Shown here: positions 1 to 64,000 of the stretch, piece by piece | How the letters are laid out: the number at the start of each line of letters is the position of its first letter | How positions within the stretch are numbered: position 1 is the first letter of the stretch | From: Diphasiastrum complanatum | Lineage: Eukaryota; Streptophyta; Lycopodiopsida; Lycopodiales; Lycopodiaceae | Direction: 5' to 3' | Assembly: GCA_029204225.1 (NCBI GenBank) | Contig: CM055096.1 | Location: forward strand, 47,935,079-47,999,078 | Length of the DNA: 64,000 nt | Notes under the pieces: model-generated | Database searches by the model: none | The model's input: the letters and a program-made list of their open reading frames with translations, nothing else | Told to the model about the DNA's origin: nothing | Made by a program: the position numbers and the translations under genes

Positions 1-740
1 TTCCTCAGATCTCAGGTTGCTATAGGACAGCAAAGCGTGGAGAAGATCTACAGTATCTGATCGCTGGTTGAGGCTATACACTAAGCTGGAATCAAGCCTA
101 CAGATTGTTGGAAATCTGTTTGCTGAAATCAGAACTCACCAGATTGTTGGAATCTGTCTACTACCTGTTGGATCGCTGCCAGAACTGCAGATTGATCGCT
201 GAAGCTGGATTACAGACTTCTGTCCTTGGCTGGATCGCTGAGATCGCTAGACCTGTTCGATGCAGATCTGATTTTGGATCGTTGAAGGACAGACTTGGAA
301 CCTGTTTGCTGATATAGGGTGGAATCAGATAGCAGGTCGCTGGAATCTGATCGCTGCATGCAGGGTATCTTATCACTGTCTACCAGATCTGTTTGTTGAT
401 GGTACAGACCTTATCGTTGCTGACTGATTGCTGGCTGGATTGCTACAGTTGCATCAGACCAATCTAGTGCCTTCAGACCGCTGCCTGCAGAACTGTTTCC
501 TGGGTGACAAATCGCTGAGAAGCAGGTTTGAGAGTTAGCTGGTGCTATCCACAGACCTGAAACTGATTGCTGGAGATAGTTTTGTGAGAACAGGCAGATT
601 GCTGGATTGCTGAAAGTCAGAACTGCTACTCCAATTAATTGCTGAAAGAGATACCCACAGAGAGTCTAGAATCAATTCGTTAAAAACTGGTTGCTGAAGG
701 ACAGGGAGAGCAAATACAATTCTGAAGGAATAGTGCTTGC
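1..740. repeat. degenerate short-motif repeat tract (GCTG words)
   Basis: About twenty copies of a short word built on GCTG (GATCGCTG, GATTGCTGGA, AATCGCTGA and variants) recur every 20 to 40 bases with no fixed period. Words such as CAGATTG and GGAATCTG accompany them. The open frames here are short and resemble no protein. It reads as a decayed tandem array or low-complexity repeat. The reverse complement (CAGCGAT) recurs at 59230-59650. Confidence 0.55.
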
Positions 741-2857
741 TGGAATTTGTTGGAAAAGATTTAGCAGAAGGAAGTGTCAAAGTTTTCAAGTGTGCCTAGT
801 GTTTGATGAGTTATCTTCTATGAAGAAGAAGGATTGTCAAACATATTCATGGAATCAGCACAGGGAAAGGAAGGATCGTAAAAGACTCAAGAATCTAAGG
901 ACCGTCACAAAAAATAAAAAAGTGGTGGAGAGTTCAAAAGCCAAAGTAAACCTAGTTTGGGTTGCATACATGATTGTTGGCTAAGGTTATCAACTTTAAG
1001 AAATCCTAAATGTCAAAGGGAACCTGGTTGGGTTTGCATGCATGTTATTGGCTGCGGTTTCTTAGGAACATAATCTTACAACGGTAAGAAGATGGTTGAT
1101 AAAGGTTGATACTCTTGAAGGTGGATAATTGATCGGAATTCTTGAATCTGATTGAGGAGCAAACACTGCTTGGAACAAGTGCAGATTGAACATACATGCA
1201 GGTGTCGCATGATAATTTTGATTGCATACAAGTATTTGGCTTCATAGTATCACAGTGTCTTATCATGGTGGCAAATGATAAGTTAATTGTTACAAGTGGC
1301 GGTTGTGACAAGCTGTGTGGGAAATTTGGTCAAGGAAGTAAGGTGTTATTCCAAGAGGGAATTGGTTCATCAACGGGTATTCTTATACATGAACACAACA
1401 AGCAAGCTGTTATTCTACTTTGTGTCAATTTGAGAAGACAAAGATATCAAGGAGCAATTTAAAGCATTGTATTAAGTATAAAGATCCAGGGTTTCTTGTT
1501 ATTCTAAATTGTTTGGTTTCTATCCAAGTCATAGTAGCCAATTCATGTGGTAGAAATTGTTTGGTTTCTATCCAAGTCATAGTAGCCAGTTCATGTGATA
1601 GAAACTTGCTTGTCTATTTGGACTTATATCACTTGAGTTTTATGATAAACCAAAGTGATTGCCTATTGTGATTGTCAAGTAAAATTCTTGAATCTATCCA
1701 AGTTCATGATCCGCCATGTGGTAGACTATGTTGTTTCCAATAAGACTTGGAAAGTACAAGGTTGTTGATTAGCCGTTGAAAATCAACAGTACAGGTTGTT
1801 GTTTAGCTTCAAGAAAAACAACATGGTTGAAGATGGACATTCACCAAGTTTGCATATGACAAAGTGTCAGAATAAATATCATGATGAAATACTTTCTAGG
1901 TTGGAAAGTTGTTTGGTGCAAGTGACTCTGTGTGTCAGATAGAGGTAGGAGATTCCATGGAGTAGATCATGTCAAGTACTTTGTGTGAGAAACTATTTGA
2001 AGGAGAGTATCAGTTACTTTGTGTGAGGAAGTATTGTATACATTTATCTTTCTATTGGGGATGCTCTTTTACTTGCAATTTGGTTTGGTTCATGGATGAT
2101 ATTCTATTCTATTTGGAGAGAGTGGTTGGAATGCAAACATGAAGTGTGCATGCAGGAGGAGTAGTTCAACTAAAGACCATCAAGTTCATCACAAGCGGTA
2201 ACTTATGAGAGTACCATGAGAATTGAAATGGGTTCAATTCAAGGAATCGACACAAGTGGAGCCGTCTACTTATGAAGTACAGGTTTCTAAAGTGGGTGTT
2301 GATGTACGAGATTTGATGTTGACGTCTGTAGATCTATTTCCTACTTTATGGTTATCATGATGGTGTTACTGTAATCAAAGAGGATTATTTTTCTTTATGA
2401 ATGTTGGGGAGATCCTTCCATTTGTGGTAGCTTGAAAGATGTTCAAAGAGACCAAGGGAGTCAATCTTCAAGCAAAGTTCTCAAGGTTAAGGCAAAAGTT
2501 ATCATGTCTACATTATTTGATTCAGGGGGAGCCAAAGTTCTTTGATTCAAAGGAAGTCAAGGAATCAGGTGATATGTTGAACTCATGGTAGTCACGCATA
2601 TACACTAAAGAGACATGAAGACCAAAGCAAGACATTGAGAAGTCATATGAAGCAGGTTCATACGAAAAGGATCGACATTCAAAGGAAATTCTACATCATC
2701 ATACGAAGAAAGTTCTACATCGAGTAATGAAGACATTGAGATCAGAGTTGATCATGAATTCTACATCAGAATTGAGGATCTTCATTACATGGGCTTCATG
2801 GAAGATACATGCATACTTTTGTTATGCATAGTTCTAGACAATGTAAACATTAAGGAG
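741..2857. other. non-coding stretch, possibly the body of a non-autonomous LTR element
   Basis: No convincing reading frame is present. The last bases, GTAAACATTAAGGAG, resemble the polypurine tract ahead of the 3' LTR of copia B (17041-17058). The LTR at 2858 could therefore be the 3' LTR of an upstream, largely non-coding element. I found no matching LTR to the left, so this remains an inference. Confidence 0.3.
1507..1602. repeat. 48-bp tandem duplication, plus a diverged third copy
   Basis: Two adjacent copies (1507-1554 and 1555-1602) share the segment TTTCTATCCAAGTCATAGTA and the flanking CATGTG-TAGAA. A weaker third copy (AATCTATCCAAGTTCATGAT) lies near 1690-1726. No function is apparent. 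Confidence 0.7.
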
Positions 2858-3337
2858 TGTTAGAGTTAATGTTTACTTTCGTACCCCTAATGTTATCATT
2901 TAGGATTAATTAGTGATAGTTTGGCCATGCCTGCGTGCTATTATAGGGGGGCTATTACTATTTATAATAAGTCGTATTTTAAGGTCATTACTATTTATAG
3001 TACATTCGTTTTTTAGTCATGCATGTAGGTGGGCGCACTACTACTAGAATAGGATTTGCTTTTATCACTTAGAAACTCATCTTGGGTGTTTACCCAATAT
3101 AGGTAGTAATTATAGCAATTAGCTTTTTGTCTTTTGCTATTTGCTTTTTGCTTTTTACCTTACACATAGTTTAGAGAAAGTATATATGTAGGTTGGTGCC
3201 CTACCTCATTTGTAATGGGACATAGTTGGAGTACATCTCTTCATCATTGTTGTTCTTTCTCATGTGTATGACTATTGTCTAACAACAATAGGAATCTTGT
3301 CTTGGGTTACTTGTATGATCAAGTCGGTTTTCTAACA
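2858..3337 (+). repeat. copia LTR (A/B family)
   Basis: A 480-bp LTR bounded by TGTTAG and CTAACA. It is preceded by a polypurine-like GTAAACATTAAGGAG and followed after about 100 bases by copia gag. A partial homologue lies at 14269-14586 (shared GCATGTAGGTGGGCGCACTA and CGTGCTATTATAGGGG), and 17059-17205 starts with the same TGTTAG. There is no clear Met-tRNA primer site directly after it. Confidence 0.75.
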
Positions 3338-3439
3338 AATTCTGCCTTTCAGATGTCTTGCAATCCAATTCTTGGGCTAGTTCACTCCTATGTTCAACAC
3401 GATCAATACAATGGCAGGGTTAAACAACTTTGTGTTGCA

Positions 3440-4260
3440 GGAGTGGCAAGCTAGATGGAACGAACTACAACATATGGAAGTTCAAGATGCAAAATATTCT
3501 CCAAGATCAAGAATATTGGGAGATCGCCACAAAAGTCGAGATACCTCCTACTACTAACAAGGAGTTGCGGGAGTACAAAGACAGAGGAGAAAAGCTCATC
3601 GTATCATCTTGTCAGTTCGAGATATGATCATACCTCACATCAGAGATGTTGCTGGACCCAAGGAGGCTTGGAATATACTGAAGAATTTGTACGAGACTGT
3701 GAATCAGTCACGAATCTTGTCCTTAACTAATAAGCTACACACACTAAAGATGCGTACAAGTGAATCAATAACGGATTATTTTACTCGGGTAAAAGATCTA
3801 AGAGAGCAACTTATTGCAATTGGAGACAGTGTTCAGGATTTAGTGTTGGTATCCATTATGCTTAATAGTCTACCGTTGGTTTATCAGAACTTTGTGATGA
3901 TGTTGTCGTTACGGGAGACGAGGCCCTCTTTCAATGAGTTGAATGCTATACTGCTACAGAGGAAATGAGGCGACAAAATATTGTCAACATGGACGATTTC
4001 AAGGAGCAGGCATTCCTAGCAAAGAAACAAGAACAAAGTTCCAAGAAGGGTGGCAAATGGAAAAAGAAGAAGAAGAAGCAGCAGGATCCGGAGGAGAATC
4101 GATCAAATCGATCAAAAGATGGAAAGAAAGTAGTTCGAAAGGGAAACTACTTTGTTTGCGGAAAATCGGGACATTACGTAAAGACTGCTGGCACAACAAA
4201 ATCAAGAAGTAGCAAGATGGAAATTTTGCTAAAGAAGAAAAAGCATCGAATGCAAAATTA
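3440..4260 (+). pseudogene. copia A gag (decayed)
   Basis: Capsid-type gag polyprotein of a Ty1/copia element. The N-terminal LDGTNYNIWKFKMQ motif is typical of the UBN2/retrotran_gag family. Then come SRILSLTNKLHTLKMR, DYFTRVKDLREQL and NSLPLVYQNF, a lysine-rich stretch, and a broken zinc knuckle (VCGKSGHYVK). The frame changes near 3600, near 3965 and within the knuckle, where the expected DCWHNK ending lies in another frame. It cannot make a full gag without repeated frameshifting. Confidence 0.85.
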
Positions 4261-4289
4261 AGTGCCTTGGATCTTGAAGACTATGAATT

Positions 4290-4830
4290 GTTTTCAGCAT
4301 CGACATCTTCTGATGGCTTCTCGAAGGAGGAGTGTTGGTTTATCAATTCAGGAGCTTCGAAGCATGAGACACCTAGGCGAGAGTGGTTGTCTAGTTTTCA
4401 AAAACTAGATGATCGATCAAATGTGAAGTTGGGACTACTTGGGAGACAACTACACATATGATATAAAGGGAGTTGGGAAAGACTACCTTCATGGAAGATT
4501 GGACACATAAAGGACATGCTTTATGTACCAGGAATCAAGAAAAATTTACTCTCAGTATCAGCTATTGCAAAGCAACACACGGTGGTGCAGTTTGATGAAA
4601 AGTGGTGTCCAATCAAGAGAAAGGATAATGAAGTAGTAGCTGAGGGCATACTTGTACAAAGGTTGCACAAACTTCAGGCTCAGGTGGTGGGTCATCATGC
4701 CAATATTGTGGATATTGGATCAGCGAGTAAGTTGTGGCACGAAAGGTTTGTACATCTGATTACAAAAGTCTACAAGTCTTCAGAAATACGACATGGTTAC
4801 AGGTTTACCTCAAGTTGTTTCTAATCACAA
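4290..4830 (+). pseudogene. copia A protease and GAG-pre-integrase
   Basis: The aspartic protease motif appears as CWFINSGASKHETP, where active copies have an Asp before SGA; this copy reads Asn. After a frame break near 4460 the conserved YVPGIKKNLLSVSAIAKQ follows. A GAG-pre-integrase segment with SASKLWHERFVHL closes it. The Asp-to-Asn change and the frameshifts make it inactive. Confidence 0.8.
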
Positions 4831-5700
4831 GGTTTGTGAGGGTTATGTCTTAGGGAAACATCATATGAAGAAATTTTCATCTAGTACATTTAGGGCGAGA
4901 AATGTTCTACAACTTGTTCATACAGGATTTGTGTGGTCCTATGAGAACTCAATCTTATGGGGGTGCAAATTACTTCATGGTGTTTGTTGATCACTATTCT
5001 AGGAAGACATAGATTTATCTTCTAAAGAATAAAGGTGAAGCATTCAAGTATTTCACATGGTTTAAGACACAAGTGGAGAAAGAACCAGATAGACAAATTA
5101 AGATACTATGCTTGGATAAAGGGGAAGAGGATCTTTATACGGAACTTCAGATGTTCTGCAAGGATCATGGTATAAAGAGACAATTTGCAAGCACGGACAT
5201 GCCTCAACAGAATGGAATTGCGGAAAGGAAGAACCGGTCTATTGTGGAAATTGTGAGGAGTATGCTTAAGAGTAAGAATCTTCCAAATATGTTTTGGGGT
5301 GAACCAGTTGAGATGGCAGTTTATCTTTTGAATCAAAGTCCTATAAAGGTTGTACAGAATCAGACTCCAGAGGAAGCTTACACGGGACATAAACCAGATG
5401 TAAGTCATTTGAGGGTGTTTGGAAATACTGCTTAAGCTCACATACCTAAGGATTCCAGGAGCAAATTATATCTAAGGCGACCAGGTGTTTATTCCTTGGA
5501 TATGATAGTCAAGAGAAGGGATATAGGTTGAGGGTTAAGAAAGTCATCATAAGCAGGGATGTAATCTTTGATGAGTATAAAACTCATAAAGATACAAAGA
5601 TACCTTCTGAGCAAGATGGAGGAATTCTTATTTTGTGTGACGAGTCATTAGAGAAGCCTGAATCAACACGTGTATCGTAGACACCAATCCAAGTACCTAG
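4831..5700 (+). pseudogene. copia A integrase (decayed)
   Basis: The clearest stretch (5073-5435, 120 codons) carries the second half of the integrase catalytic core: PQQNGIAERKNRSIVEIVRS with the catalytic Glu, then FWGEPVEMAVYLLNQSP and SHLRVFGNTA. The usual R-D-RGGE-F motif has become LDKGEEDL. A stop follows at about 5433. The downstream DSRSKL and linker sequence are frameshifted but align by eye with copia B at 14946-15150. Confidence 0.85.
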
Positions 5701-5799
5701 AGTAAGGAAAAAGGAAGGAGAGATCAAGTATATGGGATACCTAATCAACTCCTACTTCACCTAGTAGGAAGCATCCTACATCAGATACTAGAAGATTGC

Positions 5800-6125
5800 C
5801 TAGATGGTACTATGAAACTATCAAGGATAGTGTCATTTTGGAACGCAGAGTGTCGGGCAACTACGAATGCGCCAAGTGAAGCAATATGGTTACGAAGGAT
5901 TCTACAAGATCTACATATGGTAGAAGATACAACTACAGTACTTCAGTGCAATAATCAAAGTTTGTGTCAAATTGGTGAAGAATCCAATTTTTCACAACAA
6001 GAAAAAGCACATCGAAGTACAATAACACTTCATTAGAGAGAAGATTCAGAGTGGCGAAGTGGAGCTTATCTATTGCCCTACGGAAGAGCAAGTTGCGGAT
6101 ATGTTTACCAAAGGACTTGGCAAAG
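5800..6125 (+). pseudogene. copia A RNase H C-terminal part
   Basis: The linker end (WYYETIKDSVI) joins directly to RNase H sequence: ATTNAPSEAIWLRRILQDLH, then a degraded CNNQSLCQI and, in a shifted frame, [20 protein letters not shown]. The same segments lie 1.3 kb apart in copia B, so this join marks a deletion of the entire RT. Similarity ends near 6125. Confidence 0.85.
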
Positions 6126-6858
6126 CCCACAACTATGTTTGATGCATGCTTTCACATGTAATACGAGCAAAGCCTTCAATTCCACATTACATTATTCTAG
6201 TCGAGTTCGGCATGCCTCCCATTCAACTGGAGGCTATCTTCAATTTGGTCATTTATCTATAGAGAATTTTGGAGATCCATATTTGGTATAGTTTATATTG
6301 GCATACAACAACTCTAGGCTTAGTATGCTAGCATTCTTTGGCTATGATCTACAGATATACTAAATGTCGACATATTGCTACTGTGAAGGCTGCCAATTGT
6401 TGGCCTACAACATTGTATTCGAGTTACACCGAACATCAATAGAGATACATATGCATGCTTGGAACCCCTTCACTCATGCTATAGAAATATTACTTCTAGC
6501 TAGGTGCCACTTTCTAAGATCCAAAATCCAATTCTACTACAATGAAATAATGAGGAATCCACGTTTTGATGTTCAACAATCCAAGATTTATTGTTCTTTT
6601 AAAGAGCATAATGAAAAACTACTTCCAAGCTCTATCCTAAATCAAACTAAGAAGAGCCAACTTTACAAGAAGGGAAAGCTTGTTGCAACCGCAAACTCTC
6701 TCCTCCAACATGTAAGTGAAAAAGCCACACCACAAAAATGATCCATAAAACAAATTCTTAAACAACATTCTAAAGAAAAAGAGTAGAAAAGAAAGAGATG
6801 CATAGCCAAATAGAGCTACAATGTCATGCCACCACTTAGATAAAAACAATAAATGTAC
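6126..6858. other. AT-rich intronic sequence, no gene seen
   Basis: This stretch sits between the truncated 3' end of copia A and EMC7 exon 4. A 125-codon plus-strand open frame (6364-6741) shows no recognisable family and runs opposite to the host gene, so I treat it as chance. The sequence reads as the start of EMC7 intron 4. Confidence 0.5.
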
Positions 6859-6922
6859 CGGAGAAAAGAAGTATCCCATCGCACAGACTTCAATCAGGTG
6901 AGTGCCTGCAGGGATGCCCTGA
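6859..6922 (-). CDS. EMC7: EMC7 exon 4
   Basis: This 64-bp exon encodes (F)[21 protein letters not shown]. Its acceptor is CACAAG before TCAGGG and its donor is CCG before GTACAT. Two bases carried over from exon 3 complete the Phe codon, and the exon ends in phase 0, so the next exon should begin with the Val of the family's SPVRVD motif. No such exon was found from 1 to 6858. Confidence 0.85.
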
Positions 6923-8034
6923 CTTGTGACTAGTCAAGAACCCAATATGCCAAAGTGACAAATGACAAGTGACGAATTTCTACAACTAGCAACTAAACAA
7001 CTAATTATGACAACTCTACATTATTCCAATTTTGAGAAGCTTAGCTAGAAAGGGATACAATGAGAAGTAGCCATCAGGCCTTATGAATGTGATTCGTTGC
7101 CCTCCATTTAAAATGATCTTTACGTTTGCAGCTTTCACTTGAAGACCTACAAAGCAATTGAAAAAATACTAGGGGTGAAACTTCAACAATATATGTGGAT
7201 AAAAACATTGTAAATCTCACACGAAGCAGTTAAGATTAACCTAATAATCACAATAATAAATTGTACATTACGTGAGAAACAAGGATAAGAAAACACTTTG
7301 TAGAGACATCATGAGGGACTTCCTGGTAATTATAAATCTTATTTACACTTGAAAATAAAAACGAAGGCATGATAGTATACCTTCTATTCTGATTTTGCCT
7401 TCTACAACAAAGCCATCCTCACTCCTGCCAAGTTTAAACTATGAGGAATCAAACGAACAAAGTGTATCAAAGATAACTAAAAATTGGATTGAAATTCATA
7501 TCTATAAACGTCTCAATGGTACTTGTCATGCTTTACACAAGTCATGAACCTTTATTATGTATTTAGAAAGAACTAAAAGTATATTTGAAAACTAACATTG
7601 TTTTAACAAATTTGACTCATACAAGGATGAGAACTTCACAAATTAAGAAATTGATCTTACAAACGTTTCATTGATTGCTCCAAATAATATCTCGGTTACA
7701 TTTGCCTACCAATGAGCAATCACAAAGCTAGACTTACCTAAAGAGTAGTTAATTTACGAAATGCACTCACTAAGCTTGGCATAAAACTTAAATCTCAATA
7801 CTAATCTTGGGCTTTTCTCTTTTATTAAACATTTTTCTCTAGTAGAAATTCCTTACTTTAGCTAAATTGAAAGTGTATTGAGACATTATTTTTGAAATAA
7901 ATAAAATCAAACAATCCTAAACTGAATCGAATCAATCGATCTAGTAGAAAATAAACGTGTATGTATGTGCATTGTGTGTACATATATATGTACACACATA
8001 CATACAAATGTGTGTATGTGTGTGTGTGCGCATG

Positions 8035-8089
<55 letters not shown>

Positions 8090-8982
8090 TAGATGCACTG
8101 CGATTCTGAATGGCGATTCAGAATCGCGATCAGAATCGAGATTCAGAAACGCGTTTCAGGATTTTCCCAGAATCGCGCAGAATCGTTTTTTTTTTTTTTT
8201 TAATTTTTTAGGCAATATGGGTATCAGATGAAAGCTCTAATTGAGAGCATTATGACTGTGTAGTTTGCTGACTGTTTCGGGTGCAAAACACCAAAAAGTG
8301 TGTTTTCACTCAAGGAGTTGGAAGGTCAAATCATGAAGAGGTAGTGCGAATCCATACTCCGGTACCGCGGGACCATGATGGTCCGTGGTGCCATAATTTT
8401 TTTTTTTTGCTTTTTAAAAAAAATAATAAATGCATTTATGCAGGTTGCCGGTTCTAACGAGAGTAGTGCATTTATGCAAGTTGCTCCAACTTCTAATGAA
8501 TGCCTCTCAATGTGGTAGTTATATAGTACCAACCACCATCTGAGAGAGCGAACAGCCAAAGGACCAAGGGGACGCAAAACACCAAAAAGTGTGTTTTCGC
8601 TCATGGAGTCGGAAGGCCAAATCATGAAGAGGCCGTACCGTCGGGGTCGGGGTCTACCGGCAGCCCCCAGACCCTGCCATTGGGGGGCTCTACCCCCCAA
8701 ACCCCCCAGAACTTTCTGCTATATAGAAACTGTAATCTAGCCATCTCATAACCATCATGGTCTCACAGTAGACCCTATACTAACAACCATGCCCAATAAC
8801 GGCTTCTCCATAATGGGGGCCTTACAAATTTGAGCTCGCGGTTAACTAGTGACTACTAAACTGAGAGGTGCATTATTTAGTTATGTCTAACACATTTTGT
8901 AGCTGAAACTACCGGCAACCTACATAAATGCACTACTCTCGTCAAGAGCTTCAAGCTGATACCCACATCGCCCACTAAAAAA

Positions 8983-9014
<32 letters not shown>

Positions 9015-9765
9015 CATAGATGCACCGCGATTATGAATCGCAATTCAGAATCACGATCAGAATCGTGATTCAAAAACGCGTTTCGGGATTTTCCCAGAAT
9101 TGTGCAGAATCGTTTTTTTTTTTTAATTAGGCAATATGGGTATCAAATGAAAGCTCTGATTGAGAGCATTATGACTGTGTAGTTTGCCGACTGTTTCGGG
9201 TGCGAAACACCAAAAAGTGTGTTTTCACTCAGGGAGTTGGAAGGCCCAAATCATGAAGAGGCCTCGTCGGGGCCGAGGTCTACCGGCAGCCCCTGGACCC
9301 CGCAGTTGGGGGGCGTTGCCCCCAAAACCCCCCACCGGAGGGCTACCACCCCCCGGACCCCCTATTTCTCAGGGGGCTGTCGCCCCCCGAACCCCCTGTT
9401 TCTCGGGGGACTACCGCCCCCCGAACCCCCTAGAGCTTTCTACTATATAGACACTGTAGATAAAAATGCTACCGCCCCCCCTAAAATAAAAATGGGGTCC
9501 AAATGCGCGCCAAGAAGTTGTAGGATTAACATTTACTGAAAACCAAAGCAAATGACGACCAGATAGCTACTGAAAATAAGATCTGTTTGTGCCTCATCTA
9601 CTGCACTTCTGAGAGGCAAAACGCTGGTTTGACCATTAATCCCCTAAAAAATTTCAGCCATAAGCTATTTTTCCAAAAAAAAAAAAAAAAAAAAAAAATT
9701 GATTCTGGGTTCAAAATCGCGATTCGTGAATCGCGGACCCAGCGAATCGCGATTCGGTGCATCTA

Positions 9766-9842
<77 letters not shown>

Positions 9843-12800
9843 TAGATATAGATATAGATATATATATATATATATATATAAGGAAGCGGATGGCGGACGC
9901 GGACGCGGACGCGCGTCCGCGTCCGGACAGGGACGCGTCAGGGGTGCGTCCGCGTCCGGACGCGTCCAATTTTTCTCAAAAAAAAAAATACAGGCACCTG
10001 TCTACACTGCCCCCATCCCAAAAGCAAAATAAAAACAATATATGGCCCCTGTTTTTCCCCCGGAATTAATTATCAGAGGGTGCCTGTCACCCACCTGCCC
10101 CCTCCTGTTAAAAAATAGGAAAACAGTATCGAAAAAATTTCCAAAAAAATTTGCAACAGACCTAACCACTAGGCCATGCCTCTCATAACCTCAGTATTAC
10201 TAAACAACCATGGCCAATGAGCAGTTCATAAATTATTACGAACCTTCATTGGGAACTAAGCTCCAAAAAAGCGGCAAAGAAAGATCTGAGAGTGGTTTTG
10301 AGAGAAGGTTTGTATGGCAAACATATTACTGCCCCAAGGTTTAGAAGTGAATGCTCGCCAGAGGATTGGGGAAAGGTGAACGCTCACCATAAGAGTGACA
10401 AGCTCTCAGGAGCAGAAGTCTCTGGGGGAACTTAGGGCTCACCAGAAGAGTGACAAGCTATACACTACTGTGACTCGGTTTAGGGGATCGGTTTCTTCCC
10501 GGATGAACTTCAACAGCTTACTAATTAGTTATGGCACTACTCCAACTTGCTACAATACGATGTCGAAATTTTGCGTACCAGCACGGGGGCTCCGAAACAT
10601 CTCCCAGTTTTCAGATCCCGACCGAACAAAGTGTCCCTGAAGCCCTATTTAACGTCGAACTTCGGACGAACGATGCGGCCCGACCGTCGAACGTTTCCTC
10701 GTCCTGTTTGTTCGCACAGGTTCATATCGAAACGGATCCCGTTTGAAGAAACGGGGCCGTCGGACGGAGAGTTGCAAAATGTGAAGCTGCAGTACTCGAA
10801 CTGCGTGTCTTCGCTCCATTGAAGATTGTCAAAATAGCAGTCTGGAGGTCTTCTTTGTCTTGTTGACCTTCGAGGTTCGTTTCGTCGCTGCTCGAACATT
10901 TCTTGTTCGTGGGGTCGATCCTCTGTTTCCTGCTGCTCTAGAGTCTGGGGGCCTGCATTCTGATTTGATGTCTGTCCTCGATCTCCCTCTTGAATAGGCA
11001 GCAGTGTTAAGATCTCATGGCCTCTTTCGTCTTTCAGTCCAGGGAATGTGGACTCGTCGAACTTTACATCTCTGCTCGAAACAACCTTCTTCATGGTTGG
11101 ATCGTAGAGTCTGTACACATGTGTTCCGTTCGAGTAGCCAACCATGATTGTTTGCTCGGATTTGTCGTCGAGCTTGCTTCTCTTTTCCTTTGGAATGTGC
11201 TTGTATGCTGCACATCAAAACACTCGTGCGTATGATAGATCAGGCTTTCTGCCTGTCCACATTTCGTATGGTGTTTTGTTCTCCAGCGCTGTCGTTGTAG
11301 ATCTGTTCTGCAGGTGTACAGCTGCAGCTATTACCTCGGCCCAGAATTGGCCTGGCAATTGAGCCTGTGCAATCATGCATCTGGCTCCTTCAACTAGCGT
11401 TCTGTTTTTTCTTTCTGCCACACCGTTGTATTCTGGTGTGTATGCAGGAGTGAACTGGTGTTCGATCCCCTGTTCTTCGCAGAATCTTGAGAATTCTGTG
11501 CTTTTGTATTCACCTCCATTGTCAGATCTAAGTATTTGTATCCTTTTCGAGGTGTGTCGCTCTGCGAATGCCACGAACTCTTCAATCTGCATGAGTAGAT
11601 CTTCATTTATGGACGAAACGATGATCGCCATTGCGCGCTCATCCTTTCTGATCCATTCAGCTCTCCTCGGGTCTCCCTCTGGACGCTGCACCTCTGAGAG
11701 CTCGGTCACCGACCAGATGCCTTCGCCCTTTAGGAGTGTTTTGATTTTGAAATTCCAGATTCTGTAATTTGCGCCATCGAGACTGATTGCTACTCTGGTC
11801 TGGATAGTCGTAGCCATATTATGTTGTCTGGAAGAATCATTGCTGGGATATCGGTAGTGATAACCTGTTGGCTTTGACACCATGTCGCAGAAGGGAGACT
11901 GTTTCGTGTTCGCCTTCTCCCTCTCTTTCCGCGAACAATTTTCTTTCTTTTGAATTTTCTTTTCGAGCGGAAGCCCTTACAGGATCCCAGACACTCGACT
12001 ACGATCACAGAACATATTTTATTCTAGCAATCAAGACACACGGCACAAGACAAAGAGATACACGAAAATAGAGCGACTATATTGTCAGTTTGGTTTTGGA
12101 GCGAGATCGTCAGTGTCTCGCTCGTTGGCGGATTGACACTCTGCTCTTACGCTGTGTTATGCTCGTTGGCAGACTTTCATGCACAGCTATGGTGTCTTTA
12201 CTTTCTTACTCTATTCGCTACGTCTCTCTCTGTCTCTTACAGATCTCTGTATTCACATCTCTTTTTATGATCCAGAGAGGATCGTTTTACCTCCACTATA
12301 TGGAGTTTACAAGATAGCGTTGAATCACATGACTAGTTAACGCTAATCAACTAGTTAGTTAGTCTCCGTCGTTGCTACTCGTTTCAGCTGGGCGTGAAGC
12401 CCGTTGAGCTGTCAGCTAGCAGCGCGAAAGATTTTTCTTCGTTTGATTCGTAATCTCCCGTTTGCTTTCGTTCTTTTCGTAGTTTTCGTTTTGCATCCCT
12501 TTTTCGGTTTGCGGTCCTGGAGGTGTGTTTTCGATTCGCGAATGATTCGCGAATCGTTCGTGCTTTGAGTCAAAGACACGTTGACTGTCGCAAATCGTTC
12601 TCGTTCAACCTTCGTATCTTGTTCGTGCTTCGACAAAGTTGCAAGAGTTCACCATTTCTGACAAACTTCAAACTTCAAATATTTGAATTTAGAGAAAGAT
12701 ATTTGAATTTAGTGAGTGGGAGGGAAGGGGTAGAGAATCTTATTGGGGCCCACCCCTCAATGCACACAATATGCAAATGTATGGGGATATGCACTTTCCC

Positions 12801-13515
12801 CATACATGCATCCCCCTCCCCATCACTTTTAGTTAAGAAAGTGTGTATGCATGGGTGAGGAGAGGAGGATGCATGGGTGCACCCATACACATGCGCACAA
12901 ATAGTTTTATATATATAGATATATATATCATAGATGCACCGCATTTCTGAAACGCATTCAGAATCGCGCTCAAAAACACGGTTCGGAAACGAAATTTCAA
13001 AAAAATTCCAGAAATGTTTTTTTTTATTTTTTTTTTTGGTTTTTTTTTGGGCAATATGGGTATCAGATGAAAGCTCTAATTAAGAGCATCATTATTGTGT
13101 AGTTTGCCGAGTGTTTCGGGTGCAAGATGGTCCAGTTCAAGTCAATTAATCCATGTTGGGTTCTGTCAAGGATAAAAATTCAAAACTAACCTCTAGCTTG
13201 TTCGTTACAATCACAGATGGTCCCAGTAAGTGTGTTTTCGCTCAGGGAGTAGGAAGGCCAAATCATGAAGAGGCTTTACCGTCGGGGCCGAGGTCTACCA
13301 ACAACCCCTGGACCCTGCCATAGGGGGGCGTTGCCCCCCAAACCCGCCACTGGGGGACGGTAGCCCCCCGAACCCCCTGAGCATTTATTGAAAACCAGAA
13401 CCAAAAAGCTATTGAAAATAAGATCTGTTTGTGCCCCATCTATTGCACTTTTGAGAGGCAAAACGCTGGTTTGACCATTGATCCCCTTAAAAAATTCAGC
13501 CATAAGCTATTTTTC

Positions 13516-13551
<36 letters not shown>

Positions 13552-13616
13552 CAATTATGGTCTGAGAAACGCGTTTCTCATAAACGCGGTTTCCAAAACG
13601 CGTTTCTGTGCATCTA

Positions 13617-13678
<62 letters not shown>

Positions 13679-16600
13679 ACACACACACACACACACACAC
13701 ACAACTTATTGCAATATTCACATCAAAGGTGATGCATCCAGTAAAGACTCTTTAAGTAACTTCTATTTATCGATATAGAAATAGCTTTAAAATACTAAGA
13801 GAAGATAGAGAACTCGCTGGGCCCATTAGTACTTTTTAGTTACTTATAATTGGCAAATAGGAAGTATAAATAGACCCATTACTTTCATTCATAGGTGCAC
13901 AAAAACACATTTCTAGAAAAAAAAAATGTTTCTAGAAACGCGTTTCAACTTTCTTAGAACCTCGATTCTAAATTCAGAATCTCTGGAAATAAAAAACAAA
14001 TACAGTCTCCAAAAGAACTAGCTAATTAACAGAGACTATACAATTAAACTAAGAAACTAAAATAAATTGTGTTGGGTTATACTTGCAACTGCATCTCATA
14101 AAGTGGAGTATGATTAGAAAGCAAATCCATGTGGATGAAAAATGGCACGATGGTAGCTGAAGTACAAGTAGTTGACCATGCAATCACCACCCAGCGCCTA
14201 GACATGGTGGACGTGGAGCAATATGACGGAGCGTACGACCTCCGGTGGAGTGTGTAGTGTCTCTACACAATGTTAGAGTACGATGTCGAATGGAAATCTC
14301 TCATTCTTGTGAGGAATTAATGTTTGGCCATACTTGCGTGCTATTATAGGGGCCATTTTTATTTATAGTAAGTCTTTTTTTTATTGTCATGCATGTAGGT
14401 GGGCGCACTACTATTAAAATAGGACTTGTTTTTAGTACTTAGAGATACATCTTGGGTCTTTACCCAAAATAGGTAGTATTAATAGCAATTAACTTTTTGC
14501 CTTAGCTATTGCTTTTGCTTTTAGCTAGACTAGAGAATCTATATAAGAGAGGCCGGTGCCCAACCACAATCATTCCATTGTATAGAGCATAGTTGCACTG
14601 CGTTTCTAAAAACGCATTCAGAAATGAGTTTCTAAAACGCGTTTCTGGTTTGGGACAACGTTTCTCAAAAACGTTTCTTTCTAATTTATTTATTTTTATT
14701 TTTGTGGACAATATGGGTATCAAATAGCATTAATTAAGGGCAATACACTTACGTAGGTTGCCGAATGTTTCAAGTACAGTGTGGTCTAGTTTAGGTGCAT
14801 TAATTCCTACTAGATTTTATCAATCCCTATTGATTTTTTGATATCTGTTATTTTTCTTTTTCCAGAGATTCTGAATCCAGAAACGAGTTTTTGAGAAAAA
14901 CGTTTCTAAACGTTTTTCTCCAAAGACGCGTTTTTGTGCAACTGAGTGTTTGGAAGTATTGCTTATGCTCACATACCTAAGGATTCAAGGAGCAAATTGG
15001 CTTCAAAGGCGACAAAATGTGTATTCCTTGGATATGATAGTCAAGAGAAGGGATACAGGTTGCATGCTTGGAGGGTAAGAAAGTCATCATAAGCAGGGAT
15101 GTGATCTTTGATGAGGATGGATCTCATTAAAATACAGAGATACCTTGTGATAGGAAGCAAGATGGAGGAACTCCTATCTTGTGTGACGAGTCATTACAGG
15201 AGCTTGAATCGACACATGTATCGCATGCACCAATCCAAGTACCTAGAGTGACCATGGTTGAGAAAGGAAAAAGAAAGGAGAGATCAAGTACATGGGATAT
15301 TTATCCACCTCCTACTTTGCCATGCAAGAAGCATCCTGCATCAGATACTAGAAGATTGCCTAGATGGTACTATAAAACTATGAAGGATATTGTCATTTTG
15401 AAACAGGGAGAGTCCAATACACATGGGACTAGGAGATCGGCTAGGCTTGAAAAGCAACACGAAGATCAGGATCAACATGAGGATCATCATGAGGATGGGA
15501 ATGTACATTGTGCATATATGGCCACAGTATTGGAAACCAAGGATCCATCTACTTTCAGTGAGGCTGAAAAAGAGGACATTTGGAGGAAAGTTATGGATGA
15601 GGAGTACGACTCGATCATGAAGAATGAGACTTGGCGACTTGTTCAGTTACCTACAGGTAAAAAGGCCATTGGATGCAAGTGGATCTATAGAACTAAATAC
15701 AAATCGGATGGTTCTATAGATAAACATAAGACAAGATTGGTGGCAAAAGGTTATGCTCAACAGGACGGGATTGATTATGAAGAAACTTTTGCACCAATTG
15801 CTAAGTCAACTACTATGAGAACAGTTTTATCACTAGCAGCTCAGTTTGGATGGGATATTCAACAAATGGATGTGCAGAGTGCATTCCTGAATGGATTTCT
15901 AGAGGAGGAAGTCTACATGGAGCAGCCAGAGGGATACATAGTAGGAGGACATGAAGACAAGGGTTGCAAGTTGGACAAGGCCCTATATGGACTTATGCAG
16001 GCAGCCAGGGCATGGTACACAAGGATTGACACATACTTTGAGGAGCTTGGCTTTCAGAGGAGTAGTCTATAGCCTACACTTTATGTTTTGATCAGGGATG
16101 GTCATATTGTGATTACAGTGATGTATGTGGATGACCATGTTATCATACGATCAGATCATGGTGTGATTCATGATATCAAGAAAGATCTCTCATTGGAGTT
16201 GGAGATGAAAGATCTTGGTTCACTACAATATTTCCTTGGGATTGAGGTATGAAAAGTAGCAGAAGGGATATTTATTTCTCAATCTAAGTAAGCTCATGAA
16301 CTTCTCGAAAAGGTCAATATGTCAGCATGCAAGGCATTTTCTACGCCATATGATAGTGGATGTAAGCTTACTAAAGTTGAGGAGGACCAGGATGTAGACA
16401 AGACGGTATATAGAAAGCTTGTTGGAAGCTTACTCTATCTAACTACAACATTATGTCGTTAGTATGGTTGGTCAGTTTATGGCTAAGCCTAAGCAGATTC
16501 ATTGAAGAGCTGCTAAGCGAATACTCGGATATAGCCAGGGTACATTGAGGTTTAGTGTTCTCTATGGGAGACGGATGATTTGTAGTTATAGGGATATGTG

Positions 16601-19600
16601 GATGATGATTGTGCTGGAGATGCGGAAGACCGAAGATCTACTACACGATATGTTTTTACTCTTGGTTCTAGTGCTATTTCTTGGAATTCAAAGAAGCAAC
16701 ATACTATTGCATTATCATCTATAGAGGCAGCGCACCGGGCTACTACGAGTGCGGCAAGTGAAGCAATATGGTCATGAAGGATTCTACAAGATCTACATAT
16801 GGTACAGGATACACCAACAGTACTTTAGTACGATAACCAGAGTATTATCAAATTGGAAAAGAATCCAGTTTTTCATAGTAGGACAAAGCACATCGAAGTA
16901 CAACAATGCTGCACCAGAGAGAGGATTCAAACTGGTGAAGTGGAGCTTATCTATTGCCCTACGGTAGAGCAAGTTGCGGATATCTTTACCAAAGGACTTG
17001 GTAAAAAAATTTAGAGATTCTAGGAGTAATAGATAACATAGTAAACATTAGGGGGGAGTGTTAGGAATTAATGGATTAATTAATTCATTGTAGAGGCCAG
17101 CCTGCGAGCTAGTTCAAAGGCCTATTTCTATTTTTAGTATCAATTTTGGTAGAATAGTATAGAATACTATCTTATGATTAAGTTAGCATAGATTGCTATT
17201 TTTGAGAAAATGGACTAAAACTCGTCGTTGAATGCTTCGCGCTATTATACGCAAATTCAAGCATGTCTTCCATAGACTAGTTCGTCCTCTCTGTCTGACC
17301 ATCCAATTCAGGATTATCAGAAGACCCAAGACTTAATGTGGTCTCTAATTTCTCGAAGACCGCCTGCCAGAATTTGCCAGTGAACTTAGAATCTCGATCA
17401 CTAACAATGTCATTCGGCAAACCAAACAACCTGAACAACTTTTCTACGAAAAAGCTGAGCAAGTTTAGAAGCTTTGATAGTCTACTTGGTTGGAATGAAT
17501 TGCGCCATTTTGGTTAATTTGTCACCTATAACCCAAATAGCATCATTTCGCTTCTTCGTCCGAGGTAGCCCAACCACAAAGTCCATAAAAATACTTTCCC
17601 ACTTTCTTTCGGGCATTTCCAAGGGCATTAATAAACCACCTGCCTTAAGTCTTTCAGCTTGATTAACCTGACATTGTCCACACTTGTGAACATGTGTCTC
17701 CACTTGACTTTTTAAGTTTGGCCAATAAAAATTCCTTTTAATAAGGTCAAGTGTTCTTTGTGAGCCAGGGTGCCCTGCAGACGGGCTGTCATGACATTCA
17801 TGGAGGATTTGGGCCCTAATATCATCATTTTCTGGCACAGAAACTTTTCTATTCCGGAAAAGTAACCCATTCCTAATGGAATAGTCTTTTAATATCTTGT
17901 CCTGAGGAGAAATCTTGGAATACTGCATTCCAAGTTCATCACTAGATCTAGAAGAACCTGCCAGGACGTCTAGCCAAATACGACCGAAATACCTATCTCT
18001 TAAGGACAAATATAACTCATATTGGATCTCGGAAAAGCTTAACTAATTAACCTCTCCAATCCGGCTGAAGGCATCCGCAACACAATTAGGAGTACCCTTC
18101 CGGTACTCAATGTCATAATAAAATTCTTGGAGCATTTCTGACCATCTGGCCTTACGACCCCTAAGGTCAACCGCATCATTAATATACTTTAACGCTTGAT
18201 GGTAAGTTACTATGGTAAATTGGGAGCCATACAAATAACGTCTCCACACTTCAGGGCAGCATGAATAACAGCAAAAAGCTCCTTGTCGTAGGTGGAATAT
18301 CGCCTTTGAGCAAGGTCTAGCTTCTTGCTTTCAAAAGCAACCGGTCTACCATCCTGATATAGGACTGCACATACAGCATAGTCACTGGCATCCGTTTCAA
18401 GTACACACGGCTTGTTAGGATCCATTATGTGTAAAATAGGTGTTGATGTTACACAATATTTGAGGTTCTCAAAACTCTACTTCATCTCTTCAATCCAAGT
18501 AACCGGAGGACTGAATTTACTGTGTCGGCTCGTTCTTTTAGCCCCTTTGAGGACATTTGTCAAAGGTAATGCAATTATTGCATAACCCATGATAAATCTA
18601 TGAAAAAAACTCGTAAAGCCCAGACTGGACTTAACCTCCTAGATGGTTTTAGAAATTGGCCATTCACGAACTTGTCGGACTTTGTTTGGGTCAATTTCCA
18701 ACCCATGGGAAAGTCGCGAGAGCATTTGCTAGGCCAAATGGTAAAACCAGAAACTCATAATGGCCATACCTAGTTCTAAACCCGATCTTTTCAACATCCT
18801 CAGTCTTTATACGAATTTGATGATACCTTGATCTCAAACCGATTTTGGTGAAGTGCTTCGCACCATGCAATCAATCAACCAATTCATCCATTTGTGGCAA
18901 AGGATAATGGTTTTTAATCGTTAATTTATTTAATTTTTTAAAGTCCACACAGACGAGTACCTCCGTCCTTTTTATCAACTAAGATAACTGGAGCCCCCCA
19001 AGGGGACTTGCTAGGCCTAACATGGCCAATCTTAAGATAATTTTGCAGTTGCCTATAAACTTCATCCTCTTCAGTACTACTCATCCCGTAAGGATACGAA
19101 GATACAGGAGAACTACCAAGATAAGTTTAATACCATGGTCAACTCCCCTAGAGGGGGGAAGACCCTCAGGAAGCTGCTCACGAAACACATCGTTACATTC
19201 TTGCCTAAGTTTCCTAAAAGTTTCACCTTCTGGTGAATTTTCTTGTTTTAGGTTGTTAGACATTAGCTCCATTTGGAAATTGTAAAATTGTAGATTACAT
19301 TCTTCATGGTAAGTAAAATTCTTCTACCAACATAAATAAGAATTACAGTCAACAATATCCATACATTTAACTGTTTCTAGAGCAGAAAGCATATACGGAG
19401 AAAAAATATCAACATTTCCATTTAATTCTATGAGTGAGCCGCTATGTAAGAATGACAAACTGTGAGTTACATAGTTTTTCTTCAATGTCTCGTTCCTCTC
19501 AGAGAACCACTCCTTACCAAGTATTACATCTACCTTATCTAGATTCATAATATAAAAGTCTAATTTATCATTATAGGCTTGTATTTGAATCGGCAGATGT

Positions 19601-22600
19601 GGGACCATCCGGTCCCAAACTTGGCTTTCCGATCCTGTTGCCAGCTTCACTATAACACGGTGGTGACTTTGCTTTGTTTCAAGAGATGTACCACCCCCTC
19701 CACTCTCTCTTCTCATGAAACTTAGCATAGGAGAGGCATGCCTCCCTTTACATGCTTGATCACAATCTGCTAATGGCAATACTTTGCCACCTATGCCTGT
19801 CCAAAACTTTTGACAAGTAAGTTTGGTGACCTCGACCACCTGCCAGGGTTTCTTTGTCAGTTGGTGCCCAGGACACCCTCTCTCGTTGGTCCGCCCCTTC
19901 ACCACAAATTGCCGCATACAGTAACATACTGCCGCTACCTTGTGGAACTGGTTTTTTTCCACAGTAGGGCCTCGCGGAATGACTGTCCATCGTAGCTAAC
20001 CCTCATGGAACCTTTGTCCGCTGCTTGTTGCCACTTGTCCGCTGCAGAACAGTGCCACGTGGCAACGTGGAGAGGAATCAAATCCGTTTATTTTTTTCAG
20101 AAAGTTTTTTTTTTTAAAAATAGATGTTAGAAAAGAAGCCAAAATATGAGAGAAACACATTTCCTTAACATATTTCAAAAAAGATCAAAACTTACAAGAT
20201 AACCTTTGGATCAACACACCTGCTTTCAGCATACAGTGGCTCTGATACCATATGTTAGTCTCCCTCTTACCGCATACCTCCAGGTGCCGGTTAGCCACAA
20301 GAGACCAAACGATACACGTTCCATCCCGCCATAGGACCCAATCCAGGTCCACCCTCCATGCCCTGGCCTATGACCAATAACAAGCAAGATCCGACTTCCA
20401 TCCTAGACAGTGTCCCATACCACTGCCTAGGCTCTCAGTCATCTCCCCCCTCAAGCTAGCACTCATCCTGGCTGTGCACACCGCTCTCCATCCACCTCCT
20501 CCTAGATAGATAGAATAGATGGCAAATAAGTCCTCCTTCCCTTGTATGCCTCCAAGGTAGGAGACTCCAAGCCATGCGCACGTCCTAGATTACGACATGT
20601 GGCAACTGTAGGAAATAGAAGCCTAAGGATCCAGAATCTTAACTATTCAATCACACAAAGCATTTCTCAAAAGAAAGAGAGAGATGGCTAGAAACCCTCT
20701 TGTAGAAACTCGTGGACAGCCAAGGAGAATAGTTAGTATTGCTTACAAAAGTGTCTCATACAAACGGGATGCACACATACATATAGTCCACGATGACTAT
20801 CTAACTTCATGACTATTGGCTATCCAACTACTTGACTATTGACTATCCAACTTTCTATAAGTTACATAGAAAGAATAAGGTACCTCTAATATGTCAAGTT
20901 GGGTACTTAATGTCACAATTAGGCCTAGTGGACCCATGAGTCCCTACCAAGTTAATTTCATACTAACTTAGCTAACTCTAAGTTTAGTAGGCCTAATATA
21001 ATAAATAAACCATGGTTACACAACTCTCGACCTTTAACATGAAGTAACTTCTCGAAAGAAAAAAAATGCAACTTGTTGTCCGAACTTCATGTCGCCAAAT
21101 AAACTTCGCATCGAAGTAGCCGAAATCTCATCCCCAATCATGTCCAACATATAAAAGAAAAAGAATGCGTAATAATGAAGCATCAAGTCAAAGGGTGAGG
21201 ATTTGCATGCTCCATCTGAAGTAGGGAACCAACATAAACTTGACATTAAGTTAAAACATGGACTTGTAATCCATCATAGGCTCCCACATCATTCGAAAAA
21301 ACTCCTTACCAAAAGGACAATAAAAAAGAGTACCAAGATCTTTTGGCACCACATCCTCCCAAACCTTACCATCAATGACTTGCTCACATAGAATAGGCAC
21401 TGTACCAACATCATGATGAAGAGTAAGTGTAGAACCAAAAAAATCAGTAAGAGGTACTGATTTTAAAGAGGCATGTGCCTTTCCTTCGTAGAAAGACATT
21501 TCTTTGTTGTCCTGCAAAGTCTCCAATAGCCGACAACTGTTATGGGTTGTTCAACACTTTGCTGCCCAAAGTGTTCCCAACATGGACCATGTTGTCCATA
21601 ATCTTCTGCAAGCTGTTCCTGAAGCATAATGGACTGCTCATGATGTAAAATGGGTTGCAAATGACCAAAAGAAGATGACTGAACCTGCTGTCCATCGTCT
21701 TTACCATAAAAATTTGGCAAACTATCAAGAGATGCATCAACGATGATGTCATCAACGCTATCCCTCGAAGAGGCATGGGATGACATAGAAGATTCTTCAA
21801 GTAATGAAAAATTCTCTCCAAACAAATGCTCACTCTTATTTCAACATATGCATCATGGGGAAGTCCCCTTTCATGACATGAGTGGGCGCAACATCATAGG
21901 AGGTCTTTTCATCAAAATGAACATCACAACTCACTATGATTTTATTAGTATCCATATTGAACAACCTATAGCCCTTGCTTTCACTACTATAGCCAACTAA
22001 TATGCATTTAACTCCTTTATCATCATTAGCTTATCGGGAATGAAAGCATAAGTCGTGCAACCAAAGATGCATAAGTGAGAAACAGTAGGCTTCTTACCAT
22101 ACCAAACTTCATAAAGAGTTAATACCTTCAAGGCTTTAGTAGGACACCGATTACTGATGTGAGCCGCCGTTATAACCGCTTCAGCCCAAAACTTGTGAGG
22201 TAGGCCCTTTGGCTTGAGCATGCATCTAGCCATCTCCATGATAGTGCAATTCTTTCTTTCGGCAACACCATTTTGTTGAGGTGTGTAAGGGGTTGTCATT
22301 TGATGATAGATACCTTTGCTTTAAAATAAGTACCGAACGTATTCTTTATATATTCACCTCCTCGGTCGGTACGTAAGATCTTCAAAGAGTGCCCAAACTG
22401 ATTTTCTATCATTGCTAGATAATCCTTAAAGCGTTGAAAAACTTCAGATTTTGCCTTTATAGGATAAATCCATGTAAATCTTGAAAGGTCATCAATAAAA
22501 GTAACAAAGTATTTACACCTTCCAATGGATTCGGTCCTCATTGGACCACATACATCACTATGAACCAAATCAAATTTGCCATGAACTCGAATAGTTCCAT

Positions 22601-25600
22601 CAATTGGAAAAGCTTGCCTTTGAAATTTTCCAAGTATGCATCCTTCGCATGCATGTCCTTCGGGATGCTCAATGTCTTCAACCATATTGAATCTCTTCAA
22701 CATCTTCAAACTAGCAAAGTTGAGATGTCCAAACCTAGCATGCCATAATTCAGCCAACTCCAAAGAATGTGAACTTGATGCAACAAGACAAAAGGATGAT
22801 GAAGCTCTTCGCTCATAGGTATCCATAAGGAACAATCCACCACGTAATGTTCCCGAAGCAATGATCATAAGAGATCTCTATGGATCTTTGATAAGACATT
22901 TGTCTTCTTTGAATTCCACAACCAATCCTTGGTTCATAATTGTAGAGACCAAAAAGAGATTCTTTTTTATTTTTAGAACATAAAGTACATTACGAATGTA
23001 CTTCTCCTCACCATTGCGTAAGATAATGGGGATCACTCCAATACCTTTGATAGGATAAGAGGTGCTATCAACACCTTGAACTTTGCTTCCATCATGCACT
23101 TTTACAAGCTTTGTGAAGACTTCTTTGTGATAAGTCATATGGCGTGTGGCACCGCTATCAATCACCCAATCAATAGATGAAAAAACAGCAACTTGTAAAG
23201 CTGAAGATGAGCTGTTTTCTACTGAAAAACCAGCAAGATTTGAAGTGGCAGAAATCTCGTCTTTAGGAGAAATGAAATTATTAGTGACAAAAGCATAATC
23301 ATTATTGAAGATTATCCTCCTTTTCAAATTGTTATTCCAAAGCAATGATTGCGGTACTTGTATCGTTACCTTTCTCTTTTTCCTTTGCAAGTCTCTTCCT
23401 ACATTCTTTGATGTGATGCCCAAACTTCTTGCAATAGTGGCACTTACCCTTCTTCTTGGAGCCTTGATGTTGAGCTTCCTTAGATTTTTTATCATCTTTG
23501 GAAGTGTTGAAAGAAGGCTTCCCTTTCCACTTGCCTTTGCCTTTGCCTTTTGCAAAGAAAGCTTGATCTTCTTGTTCACCAAAGTTGATCCTTGTTTGCT
23601 CTTCTTGAAGAAGTAAGCCAACAAGTTCGTTGAAGGAGATTAGCTGTCCCCTAAGAGAAATGCTCAATGATGACACAAATGGAAGGTAAGAATTAAGAAG
23701 AGAGTTGAGAGTAATAGATACAAATTGTGAGTTCTCAATCACCTCATCAATACTAAGAAGCTCCTCTCAAAGATCCTTGATCTTCGTCAAGTGGTTTGTA
23801 AGCAAATCACCTTCTTGCATCTTCAAGATAGAAAGTTGATTTCGAAGATATACCACTTTTGCCGCATTCTTTACTTGAAACATCTTGGCAAGAGTCTCCC
23901 AAGCACTTTTGAAAGTCTTGCATGATCTAATATGAGGAAGGATAGAAAAACGGAATGTGCTTGTGCATCTCGTCGATCCCACTTCTTTTGCTCATCGGAA
24001 GACACCTCAGTAGATGATGAAGTAGTTGTTCTAGATGGTGTAATAGATGCCAAGGTAGGCGGCCTCTCTTCATCACCATTAACTACTTCTCACAAACCTT
24101 TAGCAATTAGAAGGTTCTTTATCACGTAGCACCACAACGAATAGTTTGTGCCATCCAGCCTATCTTCATTAAATAAAGAACCAATAGACTCCGATTCTTT
24201 AGCCATAACAGAAAAAATCAACTTGTAGTAGATAGGAAATAGACTTTCCAAGACATAATCTACTAAGGGCAGCAACCTGAAAGCTAAAATTATGAGCACA
24301 ATAGATTGCAATACTCCACATGCAATTTGCTCAATAAGTAATGAAATAGGTGGCTGATTTCTGCACAAAAAACAGAACGCTCACAAATAGGTAGACTTCT
24401 ATATATATCTATTTGTGAAATTAAAATATATCCAATTTCACAAATTTATATAGAGAAGTCAGTGATGTCATAAGGTAAACCTTAGAAACAATATACAAGC
24501 AACTCAAAAGTCAAAGGATCTAAGTCAAAACAACAATAAAAAAAATAAACAAAAAATCTTAGCCAAATAGCATTGCTTATGTCTCATCAGTACCCAAGCA
24601 TAAGTTGCTAACTGGGTTTCAAAAGAATCCGGATTCAAATGAAGCCAAAACCAAAACCAAAAATTTGTGGCTAAAATGAGTGCACATTATGTGCATATAG
24701 AGCTGATGGTAGCGCCCTACTCCAAGCTCACCAACATGGAAATTTCAGCAAGAAATGTGTTTAAAACACATGTATCTTCGTTTAAGAAGTAAATCTAAAA
24801 TTTTCAGCATGTAATTGAGTCAAAATCACATGCAATTTGCAATTGGCTTGAGCATGGGCGCCCCTACTGCTAGCTCTCAAATAGGTGAAGGTGCCCTGCA
24901 ATTTCCTACAAAAAACCTACAAGAAGATGAACAAATTCTTCTCCTACAAAAATCAGCAGCTTGATGATTTTCTGCTACCAAAAGGGGAAGAAGATAGTTT
25001 CCTATTGGGCGCCCTCCTGCAAGCAATTTGATCACCTAAAAGCTCTGATACCATGTAGGAAATAGAAGCCTAAGGATCCAGAATCTTAACTATTCAATCA
25101 CACAAAACATTCTCAAAAGAAAGAGAGAGATGGCTAGAAACCCTCTTGTAGAAACTCGTGGAAAGCCAAGGAGAATAGTCAATATTGCTTACAAAAGTGT
25201 CTCATACAAATGGGATGCACACGTATATATAGTCCAAGATGACTATCTAACTTCATGACTATTGGCTATCCAACTACTTGACTATTGGCTATCCAACTAC
25301 TTGACTATTGACTATCCAACTTTCTATAAGTTACATAGAAAGAATAAGGTACCTCCAATATGTCAAGTTGGGGTACTTAATGTCACAATTAGGCCTAGTG
25401 GACCCATGAGTCCCTACCAAGTTAATTTCATACTAACTTAGCTAACTCTAAGTTTTCCGAATCTGTGTCTGTGTCTGTGTGGATCAGGTCCTATTTTGGA
25501 CCAAAAATTCTATTATGGATCAGGTCCTATTTGTCTGTCCAAATCTATTATGGATCAGGTCCAAATTTGTGTCTAAATCAGGTCCAAATCTGTATACAGA

Positions 25601-28600
25601 CGAATTTGGTAATTAAATAATTGATTAATTAATTAAATACTAGAACCGTACCACGGTTCAATGAACCGGGGTACGGTTCCAAGGACCCACGGTTCTGGGA
25701 ACCGTGGGTTCTATGGGTTACACAACTCTCGACCTTTTGGGTCAAAGTAACCTATGGTAATGTAAGCAATTCCATTTACATTCCAACACAACCATGCAGG
25801 TTCACGAGTCACCGATCAAGTCAACAAGCCCAGTCATCGTTCAGTCTCAAGTTAGGTTTGGGACCCAAGGGGATTGGGTCCCTAACAATTACTTTGCTGA
25901 TTTTTTAGTGCATTGATTTCTAAATCCTCTAGTTTTTTGTTTGAATTAGCAACTTCACGTTTTGTTGTGAACAATAGCAAGATGGGTGATAAACTTGACT
26001 CTTTGATCCTTGAATGAATCTAACAAACTTGATGATGGCATTTTAAAATGAAGAACATTCTTGTTTCAACAAATTTATGGGGATTGTAACAGGCTTGGAA
26101 ATCACGCCCACCGTTCCAAATAGTGCACAGCCAAGTCGAGATTGACAAGAGGTCAAAAAGAGCACTATGCGTAATCAATATACCCATCCACGACAAGTAT
26201 GCAACTCATGCCTTTTGGCCTTTGGGTTTCCATTTTCCAATTTAAGTGTGCGGTTGTTCATAGTACTCGCCAAGATGGAGAATGTAGCTAGTATTCATTC
26301 AATCAAGCTCGTCTTAGCTTCTTTTCCTTTGTTGTCCCATTGTCTTTGTAATTTTTATATCTCTAGATTAAGGCTGAATGCTTCTTGTTTTCTAACATTT
26401 TGTATCAAGGATAGGTAGGCTAACACTCCTTTTTATGAAGTTTTGCAAAGTCTATTAGATCACAAGAGCTTCATCTTTAACCATTTCATCAATTCTAGAG
26501 AGAGAAATTGGGCCCCGTTTTAAGAAGGGAAATTGTTTTTTTTCTTCATAATCTTGTAAGGAAAAGAGTTTCTATTTGGATCTAATATCTTCTAAATAAG
26601 GACAGAAGGAGCCTAGGAAGTGAAAAACTAACAACTATTGAAACTGCTAGATATTGGGTAGCATTTAATTGTTGACTTTAAGAGACGATTAATTTCTTAC
26701 CTCTCTAGTTTTGTCTTTGGAAATAGCAACATGAGTGATAGACTTGAGTATTATAATGATCAATTTCTCATTAAAAGCATGAAGAACAAAGACCGTGTGA
26801 TTGCAAGTGGATCAAAGGCTAATGCGGCAATCTTCAGAAATTGGAAGTTGTTTTGGATTTACAAACTCTTTGGTGCAAAATCTTTGGCATGATATAAGTC
26901 ATCTTTGGCATGAACAATATGGTCACCTACCTTATCAAAGCTTGAAGCTTCTTTACAAGAGGCACATCATAAGAGGCCTTCCCAAAATCCAAAATCTTGA
27001 ACCCATCACGTGTTTGTAAGGCTTTGGGCAAAGCACAATAGAAGCAAGTTTCCATCAAGTGGCACATGGAGGACAAAGGCATTGGGCAATTCTAGATCTT
27101 GTCCATTCCAATCTATCGGAACTTCCTCAAACACTATCTTGGGAGGTGCTTTTTACTTCATGACTTTTATTAATGACGAATGTTGGATACAAATTTTTAA
27201 GAGCAGATCACAAGCATTTGATCTCTTTGTTGAGTTCAAAAATTTGATTAGAAATCGAATGCACAATAAAATATGATGCCTAAGAAGTCATAGAGGTGGA
27301 AAGTACATCTCTAATAAATTTACAAATTTTTGCATAGAGCACAAAATTAGGAGGCAACTAACAACAACTTACAAGCCTCAACAAAATGGTGTATCGCAAA
27401 AAAGAATCATACAATTGCTGAATGTGCTCAAAGCATGATGAAGGATATAGGTTTACCAAATTCCTATTAAGTTGAGGCTGTCCACGCTGTGATTTAACTT
27501 CAAAATCGCTCACCTTTGAAGGCATCGGAATTTAAAACACCCGAAGAGGTGTTTTATGGTAGCAAACCATGCGTTTTCTCACTTGAGGACCTTTGGTTGT
27601 GATGCTTACGCACATGTACTCGATAATTTACGCAAGAAAGTTGATAATAAATCATATAATCTTTATTGGCTATGCTAAAAAGGAAAAGCATGTTGATTGT
27701 TTAATCCAAAAACTAAAAAGATCAGCGGAGACTAAATGGATGGAGTGGCCTGGTAAGAGGGACTAGCCTAACCCCATGGAATATAGGAAGGATAATCGAA
27801 ATTTGGGGCAGTGGGTCCAGAGGGAAGAAAAATGTGAGTGAAAGTCGGGGTGCCGGGATACTCAGGTGTGACAGATGCGTCACAGTATCATGTGTCCTGC
27901 GCGCTGCCTCCTAAGTAAGTGTCTCTCGAAGGAGTCCCTATGACGAGATGTGTTAAGATGACGTGGTGGACTCATGACTACCTCAAGCGAATCATCGTCG
28001 CTGCCACAACCTCCACAACATGAGACACTGACGCAGCTCCTCCTACACTCAATGGAGAAATTCTTTGCTGATTTTCTACAGAAAGCAGTGCACAACAGAT
28101 ACATCACCACGTAAGGCAGCCACAAAGCTTCCAAAATGCCATTTGAATACTATTGAAGATGGACACATTTGGAGCATGATCGGCAAGGAGATCAAAGAGT
28201 TTTCAGAGGGAAAACTCATTGTCGAACAAATCTGGACTTTGCTTCAATGTCTAAAGTACTAAGAGACGACAAACCTAACTCCTTTGAAGATGCATCTCAA
28301 TTTAAGGCTTGGATGGACGCAATGAAAGAAATGCATTATTCTAATTTAAAGAATAACACTTGGGTGTTTGCGAAGAAAACCAAAATCAAGTAGCCAATCA
28401 GCACCAAATGGGTGTACCGAATCATATACAATTACAATGGTGACATGGACAAGTTCAAAGCAAAATTGGTGCCTAAGGGGTATATGCAAATAGAAGGTAT
28501 TGACTATAACAGGACTTTTGTTCCCATACATGTAGTTCTCAAACAAATGCCACTCTTCTCCATTGAGTTATTGCCCAATCTGTCCGTCATCTCCATCCCT

Positions 28601-29902
28601 AATATTGTCACATATGTTGAGCAAAATGCTTCTCTTCTTCTATAACAATCTCCCACAGACCCGTCCCCTTCCCCTCCATATATTGTCACATGTTGATCAA
28701 GATGCTTCTCTTGTTCTGTAACAATCTCCCATAGACCTCTACAATCTCCACTCACCATTTTCAAAACTGAGAGTTGGTGTCTCCTGCATAAAAATAGCCT
28801 AGCATTCCTTGTAAGCAAAGTAACTGCCCGTTCTTGTGCTGAGACCATGTGAGCATAACCTGTAGTAAATCATAATTGTCACAGCAATACCAAGTGAATC
28901 AATGGTATCAATCAAGTCAATATATAAAGCAGATAACCTAGAGTGAAACCAAGAGATGCTGGACTGAGGCAGTTCAGAGTGCAGGACAGAGGGTATGAAG
29001 TCAAATCCGATAAGAGACAGCACAGACTAACAGCAAAGACATAAGACATGCTGAAAGTATAGGAGACGTATTTTAGGCCCTCATGTCCAGAAAGAAAATC
29101 ATCGTTGGTACAGGGACTCTTCCAAAGGCATCTTCCAGCTTCAATTTAGGGATGACAGGTTGCGATCTCTAGTTTCCAAAAGGAAGCGTTAATCATAAAG
29201 GGCAGCTTCAGAAGCTAGTCCCAAGCGACGATGTGAGGCATTAATACCAAAATTTGAAATTCCGAACTATTCGGGAAACACAATTTGAGCATGCTTTCAG
29301 GGCATCCAACAAACGATCCACTGCTACAGCTACCAGAGTCAACATTTCTGTAAATAACAACACTATTTACACCCAAAGCTTCATACCTTATCAATAAATT
29401 TTCCTCAAAAGAGCATAATGATCAATCTGAACAAATTAAGATCCAAAACCCTAAAAACCTTTTATCTCATAAATCCATGAAACTTCACTCCAACGATAGA
29501 GGTGCTACCAACAGTTATTAAGCATGTTTACGTAGCCAGTATGACCAATTTTTTTTTCTTGTATCAAAATGGATAACTTGACATTGTAGCCTCTATTACA
29601 CCTTCCTTTGACACTCAAATAAAGTATATCAATAACAACTCAACTGCCCGGTTGTATTCAAAGTTAGGCGCATAAGAACTATGTCAGACGCTCAAGGAAT
29701 TTCGGAAACTCAAAATAGAACAGAATCTCAAGTATTTTGAGAATGATAAATACCTAGCCGGGGCTTCAGCGAGTGCAGATGTGATCTGCAACGACACCAG
29801 AATAAGGAGGCAACGAAGTAGATGAGCAAGAGCGAGAGGGCGATCGCTGCAAAATGAAGCCTCCTGTTTGTGCCTGGCTAAACGATCCACCGCCATCGCC
29901 AT
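6859..29902 (-). CDS. EMC7: EMC7-like gene, ER membrane protein complex subunit 7 (5' part: exons 1-4)
   Basis: EMC7 is a subunit of the ER membrane complex, which inserts tail-anchored and multipass proteins into the ER membrane; its lumenal beta-sandwich is anchored by one C-terminal membrane helix. Four exons (29902-29754, 7424-7381, 7146-7059, 6922-6859) give 49, 15, 29 and 22 codons with phases 2, 1, 2 and 0 that all match, and every border is GT-AG. They encode a signal peptide ([15 protein letters not shown]), then [46 protein letters not shown] and MGYFFSPV. These are the family's hallmark segments in the usual order. Intron 1 is about 22.3 kb and full of transposons. The C-terminal half, including the membrane helix, is not in the window. 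It could be a truncated pseudogene, but no stop or frameshift is seen in the exons. Confidence 0.82.
6923..7058 (-). other. EMC7 intron 3 (136 bp)
   Basis: A short intron with donor GTATCC after TTCTCATT and acceptor ending in CACAAG, read on the minus strand. It contains no repeat. Confidence 0.75.
7059..7146 (-). CDS. EMC7: EMC7 exon 3
   Basis: This 88-bp exon encodes [17 protein letters not shown] and then [12 protein letters not shown], the most conserved block of the EMC7 beta-sandwich domain. The acceptor is a pyrimidine-rich CAATTGCTTTGTAG; the donor is TCATT before GTATCC. The first base of its Gly codon comes from exon 2 and its last two bases continue into exon 4. No stop or frameshift is present. 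Confidence 0.88.
7147..7380 (-). other. EMC7 intron 2 (234 bp)
   Basis: A compact intron with donor GAAG before GTATAC and acceptor TTTGTAG. It is AT-rich and has no identifiable repeat. Confidence 0.75.
7381..7424 (-). CDS. EMC7: EMC7 exon 2
   Basis: This 44-bp exon encodes (R)[14 protein letters not shown](G), matching the start of the mature EMC7 lumenal domain. The acceptor is AAACTTGGCAG before GAGTGAGG and the donor is GAAG before GTATAC. Its phase fits exon 3 downstream and exon 1 at 29754, about 22.3 kb upstream. Confidence 0.8.
7425..8038 (-). other. EMC7 intron 1, transposon-free 3' end
   Basis: AT-rich sequence directly upstream of exon 2. No open frame or repeat is recognised until the (TA)n tract and the first inverted-repeat element near 8039. 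Confidence 0.5.
8039..8087. repeat. (TA)n microsatellite
   Basis: About 49 bases of pure TA repeat directly abut the left end of the first small inverted-repeat element. An alternating GTGTGT/TGTATG tract lies just before it (7955-8035). Confidence 0.95.
8089..8999. mobile_element. small inverted-repeat element copy a, rearranged
   Basis: The left end starts CATAGATGCACTGCGATTC, followed by CGCG palindromes, a T-tract, the conserved GGCAATATGGGTATCAGATG block and a G/C-rich block. The distal part (8840-8985) holds the conserved block again in reverse orientation (minus-strand GATGTGGGTATCAGC and TAGGTTGCCGG), and 8431-8490 repeats part of it. So this copy is either a fold-back structure or two members inserted into each other. 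No ordinary right terminus is seen before the next (TA)n tract. Confidence 0.6.
9000..9014. repeat. short (TA)n tract
   Basis: A TA repeat separating element copies a and b; it is the left flank of copy b. Confidence 0.9.
9015..9767. mobile_element. small inverted-repeat element copy b (complete, 753 bp)
   Basis: Both ends are present: CATAGATGCACCG at the left and its exact reverse complement CGGTGCATCTATG at the right. Each end continues into GAATCGCGATTC-like palindromes and then a homopolymer tract (T at left, A at right). The interior has GGTATCAAATGAAAGCTC, GTTTGCCGACTGTTTCGG, a G/C-rich hairpin array and CGCTGGTTTGACCATTAA. There is no coding capacity. (TA)n flanks both sides, which suggests insertion into a TA microsatellite. 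It is a non-autonomous DNA-transposon-like (MITE-like) element of a superfamily I cannot assign. Confidence 0.75.
9300..9440. repeat. G/C-rich hairpin array inside copy b
   Basis: Four imperfect units of roughly 35 bases each contain a G run, a short loop and a C run (for example GGGGGCTGTCGCCCCCC followed by GAACCCCCTG). Each can fold as a hairpin. Shorter versions occur at 8660-8710 (copy a) and 13320-13380 (copy c). Confidence 0.7.
9768..9880. repeat. (TA)n/(GATA)n microsatellite
   Basis: About 110 bases of TA repeat with interspersed GATAGATATAGA. It flanks inverted-repeat copy b on the right and the GGACGCG element on its other side. Confidence 0.95.
9882..10330. mobile_element. putative related element with GGACGCGTCC palindromes
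   Basis: Adjacent to (TA)n, this segment begins with tightly packed GCGGACGCGGACGCG and GCGTCCGCGTCC words (9888-9968), followed by an A-tract, the same architecture as the inverted-repeat family ends. Its interior shares CTCATAACC and CAACCATG-CCAAT words with 8738-8810 of copy a. A facing terminus was not found. A tRNA A-box-like TGGCCTAGTGG lies on the minus strand at 10166-10176. Confidence 0.4.
10331..10639. other. non-coding sequence with a 54-bp spaced direct repeat
   Basis: The words GCTCACC-(A/G)AGAGTGACAAGCT recur near 10382 and 10436, and a weaker relative (GAATGCTCGCCAGAGGATT) occurs near 10350. No coding similarity is seen. The left boundary of copia K pol sequence is near 10640. 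Confidence 0.4.
10645..11145 (-). pseudogene. copia K integrase C-terminus and linker
   Basis: A 166-codon frame beginning [16 protein letters not shown], then [19 protein letters not shown], the classic C-terminal part of copia integrase. A charged linker rich in Glu, Gln and Arg follows ([19 protein letters not shown]), of the type that precedes RT. The last third duplicates the linker theme ([15 protein letters not shown]). The RT that should follow is absent. A frame break separates this from the upstream integrase core near 11215. Confidence 0.8.
11215..11817 (-). CDS. copia K in-frame gag::integrase fusion ORF
   Basis: The start at 11817 ([15 protein letters not shown]) is chosen because the upstream Met at 11883 lies across the LTR end and primer site. 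About 70 codons of gag ([32 protein letters not shown]) pass without a stop into the distal integrase core ([47 protein letters not shown]). The second catalytic Asp and the Glu are present. The HHCC finger and first Asp are missing, so integrase activity is not expected. It most likely arose by internal deletion that kept the frame. Any expression would be from the adjacent LTR. Confidence 0.75.
   Translation of the reverse strand: MATTIQTRVAISLDGANYRIWNFKIKTLLKGEGIWSVTELSEVQRPEGDPRRAEWIRKDERAMAIIVSSINEDLLMQIEEFVAFAERHTSKRIQILRSDNGGEYKSTEFSRFCEEQGIEHQFTPAYTPEYNGVAERKNRTLVEGARCMIAQAQLPGQFWAEVIAAAVHLQNRSTTTALENKTPYEMWTGRKPDLSYARVF
11870..11882 (-). promoter_or_regulatory. copia K primer-binding site
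   Basis: Minus-strand TGGTGTCAAAGCC directly after the LTR end ...GCGACA. It differs from the initiator-Met complement TGGTATCAGAGCC at two positions. Confidence 0.75.
11883..12663 (-). repeat. copia K 5' LTR (781 bp)
   Basis: On the minus strand it runs from TGTCAGAAATGG to CTTCTGCGACA and is followed directly by the primer-binding site. Words shared with the copia J LTR (59666-60220) include TTGCAACTTTGTCG and TAACTAACTAGTT. GATTCGCGAATGATTCGCGAATC-like palindromes lie at 12532-12555. No second LTR is present. Confidence 0.8.
12664..12928. other. intronic spacer with a short TA tract
   Basis: This holds no gene. It has GGATGCATGGGTG-type words and ends in a short ATATATAGATATATAT tract that forms the left flank of inverted-repeat copy c. 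Confidence 0.5.
12929..13618. mobile_element. small inverted-repeat element copy c (complete, 690 bp)
   Basis: The left terminus is CATAGATGCACC and the right terminus is GTGCATCTATG, each followed inward by GAAACGCGTTTC-type palindromes rather than the GAATCGCGATTC type of copy b. The interior shares GCAATATGGGTATCAGATGA, the G/C-rich block (13320-13380) and CAAAACGCTGGTTTGACCAT with copy b. It carries a private segment near 13125-13215 and a (TA)n tract (13521-13549) in place of the A-tract. TA repeats flank both ends. Confidence 0.75.
13619..13702. repeat. compound (TA)n(GA)n(CA)n microsatellite
   Basis: Runs of TA, then GA, then CA follow the right end of inverted-repeat copy c without interruption. 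Confidence 0.95.
13890..13990. mobile_element. isolated end of an inverted-repeat element (copy e)
   Basis: CATAGGTGCACAAAAACAC followed by GAAACGCGTTTC and ATTCTAAATTCAGAATC palindromes matches one terminus of the family. No partner end is seen. The surrounding 13703-14268 has no other recognised content. Confidence 0.5.
14269..14586 (+). repeat. truncated copia LTR (copia B, 5' side)
   Basis: It begins TGTTAGAG and matches the LTR at 2858-3337 through GCATGTAGGTGGGCGCACTA and the GCTTTTAGCTA-type T-rich stretch. It is cut off at the left terminus of inverted-repeat copy d. Confidence 0.75.
14591..14943. mobile_element. small inverted-repeat element copy d (353 bp)
   Basis: Perfect 8-bp termini AGTTGCAC and GTGCAACT, each followed by AAACG(C)GTTTC palindromes. 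The interior keeps GACAATATGGGTATCAAAT and GTTGCCGAATGTTTC. It lacks the G/C-rich block, so it is the shortest member. It sits exactly where the copia B LTR stops and integrase sequence begins, and no TA microsatellite flanks it. Confidence 0.7.
14946..15178 (+). pseudogene. copia B integrase C-terminus
   Basis: Reads [20 protein letters not shown], then [17 protein letters not shown] and [12 protein letters not shown], the standard end of copia integrase. A one-base frame change lies near 15065 and a stop follows near 15128. Confidence 0.85.
15179..16072 (+). CDS. copia B linker and RT N-terminal ORF (297 aa)
   Basis: The longest clean retroelement frame in the left half. It starts in the integrase-RT linker ([15 protein letters not shown]) and continues through RT fingers and palm: [58 protein letters not shown]-like sequence (here TRLVAKGY), [20 protein letters not shown] and [17 protein letters not shown]. 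It ends at a TAG just before the segment holding the catalytic YVDD. The product would be an RT lacking its active site. The Met used here is simply the first in frame; the true product would be part of a polyprotein. Confidence 0.85.
   Translation: MCDESLQELESTHVSHAPIQVPRVTMVEKGKRKERSSTWDIYPPPTLPCKKHPASDTRRLPRWYYKTMKDIVILKQGESNTHGTRRSARLEKQHEDQDQHEDHHEDGNVHCAYMATVLETKDPSTFSEAEKEDIWRKVMDEEYDSIMKNETWRLVQLPTGKKAIGCKWIYRTKYKSDGSIDKHKTRLVAKGYAQQDGIDYEETFAPIAKSTTMRTVLSLAAQFGWDIQQMDVQSAFLNGFLEEEVYMEQPEGYIVGGHEDKGCKLDKALYGLMQAARAWYTRIDTYFEELGFQRSSL
16073..17048 (+). pseudogene. copia B RT C-terminus and RNase H
   Basis: Past the TAG the frame continues with [18 protein letters not shown], where the catalytic YVDD is intact, then [14 protein letters not shown], a stop, and [15 protein letters not shown]. 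RNase H follows in changing frames: [39 protein letters not shown] and [20 protein letters not shown]. At least six stops or frameshifts are present. Confidence 0.85.
17049..17205 (+). repeat. copia B polypurine tract and truncated 3' LTR
   Basis: AGGGGGGAG at 17049-17058 is followed by TGTTAGGAATTAATGG. The LTR ends abruptly near 17205 against minus-strand gypsy integrase. Confidence 0.75.
17213..18009 (-). pseudogene. gypsy C integrase
   Basis: The HHCC finger is visible ([20 protein letters not shown] ... [10 protein letters not shown]). The catalytic core retains the Asp in [13 protein letters not shown], the second in [14 protein letters not shown], and the Glu of DGQTERTN. A frame break falls near 17470 and a stop at 17277. 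Beyond it SMEDML joins [16 protein letters not shown], with the intervening stretch lost. The C-terminal chromodomain side is absent because the element is cut near 17205. Confidence 0.9.
18043..18425 (-). pseudogene. gypsy C RNase H
   Basis: Two overlapping frames carry the Ty3/gypsy RNase [21 protein letters not shown] with the active-site Asp, then [16 protein letters not shown], and after a frameshift [20 protein letters not shown] and [13 protein letters not shown]. The family normally reads VTDHQALK, so the Asp of that motif is Tyr here. Confidence 0.9.
18430..19272 (-). pseudogene. gypsy C RT (catalytic segment deleted)
   Basis: It begins at [20 protein letters not shown] (19081-19272 frame). 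Next come [36 protein letters not shown] and [14 protein letters not shown], in several frames. The segment that should hold the catalytic Tyr-x-Asp-Asp is missing. Sequence then resumes at the thumb/connection ([20 protein letters not shown]). Non-functional. Confidence 0.85.
19324..19962 (-). pseudogene. gypsy C protease region (212-codon ORF)
   Basis: The C-terminal half fits a gypsy retropepsin-like domain: [20 protein letters not shown], then [16 protein letters not shown], where related proteins have ILG-DWL. No clear DSG/DTG catalytic motif is visible. The N-terminal half ([19 protein letters not shown]) matches nothing I know and may be residual gag or rearranged sequence. Only about 280 bases separate it from the primer site, so gag is largely deleted. 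Confidence 0.55.
20238..20250 (-). promoter_or_regulatory. gypsy C primer-binding site
   Basis: Minus-strand TGGTATCAGAGCC, an exact initiator-Met tRNA type site, lies two bases beyond the LTR end ...GACTAACA. Confidence 0.9.
20253..20606 (-). repeat. gypsy C 5' LTR, inner segment
   Basis: The part of the LTR next to the primer site, in plus orientation starting TGTTAGTCTCCC. It is interrupted at 20606 by copia D; the outer 95 bases resume at 25793 and end CCCTAACA at 25887. The reassembled LTR would be about 449 bp. Confidence 0.8.
20607..21041 (-). repeat. copia D 3' LTR
   Basis: Plus-orientation start TGTAGGAAATAGAAGCC, matching 25054 onward through CTATCCAACTACTTGACTAT and ACACAACTCTCGACCTTT. 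The outer end, on the side facing the element interior, is degenerate; its exact border could be 15 to 60 bases further right. Confidence 0.8.
21042..21530 (-). other. unassigned sequence where copia D should carry RT and RNase H
   Basis: A 91-codon minus-strand frame (21251-21526) reads [20 protein letters not shown], later [18 protein letters not shown] and [16 protein letters not shown]. None of this resembles RT or RNase H. The next frame (21034-21246) is rich in Phe and also unrecognised. It may be captured host sequence, another element's remnant, or chance coding potential. Confidence 0.4.
21531..21960 (-). pseudogene. copia D linker region
   Basis: Follows the integrase C-terminus ([20 protein letters not shown], then DEKTS). 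A Ser- and Gln-rich linker continues (21463-21825 frame: [20 protein letters not shown]). In intact elements RT would start soon after; here it does not appear. Confidence 0.65.
21961..22868 (-). pseudogene. copia D integrase
   Basis: Well preserved: the HHCC finger ([16 protein letters not shown] ... [13 protein letters not shown]), core Asp in [16 protein letters not shown], second Asp in [13 protein letters not shown], and Glu in [17 protein letters not shown]. The tail continues [19 protein letters not shown] and [15 protein letters not shown]. One frameshift near 22298 divides it into two frames. All catalytic residues are visible, unlike in copia A and I. Confidence 0.92.
22878..23330 (-). 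pseudogene. copia D protease and GAG-pre-integrase start
   Basis: The protease motif is intact: [15 protein letters not shown], followed by [20 protein letters not shown] and [20 protein letters not shown]. The frame (22878-23624) overlaps gag in another frame, consistent with a frameshift between gag and pol. A stop at 22878 separates it from integrase. Confidence 0.88.
23332..24206 (-). pseudogene. copia D gag
   Basis: The start is placed at 24206 ([19 protein letters not shown]), giving the usual gag opening (LDGTNYSLW). Then [40 protein letters not shown] and [13 protein letters not shown]-type sequence. A canonical CCHC knuckle closes it ([14 protein letters not shown]). Stops or frameshifts near 24095, 23985 and 23765 break the frame. 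Confidence 0.88.
24207..25037 (-). other. copia D 5' leader
   Basis: Untranslated leader between primer site and gag, about 830 bases. Three GCGCCC(C)TAC/CTCC-containing words recur near 24710, 24865 and 25005. No open frame of note. Confidence 0.55.
25038..25053 (-). promoter_or_regulatory. copia D primer-binding site
   Basis: Minus-strand TGGTATCAGAGCTTTT directly adjoining the LTR end ...TTTCCTACA. Confidence 0.92.
25054..25792 (-). repeat. copia D 5' LTR with a 257-bp private segment
   Basis: In plus orientation it runs from TGTAGGAA to TTCCAACA. Relative to the 3' LTR it has one extra copy of a 24-bp unit (GGCTATCCAACTACTTGACT region, 25262-25310) and a 257-bp segment at 25456-25712. 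Confidence 0.85.
25456..25712. mobile_element. hairpin-rich insertion in the copia D 5' LTR
   Basis: Present only in this LTR copy; the other LTR has about 26 unrelated bases here. It contains repeated GGATCAGGTCC words and two perfect 10-bp inverted repeats: GAACCGTACC (25643) with GGTACGGTTC (25670), and CCCACGGTTC (25686) with GAACCGTGGG (25699). No coding capacity. It could be a small inserted element or the result of deletion in the other LTR. Confidence 0.5.
25888..26729. other. non-coding spacer, no gene seen
   Basis: AT-rich sequence upstream (on the plus strand) of the copia L remnant. Related words (AATAGCAA-ATG-GTGATA-ACTTGA) near 25970 and 26725 hint at a local duplication. The 83-codon frame at 26167-26418 resembles nothing. 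Confidence 0.4.
26801..27720 (+). pseudogene. copia L GAG-pre-integrase and integrase
   Basis: [19 protein letters not shown] gives the integrase finger start, then in other frames [50 protein letters not shown] and [20 protein letters not shown]. The catalytic AERKN is replaced by SQKRI and RGGEY by RGGKY. More than ten stops and frameshifts are present. Confidence 0.8.
28255..28545 (+). pseudogene. copia L RT N-terminal fragment
   Basis: [20 protein letters not shown], then a stop and [39 protein letters not shown]. These are the RT fingers of a copia element. Similarity ends at about 28545, before any catalytic motif. Confidence 0.85.
28590..28740. repeat. imperfect tandem duplication of about 75 bp
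   Basis: ATTGTCACAT-TGTTGA-CA-ATGCTTCTCTT and TAACAATCTCCCA-AGACC recur at 28605-28665 and 28680-28740. Confidence 0.7.
28741..29753 (-). other. EMC7 intron 1, exon-1-proximal part
   Basis: No domain is recognised. Some minus-strand stretches look mildly coding (28799-29023, 28504-28848; [20 protein letters not shown] after an AG), but none joins the EMC7 frame. I read it as intron, possibly with a remnant of another host gene. Confidence 0.4.
29754..29902 (-). CDS. EMC7: EMC7 exon 1 (signal peptide)
   Basis: From the Met at 29902 ([17 protein letters not shown]) this gives 49 codons plus two bases. A hydrophobic core ([17 protein letters not shown]) ends in TSALAEAPA, a plausible signal peptidase site. 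The donor is GGCTAG before GTATTT. The two leftover bases AG plus the first G of exon 2 form an Arg codon, so the phase fits. An alternative upstream Met at 30007 stays in frame. The link to exon 2 rests on phase, signal-peptide character and order, not on a transcript. Confidence 0.65.
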
Positions 29903-30336
29903 AGCTGACACGTTCAACAAAACAGAATGGACAAAGGAAATAAGCAGCACGAGGAAAGTGAACGGAGCTGCAAAGTGACGGGCTTTGACTGCCTTGAAGG
30001 GCGTCAATTATTGACGTATCCATGTGTACTTGGAGAGCCATTCACGTAGCTCCACTACCTTTTTCAAACCTTGCTTGTAACTTTTGGGGGCCTCCAAATT
30101 AATGTTAACAACATGCCAAGCCTCATTTGTACTTCAAAGGAGAATGTTGGGAAAAAATAAATAAAAGTAAAAACCTTGTTCTATATCCATTAGTATCAAG
30201 GATCAACACTCAAGCATTCTCACTCCAAAACATTAGGAAATAACTACTTTTTCAATAGAAGGATCTATAACATCATATTAGTTTCAATAGAGGATTTAAA
30301 GTTCTTATTAGTCAATTTAAGTTTGGTCAGAGTTTG

Positions 30337-30367
<31 letters not shown>

Positions 30368-31600
30368 CCTATGTTGGGATAGATAGCTTTGGGTAGGCAC
30401 TTGAGCCCCCAAGGCCAAGATTAGAAACACCCATGGATCAAGATGTAAAAGTTCTCAATAAAGGTGATGAAGGATCTTTCATAGACATCAATTTGTTGTA
30501 GTTGAAGATGGTTTTCATTATCATTTTGGTATGTTTTATGTCTTTAATTACATGTGGCATATAGAACTTGAATATCTCACACTTCTTATTAAGAATCTGG
30601 TTTGGAAAATATTTTCATGGTGGAAAAGATTTTGAAATGATTTTCAATTTTTTCCTGAGTTATGTTGGACATATACTCCAGTATCCTTTAATGATTAAGT
30701 ATGATTTTGGATTCCAATGAATTATGATTGACGAATCATAAGGATCTAAATATTTATGATTGACGAATTATAAATGGATAATTAATTATAGTCAGATGAT
30801 TGTAAAGAAGTGTGATGATTCTTAAGTGTGCTGAATAATTTTCGATCTATTGGATGAGTTAGAAATTTAGATTAGTATGTTGAAAATCTACATCTCTTCA
30901 CTCCAGTGAATTGAGCGCGTTTGTGCCTCACAAGAATTCTCATAGAATAATTGAATTCAATTATGGGGAATTTAAATAATTTGAATTTAATTAATTTAGT
31001 GGATGGTATTCTACTACGAATTATAGTTTGTAAAAGCTTGGGTACAATTTTTGTTCTAAATCTCTGATGGTTATAGGAGGTAGACAAATATATTAAGATT
31101 GGGATGATTGCAATTTTCTTGCATGAGATGCTAGAAACAAAGACATTTAATTCATGACATTATTTAAGATACTCGAACTTGAGATAAGATCTTTTTATCT
31201 TAATGGATCTCCTAGAGATTTTGGTTGAATGAATTGTGATACTTCGGAATTTTGGATTCTAAGAGTATTTGTACCAAGAAGCATTTATGACTTGTCTACA
31301 AGAAATTGTGGATAGTTTCAAACTATAATTGTTAGTTCTTTAACTTTGATCTCATGAGTTAAGTAATGTTTCATCCAGTGTGTCATGTAAAGTGTTACAT
31401 GAAGGTGATACTACTGATTTATTGAGATTATAGACCATATGAAAAATTTATCACTTAATGTACTTTCCAAACCCAAGTTTGTACTCATGAGCAAAGATAA
31501 AGAATTGAAAGATCATAGATCAGTGTTAAAAGTTTAAAAAATGGTTTTCATGTTTTTCTTTCATGTTCTGAGGACAGAACTAGATCAAGGGGAGAAGAAT
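29903..31600. other. region upstream of EMC7 exon 1; no gene seen
   Basis: Contains the presumed 5' UTR and promoter side of EMC7, a (CT)n tract (30337-30367), and AT-rich sequence with a small duplication (ATGATTGACGAAT-ATAA near 30722 and 30757). I cannot place a TATA box or start site with confidence. Confidence 0.35.
30337..30367. repeat. (CT)n microsatellite
   Basis: About 30 bases of CT repeat with one TTT interruption, roughly 440 bases upstream of the EMC7 exon 1 start codon on the minus strand. Confidence 0.9.
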
Positions 31601-31985
31601 GTTACGTCCATGTCCAATACATAGGATTCGGTGAGGGCTTGTACACATTAGTGGAGCTAGTGCATGGATTAGGACTGTTTTATGCATGTGTAGAGTATCA
31701 ATAGTAATGGAAGTTGCTTTCGGATTATTCCTAGCTTGCATGGGCACATGCACAAAGGGTCTTGGGGCCTATATATGCTACTAAAAACTCACTCATCTCT
31801 ATTCCTGATTTGAGTGCTTTCATTACCAGTTACTCTTTCTACACATGTATCTTATTCCCTAGCTCAGGGGGGTGAGGCTATCGGAGATTGATTAGTAGCT
31901 TCTAGTTGGTTGGGTGGTTTGCGGTATTCTCTTTGTGTGTGTCTTGTAAATAGGATCTTGGAGGTTCTTCTTCTTACACTTATGC
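31601..31985 (+). repeat. putative gypsy-type LTR
   Basis: GAGGACAGAACTAGATCAAGGGGAGAAGAA resembles (in pieces) the gypsy polypurine region on the minus strand at 43930-43960 (GAGGACAGAACTTGAATCAG). TGTTACGTCC then starts an LTR-like segment with CCTATATATGC as a possible TATA box. The right boundary is uncertain; copia RT sequence follows at once. Confidence 0.35.
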
Positions 31986-31994
31986 TTTGATGGT

Positions 31995-32711
31995 ATGATT
32001 GTTGCTCTTTATGTTGACGACTTGATTATTACGAGGAATAATCAAGAGATGATAGATATAATCAAGAAAGGTCTCATGGATCAATTCACGATGACAGATC
32101 TCAACCTAATGCATTATTGCCTTGGAGTGGAGGTGTGGCAAAAAGGACATGAGATGGGACTAACACATGTCAAATATGTCACAGAGGTGTTGCACGGGTT
32201 CAGGCTACAAGATTGCAAGTCAGTAAACACTCCTATTGAGCTAGGTAGAAAGCTTTCTAAGCTTGATGAATCACAGCCATTTGATGCTACGTTGTATACG
32301 CAGTTAGTAGAGAGCTTGATTTACCTTACCACGACTAGGCCAGATATATGTTATGTTGTTGGTAGTGTAAGTCAGTTCATGGCAATACCTATGGAAACAC
32401 ATTAAAAGACAGCCAAATGCATCTTGCGATATGTCAAAAGCACTTCTGATTATGGCTTGGTATATAGGAAGTAGGAAGTTTGTTTGAGCTATGTGGCTGC
32501 ATGGATGCAGATTGGGGAGGTAATTGTGATGATCATAGATCTACCACAGAGTATGTATTCCAGTTTTGTGGCAGTTGCTTTTCCTGGACTAGTAAGAACC
32601 AAAGTATAGTTGCTTTGTCCATAACATAAGCAGAGTATAAGACAATGTGTAGCGCAGCACAAGAAGCCATTTGGTTGAGGCAAATTTTGGAAGAGATGGA
32701 CATGAAACAAG
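31995..32711 (+). pseudogene. copia F RT C-terminus and RNase H, first part
   Basis: A 136-codon frame carries MIVALYVDDLIITRNNQEM with the catalytic YVDD, HYCLGVEVWQKGHEMGL, and YTQLVESLIYLTTTRPDICY. After a stop, AKCILRYVKSTSDYGLVY and the RNase H sequence continue in broken frames. It is interrupted at 32711 by copia E. Confidence 0.88.
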
Positions 32712-33726
32712 TGATGAAACCAATATTTTCTATCTTTCAAAGCCTTAGCATTTTTCCTTAGTTTTTCCTTTGCTGTTTTTCGCGACTGTGCATTTTGAAC
32801 TATGTTTTGCACAGTCTTCATCTTTTGAACTATTTCGTCGCACAATCCGCATTTTTGGGTCATGAAAAAAAGTCTTCCCTAGGTCTAAACACTTAGAAAG
32901 TAACTTTGTCAACTTTTTCCGACACTGTCGCATTTTTCGCATTTTTGCGAAAAAGGCAACATTGTCACAAAAATGCCTTAGAGAAGTTTTTAGACGTACT
33001 GAGGACTTTTTTGCCTTTTGAAAAAAAGCTACACATGCCCTTAAAAAAGCGACACTGCTCTTAAAGTCGCAAAAATGTCCTTTAGCAAAAAGAGAAGGCC
33101 TGCAGCGTGAAGGCACTGCACAACGGACAAACGGCGGATGATTCACAGAGGACAGCGACAGAAAACTGGAATCAGTTTTGTTTAAGACTAATGTTTTTCT
33201 TTTAATTAGATCTCTTAATTTAATTAGATCCCTGGATTGAGCACATAAAAGGATCAATGAAGGATACAGACAAAAGCAGACAGTCGCGAATACACAACTG
33301 TAAAAGTTTGAGATAGCTCCAGAGTGAGTTTATAGATTAGCAGTAGCTAGTCATATTATTTGTGAGAGAGAACATCTCTCTCGAGCCAACGCGCTGATCT
33401 GGAAAAAAGACAGCACTCAAGAAAAATATTATAAATTCAGTTCTGATAATAGAAGCGACTTTTTCAATGATCTCTTATGTGATGTGTATGATCTGCAATA
33501 TTTGAATGCATGCTAGTAGTAGATAGATTTTCAATGTTGTTTTACTTAACATTATCTGTTGTTTACAAGTCTAATTTTTACAACAGATCGTCATAAGAAA
33601 TCTGGGGCTTGGAAGAGAATTAGACCGCAGTCAGTAGCAGTAGCTATTCCTGCCGACTCTATCCAGCCTTCATCACCGGGAACGTCATAGACTCCCATCA
33701 GCGGAGCCTGTCATCAAATCCCATCA
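32712..33726 (+). repeat. copia E 5' LTR (1015 bp)
   Basis: Starts TGATGAAACC and ends CCCATCA. It is full of short words such as GCATTTTT, GCGAAAAAGGC and AAAATGCCTTAG that also occur in the copia G LTR. It is similar along its length to 41646-42666. Confidence 0.9.
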
Positions 33727-33727
33727 G

Positions 33728-33740
33728 TGGTATCAGAGCC
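33728..33740 (+). promoter_or_regulatory. copia E primer-binding site
   Basis: TGGTATCAGAGCC, one base after the LTR end. Exact initiator-Met type site. Confidence 0.93.
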
Positions 33741-33760
33741 TTGCCTGATTCCTTCAGGCT

Positions 33761-34215
33761 ATGGCATCCATTAGCAGCATTCAATCAAAGATCGCACGAT
33801 CCTTGACTTCTTGGGATCAAACTTCCTAGCATGGAAGGTGAAGACTTCTCTCATACTAAAAGGAGAAGGTCTATGGCTCTGGGTTGATGGCATAGAAGAG
33901 ATGCCCACAACCACTGGCAAAGAGCTATGAGAATGGAGAGAAAGAAACGACAAGGCAGTAGCCGTCCTATGTTCCTCCATCGAAGACAGCTTGACACTTG
34001 ATCTAGCCACACTCTCTAATGCAAGGGAAATGTGGGATACTTTGTTGACCAGATTTCAAACGAAATCATGAACCCAAATTATGCTTCTTGAAGATCAGTT
34101 GACCAATCCGAGATGGGATGGTAAAGACTTCACCTCCTTCATAACAAAAATGAAGGACCTATTCCTCTTGTTACACAATTCTGGAATAGAGAATGTAGGA
34201 CCTACTATTTGTTGC
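33761..34215 (+). pseudogene. copia E gag N-terminal part
   Basis: MASISSIQSK then, after a frame change, FLGSNFLAWKVKTSLILKGE, LWLWVDGIEEMPTTTGKEL, a stop, and NDKAVAVLCSSIEDSL, SNAREMWDTLLTRFQ, FITKMKDLFLLLHNSG. This is the capsid part of copia gag. It breaks off near 34210 without a zinc knuckle and joins GAG-pre-integrase sequence. Confidence 0.85.
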
Positions 34216-34261
34216 TAAGATGGTAGATATAGAACTAATAGTCACCTTTGAAGGCGATACC

Positions 34262-34622
34262 TATGAAGTGGTTGAATTCGCAACCACTCAACTTGTCACC
34301 ATATGAAAGCGAAAGGGTAACTTGTATTACCTCAGGATCCGAGTACCTTCAGATCAAGCTCACCAGATCAACGAATTGATGAATATTATATGGCACATGA
34401 GGCTATATCACATGAATATAGTTGCTCTATACAACGCTAGTCGGAGCGAAGCATTTACTAGTGTCAACATCAAAGATGCAGCATGCCTGAAATCCTGTGG
34501 TGCTTGTAACAAAGACAATATGTCACGTATACCATTCACCAAGGACTCTTTCAAAACAAAAGAATCCCTAAAATTGGTACACTCTGACATTTGTGGACCG
34601 TTTGATGTGGTTTCCCTAGGAG
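34262..34622 (+). pseudogene. copia E GAG-pre-integrase and integrase start
   Basis: KGNLYYLRIRVPS is followed by the integrase finger (WHMRLYHMNIVALYNAS ... LKSCGACNKDNMSRIPF) and the first catalytic Asp in LKLVHSDICGPFDVVSLGGS. The frame stops being integrase at 34628, the left border of copia G, and resumes at 39119. Confidence 0.9.
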
Positions 34623-34627
34623 GTTCA

Positions 34628-35615
34628 TGTCATAAAATCGTGTGTGGGTGTGAGCGATAGCGGAAGCTCGATGATTTAGGAGCGCGACATGTAGGAACGG
34701 AAGTGCAACAGTTAGAAGCAGAATTATTCAAGTAGAAGAATTCATACAGAATGCGCAAATGAACGACGCAGTAGTGAGACAAAAATTGCACTCTGATTAA
34801 TATCAACAGTGAGTACAATAGCTTGAAGTAATAACTTCAGCTTGTTGAGTGTGATAACGCTGGCTACAAAAAAATCTGATTGAAAGATAAATTCAATTAA
34901 CCCTTACATAGCTTGATTCAACTAATATATATATTTACAAGTGTTGAGAGAAAAATATCTTATGCCTTAACTGCCATTTACTCCAATGTAGCAAAAACGC
35001 GAAAAATCCGAAGGTGCCCTTAGTCTGAAGGTTTGCAACTCCTGAAGGTACCCTTACACTAAAGGTATGTAAATTCCTAAGGCGCCCTTAGATTCAAGGC
35101 AGCGAAGAAGGTGAAAAAGACAAAAAAGCTGAAAAGTGCCTTACACTGAAGGCAGAAAAGAAGGCGAAGGTGCCTAAAAAAATGGTTTCTAAGTCATTAT
35201 GGCCAGCGTGTCGCATTTTTTACGAAAGCAAAAAGGCGAAAAAGCAAAGGTGCCTTAAGAATGATTTCTAAGGCATTCTGTCCACTTTGTCCAGAAATGG
35301 TTTCTAAGTCATTCTGGCCAGTGTGTCGCATTTTTCGCGAAGGCAAAAAAAGACGAAGAAGGCGGAAAAAGCAAAGGGGTCTTAAGAATGGTTTCTAAGG
35401 CATTCTGGCCATTTGGCCACTGTGTCACATTTTTTGCGAAGGTGCAAAAAAGACAAAGGAGGCGGAAAAAGCAAAGGTGCCTTAAAACGTTTAAGGCATA
35501 AGGGAAAAAACTTAAAGGTAAAAATGTGAAGGTCCAAAATCATGTTGTCGGCCTTTTGTTTTCAAGATGCTCATTACTTAACGATTTTTTAAGACTGAGC
35601 ATAAAAAATCTAACA
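34628..35615 (-). repeat. copia G 3' LTR (988 bp) with internal tandem repeats
   Basis: In plus orientation it runs TGTCATAAAATC to AAATCTAACA. From about 35160 to 35510 it holds three tandem units of 95 to 125 bases sharing GTGTCGCATTTTT, GGCGAAAAAGCAAAGG and CTTAAGAATGGTTTCTAAGG. A partial 5' counterpart lies at 38724-39113. Confidence 0.9.
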
Positions 35616-35798
35616 CTCCCCCTTAATGAGAATCTTGAAAAACTTTGATCTTAAGATTTAACATATCGTTAAGTCTGAGATGTTGCTCTTTTGATAGAGC
35701 CTTTGGGAAGTAATCTACTGCCATGTAGTTTGTTCTGCATAAAACCAGTTCTACTTCCTTGATGTGAACTTTCTCTCTAAGGTAATGATACATGATTT

Positions 35799-36250
35799 CT
35801 ATATGTTTCTTCGAGAGTGAAATCTCGGATCAATAGATAGCGCTATTGTGCTTTGATTGTCACAATAGATTGTTGTAGGAAGTGGTTTTGCAAGGTTCAA
35901 GTCTGCAAGCAGTTGCCTTAGCCAGATCGCCTCTTTGGTTGCATTGGTGATAGCTATGTATTCGGATTCCGTTGATGATGATGCAATTGAGGTCTGCTTC
36001 CAACTGTTCCATGAGATTGGGCCTTGGTTGTATAAAAATACAAATCTAGGGCTGATATTCTGCTGTCGACATCTCCTGCCCAATATGCATCTGTGTAGGC
36101 TTCAAGGATGTTGGCAGTGTGGCTACCTTCGTAGCAGATGCTGAGAGTTTTCGTTGCTTGGATGTACTTCATGACCTTTGTTAGTGCCTTCCAATGAGTT
36201 GAGCCTGGATTGGACATGAACTGGCTTAGTGTATTGATCGAATATGCAAG
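35799..36250 (-). pseudogene. copia G RNase H
   Basis: ISWNSWKQTSIASSSTESEY, IAITNATKEAIWLRQLLADL and TTIYCDNQSTIALSIDPRFH give the classic copia RNase H end. The N-terminal part (LEAYTDAYWAGDVDSR) is in another frame; SDADWAG has become TDAYWAG, changing an active-site Asp to Tyr. Confidence 0.9.
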
Positions 36251-36739
36251 GTCTGGTTGCATGCAGATCATTGCGTACATCAGTGAGCCGATGACTGATT
36301 TAAATGGGTAGTGCTTCATCTCCTCCTTTTTTACCTCAGTTTGAGAAGACTGTTCCTTTGATAGCTTTAGTCCACGGTCGTGTGGAAAGTGACTTGATTT
36401 GCAGTTGGCCATTCCATACTTCTCCAGCACGTTGTTGAGATATCGTTGCTGACTGATAAAGATTAGTTTGTTAGGTCAATCTCGTTGAATTTGAATTTCG
36501 AGACAATATTGGGCTAGTCCCATGTCAGTCATCTTGTATTCCTTAGCTAGCATGCATTTTGTATCCTTCATCAGATTTAGATTATTATTGAATAAGAGTG
36601 TATCATTTACATAGAGAGTGATGATGATGAAGCAATCTGATATAGACTTGAAATAGACATTCGAGTCAACATGAGGAGTAGACATCGCCTCAGCAACTGT
36701 GTTTGGTTCCTGCACGAAGTAGCAGGCCGGATCATCCAT
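36251..36739 (-). pseudogene. copia G RT, C-terminal part
   Basis: SDCFIIITLYVNDTLLFNNN carries the catalytic motif as YVND instead of YVDD. KEYKMTDMGLAQYCLEIQIQ, MLEKYGMANCKSSHFP and SVIGSLMYAMICMQPDLAYS follow with one frameshift near 36470. Fingers and part of the palm are missing upstream. Confidence 0.9.
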
Positions 36740-36769
36740 AAATCTAGATGGAGGCTGTCTGGACCTGTT

Positions 36770-37117
36770 CGACCTTCTGGATTGAACTTCGATCCTTTGA
36801 TGTGGGTTGACTCATTGAGGTTCTAACTCATTGTCTGAGTCAACATCGTTATTCAGCAGTTGAATCTTTGTATCGAAATTAATTGGTTGCTCGATCCTTG
36901 GATCGGAATTATCAACGACTTTTCCTTTGTGGTCAATGAACTGGTCTTCCACAAAAATGACATCCCTACTGGTGAATGGTTTATCAGTATCCAGATTGTA
37001 GAGCTTGTATGCCTTGTGGTTTGGGGAATAGCCTATGAAAATCATTTTTCTGCTCTTGTAATCTAGGTTTTTTCTTAAATCCTCTAGGATTTGAGCGAAA
37101 GCGATGCATCCAAACAC
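36770..37117 (-). pseudogene. copia G integrase C-terminus and linker
   Basis: MFGCIAFAQILEDLRKNLDY, KSRKMIFIGYSPNHKAYKLY and TDKPFTSRDVIFVEDQF, followed by an acidic linker ending NNDVDSDNELEPQ. Sequence then jumps to RT palm with the fingers missing. Confidence 0.88.
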
Positions 37118-37760
37118 TCGAATATGTTTGAGTGATGGTTTTGATCATGTCCACACCTCATAAGGTGACTTTCCATTCAGGGCTTTGGTGATGGATCGAT
37201 TCTGCAAATAGGCAACTATAATAACAGCTTCTGTCTAGAATGTCTCTGGAAGAGAGGCATGGGCCATCATGCTCTTGGCACTTTTGATGAGTGTCTGATT
37301 CTTCCGCTCAGCTAAACCATTGGACTGAGGTGAGTAGCTGGTTGTATATTGTTGAAGTATCCCATTGGTCTTGCAGAACTCCTTGAAATCTGTGGAGATG
37401 TACTCTCCCCCTCCATTTGTGCATAGAGCCTTGATCTTCCTCTAGGTCTGGTTTTCTGCAGACGCCTTGAACTGCTTGAAGAACTTGAATGGTTCGGATT
37501 TGTTCTTCATATAGTAGGTTGCAGTGCTTCGAGAGAAGTCGTCGATGAAGGTTAGAAAATAGAAATCTCCCTCTATGGAAACAGCCTGCATCGGGGCACA
37601 AATGTCGCTATGTACAGCAAGCCCTTGGATGTATGAACTGAGTTTGAACTGAAGGGACTTCTAGCATGCTTGCTGATAATACAACTTTCACATGGAGAAG
37701 TTGGCTTGATGACTGTGGGCAGATCTTGTACTGGACTCTGAACTGACATTTGCTGAATAC
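37118..37760 (-). pseudogene. copia G integrase core
   Basis: Fragments in several frames correspond to the copia integrase finger and core: PTVIKPTSPCESCIISKHAR (finger end) and, further along, frames for the core with stops. The 37308-37601 frame given by the first Met is out of register with the integrase frame. Catalytic integrity cannot be confirmed. Confidence 0.75.
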
Positions 37761-38210
37761 TGTTGAAGTTAAGATGGCCAAGTCTGAAATGCCACAACAT
37801 ATCAGTTGATTCAAAAGTGGCTGTGTGAAGAGCTTGATTGCTAGAATAATAGCAATGGCTGAGTTTGTACAGATAGTCACTTCTTCTTCTGTAGGCTAGA
37901 ACCTTTCTGGATTTGTCAAAAATTGTGCAGTCTTCTGTATCAAATTTGACCCTCCGACCTGAATCGGTGATTCTGCTAACTGAGAGCAGATTCTTGGTCG
38001 AATTTGAAACATGGAGAACGTTGGACAACAACTTAACTTTGCCTCTTTTGAATTCAACTCTGACTGTTCCTTCACCTTCGATTGAATGAGATGAGTTGTC
38101 TCCAAGTTGCACAACTCGAGAGTGGGTGAATGGCTTATAGTGTATAACCCGTCGCGATGGTGAGTCATGTGTTGAGTTGCTCCAGAATCTAGATACTAGA
38201 TATTCTATCG
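37761..38210 (-). pseudogene. copia G protease and GAG-pre-integrase
   Basis: The protease motif YLDSGATQHMTHHRDG is intact near 38150-38200. After a frameshift, VQLGDNSSHSIEGEGTVRVE, LLSNVLHVSNSTKNLLSVSR and DMLWHFRLGHLNFNSIQQM mark protease end and integrase finger start. Confidence 0.88.
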
Positions 38211-38214
38211 TTCT

Positions 38215-38723
38215 CCGACTTTGGTCATGAAAACCGCTTCATCTTCTTCTTCTTCTTCTTCTTCTTCTTGTTTTGAGTGACTGGTTGTGTAGCACTATGT
38301 GCTTGTTGTTGGAACTGCTTCTTCTTTTCGTTGTTGTACTTCAAAGTTCGGCAGTTCTTGATTTCGTGGCCAGTCCTCTTAAAGTATCTGCAGAAAAGTT
38401 TCTGCACTAGTTGGAATGATAAAGAGCTTGACTTCAATCCTGAACCGGAATTTGGCCAGACTGCATGTTGCTCTTCTTGTCAATAGAGCCTGACTTTGTA
38501 GATCTCTTGGATCTATACTTCTGATTTCTTGAATACATAGCTTGAGGATCTGATCATGAGCTTGAGGAGGATGTTGATCTTATGATCTCCTCTTGTAGAA
38601 GCAGAGATATTACTCTTAATAGAGTGAGGTGCTCCTGGGTAGAAATTGCCATTACCCAATTTTCGTAGGCTTCAGGTAGACTTGATAATAGAGTCATGAC
38701 TGCATCAGAATCTTCTATGACTG
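38215..38723 (-). pseudogene. copia G gag, C-terminal part
   Basis: VMTLLSSLPEAYENWVMAIS then ISLLLQEEIIRSTSSSS belong to gag. The zinc knuckle reads FCRYFKRTGHEIKNC, where the second Cys is Phe. A (CTT)n tract at 38241-38270 encodes a run of Lys. The N-terminal gag was lost together with the primer site. Confidence 0.85.
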
Positions 38724-39113
38724 AGGCAAAAGGCGAAAAAGCAAAAGTGCCTTAAGAATGATTTCTAAGACATTTTGGCCACTTTGTCCATAAATGGTTT
38801 CTAAGTCATTCTGGCCAGTGTGTCGCATTTTTCGCGAAGGCAAAAAAAGACGAAGAAGGCGAAAAAAGCAAAGGTGCCTTAAGAATGGTTTCTAAGGCAT
38901 TATGGCCACTTGGCCACTATGTCGCATTTTTTGCGAAGGTGCAAAAAAGACGAAGGAGGCGGAAAAAGCAAAGGTGCCTTAAATCGTTTAAGGCATAAGG
39001 GAAAAAACTTAAAGGAAAAAAATATGAAGATCCAAAATCATGTTGTCGGCCTTCTGTTTTCAAGATGCTCATTACTTGACGATTTTTTAAGGTTGAGCAT
39101 AAGAAATCTAACA
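38724..39113 (-). repeat. copia G 5' LTR, truncated
   Basis: Matches 35225-35615 of the 3' LTR; the inner 600 bases are deleted and it abuts gag directly. Confidence 0.88.
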
Positions 39114-39118
39114 GTTCA

Positions 39119-39960
39119 AAGTACTACATCACTTTTATTGATGACTTCAGCAAGTTTGCAACCGTGTACTTTATCCACAACAAGTCAGAGGCCCTGGACA
39201 AATTCACATAGTTCGTGAATTGGGCTGAGAAATGGATTGACAAGAAGGTGAAGCAGCTGAGAATGGACAGAGGAGGAGAATATGTCTCAAAATGCTTCGC
39301 AGACTTTTGCACCAGCAAAGGCATACTTCACTTGAAGACTGCAGCCTACACACGGTGTAAATCGGACTCTCATGGAAGCTGCGAGATCCATGATGGCCTA
39401 TTCAAAAACATCAAAATTTTTTATGGGCTGAAGCAGTAGCTATAGCCAACTACTTGCAGAACAGGATAGGTAGATCCAGTGTTGCACATATCACGCCACA
39501 CGAGGTTTGGTGGGGCAACAAACCAAGTCTCACACATGTGCGCATTTTTTGACGCGTCGCATACGTCCACATTCCAGATCAGAAAAGAAAGAAGCTGAAT
39601 GAAAGGGTGGATCAAAGATTCCTTGTAGAATATGATGTTCATTCATCATACTACATGATCTCAATACCTGACAACAGACAAATCAAGACCATCAGAGATG
39701 TCATATTTGATGAGTCAAAGACAATGGCTGACGGAGATCCAGTGGCTACAAAATCTTCACCAGAGGCTACTATGACCTGCCAACATCTACGAAGGGAGCG
39801 AACCATGAGCATTTGGAACAAGATACTCAAATTTTAGATGGATAGAGTGATTGTTCAGACGACGAGCAGCAAGGCGCACATCCTATACCCAGGACACATG
39901 CTACTCACCACAATTCAGTAGTCAGCAAAGGCAAAAAACTTGGCAAAGACAATGCCATCG
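39119..39960 (+). pseudogene. copia E integrase, continued
   Basis: Resumes after copia G with YYITFIDDFSKFATVYFIHN and a stop. Then KVKQLRMDRGGEYVSKCFAD keeps the second catalytic Asp. The AERKNR segment is degraded (AAYTRCKSDSHGSCEIHDG). RVDQRFLVEYDVHSSYYMIS and IKTIRDVIFDESKTM close the C-terminus. Confidence 0.88.
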
Positions 39961-40878
39961 ATCTAATTGCGGACTCTCCAAGAAGATCTACGAGAGAAAG
40001 AAGACCACCTGTCAGATTTGTACCTGATAGCTCAGCCTCTATATTAGAGGAGTTATGTGAATTTGGAGAAGAACCTCAAACATATGAGAAAGCTATCAGC
40101 TGTCCAAATAAGGACAAGTGGATTCAAGCAATGGAAGACGAGATGAATTCCATGGAGCAGAATAATGTCTGAAATCTGGAGCCATTACCAGCAGACATGA
40201 AGACTGTAAAGTGCAAATGGATTTTCAAATACAAGTATGGACCTGATGGCAACGTATCAAAATACAAGGCCAGATTGGTGGTGAAAGGTTTATCTCATAA
40301 GTATTGTGTTGACTATATTGAGACATTTTCTCCAATCGTAAAACATTCGTCCTTACGCTTGTTATTTGCATATGCAGCAGCATACAGTCTCAAGATCCAC
40401 ATAGTGGTGAAAAGATCGCCTTCCTACACGGCGAGTTGAATGAAGAGGTCTATATGGACCAACCACAAGGATTCATCTGTTCATGCTTTCAAACTACGCC
40501 TGCTGAATGCAAAGAAGCATATACAGACTGAAGCAGTCTACTAGACAGTGGTATAAGAAGAAGGATCACACTCTCAAATCCTTAGGGTTTCAACCATTGA
40601 TGGCCAACTACAATGTCTATACAAAGGTCAAAGATGGAAAAATCATAATCATAGTAGTCTACGTGGATGACACTTTGATCATGTCCAGAAGTGAGGAGCT
40701 AATTGTTCAGGTGAAGCATGATATTTCACAGCATTTTGAAATATCAGACCTAGGGAAAGCAAGATGCTACCTAGGATTGCAAATTGACAGAGATCTTGAC
40801 GAAGGGAAGTTGTATCTTCACCAGTCAAGATACATCTACAAAATCATTGATGATTTTCAAATGACAGATTGCAAATGA
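39961..40878 (+). pseudogene. copia E linker and RT
   Basis: Linker RRSTRERRPPVRFVPD, then DKWIQAMEDEMNSMEQNN, a stop, KTVKCKWIFKYKYGPDGNVS, YKARLVVKGLSHKYCVDYIE and, after frame changes, MQRSIYRLKQSTRQWYKK. The catalytic motif is intact in IVVYVDDTLIMSRSEELIV. GKARCYLGLQIDRDLDEGKL follows. About four disruptions break an otherwise complete RT. Confidence 0.9.
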
Positions 40879-41645
40879 GCTTATACGCCGATGGTAGCTG
40901 GAACAATTCTAACCAAGCAAGACTGCCCACATAATGCTGAAGAGTAGGAAGCCATGCAGAATGTGCCCTACAAGAGGTTAATCGGATCACTCATGTACTT
41001 GGCAGATAATACATGCCTTGACATTACTTATGCAATTTTCAAAATGAGCCAGTTTAATATCAATCTAGGCCCTATGCACTAGAAGATAGCCAAGAGAATT
41101 CTACAATACCTTCAACAGACGAAGGATTATGGGCTGTGTTTCTCTCAGCATGAAAGATTCCAGATCAAATTCTATAGTGATGCAAGCTGGATATCCATGA
41201 AAGATGACTGCAAGAGCATCTCAGGAGGATGCATAATACAGCCAGTGCAACTGTGATATGGATTACTATGAAGCAGACCGTAATTGCGCAATCATCCTGC
41301 GAAGCAGAATATGTTGCAGCAGCCAAGATGGCAAACGAGCTTACATGGCTCAAGCAGTTCTTTGATGGACTGGGAGAGAACTCCAACGAGACGCTACTAC
41401 TATTCATGGATAGCACATCCACCATTCATCTGACGAAGGATCCAATGTTTCATTCCAGGACGAAACACATTGCTATTAGATATCATCTGATAAGAGATTT
41501 AGTTGAGAAAGATAGGCTGAAGACAGAGTTTGTTCCAACGAAGTAGATGGTGGCTGATATCTTCACGAAGTTTCTTGACAAGGTAATTTTTGAGAAGCAG
41601 CGTGCAAGCTTAGGAATTAGAAAAATATCAACTTTGAGAGAGAGT
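40879..41645 (+). pseudogene. copia E RNase H and purine-rich tract
   Basis: KRLIGSLMYLADNTCLDITY leads into RNase H: QSSCEAEYVAAAKMANELTW, MDSTSTIHLTKDPMFHSRTK and FVPTK, then a TAG, VADIFTKFLDK. A purine-rich GAGAGAGAG near 41634 precedes the 3' LTR. Confidence 0.88.
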
Positions 41646-42666
41646 TGAAGAAACCAAGAATTTCTATCTTTTTATGCCTTAGCATTTTTCCTTAGTTTTC
41701 CTTTGTTGTTTTTTCACGACTGTGCATTTTGAACTATGTTTTGCACAGTCTGCATTTTTTAACTGTTTCGTCACACAATTCATATTTTTGGGTCATGAGA
41801 AAAATTCTTTCCTAGGTCTAAAACACTTAGAAAATAACTGTGGCAACTTTTCTTGACACTGTCACATTTTTCACATTTTTGCGAAAAAGGCAACGTTGTC
41901 GCAAAAATGCCTTAGAGAAGGTTTTAGGCATACTGACGGCTTTTGCGCCTTTTGGTAAAAGGCTACACCTGACCTTAGAAAAGGGACTTTTGCCCTTGAA
42001 AAAATGACACTGCTCTTAAAGTCGCAAAAATGTCCTTTAGCAAAAAGGAAAGGCCTGCAACGTGAAGGCCCTACACAAATGGATAGAAGGCGGATGATTC
42101 ACAGAGGACAACAACAGAAAACTGAAATCAGTTTTGTTGAAGGCTAATGCATTTTCTTTGATTAGATCTCTTAATTTAATCAGATCCCTGGATTAATCAC
42201 ATAAAAGGATCAATGAAGGATACATGCAGAAGTAGACAATCATAGACACAGAACTGTAAAAGTCTAAGATAGCTTCAGAGTGAGTTTACAGATTAGCAGT
42301 AGCTAGTCACATTAGTCGTGATAGAGAACATCTCTCTCGCACCAATGCACTGATATGGGAAACAAACAGCGCTCAAGAAAAATATTGCAAATTCAGTTCT
42401 GATAATAGAAGCAACTTCTTGAATGATCTGTTATGTCATGTGTATGAACTACAATAGATAAATTTTTGTTGTTGTTTTACTCAACATTATCTGCTGTTTA
42501 CAAGTCTAATTTTTACAACAAATCATCAGAAGAGATTTGGGGCTTAGAAGAGAATTAGACCGTAGTTAGTAGCAGTAGCTACTCCTGCCAAGTCGGCTCT
42601 ATCCGGCCTTCATCGTCAGGAACGTCACAAACTTCCATCAGCGGAGCCTATCGTCGAATCCCATCA
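41646..42666 (+). repeat. copia E 3' LTR (1021 bp)
   Basis: Starts TGAAGAAACC and ends CCCATCA, followed by the ACAAG duplication. It differs from the 5' LTR by scattered substitutions and small indels. Confidence 0.9.
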
Positions 42667-42671
42667 ACAAG

Positions 42672-43215
42672 AAAAACCTACAACTATACATAACAACAAT
42701 TAGAGTGACATTTAGCTAGCAAAGAATCCAGTGTTTTACCCGATAACCAAACACATCAAGATTCACTATCACTTCATATGTGAAAGGCTGAGTAAAGAAA
42801 TAAATATTGTTCATTGTAGCACATATGAGCAATTAGTTGACATTTTCACTAAGACACTCATTAAAGAGAAGTGTGATAAGTTTAGATCAAAAATTTATAT
42901 ACTTAAAGTTTGTTAAGTTTGATGCTATGTATATGAGAGTGTAAAAAGTATATTCTACTTTTAGGGGGAGAGTTAGAATAAAAGTAGAACTATTGTGTTA
43001 CTGTATTGTGGGTCCAATCAGTGGATAAGGACCAGTTGGTCTTGCAACGAGGCAAGTCGATGAGACACACATTCCGTCAATAGCAAATCGGGTCATGCAT
43101 AAGCTATATGTACAGTGTACTTAGTTTTTTGAAAATACAATTGTTGTGGGAGCTTATGGCGAAGAGTGCTTTATGTGTGTGTTATTGTGTTGCATGATCG
43201 TATTTAAAAAAAAAT
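42672..43215 (+). pseudogene. copia F RNase H end, polypurine tract and 3' LTR
   Basis: FYPITKHIKIHYHFICERLS then VHCSTYEQLVDIFTKTLIKE and DKFRSKIYI are the last RNase H motifs of copia F. The polypurine tract TTTTAGGGGGAGA precedes GTTAGAATAAAAG. The LTR-like part shares GGGAGCTTA-GG-GAGAGTGCTTTATGTG with the LTR ending at 52737. Confidence 0.82.
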
Positions 43216-43924
43216 TAATTGCTAGGGCCCATGATTTTTTTTAGCACCACAACCTCTCCAGGCGTTTTCCCTTAAACTTGTGGGGCATATTGCCATCTAG
43301 GTTCCATCGTGAGAGGGGCCATGAATTTTTTGAGCACCATTTTTATTATTCCAATATGCTAGCGTATTCTAGCATGGACCTGAGCACCTGAGCATAAACT
43401 AACTTGAGCTTACAAAGCTGCATCCTATCCATTATGAGCACGTAGGCATGATCCAGGTTCATGCCAAAAAGAGTTCATTGCCAATAATAGCCTAACATGG
43501 CTCCACAAATTTTGGGCAGCCAACCCTTACCATTCTTCGCTGCTAGAAAAAGGTGCCTAACTTGCGTGCCTTCGGTCGTTCGTGGATTCAAAGGACAATA
43601 AATCCTTGCTACCCTCTTGCTCCACTACATCATGCGTGCACTACTCAGAACTAGAGTTTATATCTGAAGATTCTGCTACAACCATCGACCTGTAGAATCA
43701 AAGTTACATGCATCGATCTACTCAATCTGCCTTGTTTTGCAACATTTTTTTGCCATGTCCAAAAGACGAATAGGCCATGGCTAATTTATTTTGGCCCTAG
43801 CATTGTTGATCGCCAGTGATTAGTAGTGCATGGCCAAAAAAGCAAGCTAGAACAAAGCCCATTATTATTCAAACAATGTTCAATATGTAGTGGACATGCT
43901 ACCCGAGACCAGTCGTGGGCATGA
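43216..43924. other. possible gypsy 3' LTR (minus strand), otherwise nothing recognised
   Basis: Directly downstream (minus strand) of the gypsy integrase tail and its polypurine-like GAGGGGGAAGAA, so 43924 leftwards is probably LTR starting TGTCATGCCC. The far end of that LTR was not found. Confidence 0.35.
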
Positions 43925-44520
43925 CATTCTTCCCCCTCTGATTCAAGTTCTGTCCTCATAACTTACGGGAAGTTCTTCCTTAAGCTCCCTTCATGTTACC
44001 AAGAACCATCATCGTTTGTGCGACTCTTCCATCAAACTAGATGCTTGGTAACTATACGATTTCTCAATCGTTTAGTTCTTGTATCCGAGATCCTTCTAGG
44101 TTCAAGTCGAGACACACCCCATGAGTTGTCAAATGGGTCCAATTGGTGTCCAAAACCAAGATGCACTCCTTCACGTAGACTTTTCTTGAGTCAACTTACA
44201 TGAAAAACCGGATGCATTTGAGTTCATTCCAGGAGGTCCAACTGGTAAGCTAAGGATCCAACTTTTAAAAGATCTAATATGGTCCTCTGTATCTAGGGGA
44301 CAATTTGTAATGCTTGACGATACTCATTACACTAGAATCCTTCGGGATTCTCAAATATACCCAATCTCCCACTTGAAAGTCTCAAGGTGATCTTTTCAGA
44401 TTAATGTCGATCCCTATTATGGGCACACTAGACATTCTTACGTGCTATGTGTAGCATTTCATGCATATCGTGTAGAAAATCTGCTACTTTTTGAAACTTG
44501 ATCGTTCAGATACCGTGTCC
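43925..44520 (-). pseudogene. Ty3/gypsy integrase C-terminal region
   Basis: On the minus strand, in changing frames: VGDWVYLRIPKDSS, KHYKLSPRYRGPY, QLDLL, MHPVFHVS, LEPRRISDTRTKRLRNRIVT and KHLV-WKSRTNDDGSW. These follow the standard order of the gypsy integrase tail: GDWVYL, KLSPRYRGP, HPVFHVS, then an R-LRNR-I/V-WK chromo-like end. No other domain of this element is in the window. It is not part of gypsy C, which lies 18 kb away. Confidence 0.82.
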
Positions 44521-46379
44521 ACGCTAGGGATCAGAAGATCAACAACCCGTAAGTTAATTGTGACTATAAGAGAATTGGGGCCCTTATGTGTATAAGGTCA
44601 TAATTAATGGTTGAAAAGGCCTAAACTCATGATGGTGGATTTATATGGGTCTATCAGTGAGTCATTGGGGAACTGGATGACGTGGCCCATATAGGTTGCA
44701 GAGGTGTCCAATGAGGTGTCACAATGCATTACTAGTGGTGCATGGGCCTTGAGGGTATAAGTATATCTATTGGGCTCTCACTAGTGTATCCTTGATTGTG
44801 AGACTAGTAGTCGTATGTTGCTGGTGTGATGCCTCATTCCTCTTTGAGATCGATCCATAGCTTGGGGGCTAGATTCGTTCGATCTAGGATTGGTTGGGTT
44901 GGTTTGGTTTGTCAACCATCAGTACCCTTTGTGGTTGCTTGTTTTGGCATGCTTAGAATAGGATCCTTGGTTTAAGACTTTATAAAAAATAGTACTTATG
45001 TTATGTATTAAAAGGAAACTTAATCACAACATATTCAGCACCTCCAAAACAAGTTATCAGCCAAGGGTTTACTCTAAAATCGTCTCTTTTCAACCGACAT
45101 GCATAAAGAACCTTCTTATCCATTTTGCGTGCAAGAAAATCTTGCTTCCAAATGTTGAAAATACCCAAAAATTTTGCCAGAAGATCTTGAACTTGGTTAT
45201 GGAAGCATGAACAACCCAACCAAATCATTTTGATACCAATTTTTTTTATCACACTAAAAATTCGGCAATTAAGATTGAATTAGGATTTTTTTTCTCTAGA
45301 ACTATTTATTATCTGAAAAAAAGAAGCTTTATTTTCTCACTTATACCCCCGTCCCTTTTATTTTGTATAAATGTCTATAAAAGTGCTTTTCATCCCGCAA
45401 AAAAAGTGCTCAAAAAAAACTTTCGAGTCTGTATAATATACATGAGATCTTTCGAAGAATTAGGTGAAACCCCAAATTTCATCTTCAAACTTGAAATTTA
45501 TAATCATAGGATCATTTTTTGAATAGTTTTATTGAAAATTCCAATTTGAACAATTGGCTTGTACATGTACAAGTTGGAGCATGCAAACAACTACTTAATC
45601 TTCATGGATGACATCTTTCATAAACTTTATAAAATGCTCGAAGCTTAGTGCATGATATAAGCATTGATTTGGACTCTAGCACTTAAAATGATATCATATT
45701 TATAGACTCATAGTTGAAATATAATAAATTAAGCATAAGCTCCCAAATGAATATAAAAAATGATAGACGTTTGAGGTGAAGTGTATTCATGCTATGGGAT
45801 ATAGGTGTGTCTACCTAGAAATTGGTGCTTAATTAGGGTGCCATAGCCCAACAAAGGGCCGTACATTAAACTTAAGGCCCTCACAAGGGCACATGAGGGC
45901 CATACATCAAAGTTATTTTTAAGCCCTTCCCAAATATCAACACTTTAGATGAACCATTCTTCTTATGAAGCAAAGACTCACGAGCATGACTTGAGAACCA
46001 ATGCATCAAGAGTTTTATTGAATATTCTTGACCATTTGTACTTGAAAGGACCTACTTAGAATGTTTATGTATGGTGAAAAGACTATAAAAAAACAAAATT
46101 TATGCAATAAACGAAGGGGTTAAAGAGCATAATGACGTATAGCATAACCATATAGTGTCATGAAATAGTCATTGAGTCATCCATATACCAGATTATAACC
46201 TCTTAGTGGCATCAACAATCATGAAGGTATCATTTGTGAGGATTGTGTTTGCCATTGTGTGATTGGGTTGAAAAAATTGACTCTAAGAAATGAGAGACTT
46301 TTGACAAAATTTCCAGAATTCACACATGTGGGGAATGTCCAAAAGAGTGACTGATCTTAATTAAGCTTTGTGATTCGCA
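44521..46379. other. non-coding, partly LTR-like; no gene seen
   Basis: 44580-44960 has an LTR-like composition (GGTATAAGTATATCTATTGGG as a possible TATA region, then CTTGGGGGCTAGATTCG). The rest, to 46379, is AT-rich and I recognise nothing in it. Confidence 0.35.
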
Positions 46380-47110
46380 CTATAACCTGATTCTAGATTG
46401 ATCAACAAAATCTAGTTCAGAAGAAATGGCTAGATCACAATCTAACATGCTAATCAACAGAATGTAGTAGCAATGAATCAAAGAATGAGTAAAAATACAA
46501 GGTTTCAGTGTATGAGCCTTAGCCTCAACACGAGTTAGAGAGAGAGAGAGAGCTAGAGAGATAACAAGCAATATTTGTTTAGATCCAAAATGGCATGAGA
46601 TAGCTACAAAACTTTGGTTCTTCATCATTGATTGTGTGGAGAGCTACACATATTTATGGAGATTGAGGTAGCTCGAGGTAGAACCACATCTATCCATTCC
46701 AAAATGACATCTAAAGTGACATCTAGAGTCTCTGTGACATTTGTCACTTGGCATGCATGAAATTCTACCAACTTTTTACAAGTGTACAAGTTCTAACTAT
46801 AAATGTCCAAATCATCATGCATGTGTCCATTAAACTTTGTGCATGCATTGCATGTCACTATGGATCACTTACAATTAATGCATGTGAGTTGCCACGAGTT
46901 TCTACAAGCATAATCATGCTAATTCTATGTCTACAAACTATATGCAAGTTGCATTTATCAAACTAGATAATACATAACCATGTAGCTCGAGTTCTATGTA
47001 GGCCAAACTTGGCATTTTGCATTAATGAGCTACATACTTGCATGGTACAACATTTGTAGCAAGCCAAGAAATCAATATGGATTGTTTTTCATTTTGTAGC
47101 AAGCCAAGAA
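46380..47110 (-). repeat. possible copia H 3' LTR
   Basis: Adjoins the truncated gag on its 3' side. On the minus strand it contains TCCATAAATATGTGTAGC as a possible TATA box and a (CT)n stretch (46537-46552). A 30-base word (ending TTTCTTGGCTTGCTACAAA on the minus strand) is repeated at 47057-47086 and 47097-47126. No second copy of the LTR was found, so the assignment is tentative. Confidence 0.35.
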
Positions 47111-47111
47111 A

Positions 47112-47804
47112 TCAATATGGATTGTATGCTTGAGAGAATTGGTTCTTACTCCTTCCTTTCTGCTTGCCTTTGACAAAGAGGGCTTTGTCACTTCCACCAT
47201 GTTCAAGTTTGTTCATCCTGGAGAGTTTATAGCTTTGTCTAGATTCTTCAGAAATAAGAATTCCTTGGAGAGTTTCTAGATTAGATAACTCCTCCTTAAT
47301 AGCAAAAGACTGAACAAGATTATCATAGTCATCTCTCAAGCCATTCAGTATGACTTGAACTAGCTCAACTTGGTTAATGGTAACACCAGCACAGGAAAGC
47401 TCTCTATGTAAATCTTTAACTCCCATAACATAGTTAGATGCACTCTCGTCACTTCTTTGGAAACTTTGGAAAATTTGATTCCTAAGAGTGAGTATTCTAG
47501 AAGTATTCTTTGCTTCATAGATGGTCTTTAGTGCATCCCAAGCTTCTTTGGTTGTAGTGCAAGATCCTATCTCTCTCAAAATTTCATTAGATACATTCAT
47601 CTTAATGAAATGTAGAGCCATTCTAGCTCTCTTCTTATATTTAGGAAATTCAACCTGTGCTTGAGGCTCCTCCTCAACACCAAGCACAATATCCATAACA
47701 TCATGGAGAATCAAAACAGACTCCATTCTTAGCTTCCAAATCAAGTAATTAGAAGTGTTTAGTCTTTCACTGGCTTCTAGAAGATATCCTCCCTGAGATG
47801 CCAT
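47112..47804 (-). CDS. copia H gag ORF (230 aa, uninterrupted)
   Basis: The best-preserved gag frame in the window. MASQGGYLLEASERLNTSNY opens it, with NYLIWKLRMESVLILHDVMD, TTKEAWDALKTIYEAKNTSR, ILTLRNQIFQSFQRSDESAS, NYVMGVKDLHRELSCAG and VILNGLRDDYDNLVQSFAIK following in the usual UBN2/retrotran_gag order. It ends in a basic stretch (FVKGKQKGRSKNQFSQ) where the zinc knuckle should begin. Protease and pol are absent; the frame runs into a 30-bp duplication and LTR-like DNA. A weak primer-site match (minus GGTAATCAGAGTCAG) lies near 48181-48195, giving a leader of about 380 bases. Confidence 0.85.
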   Translation of the reverse strand: MASQGGYLLEASERLNTSNYLIWKLRMESVLILHDVMDIVLGVEEEPQAQVEFPKYKKRARMALHFIKMNVSNEILREIGSCTTTKEAWDALKTIYEAKNTSRILTLRNQIFQSFQRSDESASNYVMGVKDLHRELSCAGVTINQVELVQVILNGLRDDYDNLVQSFAIKEELSNLETLQGILISEESRQSYKLSRMNKLEHGGSDKALFVKGKQKGRSKNQFSQAYNPY

Positions 47805-47874
47805 TATAATGAAGACTTCTTAGTTATTCGATTGAGATATGTTTGAGCTTGTTCCTATCAGACTTAGAGTTGCT

Positions 47875-48075
47875 GCTCTCTTTCACTATAGGTATTTTCA
47901 AGGTTGAACTACCTTCCTATGTGAAACACTTGCAACTATATTTGAGATGAATCTCAAATATTCCACAAGACAAGTTATCTAGATCATACACAAAAAAGTG
48001 GTTTGAGATACTTTGGCTGGTTTGAATCCTACTTTTGGCACGTGTGAAATACTTCAAAAGAAAACACTATTGAAA
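47875..48075. repeat. copy 1 of a dispersed ~200-bp segment
   Basis: Shares with 50510-50720 the words CTCTCT-CACTATAGG, CTTGCAAC-A, GAGATGA and GCACGTGTGAAATAC in the same order. It lies in the leader of copia H. Confidence 0.5.
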
Positions 48076-48292
48076 CTCAGAAGGCTCAAAGGGTGTTCAA
48101 ATACTTCAAGCTCGATCTTGATCTACATAATTGAAATGTAACCTTCTCAGATTTATCAATAAAGTGGGATTTTTCTCAAACTGACTCTGATTACCTTCTA
48201 GGTTTCAGTGTTCAGTAAAAGCGTCAGTTGTAAGACCGCTTCAAACTTTTTAATTTGGCACATAGCTAAGGGTCGTATCTCGGGACGCCAGC

Positions 48293-48356
48293 GGTATGCC
48301 GTCGGGACCATTCGGTCCGTGGTGCCAACGATATGTTGTCGGGACCATTTGGTCCA
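48293..48356. repeat. short tandem repeat with GGACCA palindromes
   Basis: GTCGGGACCATTCGGTCC and GTCGGGACCATTTGGTCC occur about 38 bases apart, each a small inverted repeat. Confidence 0.7.
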
Positions 48357-48464
48357 AGAACTGGTTGTCTTCATATTTGTCGCGGCTTGTGGTTCTGAGT
48401 GTTCCTTGCATGAACGTGAATGGGTTAAGCCCTCGGGGAACGGGCTCTAACTTGTCGGCTGAGT

Positions 48465-48770
48465 TGGATGGCTTGCTTGGGTGGAAGTTACCTGTTTATG
48501 GCTGTCTAGTCTGGCGTGGCGCCAGGTTGGCCACCAGCGCTCGTGGCGAAGCTTTCAGTTGGTTAAGTCTGATGTAAGTCAGACCACTTGCTTGGAATGG
48601 ATGTTACTCGTTTGTAATGAAGCTTCAAGTTGGTCAAGTTTGATGTATGTCGGACGGCTTGCTTGGAGGGAAGTCACCCACATCAGGACCTCCGATCTGG
48701 CATGGCCCCAGGTTGGATCTCAATGTTGGTTTTTGAACTTCCAGTTTGTTAAGTTTGATTGTTGTTGGCG
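48465..48770. repeat. minisatellite, three units of 71-117 bp
   Basis: Units start at about 48465, 48580 and 48651 with (G)G(A)C-GCTTGCTTGGA-GGAAGT and end with GTTAAGT-TGATGTATGTC. The middle unit lacks about 45 bases. The 131-codon frame crossing it (48481-48876) is a by-product of the repeat. Confidence 0.65.
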
Positions 48771-48879
48771 AGTTGGCTGCTTGTATGTCAAGTGGGTTTG
48801 GATGGCAAGAGTTGAAGACTGGGAAGCTGAGTTGTGGTTCCCGGCTCCCTTTGGGATGCCTGCGCTATGTAAATAATAA

Positions 48880-49500
48880 TAAAATAACTTAAACTTAGGA
48901 TTAGAACTTAGACTTAAGAAACTTAAGCTTAGAAATATTTGTCTTAGGTTGTCTTAAGTTTCAAGTTAGAAACTTTTAAAGTTCTAAGTCCTAAGTTAGG
49001 AGTTCTAAAATGGCTAGTTTTAAATTAATCCCATAAGTTAGTAAATACTTATGGTAGACCGTCCTTGCTATAAAAGGAGGTATTTGCCATGTACACAACA
49101 CTTTTGAGATTAAGCTATCAAGCTCTCTATTTTTGAGACTATCTTTCTATTTCATTTGTGTTCCCTTTGGGAAGGAGCATAGCTTGAGGGAAGGTGCTTG
49201 GGCCTCCTCTTGCCTCCTTCTCGTCAGCTGTATTGTGGCATGTATTTATTTGATTGATTATTAGTTAGCCGCAATCTATCATTCCATTTTCCCTTGTGGG
49301 TGTTAATCTAGGATCTAGTTTAGTAACCCTGCTAGTTGGGTAAGCCTTAGCAAGGATTGATTATTTATTGTTTTTCGATAGTTTCATTTCCGTTCCGGGC
49401 ACTAGTTGGGCAAGCCTTAGTGCATTCATTTTCGTTAAGTATTTCCGTTTGAAGCTTTTGGTAGGAACTTAAAAGGTGGATGATCTTCTCTATACTACAC
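48880..49500 (+). promoter_or_regulatory. LTR-like promoter region with TATA box
   Basis: CTTGCTATAAAAGGAGG at about 49068 is a strong TATA context. It is preceded by degenerate ACTTAAG/CTTAAGT words (48885-48990) and followed by a duplicated GCTAGTTGGG-AAGCCTTAG-(A/G) (49331 and 49400). The layout resembles U3-R-U5 of an LTR, but no paired copy, clear ends or primer site were identified. Confidence 0.35.
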
Positions 49501-50614
49501 CACATCGTGAGTAGATCCAACGGATAAACCAGATTTACTTCCAATAGAGTTTTGAAAGAATTTGTCTTGCAAAGTGGAAAAGTCGGGTCTTTTAAACAGA
49601 CGTTCAATTTCTCTAATATTTTCAGCATCGTCTAGGCTTGCAAGGAGTTTGGCAGAAGGATTAGCAGCAAGCTCAATGGACGCATCTATCATGTGTTGGC
49701 AGAGAAAGAAAAAGTCAACTGTGCTTTGATAACCTCTCTAGCAAGTTTGTGAAGCACAGAAAGAAAGCATTGAGTTAATTATGTGTAGAGGCCCCAGGGG
49801 AAAATGCTCAGGTAGTTCATCATGTACCAGATGGCATGGTCAAACCAGATAATGGAGGACTGATTTTTGCATTTGTCACCACATCTACATTTGAAGAAAT
49901 GACCTTTTTAGTTCCAAATTCTAGCTTGATGAAGATTAATTATATTGAAATCGGTGTCAAAATAACCGCGAATTCGTGCCCAGTTTTGCTCAAAAGGGCA
50001 ACGAGAGGGCTCAAATTTGTTCATACGTATGATATTATCAAAGGCAATGGGAGTCTCAAGAATGGAGTTCTTGTTCAAGGCAGCAAGTTTGCAAGTTTGT
50101 ACTTCTTTGTTAGTGAGGTGTGCGAGAATAATCCAGAGATCGATAGGTAGTGGAACAAGAAAATTAACAGTGGGTAAGCTTCAAAGCTTGTAAGCAGTAT
50201 GGGCAGACTTGAGTTCAATAGTGCGTGAAAGGACAAAGGGGACTTCACAATTTTTGGATTGGCAAAATTTAAAAGTGGATATATTACCAGTGTCATAGAT
50301 TTCTTGGAAAAAAGTTTCAACTTGTGAGGCGCTATCCTCGTCCAAAACTTCTAAAAAGGCAAGAGGATGTGAGGCGGAGGTGACTTGATGATAGTAGGAG
50401 TGGGATCAATAGAGAGAGCATCACTTTCTTTTTCAAGATAGAAAAAAACTTTTTTGATATGAGAATTATAAAAGTGGAGATAAATAAAAGTGATGAACAA
50501 AAAATGTTTCTTCTCTCTCACTATAGGATCCAATAATGGTGGGGTACCATCTCCAATGCAAGATCTTGCAACAAACTGTGAGATGATTTTCACTAGGTAT
50601 CTCAATCTCTCCAA
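49501..50614 (-). pseudogene. unassigned decayed coding sequence
   Basis: I do not recognise this. Minus-strand frames show coherent stretches with ordinary amino-acid composition: MERLRYLVKIISQFVARSCI, then after a frame change LAFLEVLDEDSASQVETFFQ, KNCEVPFVLSRTIELKSAH, and IDLWIILAHLTNKEVQTCKL. They lie just downstream of a gypsy-like gag and could belong to the same element, but no protease, RT, RNase H or integrase motif is visible. A 104-codon plus-strand frame (49836-50150) overlaps and seems less likely. Confidence 0.35.
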
Positions 50615-50720
50615 AACTAGATCTACTTCACATCAAATGATGGAGTATGGGCACGGTTAGGATCAAACACTCTTAGCACGTGTGAAATACACTAAGAAAC
50701 CAAATTTGACTCAAATACAA
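50510..50720. repeat. copy 2 of the dispersed ~200-bp segment
   Basis: Counterpart of 47875-48075, including GCACGTGTGAAATAC at about 50678. Confidence 0.5.
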
Positions 50721-50866
50721 TGATATTGCATAAAACAAAATGGCTAAGATCTCAAAACAATGTCTATATCACATATAGATGAGATTGGTAAGCATTTAAC
50801 TATGATTTTGGATCAAACAAGCAATCTCTTGACCAAACCAAATGTGTCCACCCAGGTCTAGGTGCC

Positions 50867-52060
50867 CTACCTAACCCTCTTCAAAGGCTTATAACTTTTG
50901 ATTGGCACACTTTCAACTGGCAAAGTTTCTACTTGCAATGAACAGACAGGAGCAGTAGGTTTGGATCGAGATGGGCAGTCCTTCACGTGATGTTCGATAC
51001 CACAGTTTTCACAAGCTGGAGGAAAGCGGAGTTTATCTGGGAAGCGAATACTAGGATGCTTACCTGCATAGATAAAACATCCTCGTATTGCTAAGAGTTG
51101 ATGTGCAGCAAATACAACGTGGTTGGGATCATAAGTTTGGGCATTAGGGTCCACTGCTTGGGCATTAGAATCATATGTATAATAAACAATTGTCTCAGTG
51201 GGGTACTGATGTTGAGTATGGTCTTCCACATAGTAGGTTGTTGGATCGATAATATTGGGATGAAGATAATGTACAGCTTGTTGTGGAGCAAGTTGGTTAA
51301 CGACAAACTATTGACGTGGTGGTTGGTGCTGATTTGTTACAATTGGTCGTGGTTGGTATACCCCTGGTCGTGGCATAGGCAGTTGTGGAGGGTAGGGGCG
51401 GTATGCTTGATAGATGGTGGGTCCGGGTGCTGCTGGAAAATGGTTTCATAGTTGAGGGCATTTATTAGCAGTATGATGTTGTGAGCAGATTGGACACCAG
51501 ACATTTTTTCGTGCTAGAAAAGATTTCTCAGCAATCTGTTTCATGGCAGTTTGGAAATCGGCAGTGAGTTTATCCATATGAGATTGTTGAGCTTTTTGCT
51601 GGGTTTCCATTTGATGCAAAAGTTCAGAAGATTGGGCAACATTTTTAGACTTTGGGTGATTAAGGCGATCGGGATTCTTAGATTTCTTTTCACAATGATC
51701 AAAGTCATCGTCGAAACCTTCGTCTTCTTCACGGATAGCATCAATCATCACGTCTTTAAGTTGATCATAAAGGTCAACTAGTTTTAGTTCTCGGCGGATG
51801 TTTCTAGGCAATCCAACCAAGAACAGTTTTATGGCCATTCGTTTAGTGATGTTTTTGTCAACACATTAGACCTTGAGATGTTTAAAGAGCTCGAAGTAGT
51901 TTCGAACAAACTCATCGTGACGCATCTTGATATGGGTAATTTGGATGAATGGGCTATGAGTCAGTTTGGATGGTTTGAAACGCTTTATGAGGGCGTCTTT
52001 GAGAGTGGCCAAAGAAGCATGTTTGAGCCCATTCATGTGAAACAATTTTATGCTTGTATT
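50867..52060 (-). pseudogene. gypsy-like gag with two non-canonical zinc knuckles
   Basis: From the right: ASLATLKDALIKRFKPSKLT, MRHDEFVRNYFELFKHLKV, a stop, then a 131-codon frame (51446-51838) MAIKLFLVGLPRNIRRELKL with a coiled-coil-like Gln-rich stretch and the knuckle CPICSQHHTANKC. After a break, the 50867-51229 frame has a Tyr/Asp/Gln-rich region and the knuckle CENCGIEHHVKDC. Both have Cys-x2-Cys-x3-His-x4-Cys spacing, one residue shorter than the usual x4. The capsid-like part fits Ty3/gypsy Retrotrans_gag; a host zinc-finger origin is less likely. Confidence 0.6.
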
Positions 52061-52169
52061 TTATTACAGTTATTCAGCTTTATACATGAGTCCTTCGACG
52101 ATATTGTTTTTGGTTGATTGTATAAAGTAAATGTCAAAATGGATTGGAATTTTCCTTATTAAGTTTTCT

Positions 52170-52737
52170 GCAATTTTAAAATTGAAAACAATTTTAAATG
52201 TGTTCATATACTACTTTGAAGATGAATTACGAATGCACATGGCTAAACAAATTTTATAGTAGTAGTTTTATGATCTCTTTTTTACTTTGTCGAAAAGACT
52301 TTAGAATAGAAGACGTATTTTCTCTTGATGCTTATGGCAAAGACTTTGTAGTAGTTTTATGATCTCTTTTTTCCTTTGTCAAAAACACTTTAGAATAGAG
52401 GGAGGAAATATTTTATAGTCATTTGGAGAGTACATATCCTAGTCAAACTCGCCCATCTCCTCATTGTCTTTTCTGATTTCAAAAGCCAGGATCCCCTCCT
52501 CTCTTGTATTCATTCACCTTGGCTTGGGGGTGAAGTAGTTAGGGTATTGACTAGCCATTTTTTGTTAGTTGGGTAGTTTTGCTCCACAAGTATCCTTTTG
52601 GTTGCATGTAACATGATTTAAGAAGATCTTCACTTGGCGATTGTTGTAGTTGTTATGGGAGCTTAAGGTGGAGAGTGCTTTATGTGTACGTTACTGTATT
52701 GCATGATCTATGATCTTGTTTCAAACAAATTTTAACT
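52170..52737 (+). repeat. LTR (F-like), with a direct repeat inside
   Basis: Ends directly at a primer site (52738). The last 100 bases resemble the copia F 3' LTR (GGGAGCTTAAGGTGGAGAGTG). A 54-base segment (GTAGTAGTTTTATGATCTCT) recurs at 52259 and 52348. The left border is unclear. Confidence 0.55.
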
Positions 52738-52750
52738 TGGTATCATAGAC
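52738..52750 (+). promoter_or_regulatory. primer-binding site of the F-like LTR
   Basis: TGGTATCATAGAC, a two-mismatch version of the initiator-Met type site. About 90 bases of leader or gag start follow before copia I begins. Confidence 0.65.
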
Positions 52751-52843
52751 GTACAGGATTGTACACAATATAGTGTAGTCGTTGAAGAGAGCTTCGGAAA
52801 AAATGATTTTTCCAAAAAGTTTGAGGTTTACGGTGGTCATATG

Positions 52844-53961
<1,118 letters not shown>

Positions 53962-53963
53962 AG

Positions 53964-53976
53964 TGGTATCAGAGCC
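53964..53976 (+). promoter_or_regulatory. copia I primer-binding site
   Basis: TGGTATCAGAGCC, exact initiator-Met type site. Confidence 0.93.
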
Positions 53977-54002
53977 CTCGTTCCAAACTATTATTAGTAT
54001 TC

Positions 54003-54860
54003 AAAACTGTTTTACTATACTTAGATCATTCAACATTGAAGGCACATCTTTAGAAATCCGCTTGATCAACAAGTTCAACGGTGATGACTTCCACATGTGG
54101 AAGTTAGAGATGAAGATGATTCTCACAAAAAAAGAACTATGGGGATACATCAATGGTTTGATAGTCAAGTTGGCTAAACCTGACATGCTAACCACTTGGG
54201 AAGCTAAGGATGGCAAAGCTCTTGCCATTGTATCTCTGAATCAAAGATTCACAAATAGCTCACGTAGCTAACTGTTCCAGCTCCAAAGAGGCATGGGACA
54301 TTCTTACTGGTCTATACGAAACGACATATATATAGACTCATCTCTTCTTGAGGACAAAAGTTTCTGTCACTCAAGATGAGAGAAGCAACCTCAATCACTG
54401 ATCATCTAAATAAATTCAAACAACTACTCAATCAGTTAGCTGTAGTAGGTTTGCCAGTATCATACAAATATGCTAACATATCTCTTGTGTCCAATCTTCC
54501 TCCCTCTTACGATAATCTAGTATTGCTACTACTTAGCAATGTTCCTGACCTATCTCTGCAAAAGGTAACAACAAGTTTATTGCAAGAAAAAGGAAGAAGA
54601 AAAAGCTTATTCACCTCGAGTTCGAAGACAGGCGCTCTCTATTTGAATAAGCAACAGCTCTAGAAGAAGAAATCTTCGAAGGACAATAAGACAAAAGCTG
54701 AACAAACTTATTCAGACCAGCAATCACAACAACACAATCGACAACATCAAAAGACCAAGACCAGACTCTTTTGCAAGTACTACAAGAGAACCAATCACGA
54801 CATCAAGGATTGTCGAGTTCTCAAGCATAACGAAGCAAAGAAGAAGATGCAGTAGGATGG
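54003..54860 (+). pseudogene. copia I gag
   Basis: LINKFNGDDFHMWKLEMKMI, LTTWEAKDGKALAIVSLNQR, then, after a frame change, REATSITDHLNKFKQLLNQL and VVGLPVSYKYANISLVSNLP. The knuckle FCKYYKRTNHDIKDC has Tyr where the second Cys belongs, paralleling Phe in copia G. Several stops divide the frame. Confidence 0.88.
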
Positions 54861-55101
54861 AGGATCTGATTCTGCCATAATCTCTCTCGAAGACCCAACA
54901 CTTCTAATCATATAAGATGAACTCGTTAAAGGAGCCATGGATTGGTACCTCGATTCTAGTGCTTCTTAGCACATGACTTCATGTAAGTTCTTATTCGAAG
55001 ACCACACATCAGCAGATTCGAAGTATGTCTACTTTGGTGACTCAAGTACACTACAGATTGAAGGCAAATGATCTATTCGCCTTTATCTTCGAAATGGTAA
55101 A
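54861..55101 (+). pseudogene. copia I protease
   Basis: AMDWYLDSSAS then a stop and HMTSCKFLFEDH. The usual DSGAS reads DSSAS, a Gly-to-Ser change next to the catalytic Asp. YFGDSSTLQIEGK follows. Probably inactive. Confidence 0.82.
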
Positions 55102-56136
55102 TTGACCTTGCTCAAGGATGTACTATATGTACCCAAACAGACCAAAAATTTATTGTCAGTCAACAAGCTCACTGATGAGGGCTGTAGAGCCTTGTTCAAT
55201 TCGAAACAATGTACCATTTTGGACAAGAACGATAAATTAATCTTCTCTAAAAACAGAGAAGGTAATTTGTACATTATGGGTCATGAATATGCACTTTCTA
55301 CTAATGTGAGTACTTCAAATGCCCAATTATGGCATCAAATATTAGGACACCTAAACATGAGATCAATCTTGTATATGCATCATAATAGCATGGTCAAGGA
55401 TTTAAATCTTGATGCTACCTCCACTGACATTCGACATGTCTGTGAGATGTGCCTACTAGGTAAACAACCTAGATCAAGTTTCCCAAGGGGACAAGCCACT
55501 AGAGCTGAGTCCAATCTAGAATCGATACATAGTGATCTGTGTGGCCCTATGAGTACTCCCTCTCTGGGCTCAACACTATGTTTTATCAGTTTTATCGATA
55601 ATGATTCAAGATTTACCAACATTATGCTCATTAAGAACAAGTCAGAGGCATTCAATTGTTTCAAAGACTCCAAACAATTCGCTGAGACACAGATTGGTCA
55701 ACGACTCAAGACCCTTCGTACAAACAATGGTGGAGAGTTCATGTCAGACGAAATGTCCGACTATTTGGCATCATTTGGCATTCATCATCAGTTCACCACC
55801 AGCTACACACCACAACAGAATGGAGTAGCCGAAAGGAAGAACCGAACATTACTAAATGTAGCACGATCAGTGATGTCAAATGCTCAGCTCACCAAGAATT
55901 TTTGGGTTGATGCTATTTTAACGGCTTGCTATATGCAGAACTATTCGAGTACCAAAGCAGTCAACTCAAAGACTCGCTTCGAAGCTTTCTATGGCTACAA
56001 ACTAAGTCTAAGAAACCTTCGAGTGTTTGGTTGTCTTTGCTATGTACACATTCCCTCTGATCTGAAAAAGAAGCCTGACCATGTTAGCTGCAGAAGTATC
56101 TTTACTGGATATTCAACATCACACAAAGAATATTGA
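55102..56136 (+). CDS. copia I GAG-pre-integrase and integrase ORF (344 aa)
   Basis: The longest uninterrupted frame in the window. LLKDVLYVPKQTKNLLSVNK opens it, then the finger (WHQILGHLNMRSILYMHHNS ... HVCEMCLLGKQPRSSF), the first catalytic Asp in LESIHSDLCGPMSTPS, and the Glu in [20 protein letters not shown]. The second catalytic Asp is replaced: RTNNGGEF instead of RTDNGGEF. The C-terminus reads NLRVFGCLCYVHIPSDLKKK and stops after STSHKEY. Structurally complete as a domain, but the Asp-to-Asn change predicts loss of strand transfer. Confidence 0.9.
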   Translation: MTLLKDVLYVPKQTKNLLSVNKLTDEGCRALFNSKQCTILDKNDKLIFSKNREGNLYIMGHEYALSTNVSTSNAQLWHQILGHLNMRSILYMHHNSMVKDLNLDATSTDIRHVCEMCLLGKQPRSSFPRGQATRAESNLESIHSDLCGPMSTPSLGSTLCFISFIDNDSRFTNIMLIKNKSEAFNCFKDSKQFAETQIGQRLKTLRTNNGGEFMSDEMSDYLASFGIHHQFTTSYTPQQNGVAERKNRTLLNVARSVMSNAQLTKNFWVDAILTACYMQNYSSTKAVNSKTRFEAFYGYKLSLRNLRVFGCLCYVHIPSDLKKKPDHVSCRSIFTGYSTSHKEY

Positions 56137-57330
56137 ATTTCTTATGTCGAGTCAAGTCGAATCTCAGTTAGTCAAAATGTTGTCTTCCTTGAAGATAAAT
56201 TATTCGACTTCAAGCATAAGCAACCAATACAAGGGTTCATTCCAACGACTCCCATCACCATCGACAGACCTCAACTTCTTACTGTTCTGATGAACATTGA
56301 AGATATCCTTGTCGTACAACAAGGAGAATCATCCTCTCAGCAACCAGCTATTGTTCGAAGATTTGCACGACATCAACAAGAACCTAATTGTTTCATCCCT
56401 CATGCATTCATCAGCAATGATAAACCTACTTCATTAACAGAAACATTTTCGAGTTTTAATGCAAACAACTGGCGTTCTGCCATGCATGCTGAGTACAATT
56501 CATTGATGAAGAATGAGACTTGGCACCTTGTCAAAGCTCCTATAGATGCAAAGATCAGCGACACTAAGTGGATCTTCAAGTTGAAGCTCAATCCAGATTG
56601 TTCGACAACCAGATGGAAAGCTTGTCTAGTTGTCAAAGGTTATGAACAAACCTATGGGATTGACTACACTAGAGACATACAATCTAGTCGTAAGACTTCA
56701 GTCAATTCGATCTTTATTCGCCTTCACAACTATCGAAGATTTGGAAGCTCACCAGATGGATGTTCAGACAGCCTTTCTGAACGGATATATACAAGAAGAC
56801 ATCTACATCTATCAACCCGAAGGTTACGTCCTTCGAGGCCAAGAACACAAAGTATGTAATCTACAGAAAGCTCTCTATGGGCTAAAGCAAGCTCAAAGGG
56901 TCTGGTTTGATAAAATCAATCGATTCTTGTTGCTTCACGACTTCATTCCTAACTTTGCTAACTCTAATGTTTATCTCAAACACAGAGGTTCAAGCTATGT
57001 CATAATAGCACTATATGTTGATGACTCACTAATCATCATCAATTCGAATCAGTTGCTTCATGAGACGAAGACACTTTTGTCGAAGGAATCCAAAATGACT
57101 GATTCAGGCCCTACGCATTACCTTCTGGGAATCGAGATAATTGGAGACAAAGTGAAGAGAAGTACCACATTAAGTCAAAAAAGGTATCTAACCAGTGTAC
57201 TCTACAGGTATAACATGGAAAACTGCAAGTCAATAAACTTGCACATGGACCCAAGATTCAAACTATCAAAGGATTTGTGCCTAAAAACAGATGTAGAGAA
57301 GAAAGAAATGTGCAAATACCCCTATTAGTC
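56137..57330 (+). pseudogene. copia I linker and RT
   Basis: Linker and RT start lie in the 56290-56859 frame (NANNWRSAMHAEYNSLMKNE, DTKWIFKLKLNPD). After a frameshift near 56650 the 232-codon frame (56630-57328) carries EAHQMDVQTAFLNGYIQEDI, KVCNLQKALYGLKQAQRVWF, the intact catalytic motif in IIALYVDDSLIIINSNQLL, and HYLLGIEIIGDKVKRSTTLS. A TAG at about 57328 ends it. Confidence 0.9.
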
Positions 57331-58013
57331 AATAGTCGGATCGATCATGTATGCCATGGTCTGCACCAGACCTGATCTAGCATTTATAGTCAACACATTG
57401 CCACAATTTATGTCAAATCTCGGCCTACCTCACTGAAAGGCTCTGCTTAGAGTACTAAGATACATTCAAGCCATTAAGCACTATGCTTTGTGTTATAATG
57501 GAAACACAGAGGATGCCTTGACATTACTTACTTATTCTGACTCTGATTGGGCTGGCAATGTGGACAAGAAAATCCACATCTGGCTATTCTTGCTTTCTAG
57601 CAGGAGGACCCATTTCGTGGAATAGTCGAAAGCAGAAATGCATTTATTTGTCCCTTCAAAATTAAAATCAGACTATGTCGCGGCTACCTCTACGGTGAAG
57701 GAAATTATTTGGCTCATAAGATTGCTTCAAGATCTTATAATCTCTCAAATCTGTCCAACTATACTCTGTTGCGACAATCATAGCTGCATTGCTCTATCTA
57801 AACCCATGAACTCACTCTAGAACTAAACACGTTGAAGTTCAATTTCATTTTCTTAGAGAGAAAGTTCAGAATAAAGATGTCAAATTAAGTTATTGTCCTA
57901 CTACTAGTATGTTGGCTGTATCTTGACTAAGCCTCTGTCAAGAGAAAAACATGTTCCATTATGTAGCTTGCTTAATTTCATTCAGGATCCTAGGAGTTAA
58001 GCTTAAGGGGGGT
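57331..58013 (+). pseudogene. copia I RNase H and polypurine tract
   Basis: SIVGSIMYAMVCTRPDLAFI, RVLRYIQAIKHYALCYNGNT, LTYSDSDWAGNVDKK with its active-site Asp, then in broken frames KSDYVAATSTVKEIIWLIRL, CCDNHSCIALSKP and LTKPLSREKH. The polypurine tract directly precedes the 3' LTR. Confidence 0.88.
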
Positions 58014-58887
<874 letters not shown>

Positions 58888-59665
58888 AGTCCGTATGCAA
58901 GTCTATGTATAGCATTACATATTAATGTACACGATAGATATATTATGGTTGTGATCCATACTATCTTGTATTACCCATTATCGAAGCATTCTTAGTAGTG
59001 TACCTCTTGCATGGTAAACGTTCAGGTAGTAGAGATCATATATTTTCTTTTCGTATGCTAGAAACCGATGACATAAAGCTTAAAACTCATGCAATCTTGC
59101 TGCTATAGTGTTGAAAGCCAAATATGATAGCAAATATAGTTATGGCATATATGTATCTCAAGTGCTCATTGTAATAATGCAAATCATACATTTAAAAGCC
59201 ATCAAGAGAGCTCATCACTAGAAAGTGGAGTGAGAAAGGTATACTAGCTCATCGCTGGTCCATCGCGATATACTTCTCCATACCAAATTATCTAAAGAGC
59301 TACCCTACTATACGTAGGATAGTATGCTGGATAGGCAGTGTTGAGTCGCGTTGAGCACTCTTGAAGAGTGGGTACCTCGTGTATCTTACATGCAAGCATA
59401 CATAAAGAGAGCAAACTCTCCTCTGGTCAGCGATAGCTTGTGGGATCGCGATTGGGCAGATCATATATACCCTACAGAGCAGCGATTGGCAATGTATATT
59501 GTCTAGCAAATATGTTTTTGGCCAGCGACTGATGGTATTCATTCATAAACAAGATGTCTGGCCAGCGATGGCATAGCCAATCACCTTAACCAGCGATGCA
59601 AACACATATGAATGGATGCAAGAAAACCAAATCTGAGCAGGGATTGCCATATAGGTATAGAGATT
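58888..59665. other. non-coding, with CAGCGAT-word repeats
   Basis: 58888-59220 holds nothing recognised. From 59230 to 59650 at least seven CAGCGA(T/C) words occur (GGCCAGCGATGGCATAGCC, CAGCGATTGGCAATG and others). They are the reverse complement of the motif at 1-740. Confidence 0.45.
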
Positions 59666-60220
59666 TTGTTGTGTTTTCTATTTTCAGGATCCTAAGCAAG
59701 CAACTACAGATCATAGATCATGAGAGAATCAATCAAGAAGATGACACGAACGATGAGGTGGAGAAGAGAGCAATTGTATTTTCTGTTTTGCATTTTCCAG
59801 TGAGCTGGTCAGTGTCCATTGGCGGCCTGACGCTCACCTCAATCGTCGTGTTCTGCTCGTTAGTAGACTTTCAAGCACAACTTTTCTCTCTTGTATTCTT
59901 TTTGTTCTGTACACCGTCTCTATAAAAAATACGTATTTATCTCCACCGTGTGGAGTTTACAAGATAGTTTATCAGAGAATTACAAGACAAGTTAATGCTC
60001 ATTAACTAGTTAGTTATTTTCTGTTATCGCTGTCTCTTTCAGTTGAGCGTGAAGTACAATACACCATGCTTGTCGAGCTGCCAGTTAGTGTGTTTTATCA
60101 CCTAGTCGTTGGGTTGAATCTCAAATACTTTTCTTTCGGTCTTCGGAGTTTGTCCGCCCTTCACTTCGTTTTGCTTCATCGCCTTTGCGACAAAGTTGCA
60201 AGAGTTCATAATTTATGACA
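59666..60220 (-). repeat. copia J 3' LTR
   Basis: Minus-strand start TGTCATAAATTATG directly after polypurine AAGAGGGAG. Similar in patches to the copia K LTR. The distal border (59666) is approximate. Confidence 0.75.
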
Positions 60221-60373
60221 CTCCCTCTTGAACCTTGCAACTTTGTATATTTAATCCAATTGTTTTTCTTTGTCTTGCAAAGAGTAGTTTGTCAGCGACT
60301 TCATGAGCAAATCTGCAATCATGTCTTCAGATTTTATGTATTGAATCTTGAGCTCTCGTTTCAAGATCAAGTC

Positions 60374-61195
60374 TCAAATATGATGGTACTTCAGAGGTAT
60401 ATGTTTTGTCTTTGAATGGAAAATAGGATCCTGGGACAAATATATGGCACTTTGAGAAGCCATCTTTGAAGTTGTGACGTATTCAGCTTCACATGAGGAT
60501 TGAGCCACCAAGGTTTGTTTCTTGCATTTCCAGCTGATTGCGACTCCGCACGCAATCGAACATCCTCCTGTCACGGACTTGTTGTCGTCTTTACAGCTCG
60601 CCCAACTTGCATCACTGTAGTGTTGTAGCTCAAATCCTTTGTCTTCTTTGTCTGCTTTGTAGGTTAATCCCATGTTTTGGGTACCCTTCAGATATTGCAG
60701 AATTCGTTTTGGCATTTGCCAATGTGCCATGCCAGGATTCGAAGAGAATTGGATTAACGCATAGACAGAGAAGGCCAAATCGGGTCTGGTACAAATTGTG
60801 AGGTATATTAGACTACCGATGAGATTTTGGTAGGGTATACCTTCCATTTTCTGTCTCTCCTCATCTGTATTCGAGCAATCATGTTTCGTTAGTCTGGCTC
60901 CAACTATCATTGGTGTGGCTTTTTCTTTGCAGTCCATCATTTGATACTGCTTCAGCACTTTCTTGGCATACTCTGACTGACTCAGATGCATTTCTCTTCT
61001 CATTCGATTTATTTTGATTTCCAGCCAAGGCATTTTGTTGCTTCTCTAGATCTATGATTTCATAACTTTTAGAAAGTTGACTCTTCATTTCCTTGATTAG
61101 CATCAAGGAATTTTCTATCATTAGGGAGTCATCTACAGATATAGTCAGAATCACAAAATTTCTTCCTACTTTTTTATATATAGACATTACAGTCA
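60374..61195 (-). pseudogene. copia J RT C-terminus and RNase H
   Basis: VGRNFVILTISVDDSLMIEN carries the catalytic motif as SVDD rather than YVDD. After a frameshift near 61030, KINRMRREMHLSQSEYAKKV, YQNLIGSLIYLTICTRPDLA, RILQYLKGTQNMGLTYKA and HYSDASWASCKDDNKSVTGG follow. RNase H ends QSSCEAEYVTTSKMAS and LSQDPIFHSKTKHIPLKY, with the EAIWL segment between them deleted. Confidence 0.9.
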
Positions 61196-61700
61196 AGTTG
61201 TGTAAGAATGTAATCTAGAGACTACAGAAGACAGTGCCATCTGATTTGATTTTTCTTTTGTAGACCCATTTGTTTTCAAGGAGTGGTTCTATTGTCCATG
61301 CCTTGTTTTGCCTCATTGATTCGATTTTCTCTGACATTGCCTGCTTCCAGAATTCACCTTATGGACTCTAGATAGCTTTTTGATATGTTGTTGGTTCTTC
61401 AGTGATCCTACAGTATTCGAACTTTGTTTCTTCGCTCCATTGAAGGTTGTCAATGTATCGTTTTGGAGGTCTTCTTTGTCTTGTCGACCTTCTGAGTTCG
61501 ATTCGTCGCTACTCGAATGTTTCTTCTTTGTCGGGTTGATCTTCGGCTTCATGCTACTCTGGGGTATGGGGCTTGATTTTTTGATTTCATGTTTGTCCTC
61601 GATCTCCCTCTTGAATCGGTAGTAGTGTGAAGATCTCATGGCCTTTTTCGTCCTTCAATCTAGGGAATGTGGACTCATCGAATTTCACATCTTTACTGAA
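61196..61700 (-). pseudogene. copia J linker and RT start
   Basis: The 61313-61639 frame is a charged linker (SSPIPQSSMKPKINPTKKKH, DEHSN-type acidic region). In an adjacent frame AWTIEPLLENKWVYKRKIKS and DGT are the RT fingers start. The sequence then jumps to the segment just before SVDD, so roughly 110 RT codons are missing. Confidence 0.85.
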
Positions 61701-62420
61701 CACGACTTTCTTCGTGGTTGGATTGTAGAATCTGTAAACTTGTGATCCGTTTGAGTATCTGACCATGATTGTCTATTCTGACTTTTCATCGAGCTTGTTT
61801 TTTTGTTTCTTTGGTATGCGTTTGTATGCTGCACATTCGAATACATGCACATATGATAGATCAGGCTTTCTACATGTCCACATTTCGTACGATGTTTTGT
61901 TTTCCAAGGCTGTCGTTGTTGATTTGTTCTGTAGGTGTACCGCTGCAGCTATTGCCTCAGCCCAAAATTGACTTGGCAATCGAGCCTGTGCCATCATGTA
62001 TCTGGCTCTTTTGTTAGTGTCATGTTTTTTCTTTCTGTGATACCATTATATTTGGGTGTGTACGCAGGAGTGAATTGATGCTCTATTTCTTGTTTTTCAC
62101 AGAATCTTGAAAAGTTGGTGCTCTTGTACTCACCTCCATTATCAGACCTGATGATCTGAATCTTCTTTGAGGTGTGTCTTTCTACAAATTTCACAAACTT
62201 CTTGAAAGAGTCAAACACTTTAGATTTTTTCTTCAAGTAATAGATCATTGTCATCCGGTTGTAGTCATCAATGAACGTCAAGAAATACCTTGATCATGAG
62301 AGCGAATCAACTTTCATTGGTCCACTAACATCTGAGTGGACGAGCTCAAGAACTTCTTTAGCTCTTCTTCCCTCGTATACGAATTGATTCCGATGTTGTT
62401 CCCTTTCAGACAGGCTTCGC
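61701..62420 (-). pseudogene. copia J integrase core and C-terminus
   Basis: [40 protein letters not shown] with the second catalytic Asp, and YTPKYNGITERKN with the Glu. After a frameshift, [20 protein letters not shown] and LSYVHVFECAAYKRIPKK complete the C-terminus. Confidence 0.9.
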
Positions 62421-62960
62421 AAAACTCAGTATTGGGTCTGGATATTTTCAGACCTGTGACTATGTCCTTCTTGCTCATGTCATAGAGGCTCTTCGTGTTC
62501 AGATGATACATTCTTCTGTGCCAGAGTTGATATTTGTTTTCTGATGCATTTAGTATGCTATCAGAATTGTTGATTATCTTGGCTTGGTAGAGATTGCCTT
62601 CTCTGCATCCAACTGTCAGCAACTTGTTTGTTATTTTTTCGATCATCCGGAATACATTGCCATCAAATAGAACTCGTATTCCAAGATCTGCCATCTTGGA
62701 GACTGATAGTAGGTCTTTTCTTAATAAGGGAACGTAGAGTTCGTAGTTGTAGAGTTCCAACGTCCTTGACATCATGTCGGCTCCCATCGCCTAGAATCAC
62801 TACTCTGTCGTTTTTGAGTTCTCTATAGTTGATCAAGATTCTTTTGTTGCAAGTGATGTGTGAGGTTGCTCCTGAATCAATGACTACATCACAGTCTTGT
62901 TCAGTGTAACTTGTGGAGGCTTCGTCGAATATCATGAAGGCCTCATCGCTTTTGTCTGCA
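62314..62960 (-). pseudogene. copia J protease and GAG-pre-integrase
   Basis: The protease motif CDVVIDSGATSHITCNKRI is intact. A frameshift near 62760 leads to YVPLLRKDLLSVSKMADLGI, then YQLWHRRMYHLNTKSLYDMS and TEFCEACLKGN, the integrase finger. Confidence 0.9.
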
Positions 62961-63150
62961 TCCTTTGATGACTCTGCAACATTCATCTTGTCAGCTTTGT
63001 TTTTTCTTTTCGAGTTGAATCTGCAATCATATGTAGAGTGTCCTTTCTTCTTGCAGTGCATGCAAGGTATTGTCGGGTTAAACCAGCATTTGTTGGTTGC
63101 GTGTCCTGGCTTGTGACGGTGATCACAAGAGGATGTTCATTGATTGTCGT
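62961..63150 (-). pseudogene. copia J gag C-terminus with two zinc knuckles
   Basis: CMHCKKKGHSTYDC is a canonical CCHC knuckle. Just upstream, in the same frame with gaps, CDHRHKPGHATNKC is a second knuckle with His in place of the second Cys. The rest of gag was not found to the right. Confidence 0.8.
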
Positions 63151-64000
63151 TGCCTTATCGAAGACTTTGTATTCGCCTTGTCGAATTTGGGTATGGGTTT
63201 GGTATCAAAATTGCTTTTTTATGATTTTGATTATAGTTTTTAATGATTTCAATATTAAATAAACTTAAACCAGTCTGGTGTAAAAATAGCTTACTTGTTA
63301 TTTTGATTTTGACTTCTATTGAATCAATTTGATTTTGCATGATGCTCAATTGATACTGTCAATCGAAAAATAGACCTCAACTATTTTTTACGACGACTAT
63401 TAGTTTCACAAAATTGTCATGATTTTTTGTTTTGAATTTGGAGATTGAATTCAGTTAAAGTTGAATGAGTTTAGGATCGTGAAGACCAACTTTAAAGATC
63501 AATTGTACACATCATGTTGGTTATTTCCTAATAAGATTTTTACCCAAATATTTGAGAGAGGTAGAGAGAATATGGAGCAATGAGGCAAAAAAATTAGGAA
63601 CCTTGATTTCCATACTTGAGAGTACGATGCCATCACATTGTCAAAATCTCCAATGTCTAAGTGATTAAACTCACAAAACTCGCAATATGTCTGAACTCAT
63701 TGACATTCAAGAGGAATTTGGATAAGATCTCGTATAATGCTTGAAGAGTGACATTAAATGTACTTATCTAAGACAATGTACAGTGCATGTCTAACCCTTA
63801 AGTACAACTCTAGGACCAATGGTCACATTTAGATCAACTATTTCAAGACAAAAGTGAATTATCTCCTGAAATCCTCTTTAAATGATATTAGGATCAAGGA
63901 GGAGAATCATTGAAACTATAGAAGAAGAAGAGCTTAGTACCTCTTCCACGGACGAGCCTAATAAACATCCACATGGCCGAGCACCTCATCCTTTATCTGC
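63151..64000. other. no gene recognised; open frame at the right edge
   Basis: AT-rich and mostly without open frames. The last 119 bases (63882-64000, plus strand) are open and read MILGSRRRIIETIEEEELST followed by a Pro/His-rich stretch running off the window. It could be an exon, a retroelement linker, or chance. Confidence 0.3.

Follow-up and report, generated by a model that had tools for sequence, protein, structure and literature searches.

The locus raises the question of whether four short exons lying among retrotransposon remains belong to a complete EMC7 gene, and whether two of the introns of that gene are as large as they appear. We analysed a window of 64,000 nucleotides (G000:C5:47935079-47999078) from a 1.745-Gb assembly of Diphasiastrum complanatum in 5176 contigs, the locus falling within a 77.9-Mb contig. 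Negative positions lie to the left of window position 1, and L001 denotes the stretch there that carries exons 5-7 (L001:2700..1932). A sequence-only reading of the window had proposed four exons of 149, 44, 88 and 64 bp that together encode the beginning of EMC7. We recovered all four on the minus strand, where they share one frame and are bounded by GT-AG, and their 115-aa concatenate matched the Pfam EMC7 model PF09430 at 6.8e-08 (33.2 bits; cut-off 26.6). Because the concatenate reaches the model by itself, the four-exon match is more than chance.

Exon 1 (29754..29902, 149 bp) provides the start codon and a signal-peptide-like N-terminus and ends in phase 2 at the donor TAG/GTATTT; it is the least certain of the exons. 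Exon 2 (7381..7424, 44 bp) is bordered by GCAG/../GTATAC and is where the alignment to human EMC7 starts, at residue 52, and the beta-sandwich domain begins in exon 3 (7059..7146, 88 bp). Exon 4 (6859..6922, 64 bp) has the acceptor ACAAG/TCAGGG, with another AG 4 nt downstream. The family motif GYFFSP is present in exons 1-4, and the V that completes GYFFSPV is encoded by the opening codon of exon 5, on the far side of intron 4. Exon borders were picked by frame plus GT-AG, so the matching phases arise partly by construction and are weak proof alone; this choice matters most at exon 4, where use of the CAG 4 nt further on would disrupt the frame.

The remaining exons had been expected to the left of position 1, and exons 5, 6 and 7 with an in-frame stop were found there. 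We searched 47 kb (40 kb left of the window plus window positions 1-7000) with a C-terminal segment of a generic plant EMC7. The three best matches (5e-14, 9e-13 and 3e-07) clustered on one strand, and the next best scored 0.15. They correspond to exon 5 (-7300..-7419, 120 bp) and exon 6 (-7565..-7673, 109 bp), each with GT-AG borders, and exon 7 (-7983..-8068), which ends in the stop codon TGA with its last base at -8068; all three lie on the minus strand, outside the window. With them the 219-aa EMC7 frame is complete and intact, including a C-terminal hydrophobic segment and the stop. The location of exons 5-7 rules out an EMC7 fragment whose remainder is missing, and the presence of six introns rules out a processed copy.

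The resulting model has seven exons in order on the minus strand, encoding 219 codons plus a stop in an uninterrupted frame of 660 nt, and spans 37,971 bp from ATG to stop. All six introns are GT-AG, and their lengths from intron 1 to intron 6 are 22,329, 234, 136, 14,158, 145 and 309 bp, so that every intron other than 1 and 4 measures 136-309 bp. Intron 4, previously known only to exceed 6.8 kb, occupies window positions 1..6858 and continues to -7299, giving the 14,158 bp measured to exon 5.

The full protein is recognizable as EMC7 by several comparisons. It matched the Pfam family EMC7_beta-sandw (PF09430) at 8.2e-23 (81.3 bits; cut-off 26.6), with residues 68-173 covering profile positions 5-122 of 122. 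It also matched human EMC7 (PDB 6ww7 chain G, 6ww7_G) at 1.2e-18 over residues 52-205, and 8eoi_G, likewise named EMC7, at 1.1e-10. Like human EMC7, it has a beta-sandwich domain followed by a C-terminal membrane segment, and it is 2 residues shorter than the human protein near the exon 2/3 junction. At this junction (7059-7146 / 7381-7424) it also seems several residues shorter than angiosperm EMC7, in a GFGLP-like stretch. By hydropathy only, the peak falls at residues 170-184, with the six top 15-aa windows all inside 169-188, and this is where the membrane span of the EMC7 family is expected. We regard the architecture and homology of exons 2-7 as demonstrated at the sequence level.

Exon 1 calls for separate treatment, since it alone sets the size of intron 1 (7425..29753, 22,329 bp). 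Our first, crude signal-peptide filter (a 12-aa core with mean hydropathy >=2.4) passed five of the 106 minus-strand starts within 7425-30200, and exon 1 was not among them. A second filter was set afterwards with knowledge of exon 1, and combined a 10-aa core >=2.2 with a positive start, a small-x-small site and a purine-GT-purine donor. Of the 408 minus-strand combinations within 7425-64000, only those of exon 1 passed, with two possible starts. The plus-strand control of the window yielded six passing donors among 508 combinations, so the single pass of exon 1 is within chance. Nothing passed in the other controls, which comprised 33 combinations from the minus strand of 1-7424 and 407 from L001-L004, where both strands were used.

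These results bear on an alternative in which a genuine EMC7 gene has its first exon somewhere else, with 29754-29902 a chance or unrelated open frame and the 22-kb size of intron 1 wrong. Exon 1 has no homology support, the first filter preferred five other candidates to it, and the filter that does select it was altered after the first result and passes control donors as well. Several features of exon 1 nevertheless argue for the assigned exon. Its phase and donor fit exon 2, it begins ATGGC, as do none of the eight plus-strand control rows, and it has 55% GC and a CpG observed/expected ratio of 0.89 against a background of 39% and 0.52. In GC content, the 300 bases from 29754 are equalled or exceeded by 17 of 1474 sliding windows, and in CpG ratio by 145 of 1474. 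In the protein search of the genome, exon 1 matched at this locus only. We consider 29754-29902 likely to be the true first exon, and a first exon elsewhere fairly improbable. The 22-kb intron of the original reading accordingly stands as a measured length that hinges on the weakest exon. Were exon 1 wrong, that intron would fall, whereas the 14-kb intron 4 would stay, since both of its flanking exons have homology.

Both large introns contain retroelement sequence. We scanned a partial set of their open pieces with Pfam at E<=0.001. Retroelement domains were found in 7 of the 9 pieces scanned in intron 1 (out of 16 pieces >=110 aa), in 2 of the 4 scanned in the window part of intron 4 (out of 6), with that at 4462-4821 below the Pfam cut-off, and in 4 of the 5 scanned in its left part (out of 10 pieces >=90 aa). 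At this threshold no Pfam domain was detected in the intron 1 pieces 21466-21840 and 28507-28869 or in the intron 4 pieces 5013-5432 and 6364-6738. Copia-type domains occur in both introns, as do some that we take to be gypsy-type. The earlier reading had named a series of copia and gypsy elements in intron 1; their retroelement nature is borne out by the Pfam domains, but not their status as whole elements.

Within intron 1, the clearest domain is a copia-type reverse transcriptase on the plus strand at 15131..16069 (RVT_2, 3.2e-50). Retroelement remains at 10648..11976 on the minus strand include SH3_retrovirus (1.4e-23), together with rve and copia gag matches below their Pfam cut-offs; all matches of the piece 11218-11976 are weak and below cut-off. 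Also on the minus strand, an Integrase_H2C2 domain (17485-18042) and an RVP_2 protease (19327-19995) make up the stretch 17485..19995, which we assume to be gypsy-type. A further minus-strand region, 20607..25455, holds copia-type pieces at 22299-23639 (gag_pre-integrs and Pol_BBD, with rve below cut-off) flanked by LTR-like copies at 20607-20985 and 25054-25455. The two copies differ at 9 of 378 sites (K=0.024, with 25 gap columns left out; 91.6% identity by BLAST with gaps), and a search around this pair turned up neither a target-site duplication nor a matching far end. A small repeated element family also occurs in intron 1, at 8068-9804 and 12908-13655, its pieces 77-91% alike.

In intron 4, copia-type remains on the plus strand at 3558..4821 carry Retrotran_gag_2 (1.4e-23) and a Pol_BBD match below the Pfam cut-off. 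A 480-bp direct repeat, 96.5% identical between L001:9326-9805 (-674..-195) and window positions 2858-3337, spans the left edge of the window. The copia-type gag piece follows its second copy (2858-3337). An SH3_Tf2-1 domain, presumably gypsy-type, lies on the minus strand at L001:7969-8322. Given the LTR-like pair of intron 1 and this repeat, some of the insertions look recent. Upstream of the gene, the LTR-like pairs 32712-33726/41646-42666 and 52845-53659/58014-58887 look older (K=0.15 and 0.13, vs 0.024).

Repeats are the usual place of misjoins, and transposon sequence misplaced between neighbouring exons would inflate introns in just this way. However, neither the window nor the adjoining 40 kb on its left contains an N, and the locus is interior to its contig, so we regard such an assembly artefact as extremely unlikely.

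We then considered whether the genome holds another EMC7. A search of the assembly with the protein itself returned seven matches at E<=10, all seven being its own exons; exon 2 alone was weak (E 0.605), and the matches at exons 5 and 2 include a TAG that belongs to the intron sequence immediately preceding the exon. A composite angiosperm-like EMC7 gave five genome matches, all of them to exons 3-7 of this locus, with identities of 57-71%. A second, more canonical copy should outscore this locus with such a query, and none was detected. The rival locus that would have undermined the gene call thus did not appear, EMC7 being detected at this locus only. Scanning the whole genome with Pfam PF09430 produced no matches at E<=0.001 (five candidates), this locus included; we read this as the family model lacking sensitivity for a gene split among small exons, and not as a sign that EMC7 is absent. 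Because that scan missed even this locus, exon-wise searches can miss copies, and single copy here means single detectable copy. A second EMC7 as the working copy was sought with both the own protein and the angiosperm-like composite, and neither found one.

An intact frame does not by itself distinguish a living gene from one that has only just died. We simulated the neutral decay of a dead copy over 657 nt, with 4000 trials per divergence level. At 2% divergence 14.7% of trials had acquired neither a stop nor an indel, and at 4.4% this share was 1.1%; counting stops alone, 71% and 48%, respectively, were still free of them. The LTR-like pair of the intron 1 copia implies about 1.2% divergence per copy, and set beside the simulation so young an element makes the intact frame only moderately informative. 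The locus might then be a recently dead pseudogene disabled by its transposon load, its function either gone or provided by a copy that the assembly lacks: one intron 1 element looks young (K=0.024), decay might not show yet, and the exon 4 acceptor is weak. Against this, the 660-nt frame, the borders and the family motifs are all intact, and no other EMC7 copy was found in the assembly. A functional gene is the simplest reading of these same observations, and we judge the pseudogene very unlikely. With high confidence, then, this is an intact seven-exon EMC7 gene of Diphasiastrum complanatum, the only one detected in its genome, and from its sequence the complete copy is probably working.

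For this intact gene, we propose that retrotransposons inserted into introns 1 and 4 while the other four introns stayed at 136-309 bp, and that the gene would have withstood the insertions since they are spliced out. Correct splicing of the long pre-mRNA is suggested by the intact frame and the consensus borders. The product would be a subunit of the ER membrane protein complex, with complex membership and function as predicted from its family. Its layout would comprise a plausible N-terminal signal sequence, a lumenal beta-sandwich, a C-terminal membrane span and a short tail.

The exon 4 acceptor (6919-6925, minus strand) reads ACAAG/TCAG/GG, an in-frame AAG followed 4 nt on by a frame-shifting CAG, and the CAG is a possible source of aberrant transcripts. 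One could go further and suppose that the sole detected EMC7 is a splicing-risk gene, in which the 22- and 14-kb transposon-filled introns and the weak AAG acceptor of exon 4 could make its output respond to heterochromatin within the introns and to nonsense-mediated decay. We think this quite unlikely; if true, it would tie membrane-protein insertion to transposon silencing. Genes with intronic transposons and such a dependence on silencing are known in plants.

The sequence-only reading was correct in its gene call, and the gene is biologically ordinary. What the analysis adds is a completed model for an apparently single-copy gene, encoding a subunit of the ER membrane complex and set within 38 kb of DNA rich in transposons. 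Annotation that masks repeats could break up or overlook EMC7 here, and if EMC7 is absent from the annotation of this genome, an annotation gap would be likelier than gene loss. Otherwise the locus is one further example of the documented pattern of transposon-swollen plant introns.

As for the complex itself, a complete EMC is reported in at least one plant representative, among other lineages (PMC4602282). A narrow query for EMC7, plant and intron together found no paper on plant EMC7 intron size. Transposon-swollen introns are documented and are common in some large plant genomes, and the EMC7 case is not novel in that respect. One likeness is to Chloranthus spicatus, which has long introns rich in LTR retrotransposons: LTRs are reported to appear as the major contributor to them, and 876 of 2184 orthologues to exceed 20 kb (PMC8626473). 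Picea glauca offers a second likeness in having few very long introns per gene. That study gives most studied genes only 1-3 very long introns, which there means only >1 kb, and describes the repeats in captured genes as mostly short fragments (PMC4108047). Relative to the EMC7 family, the distinguishing feature here is a gene spread over 38 kb; relative to the plant long-intron cases, it is that the affected gene is EMC7 and that the affected introns are 1 and 4.
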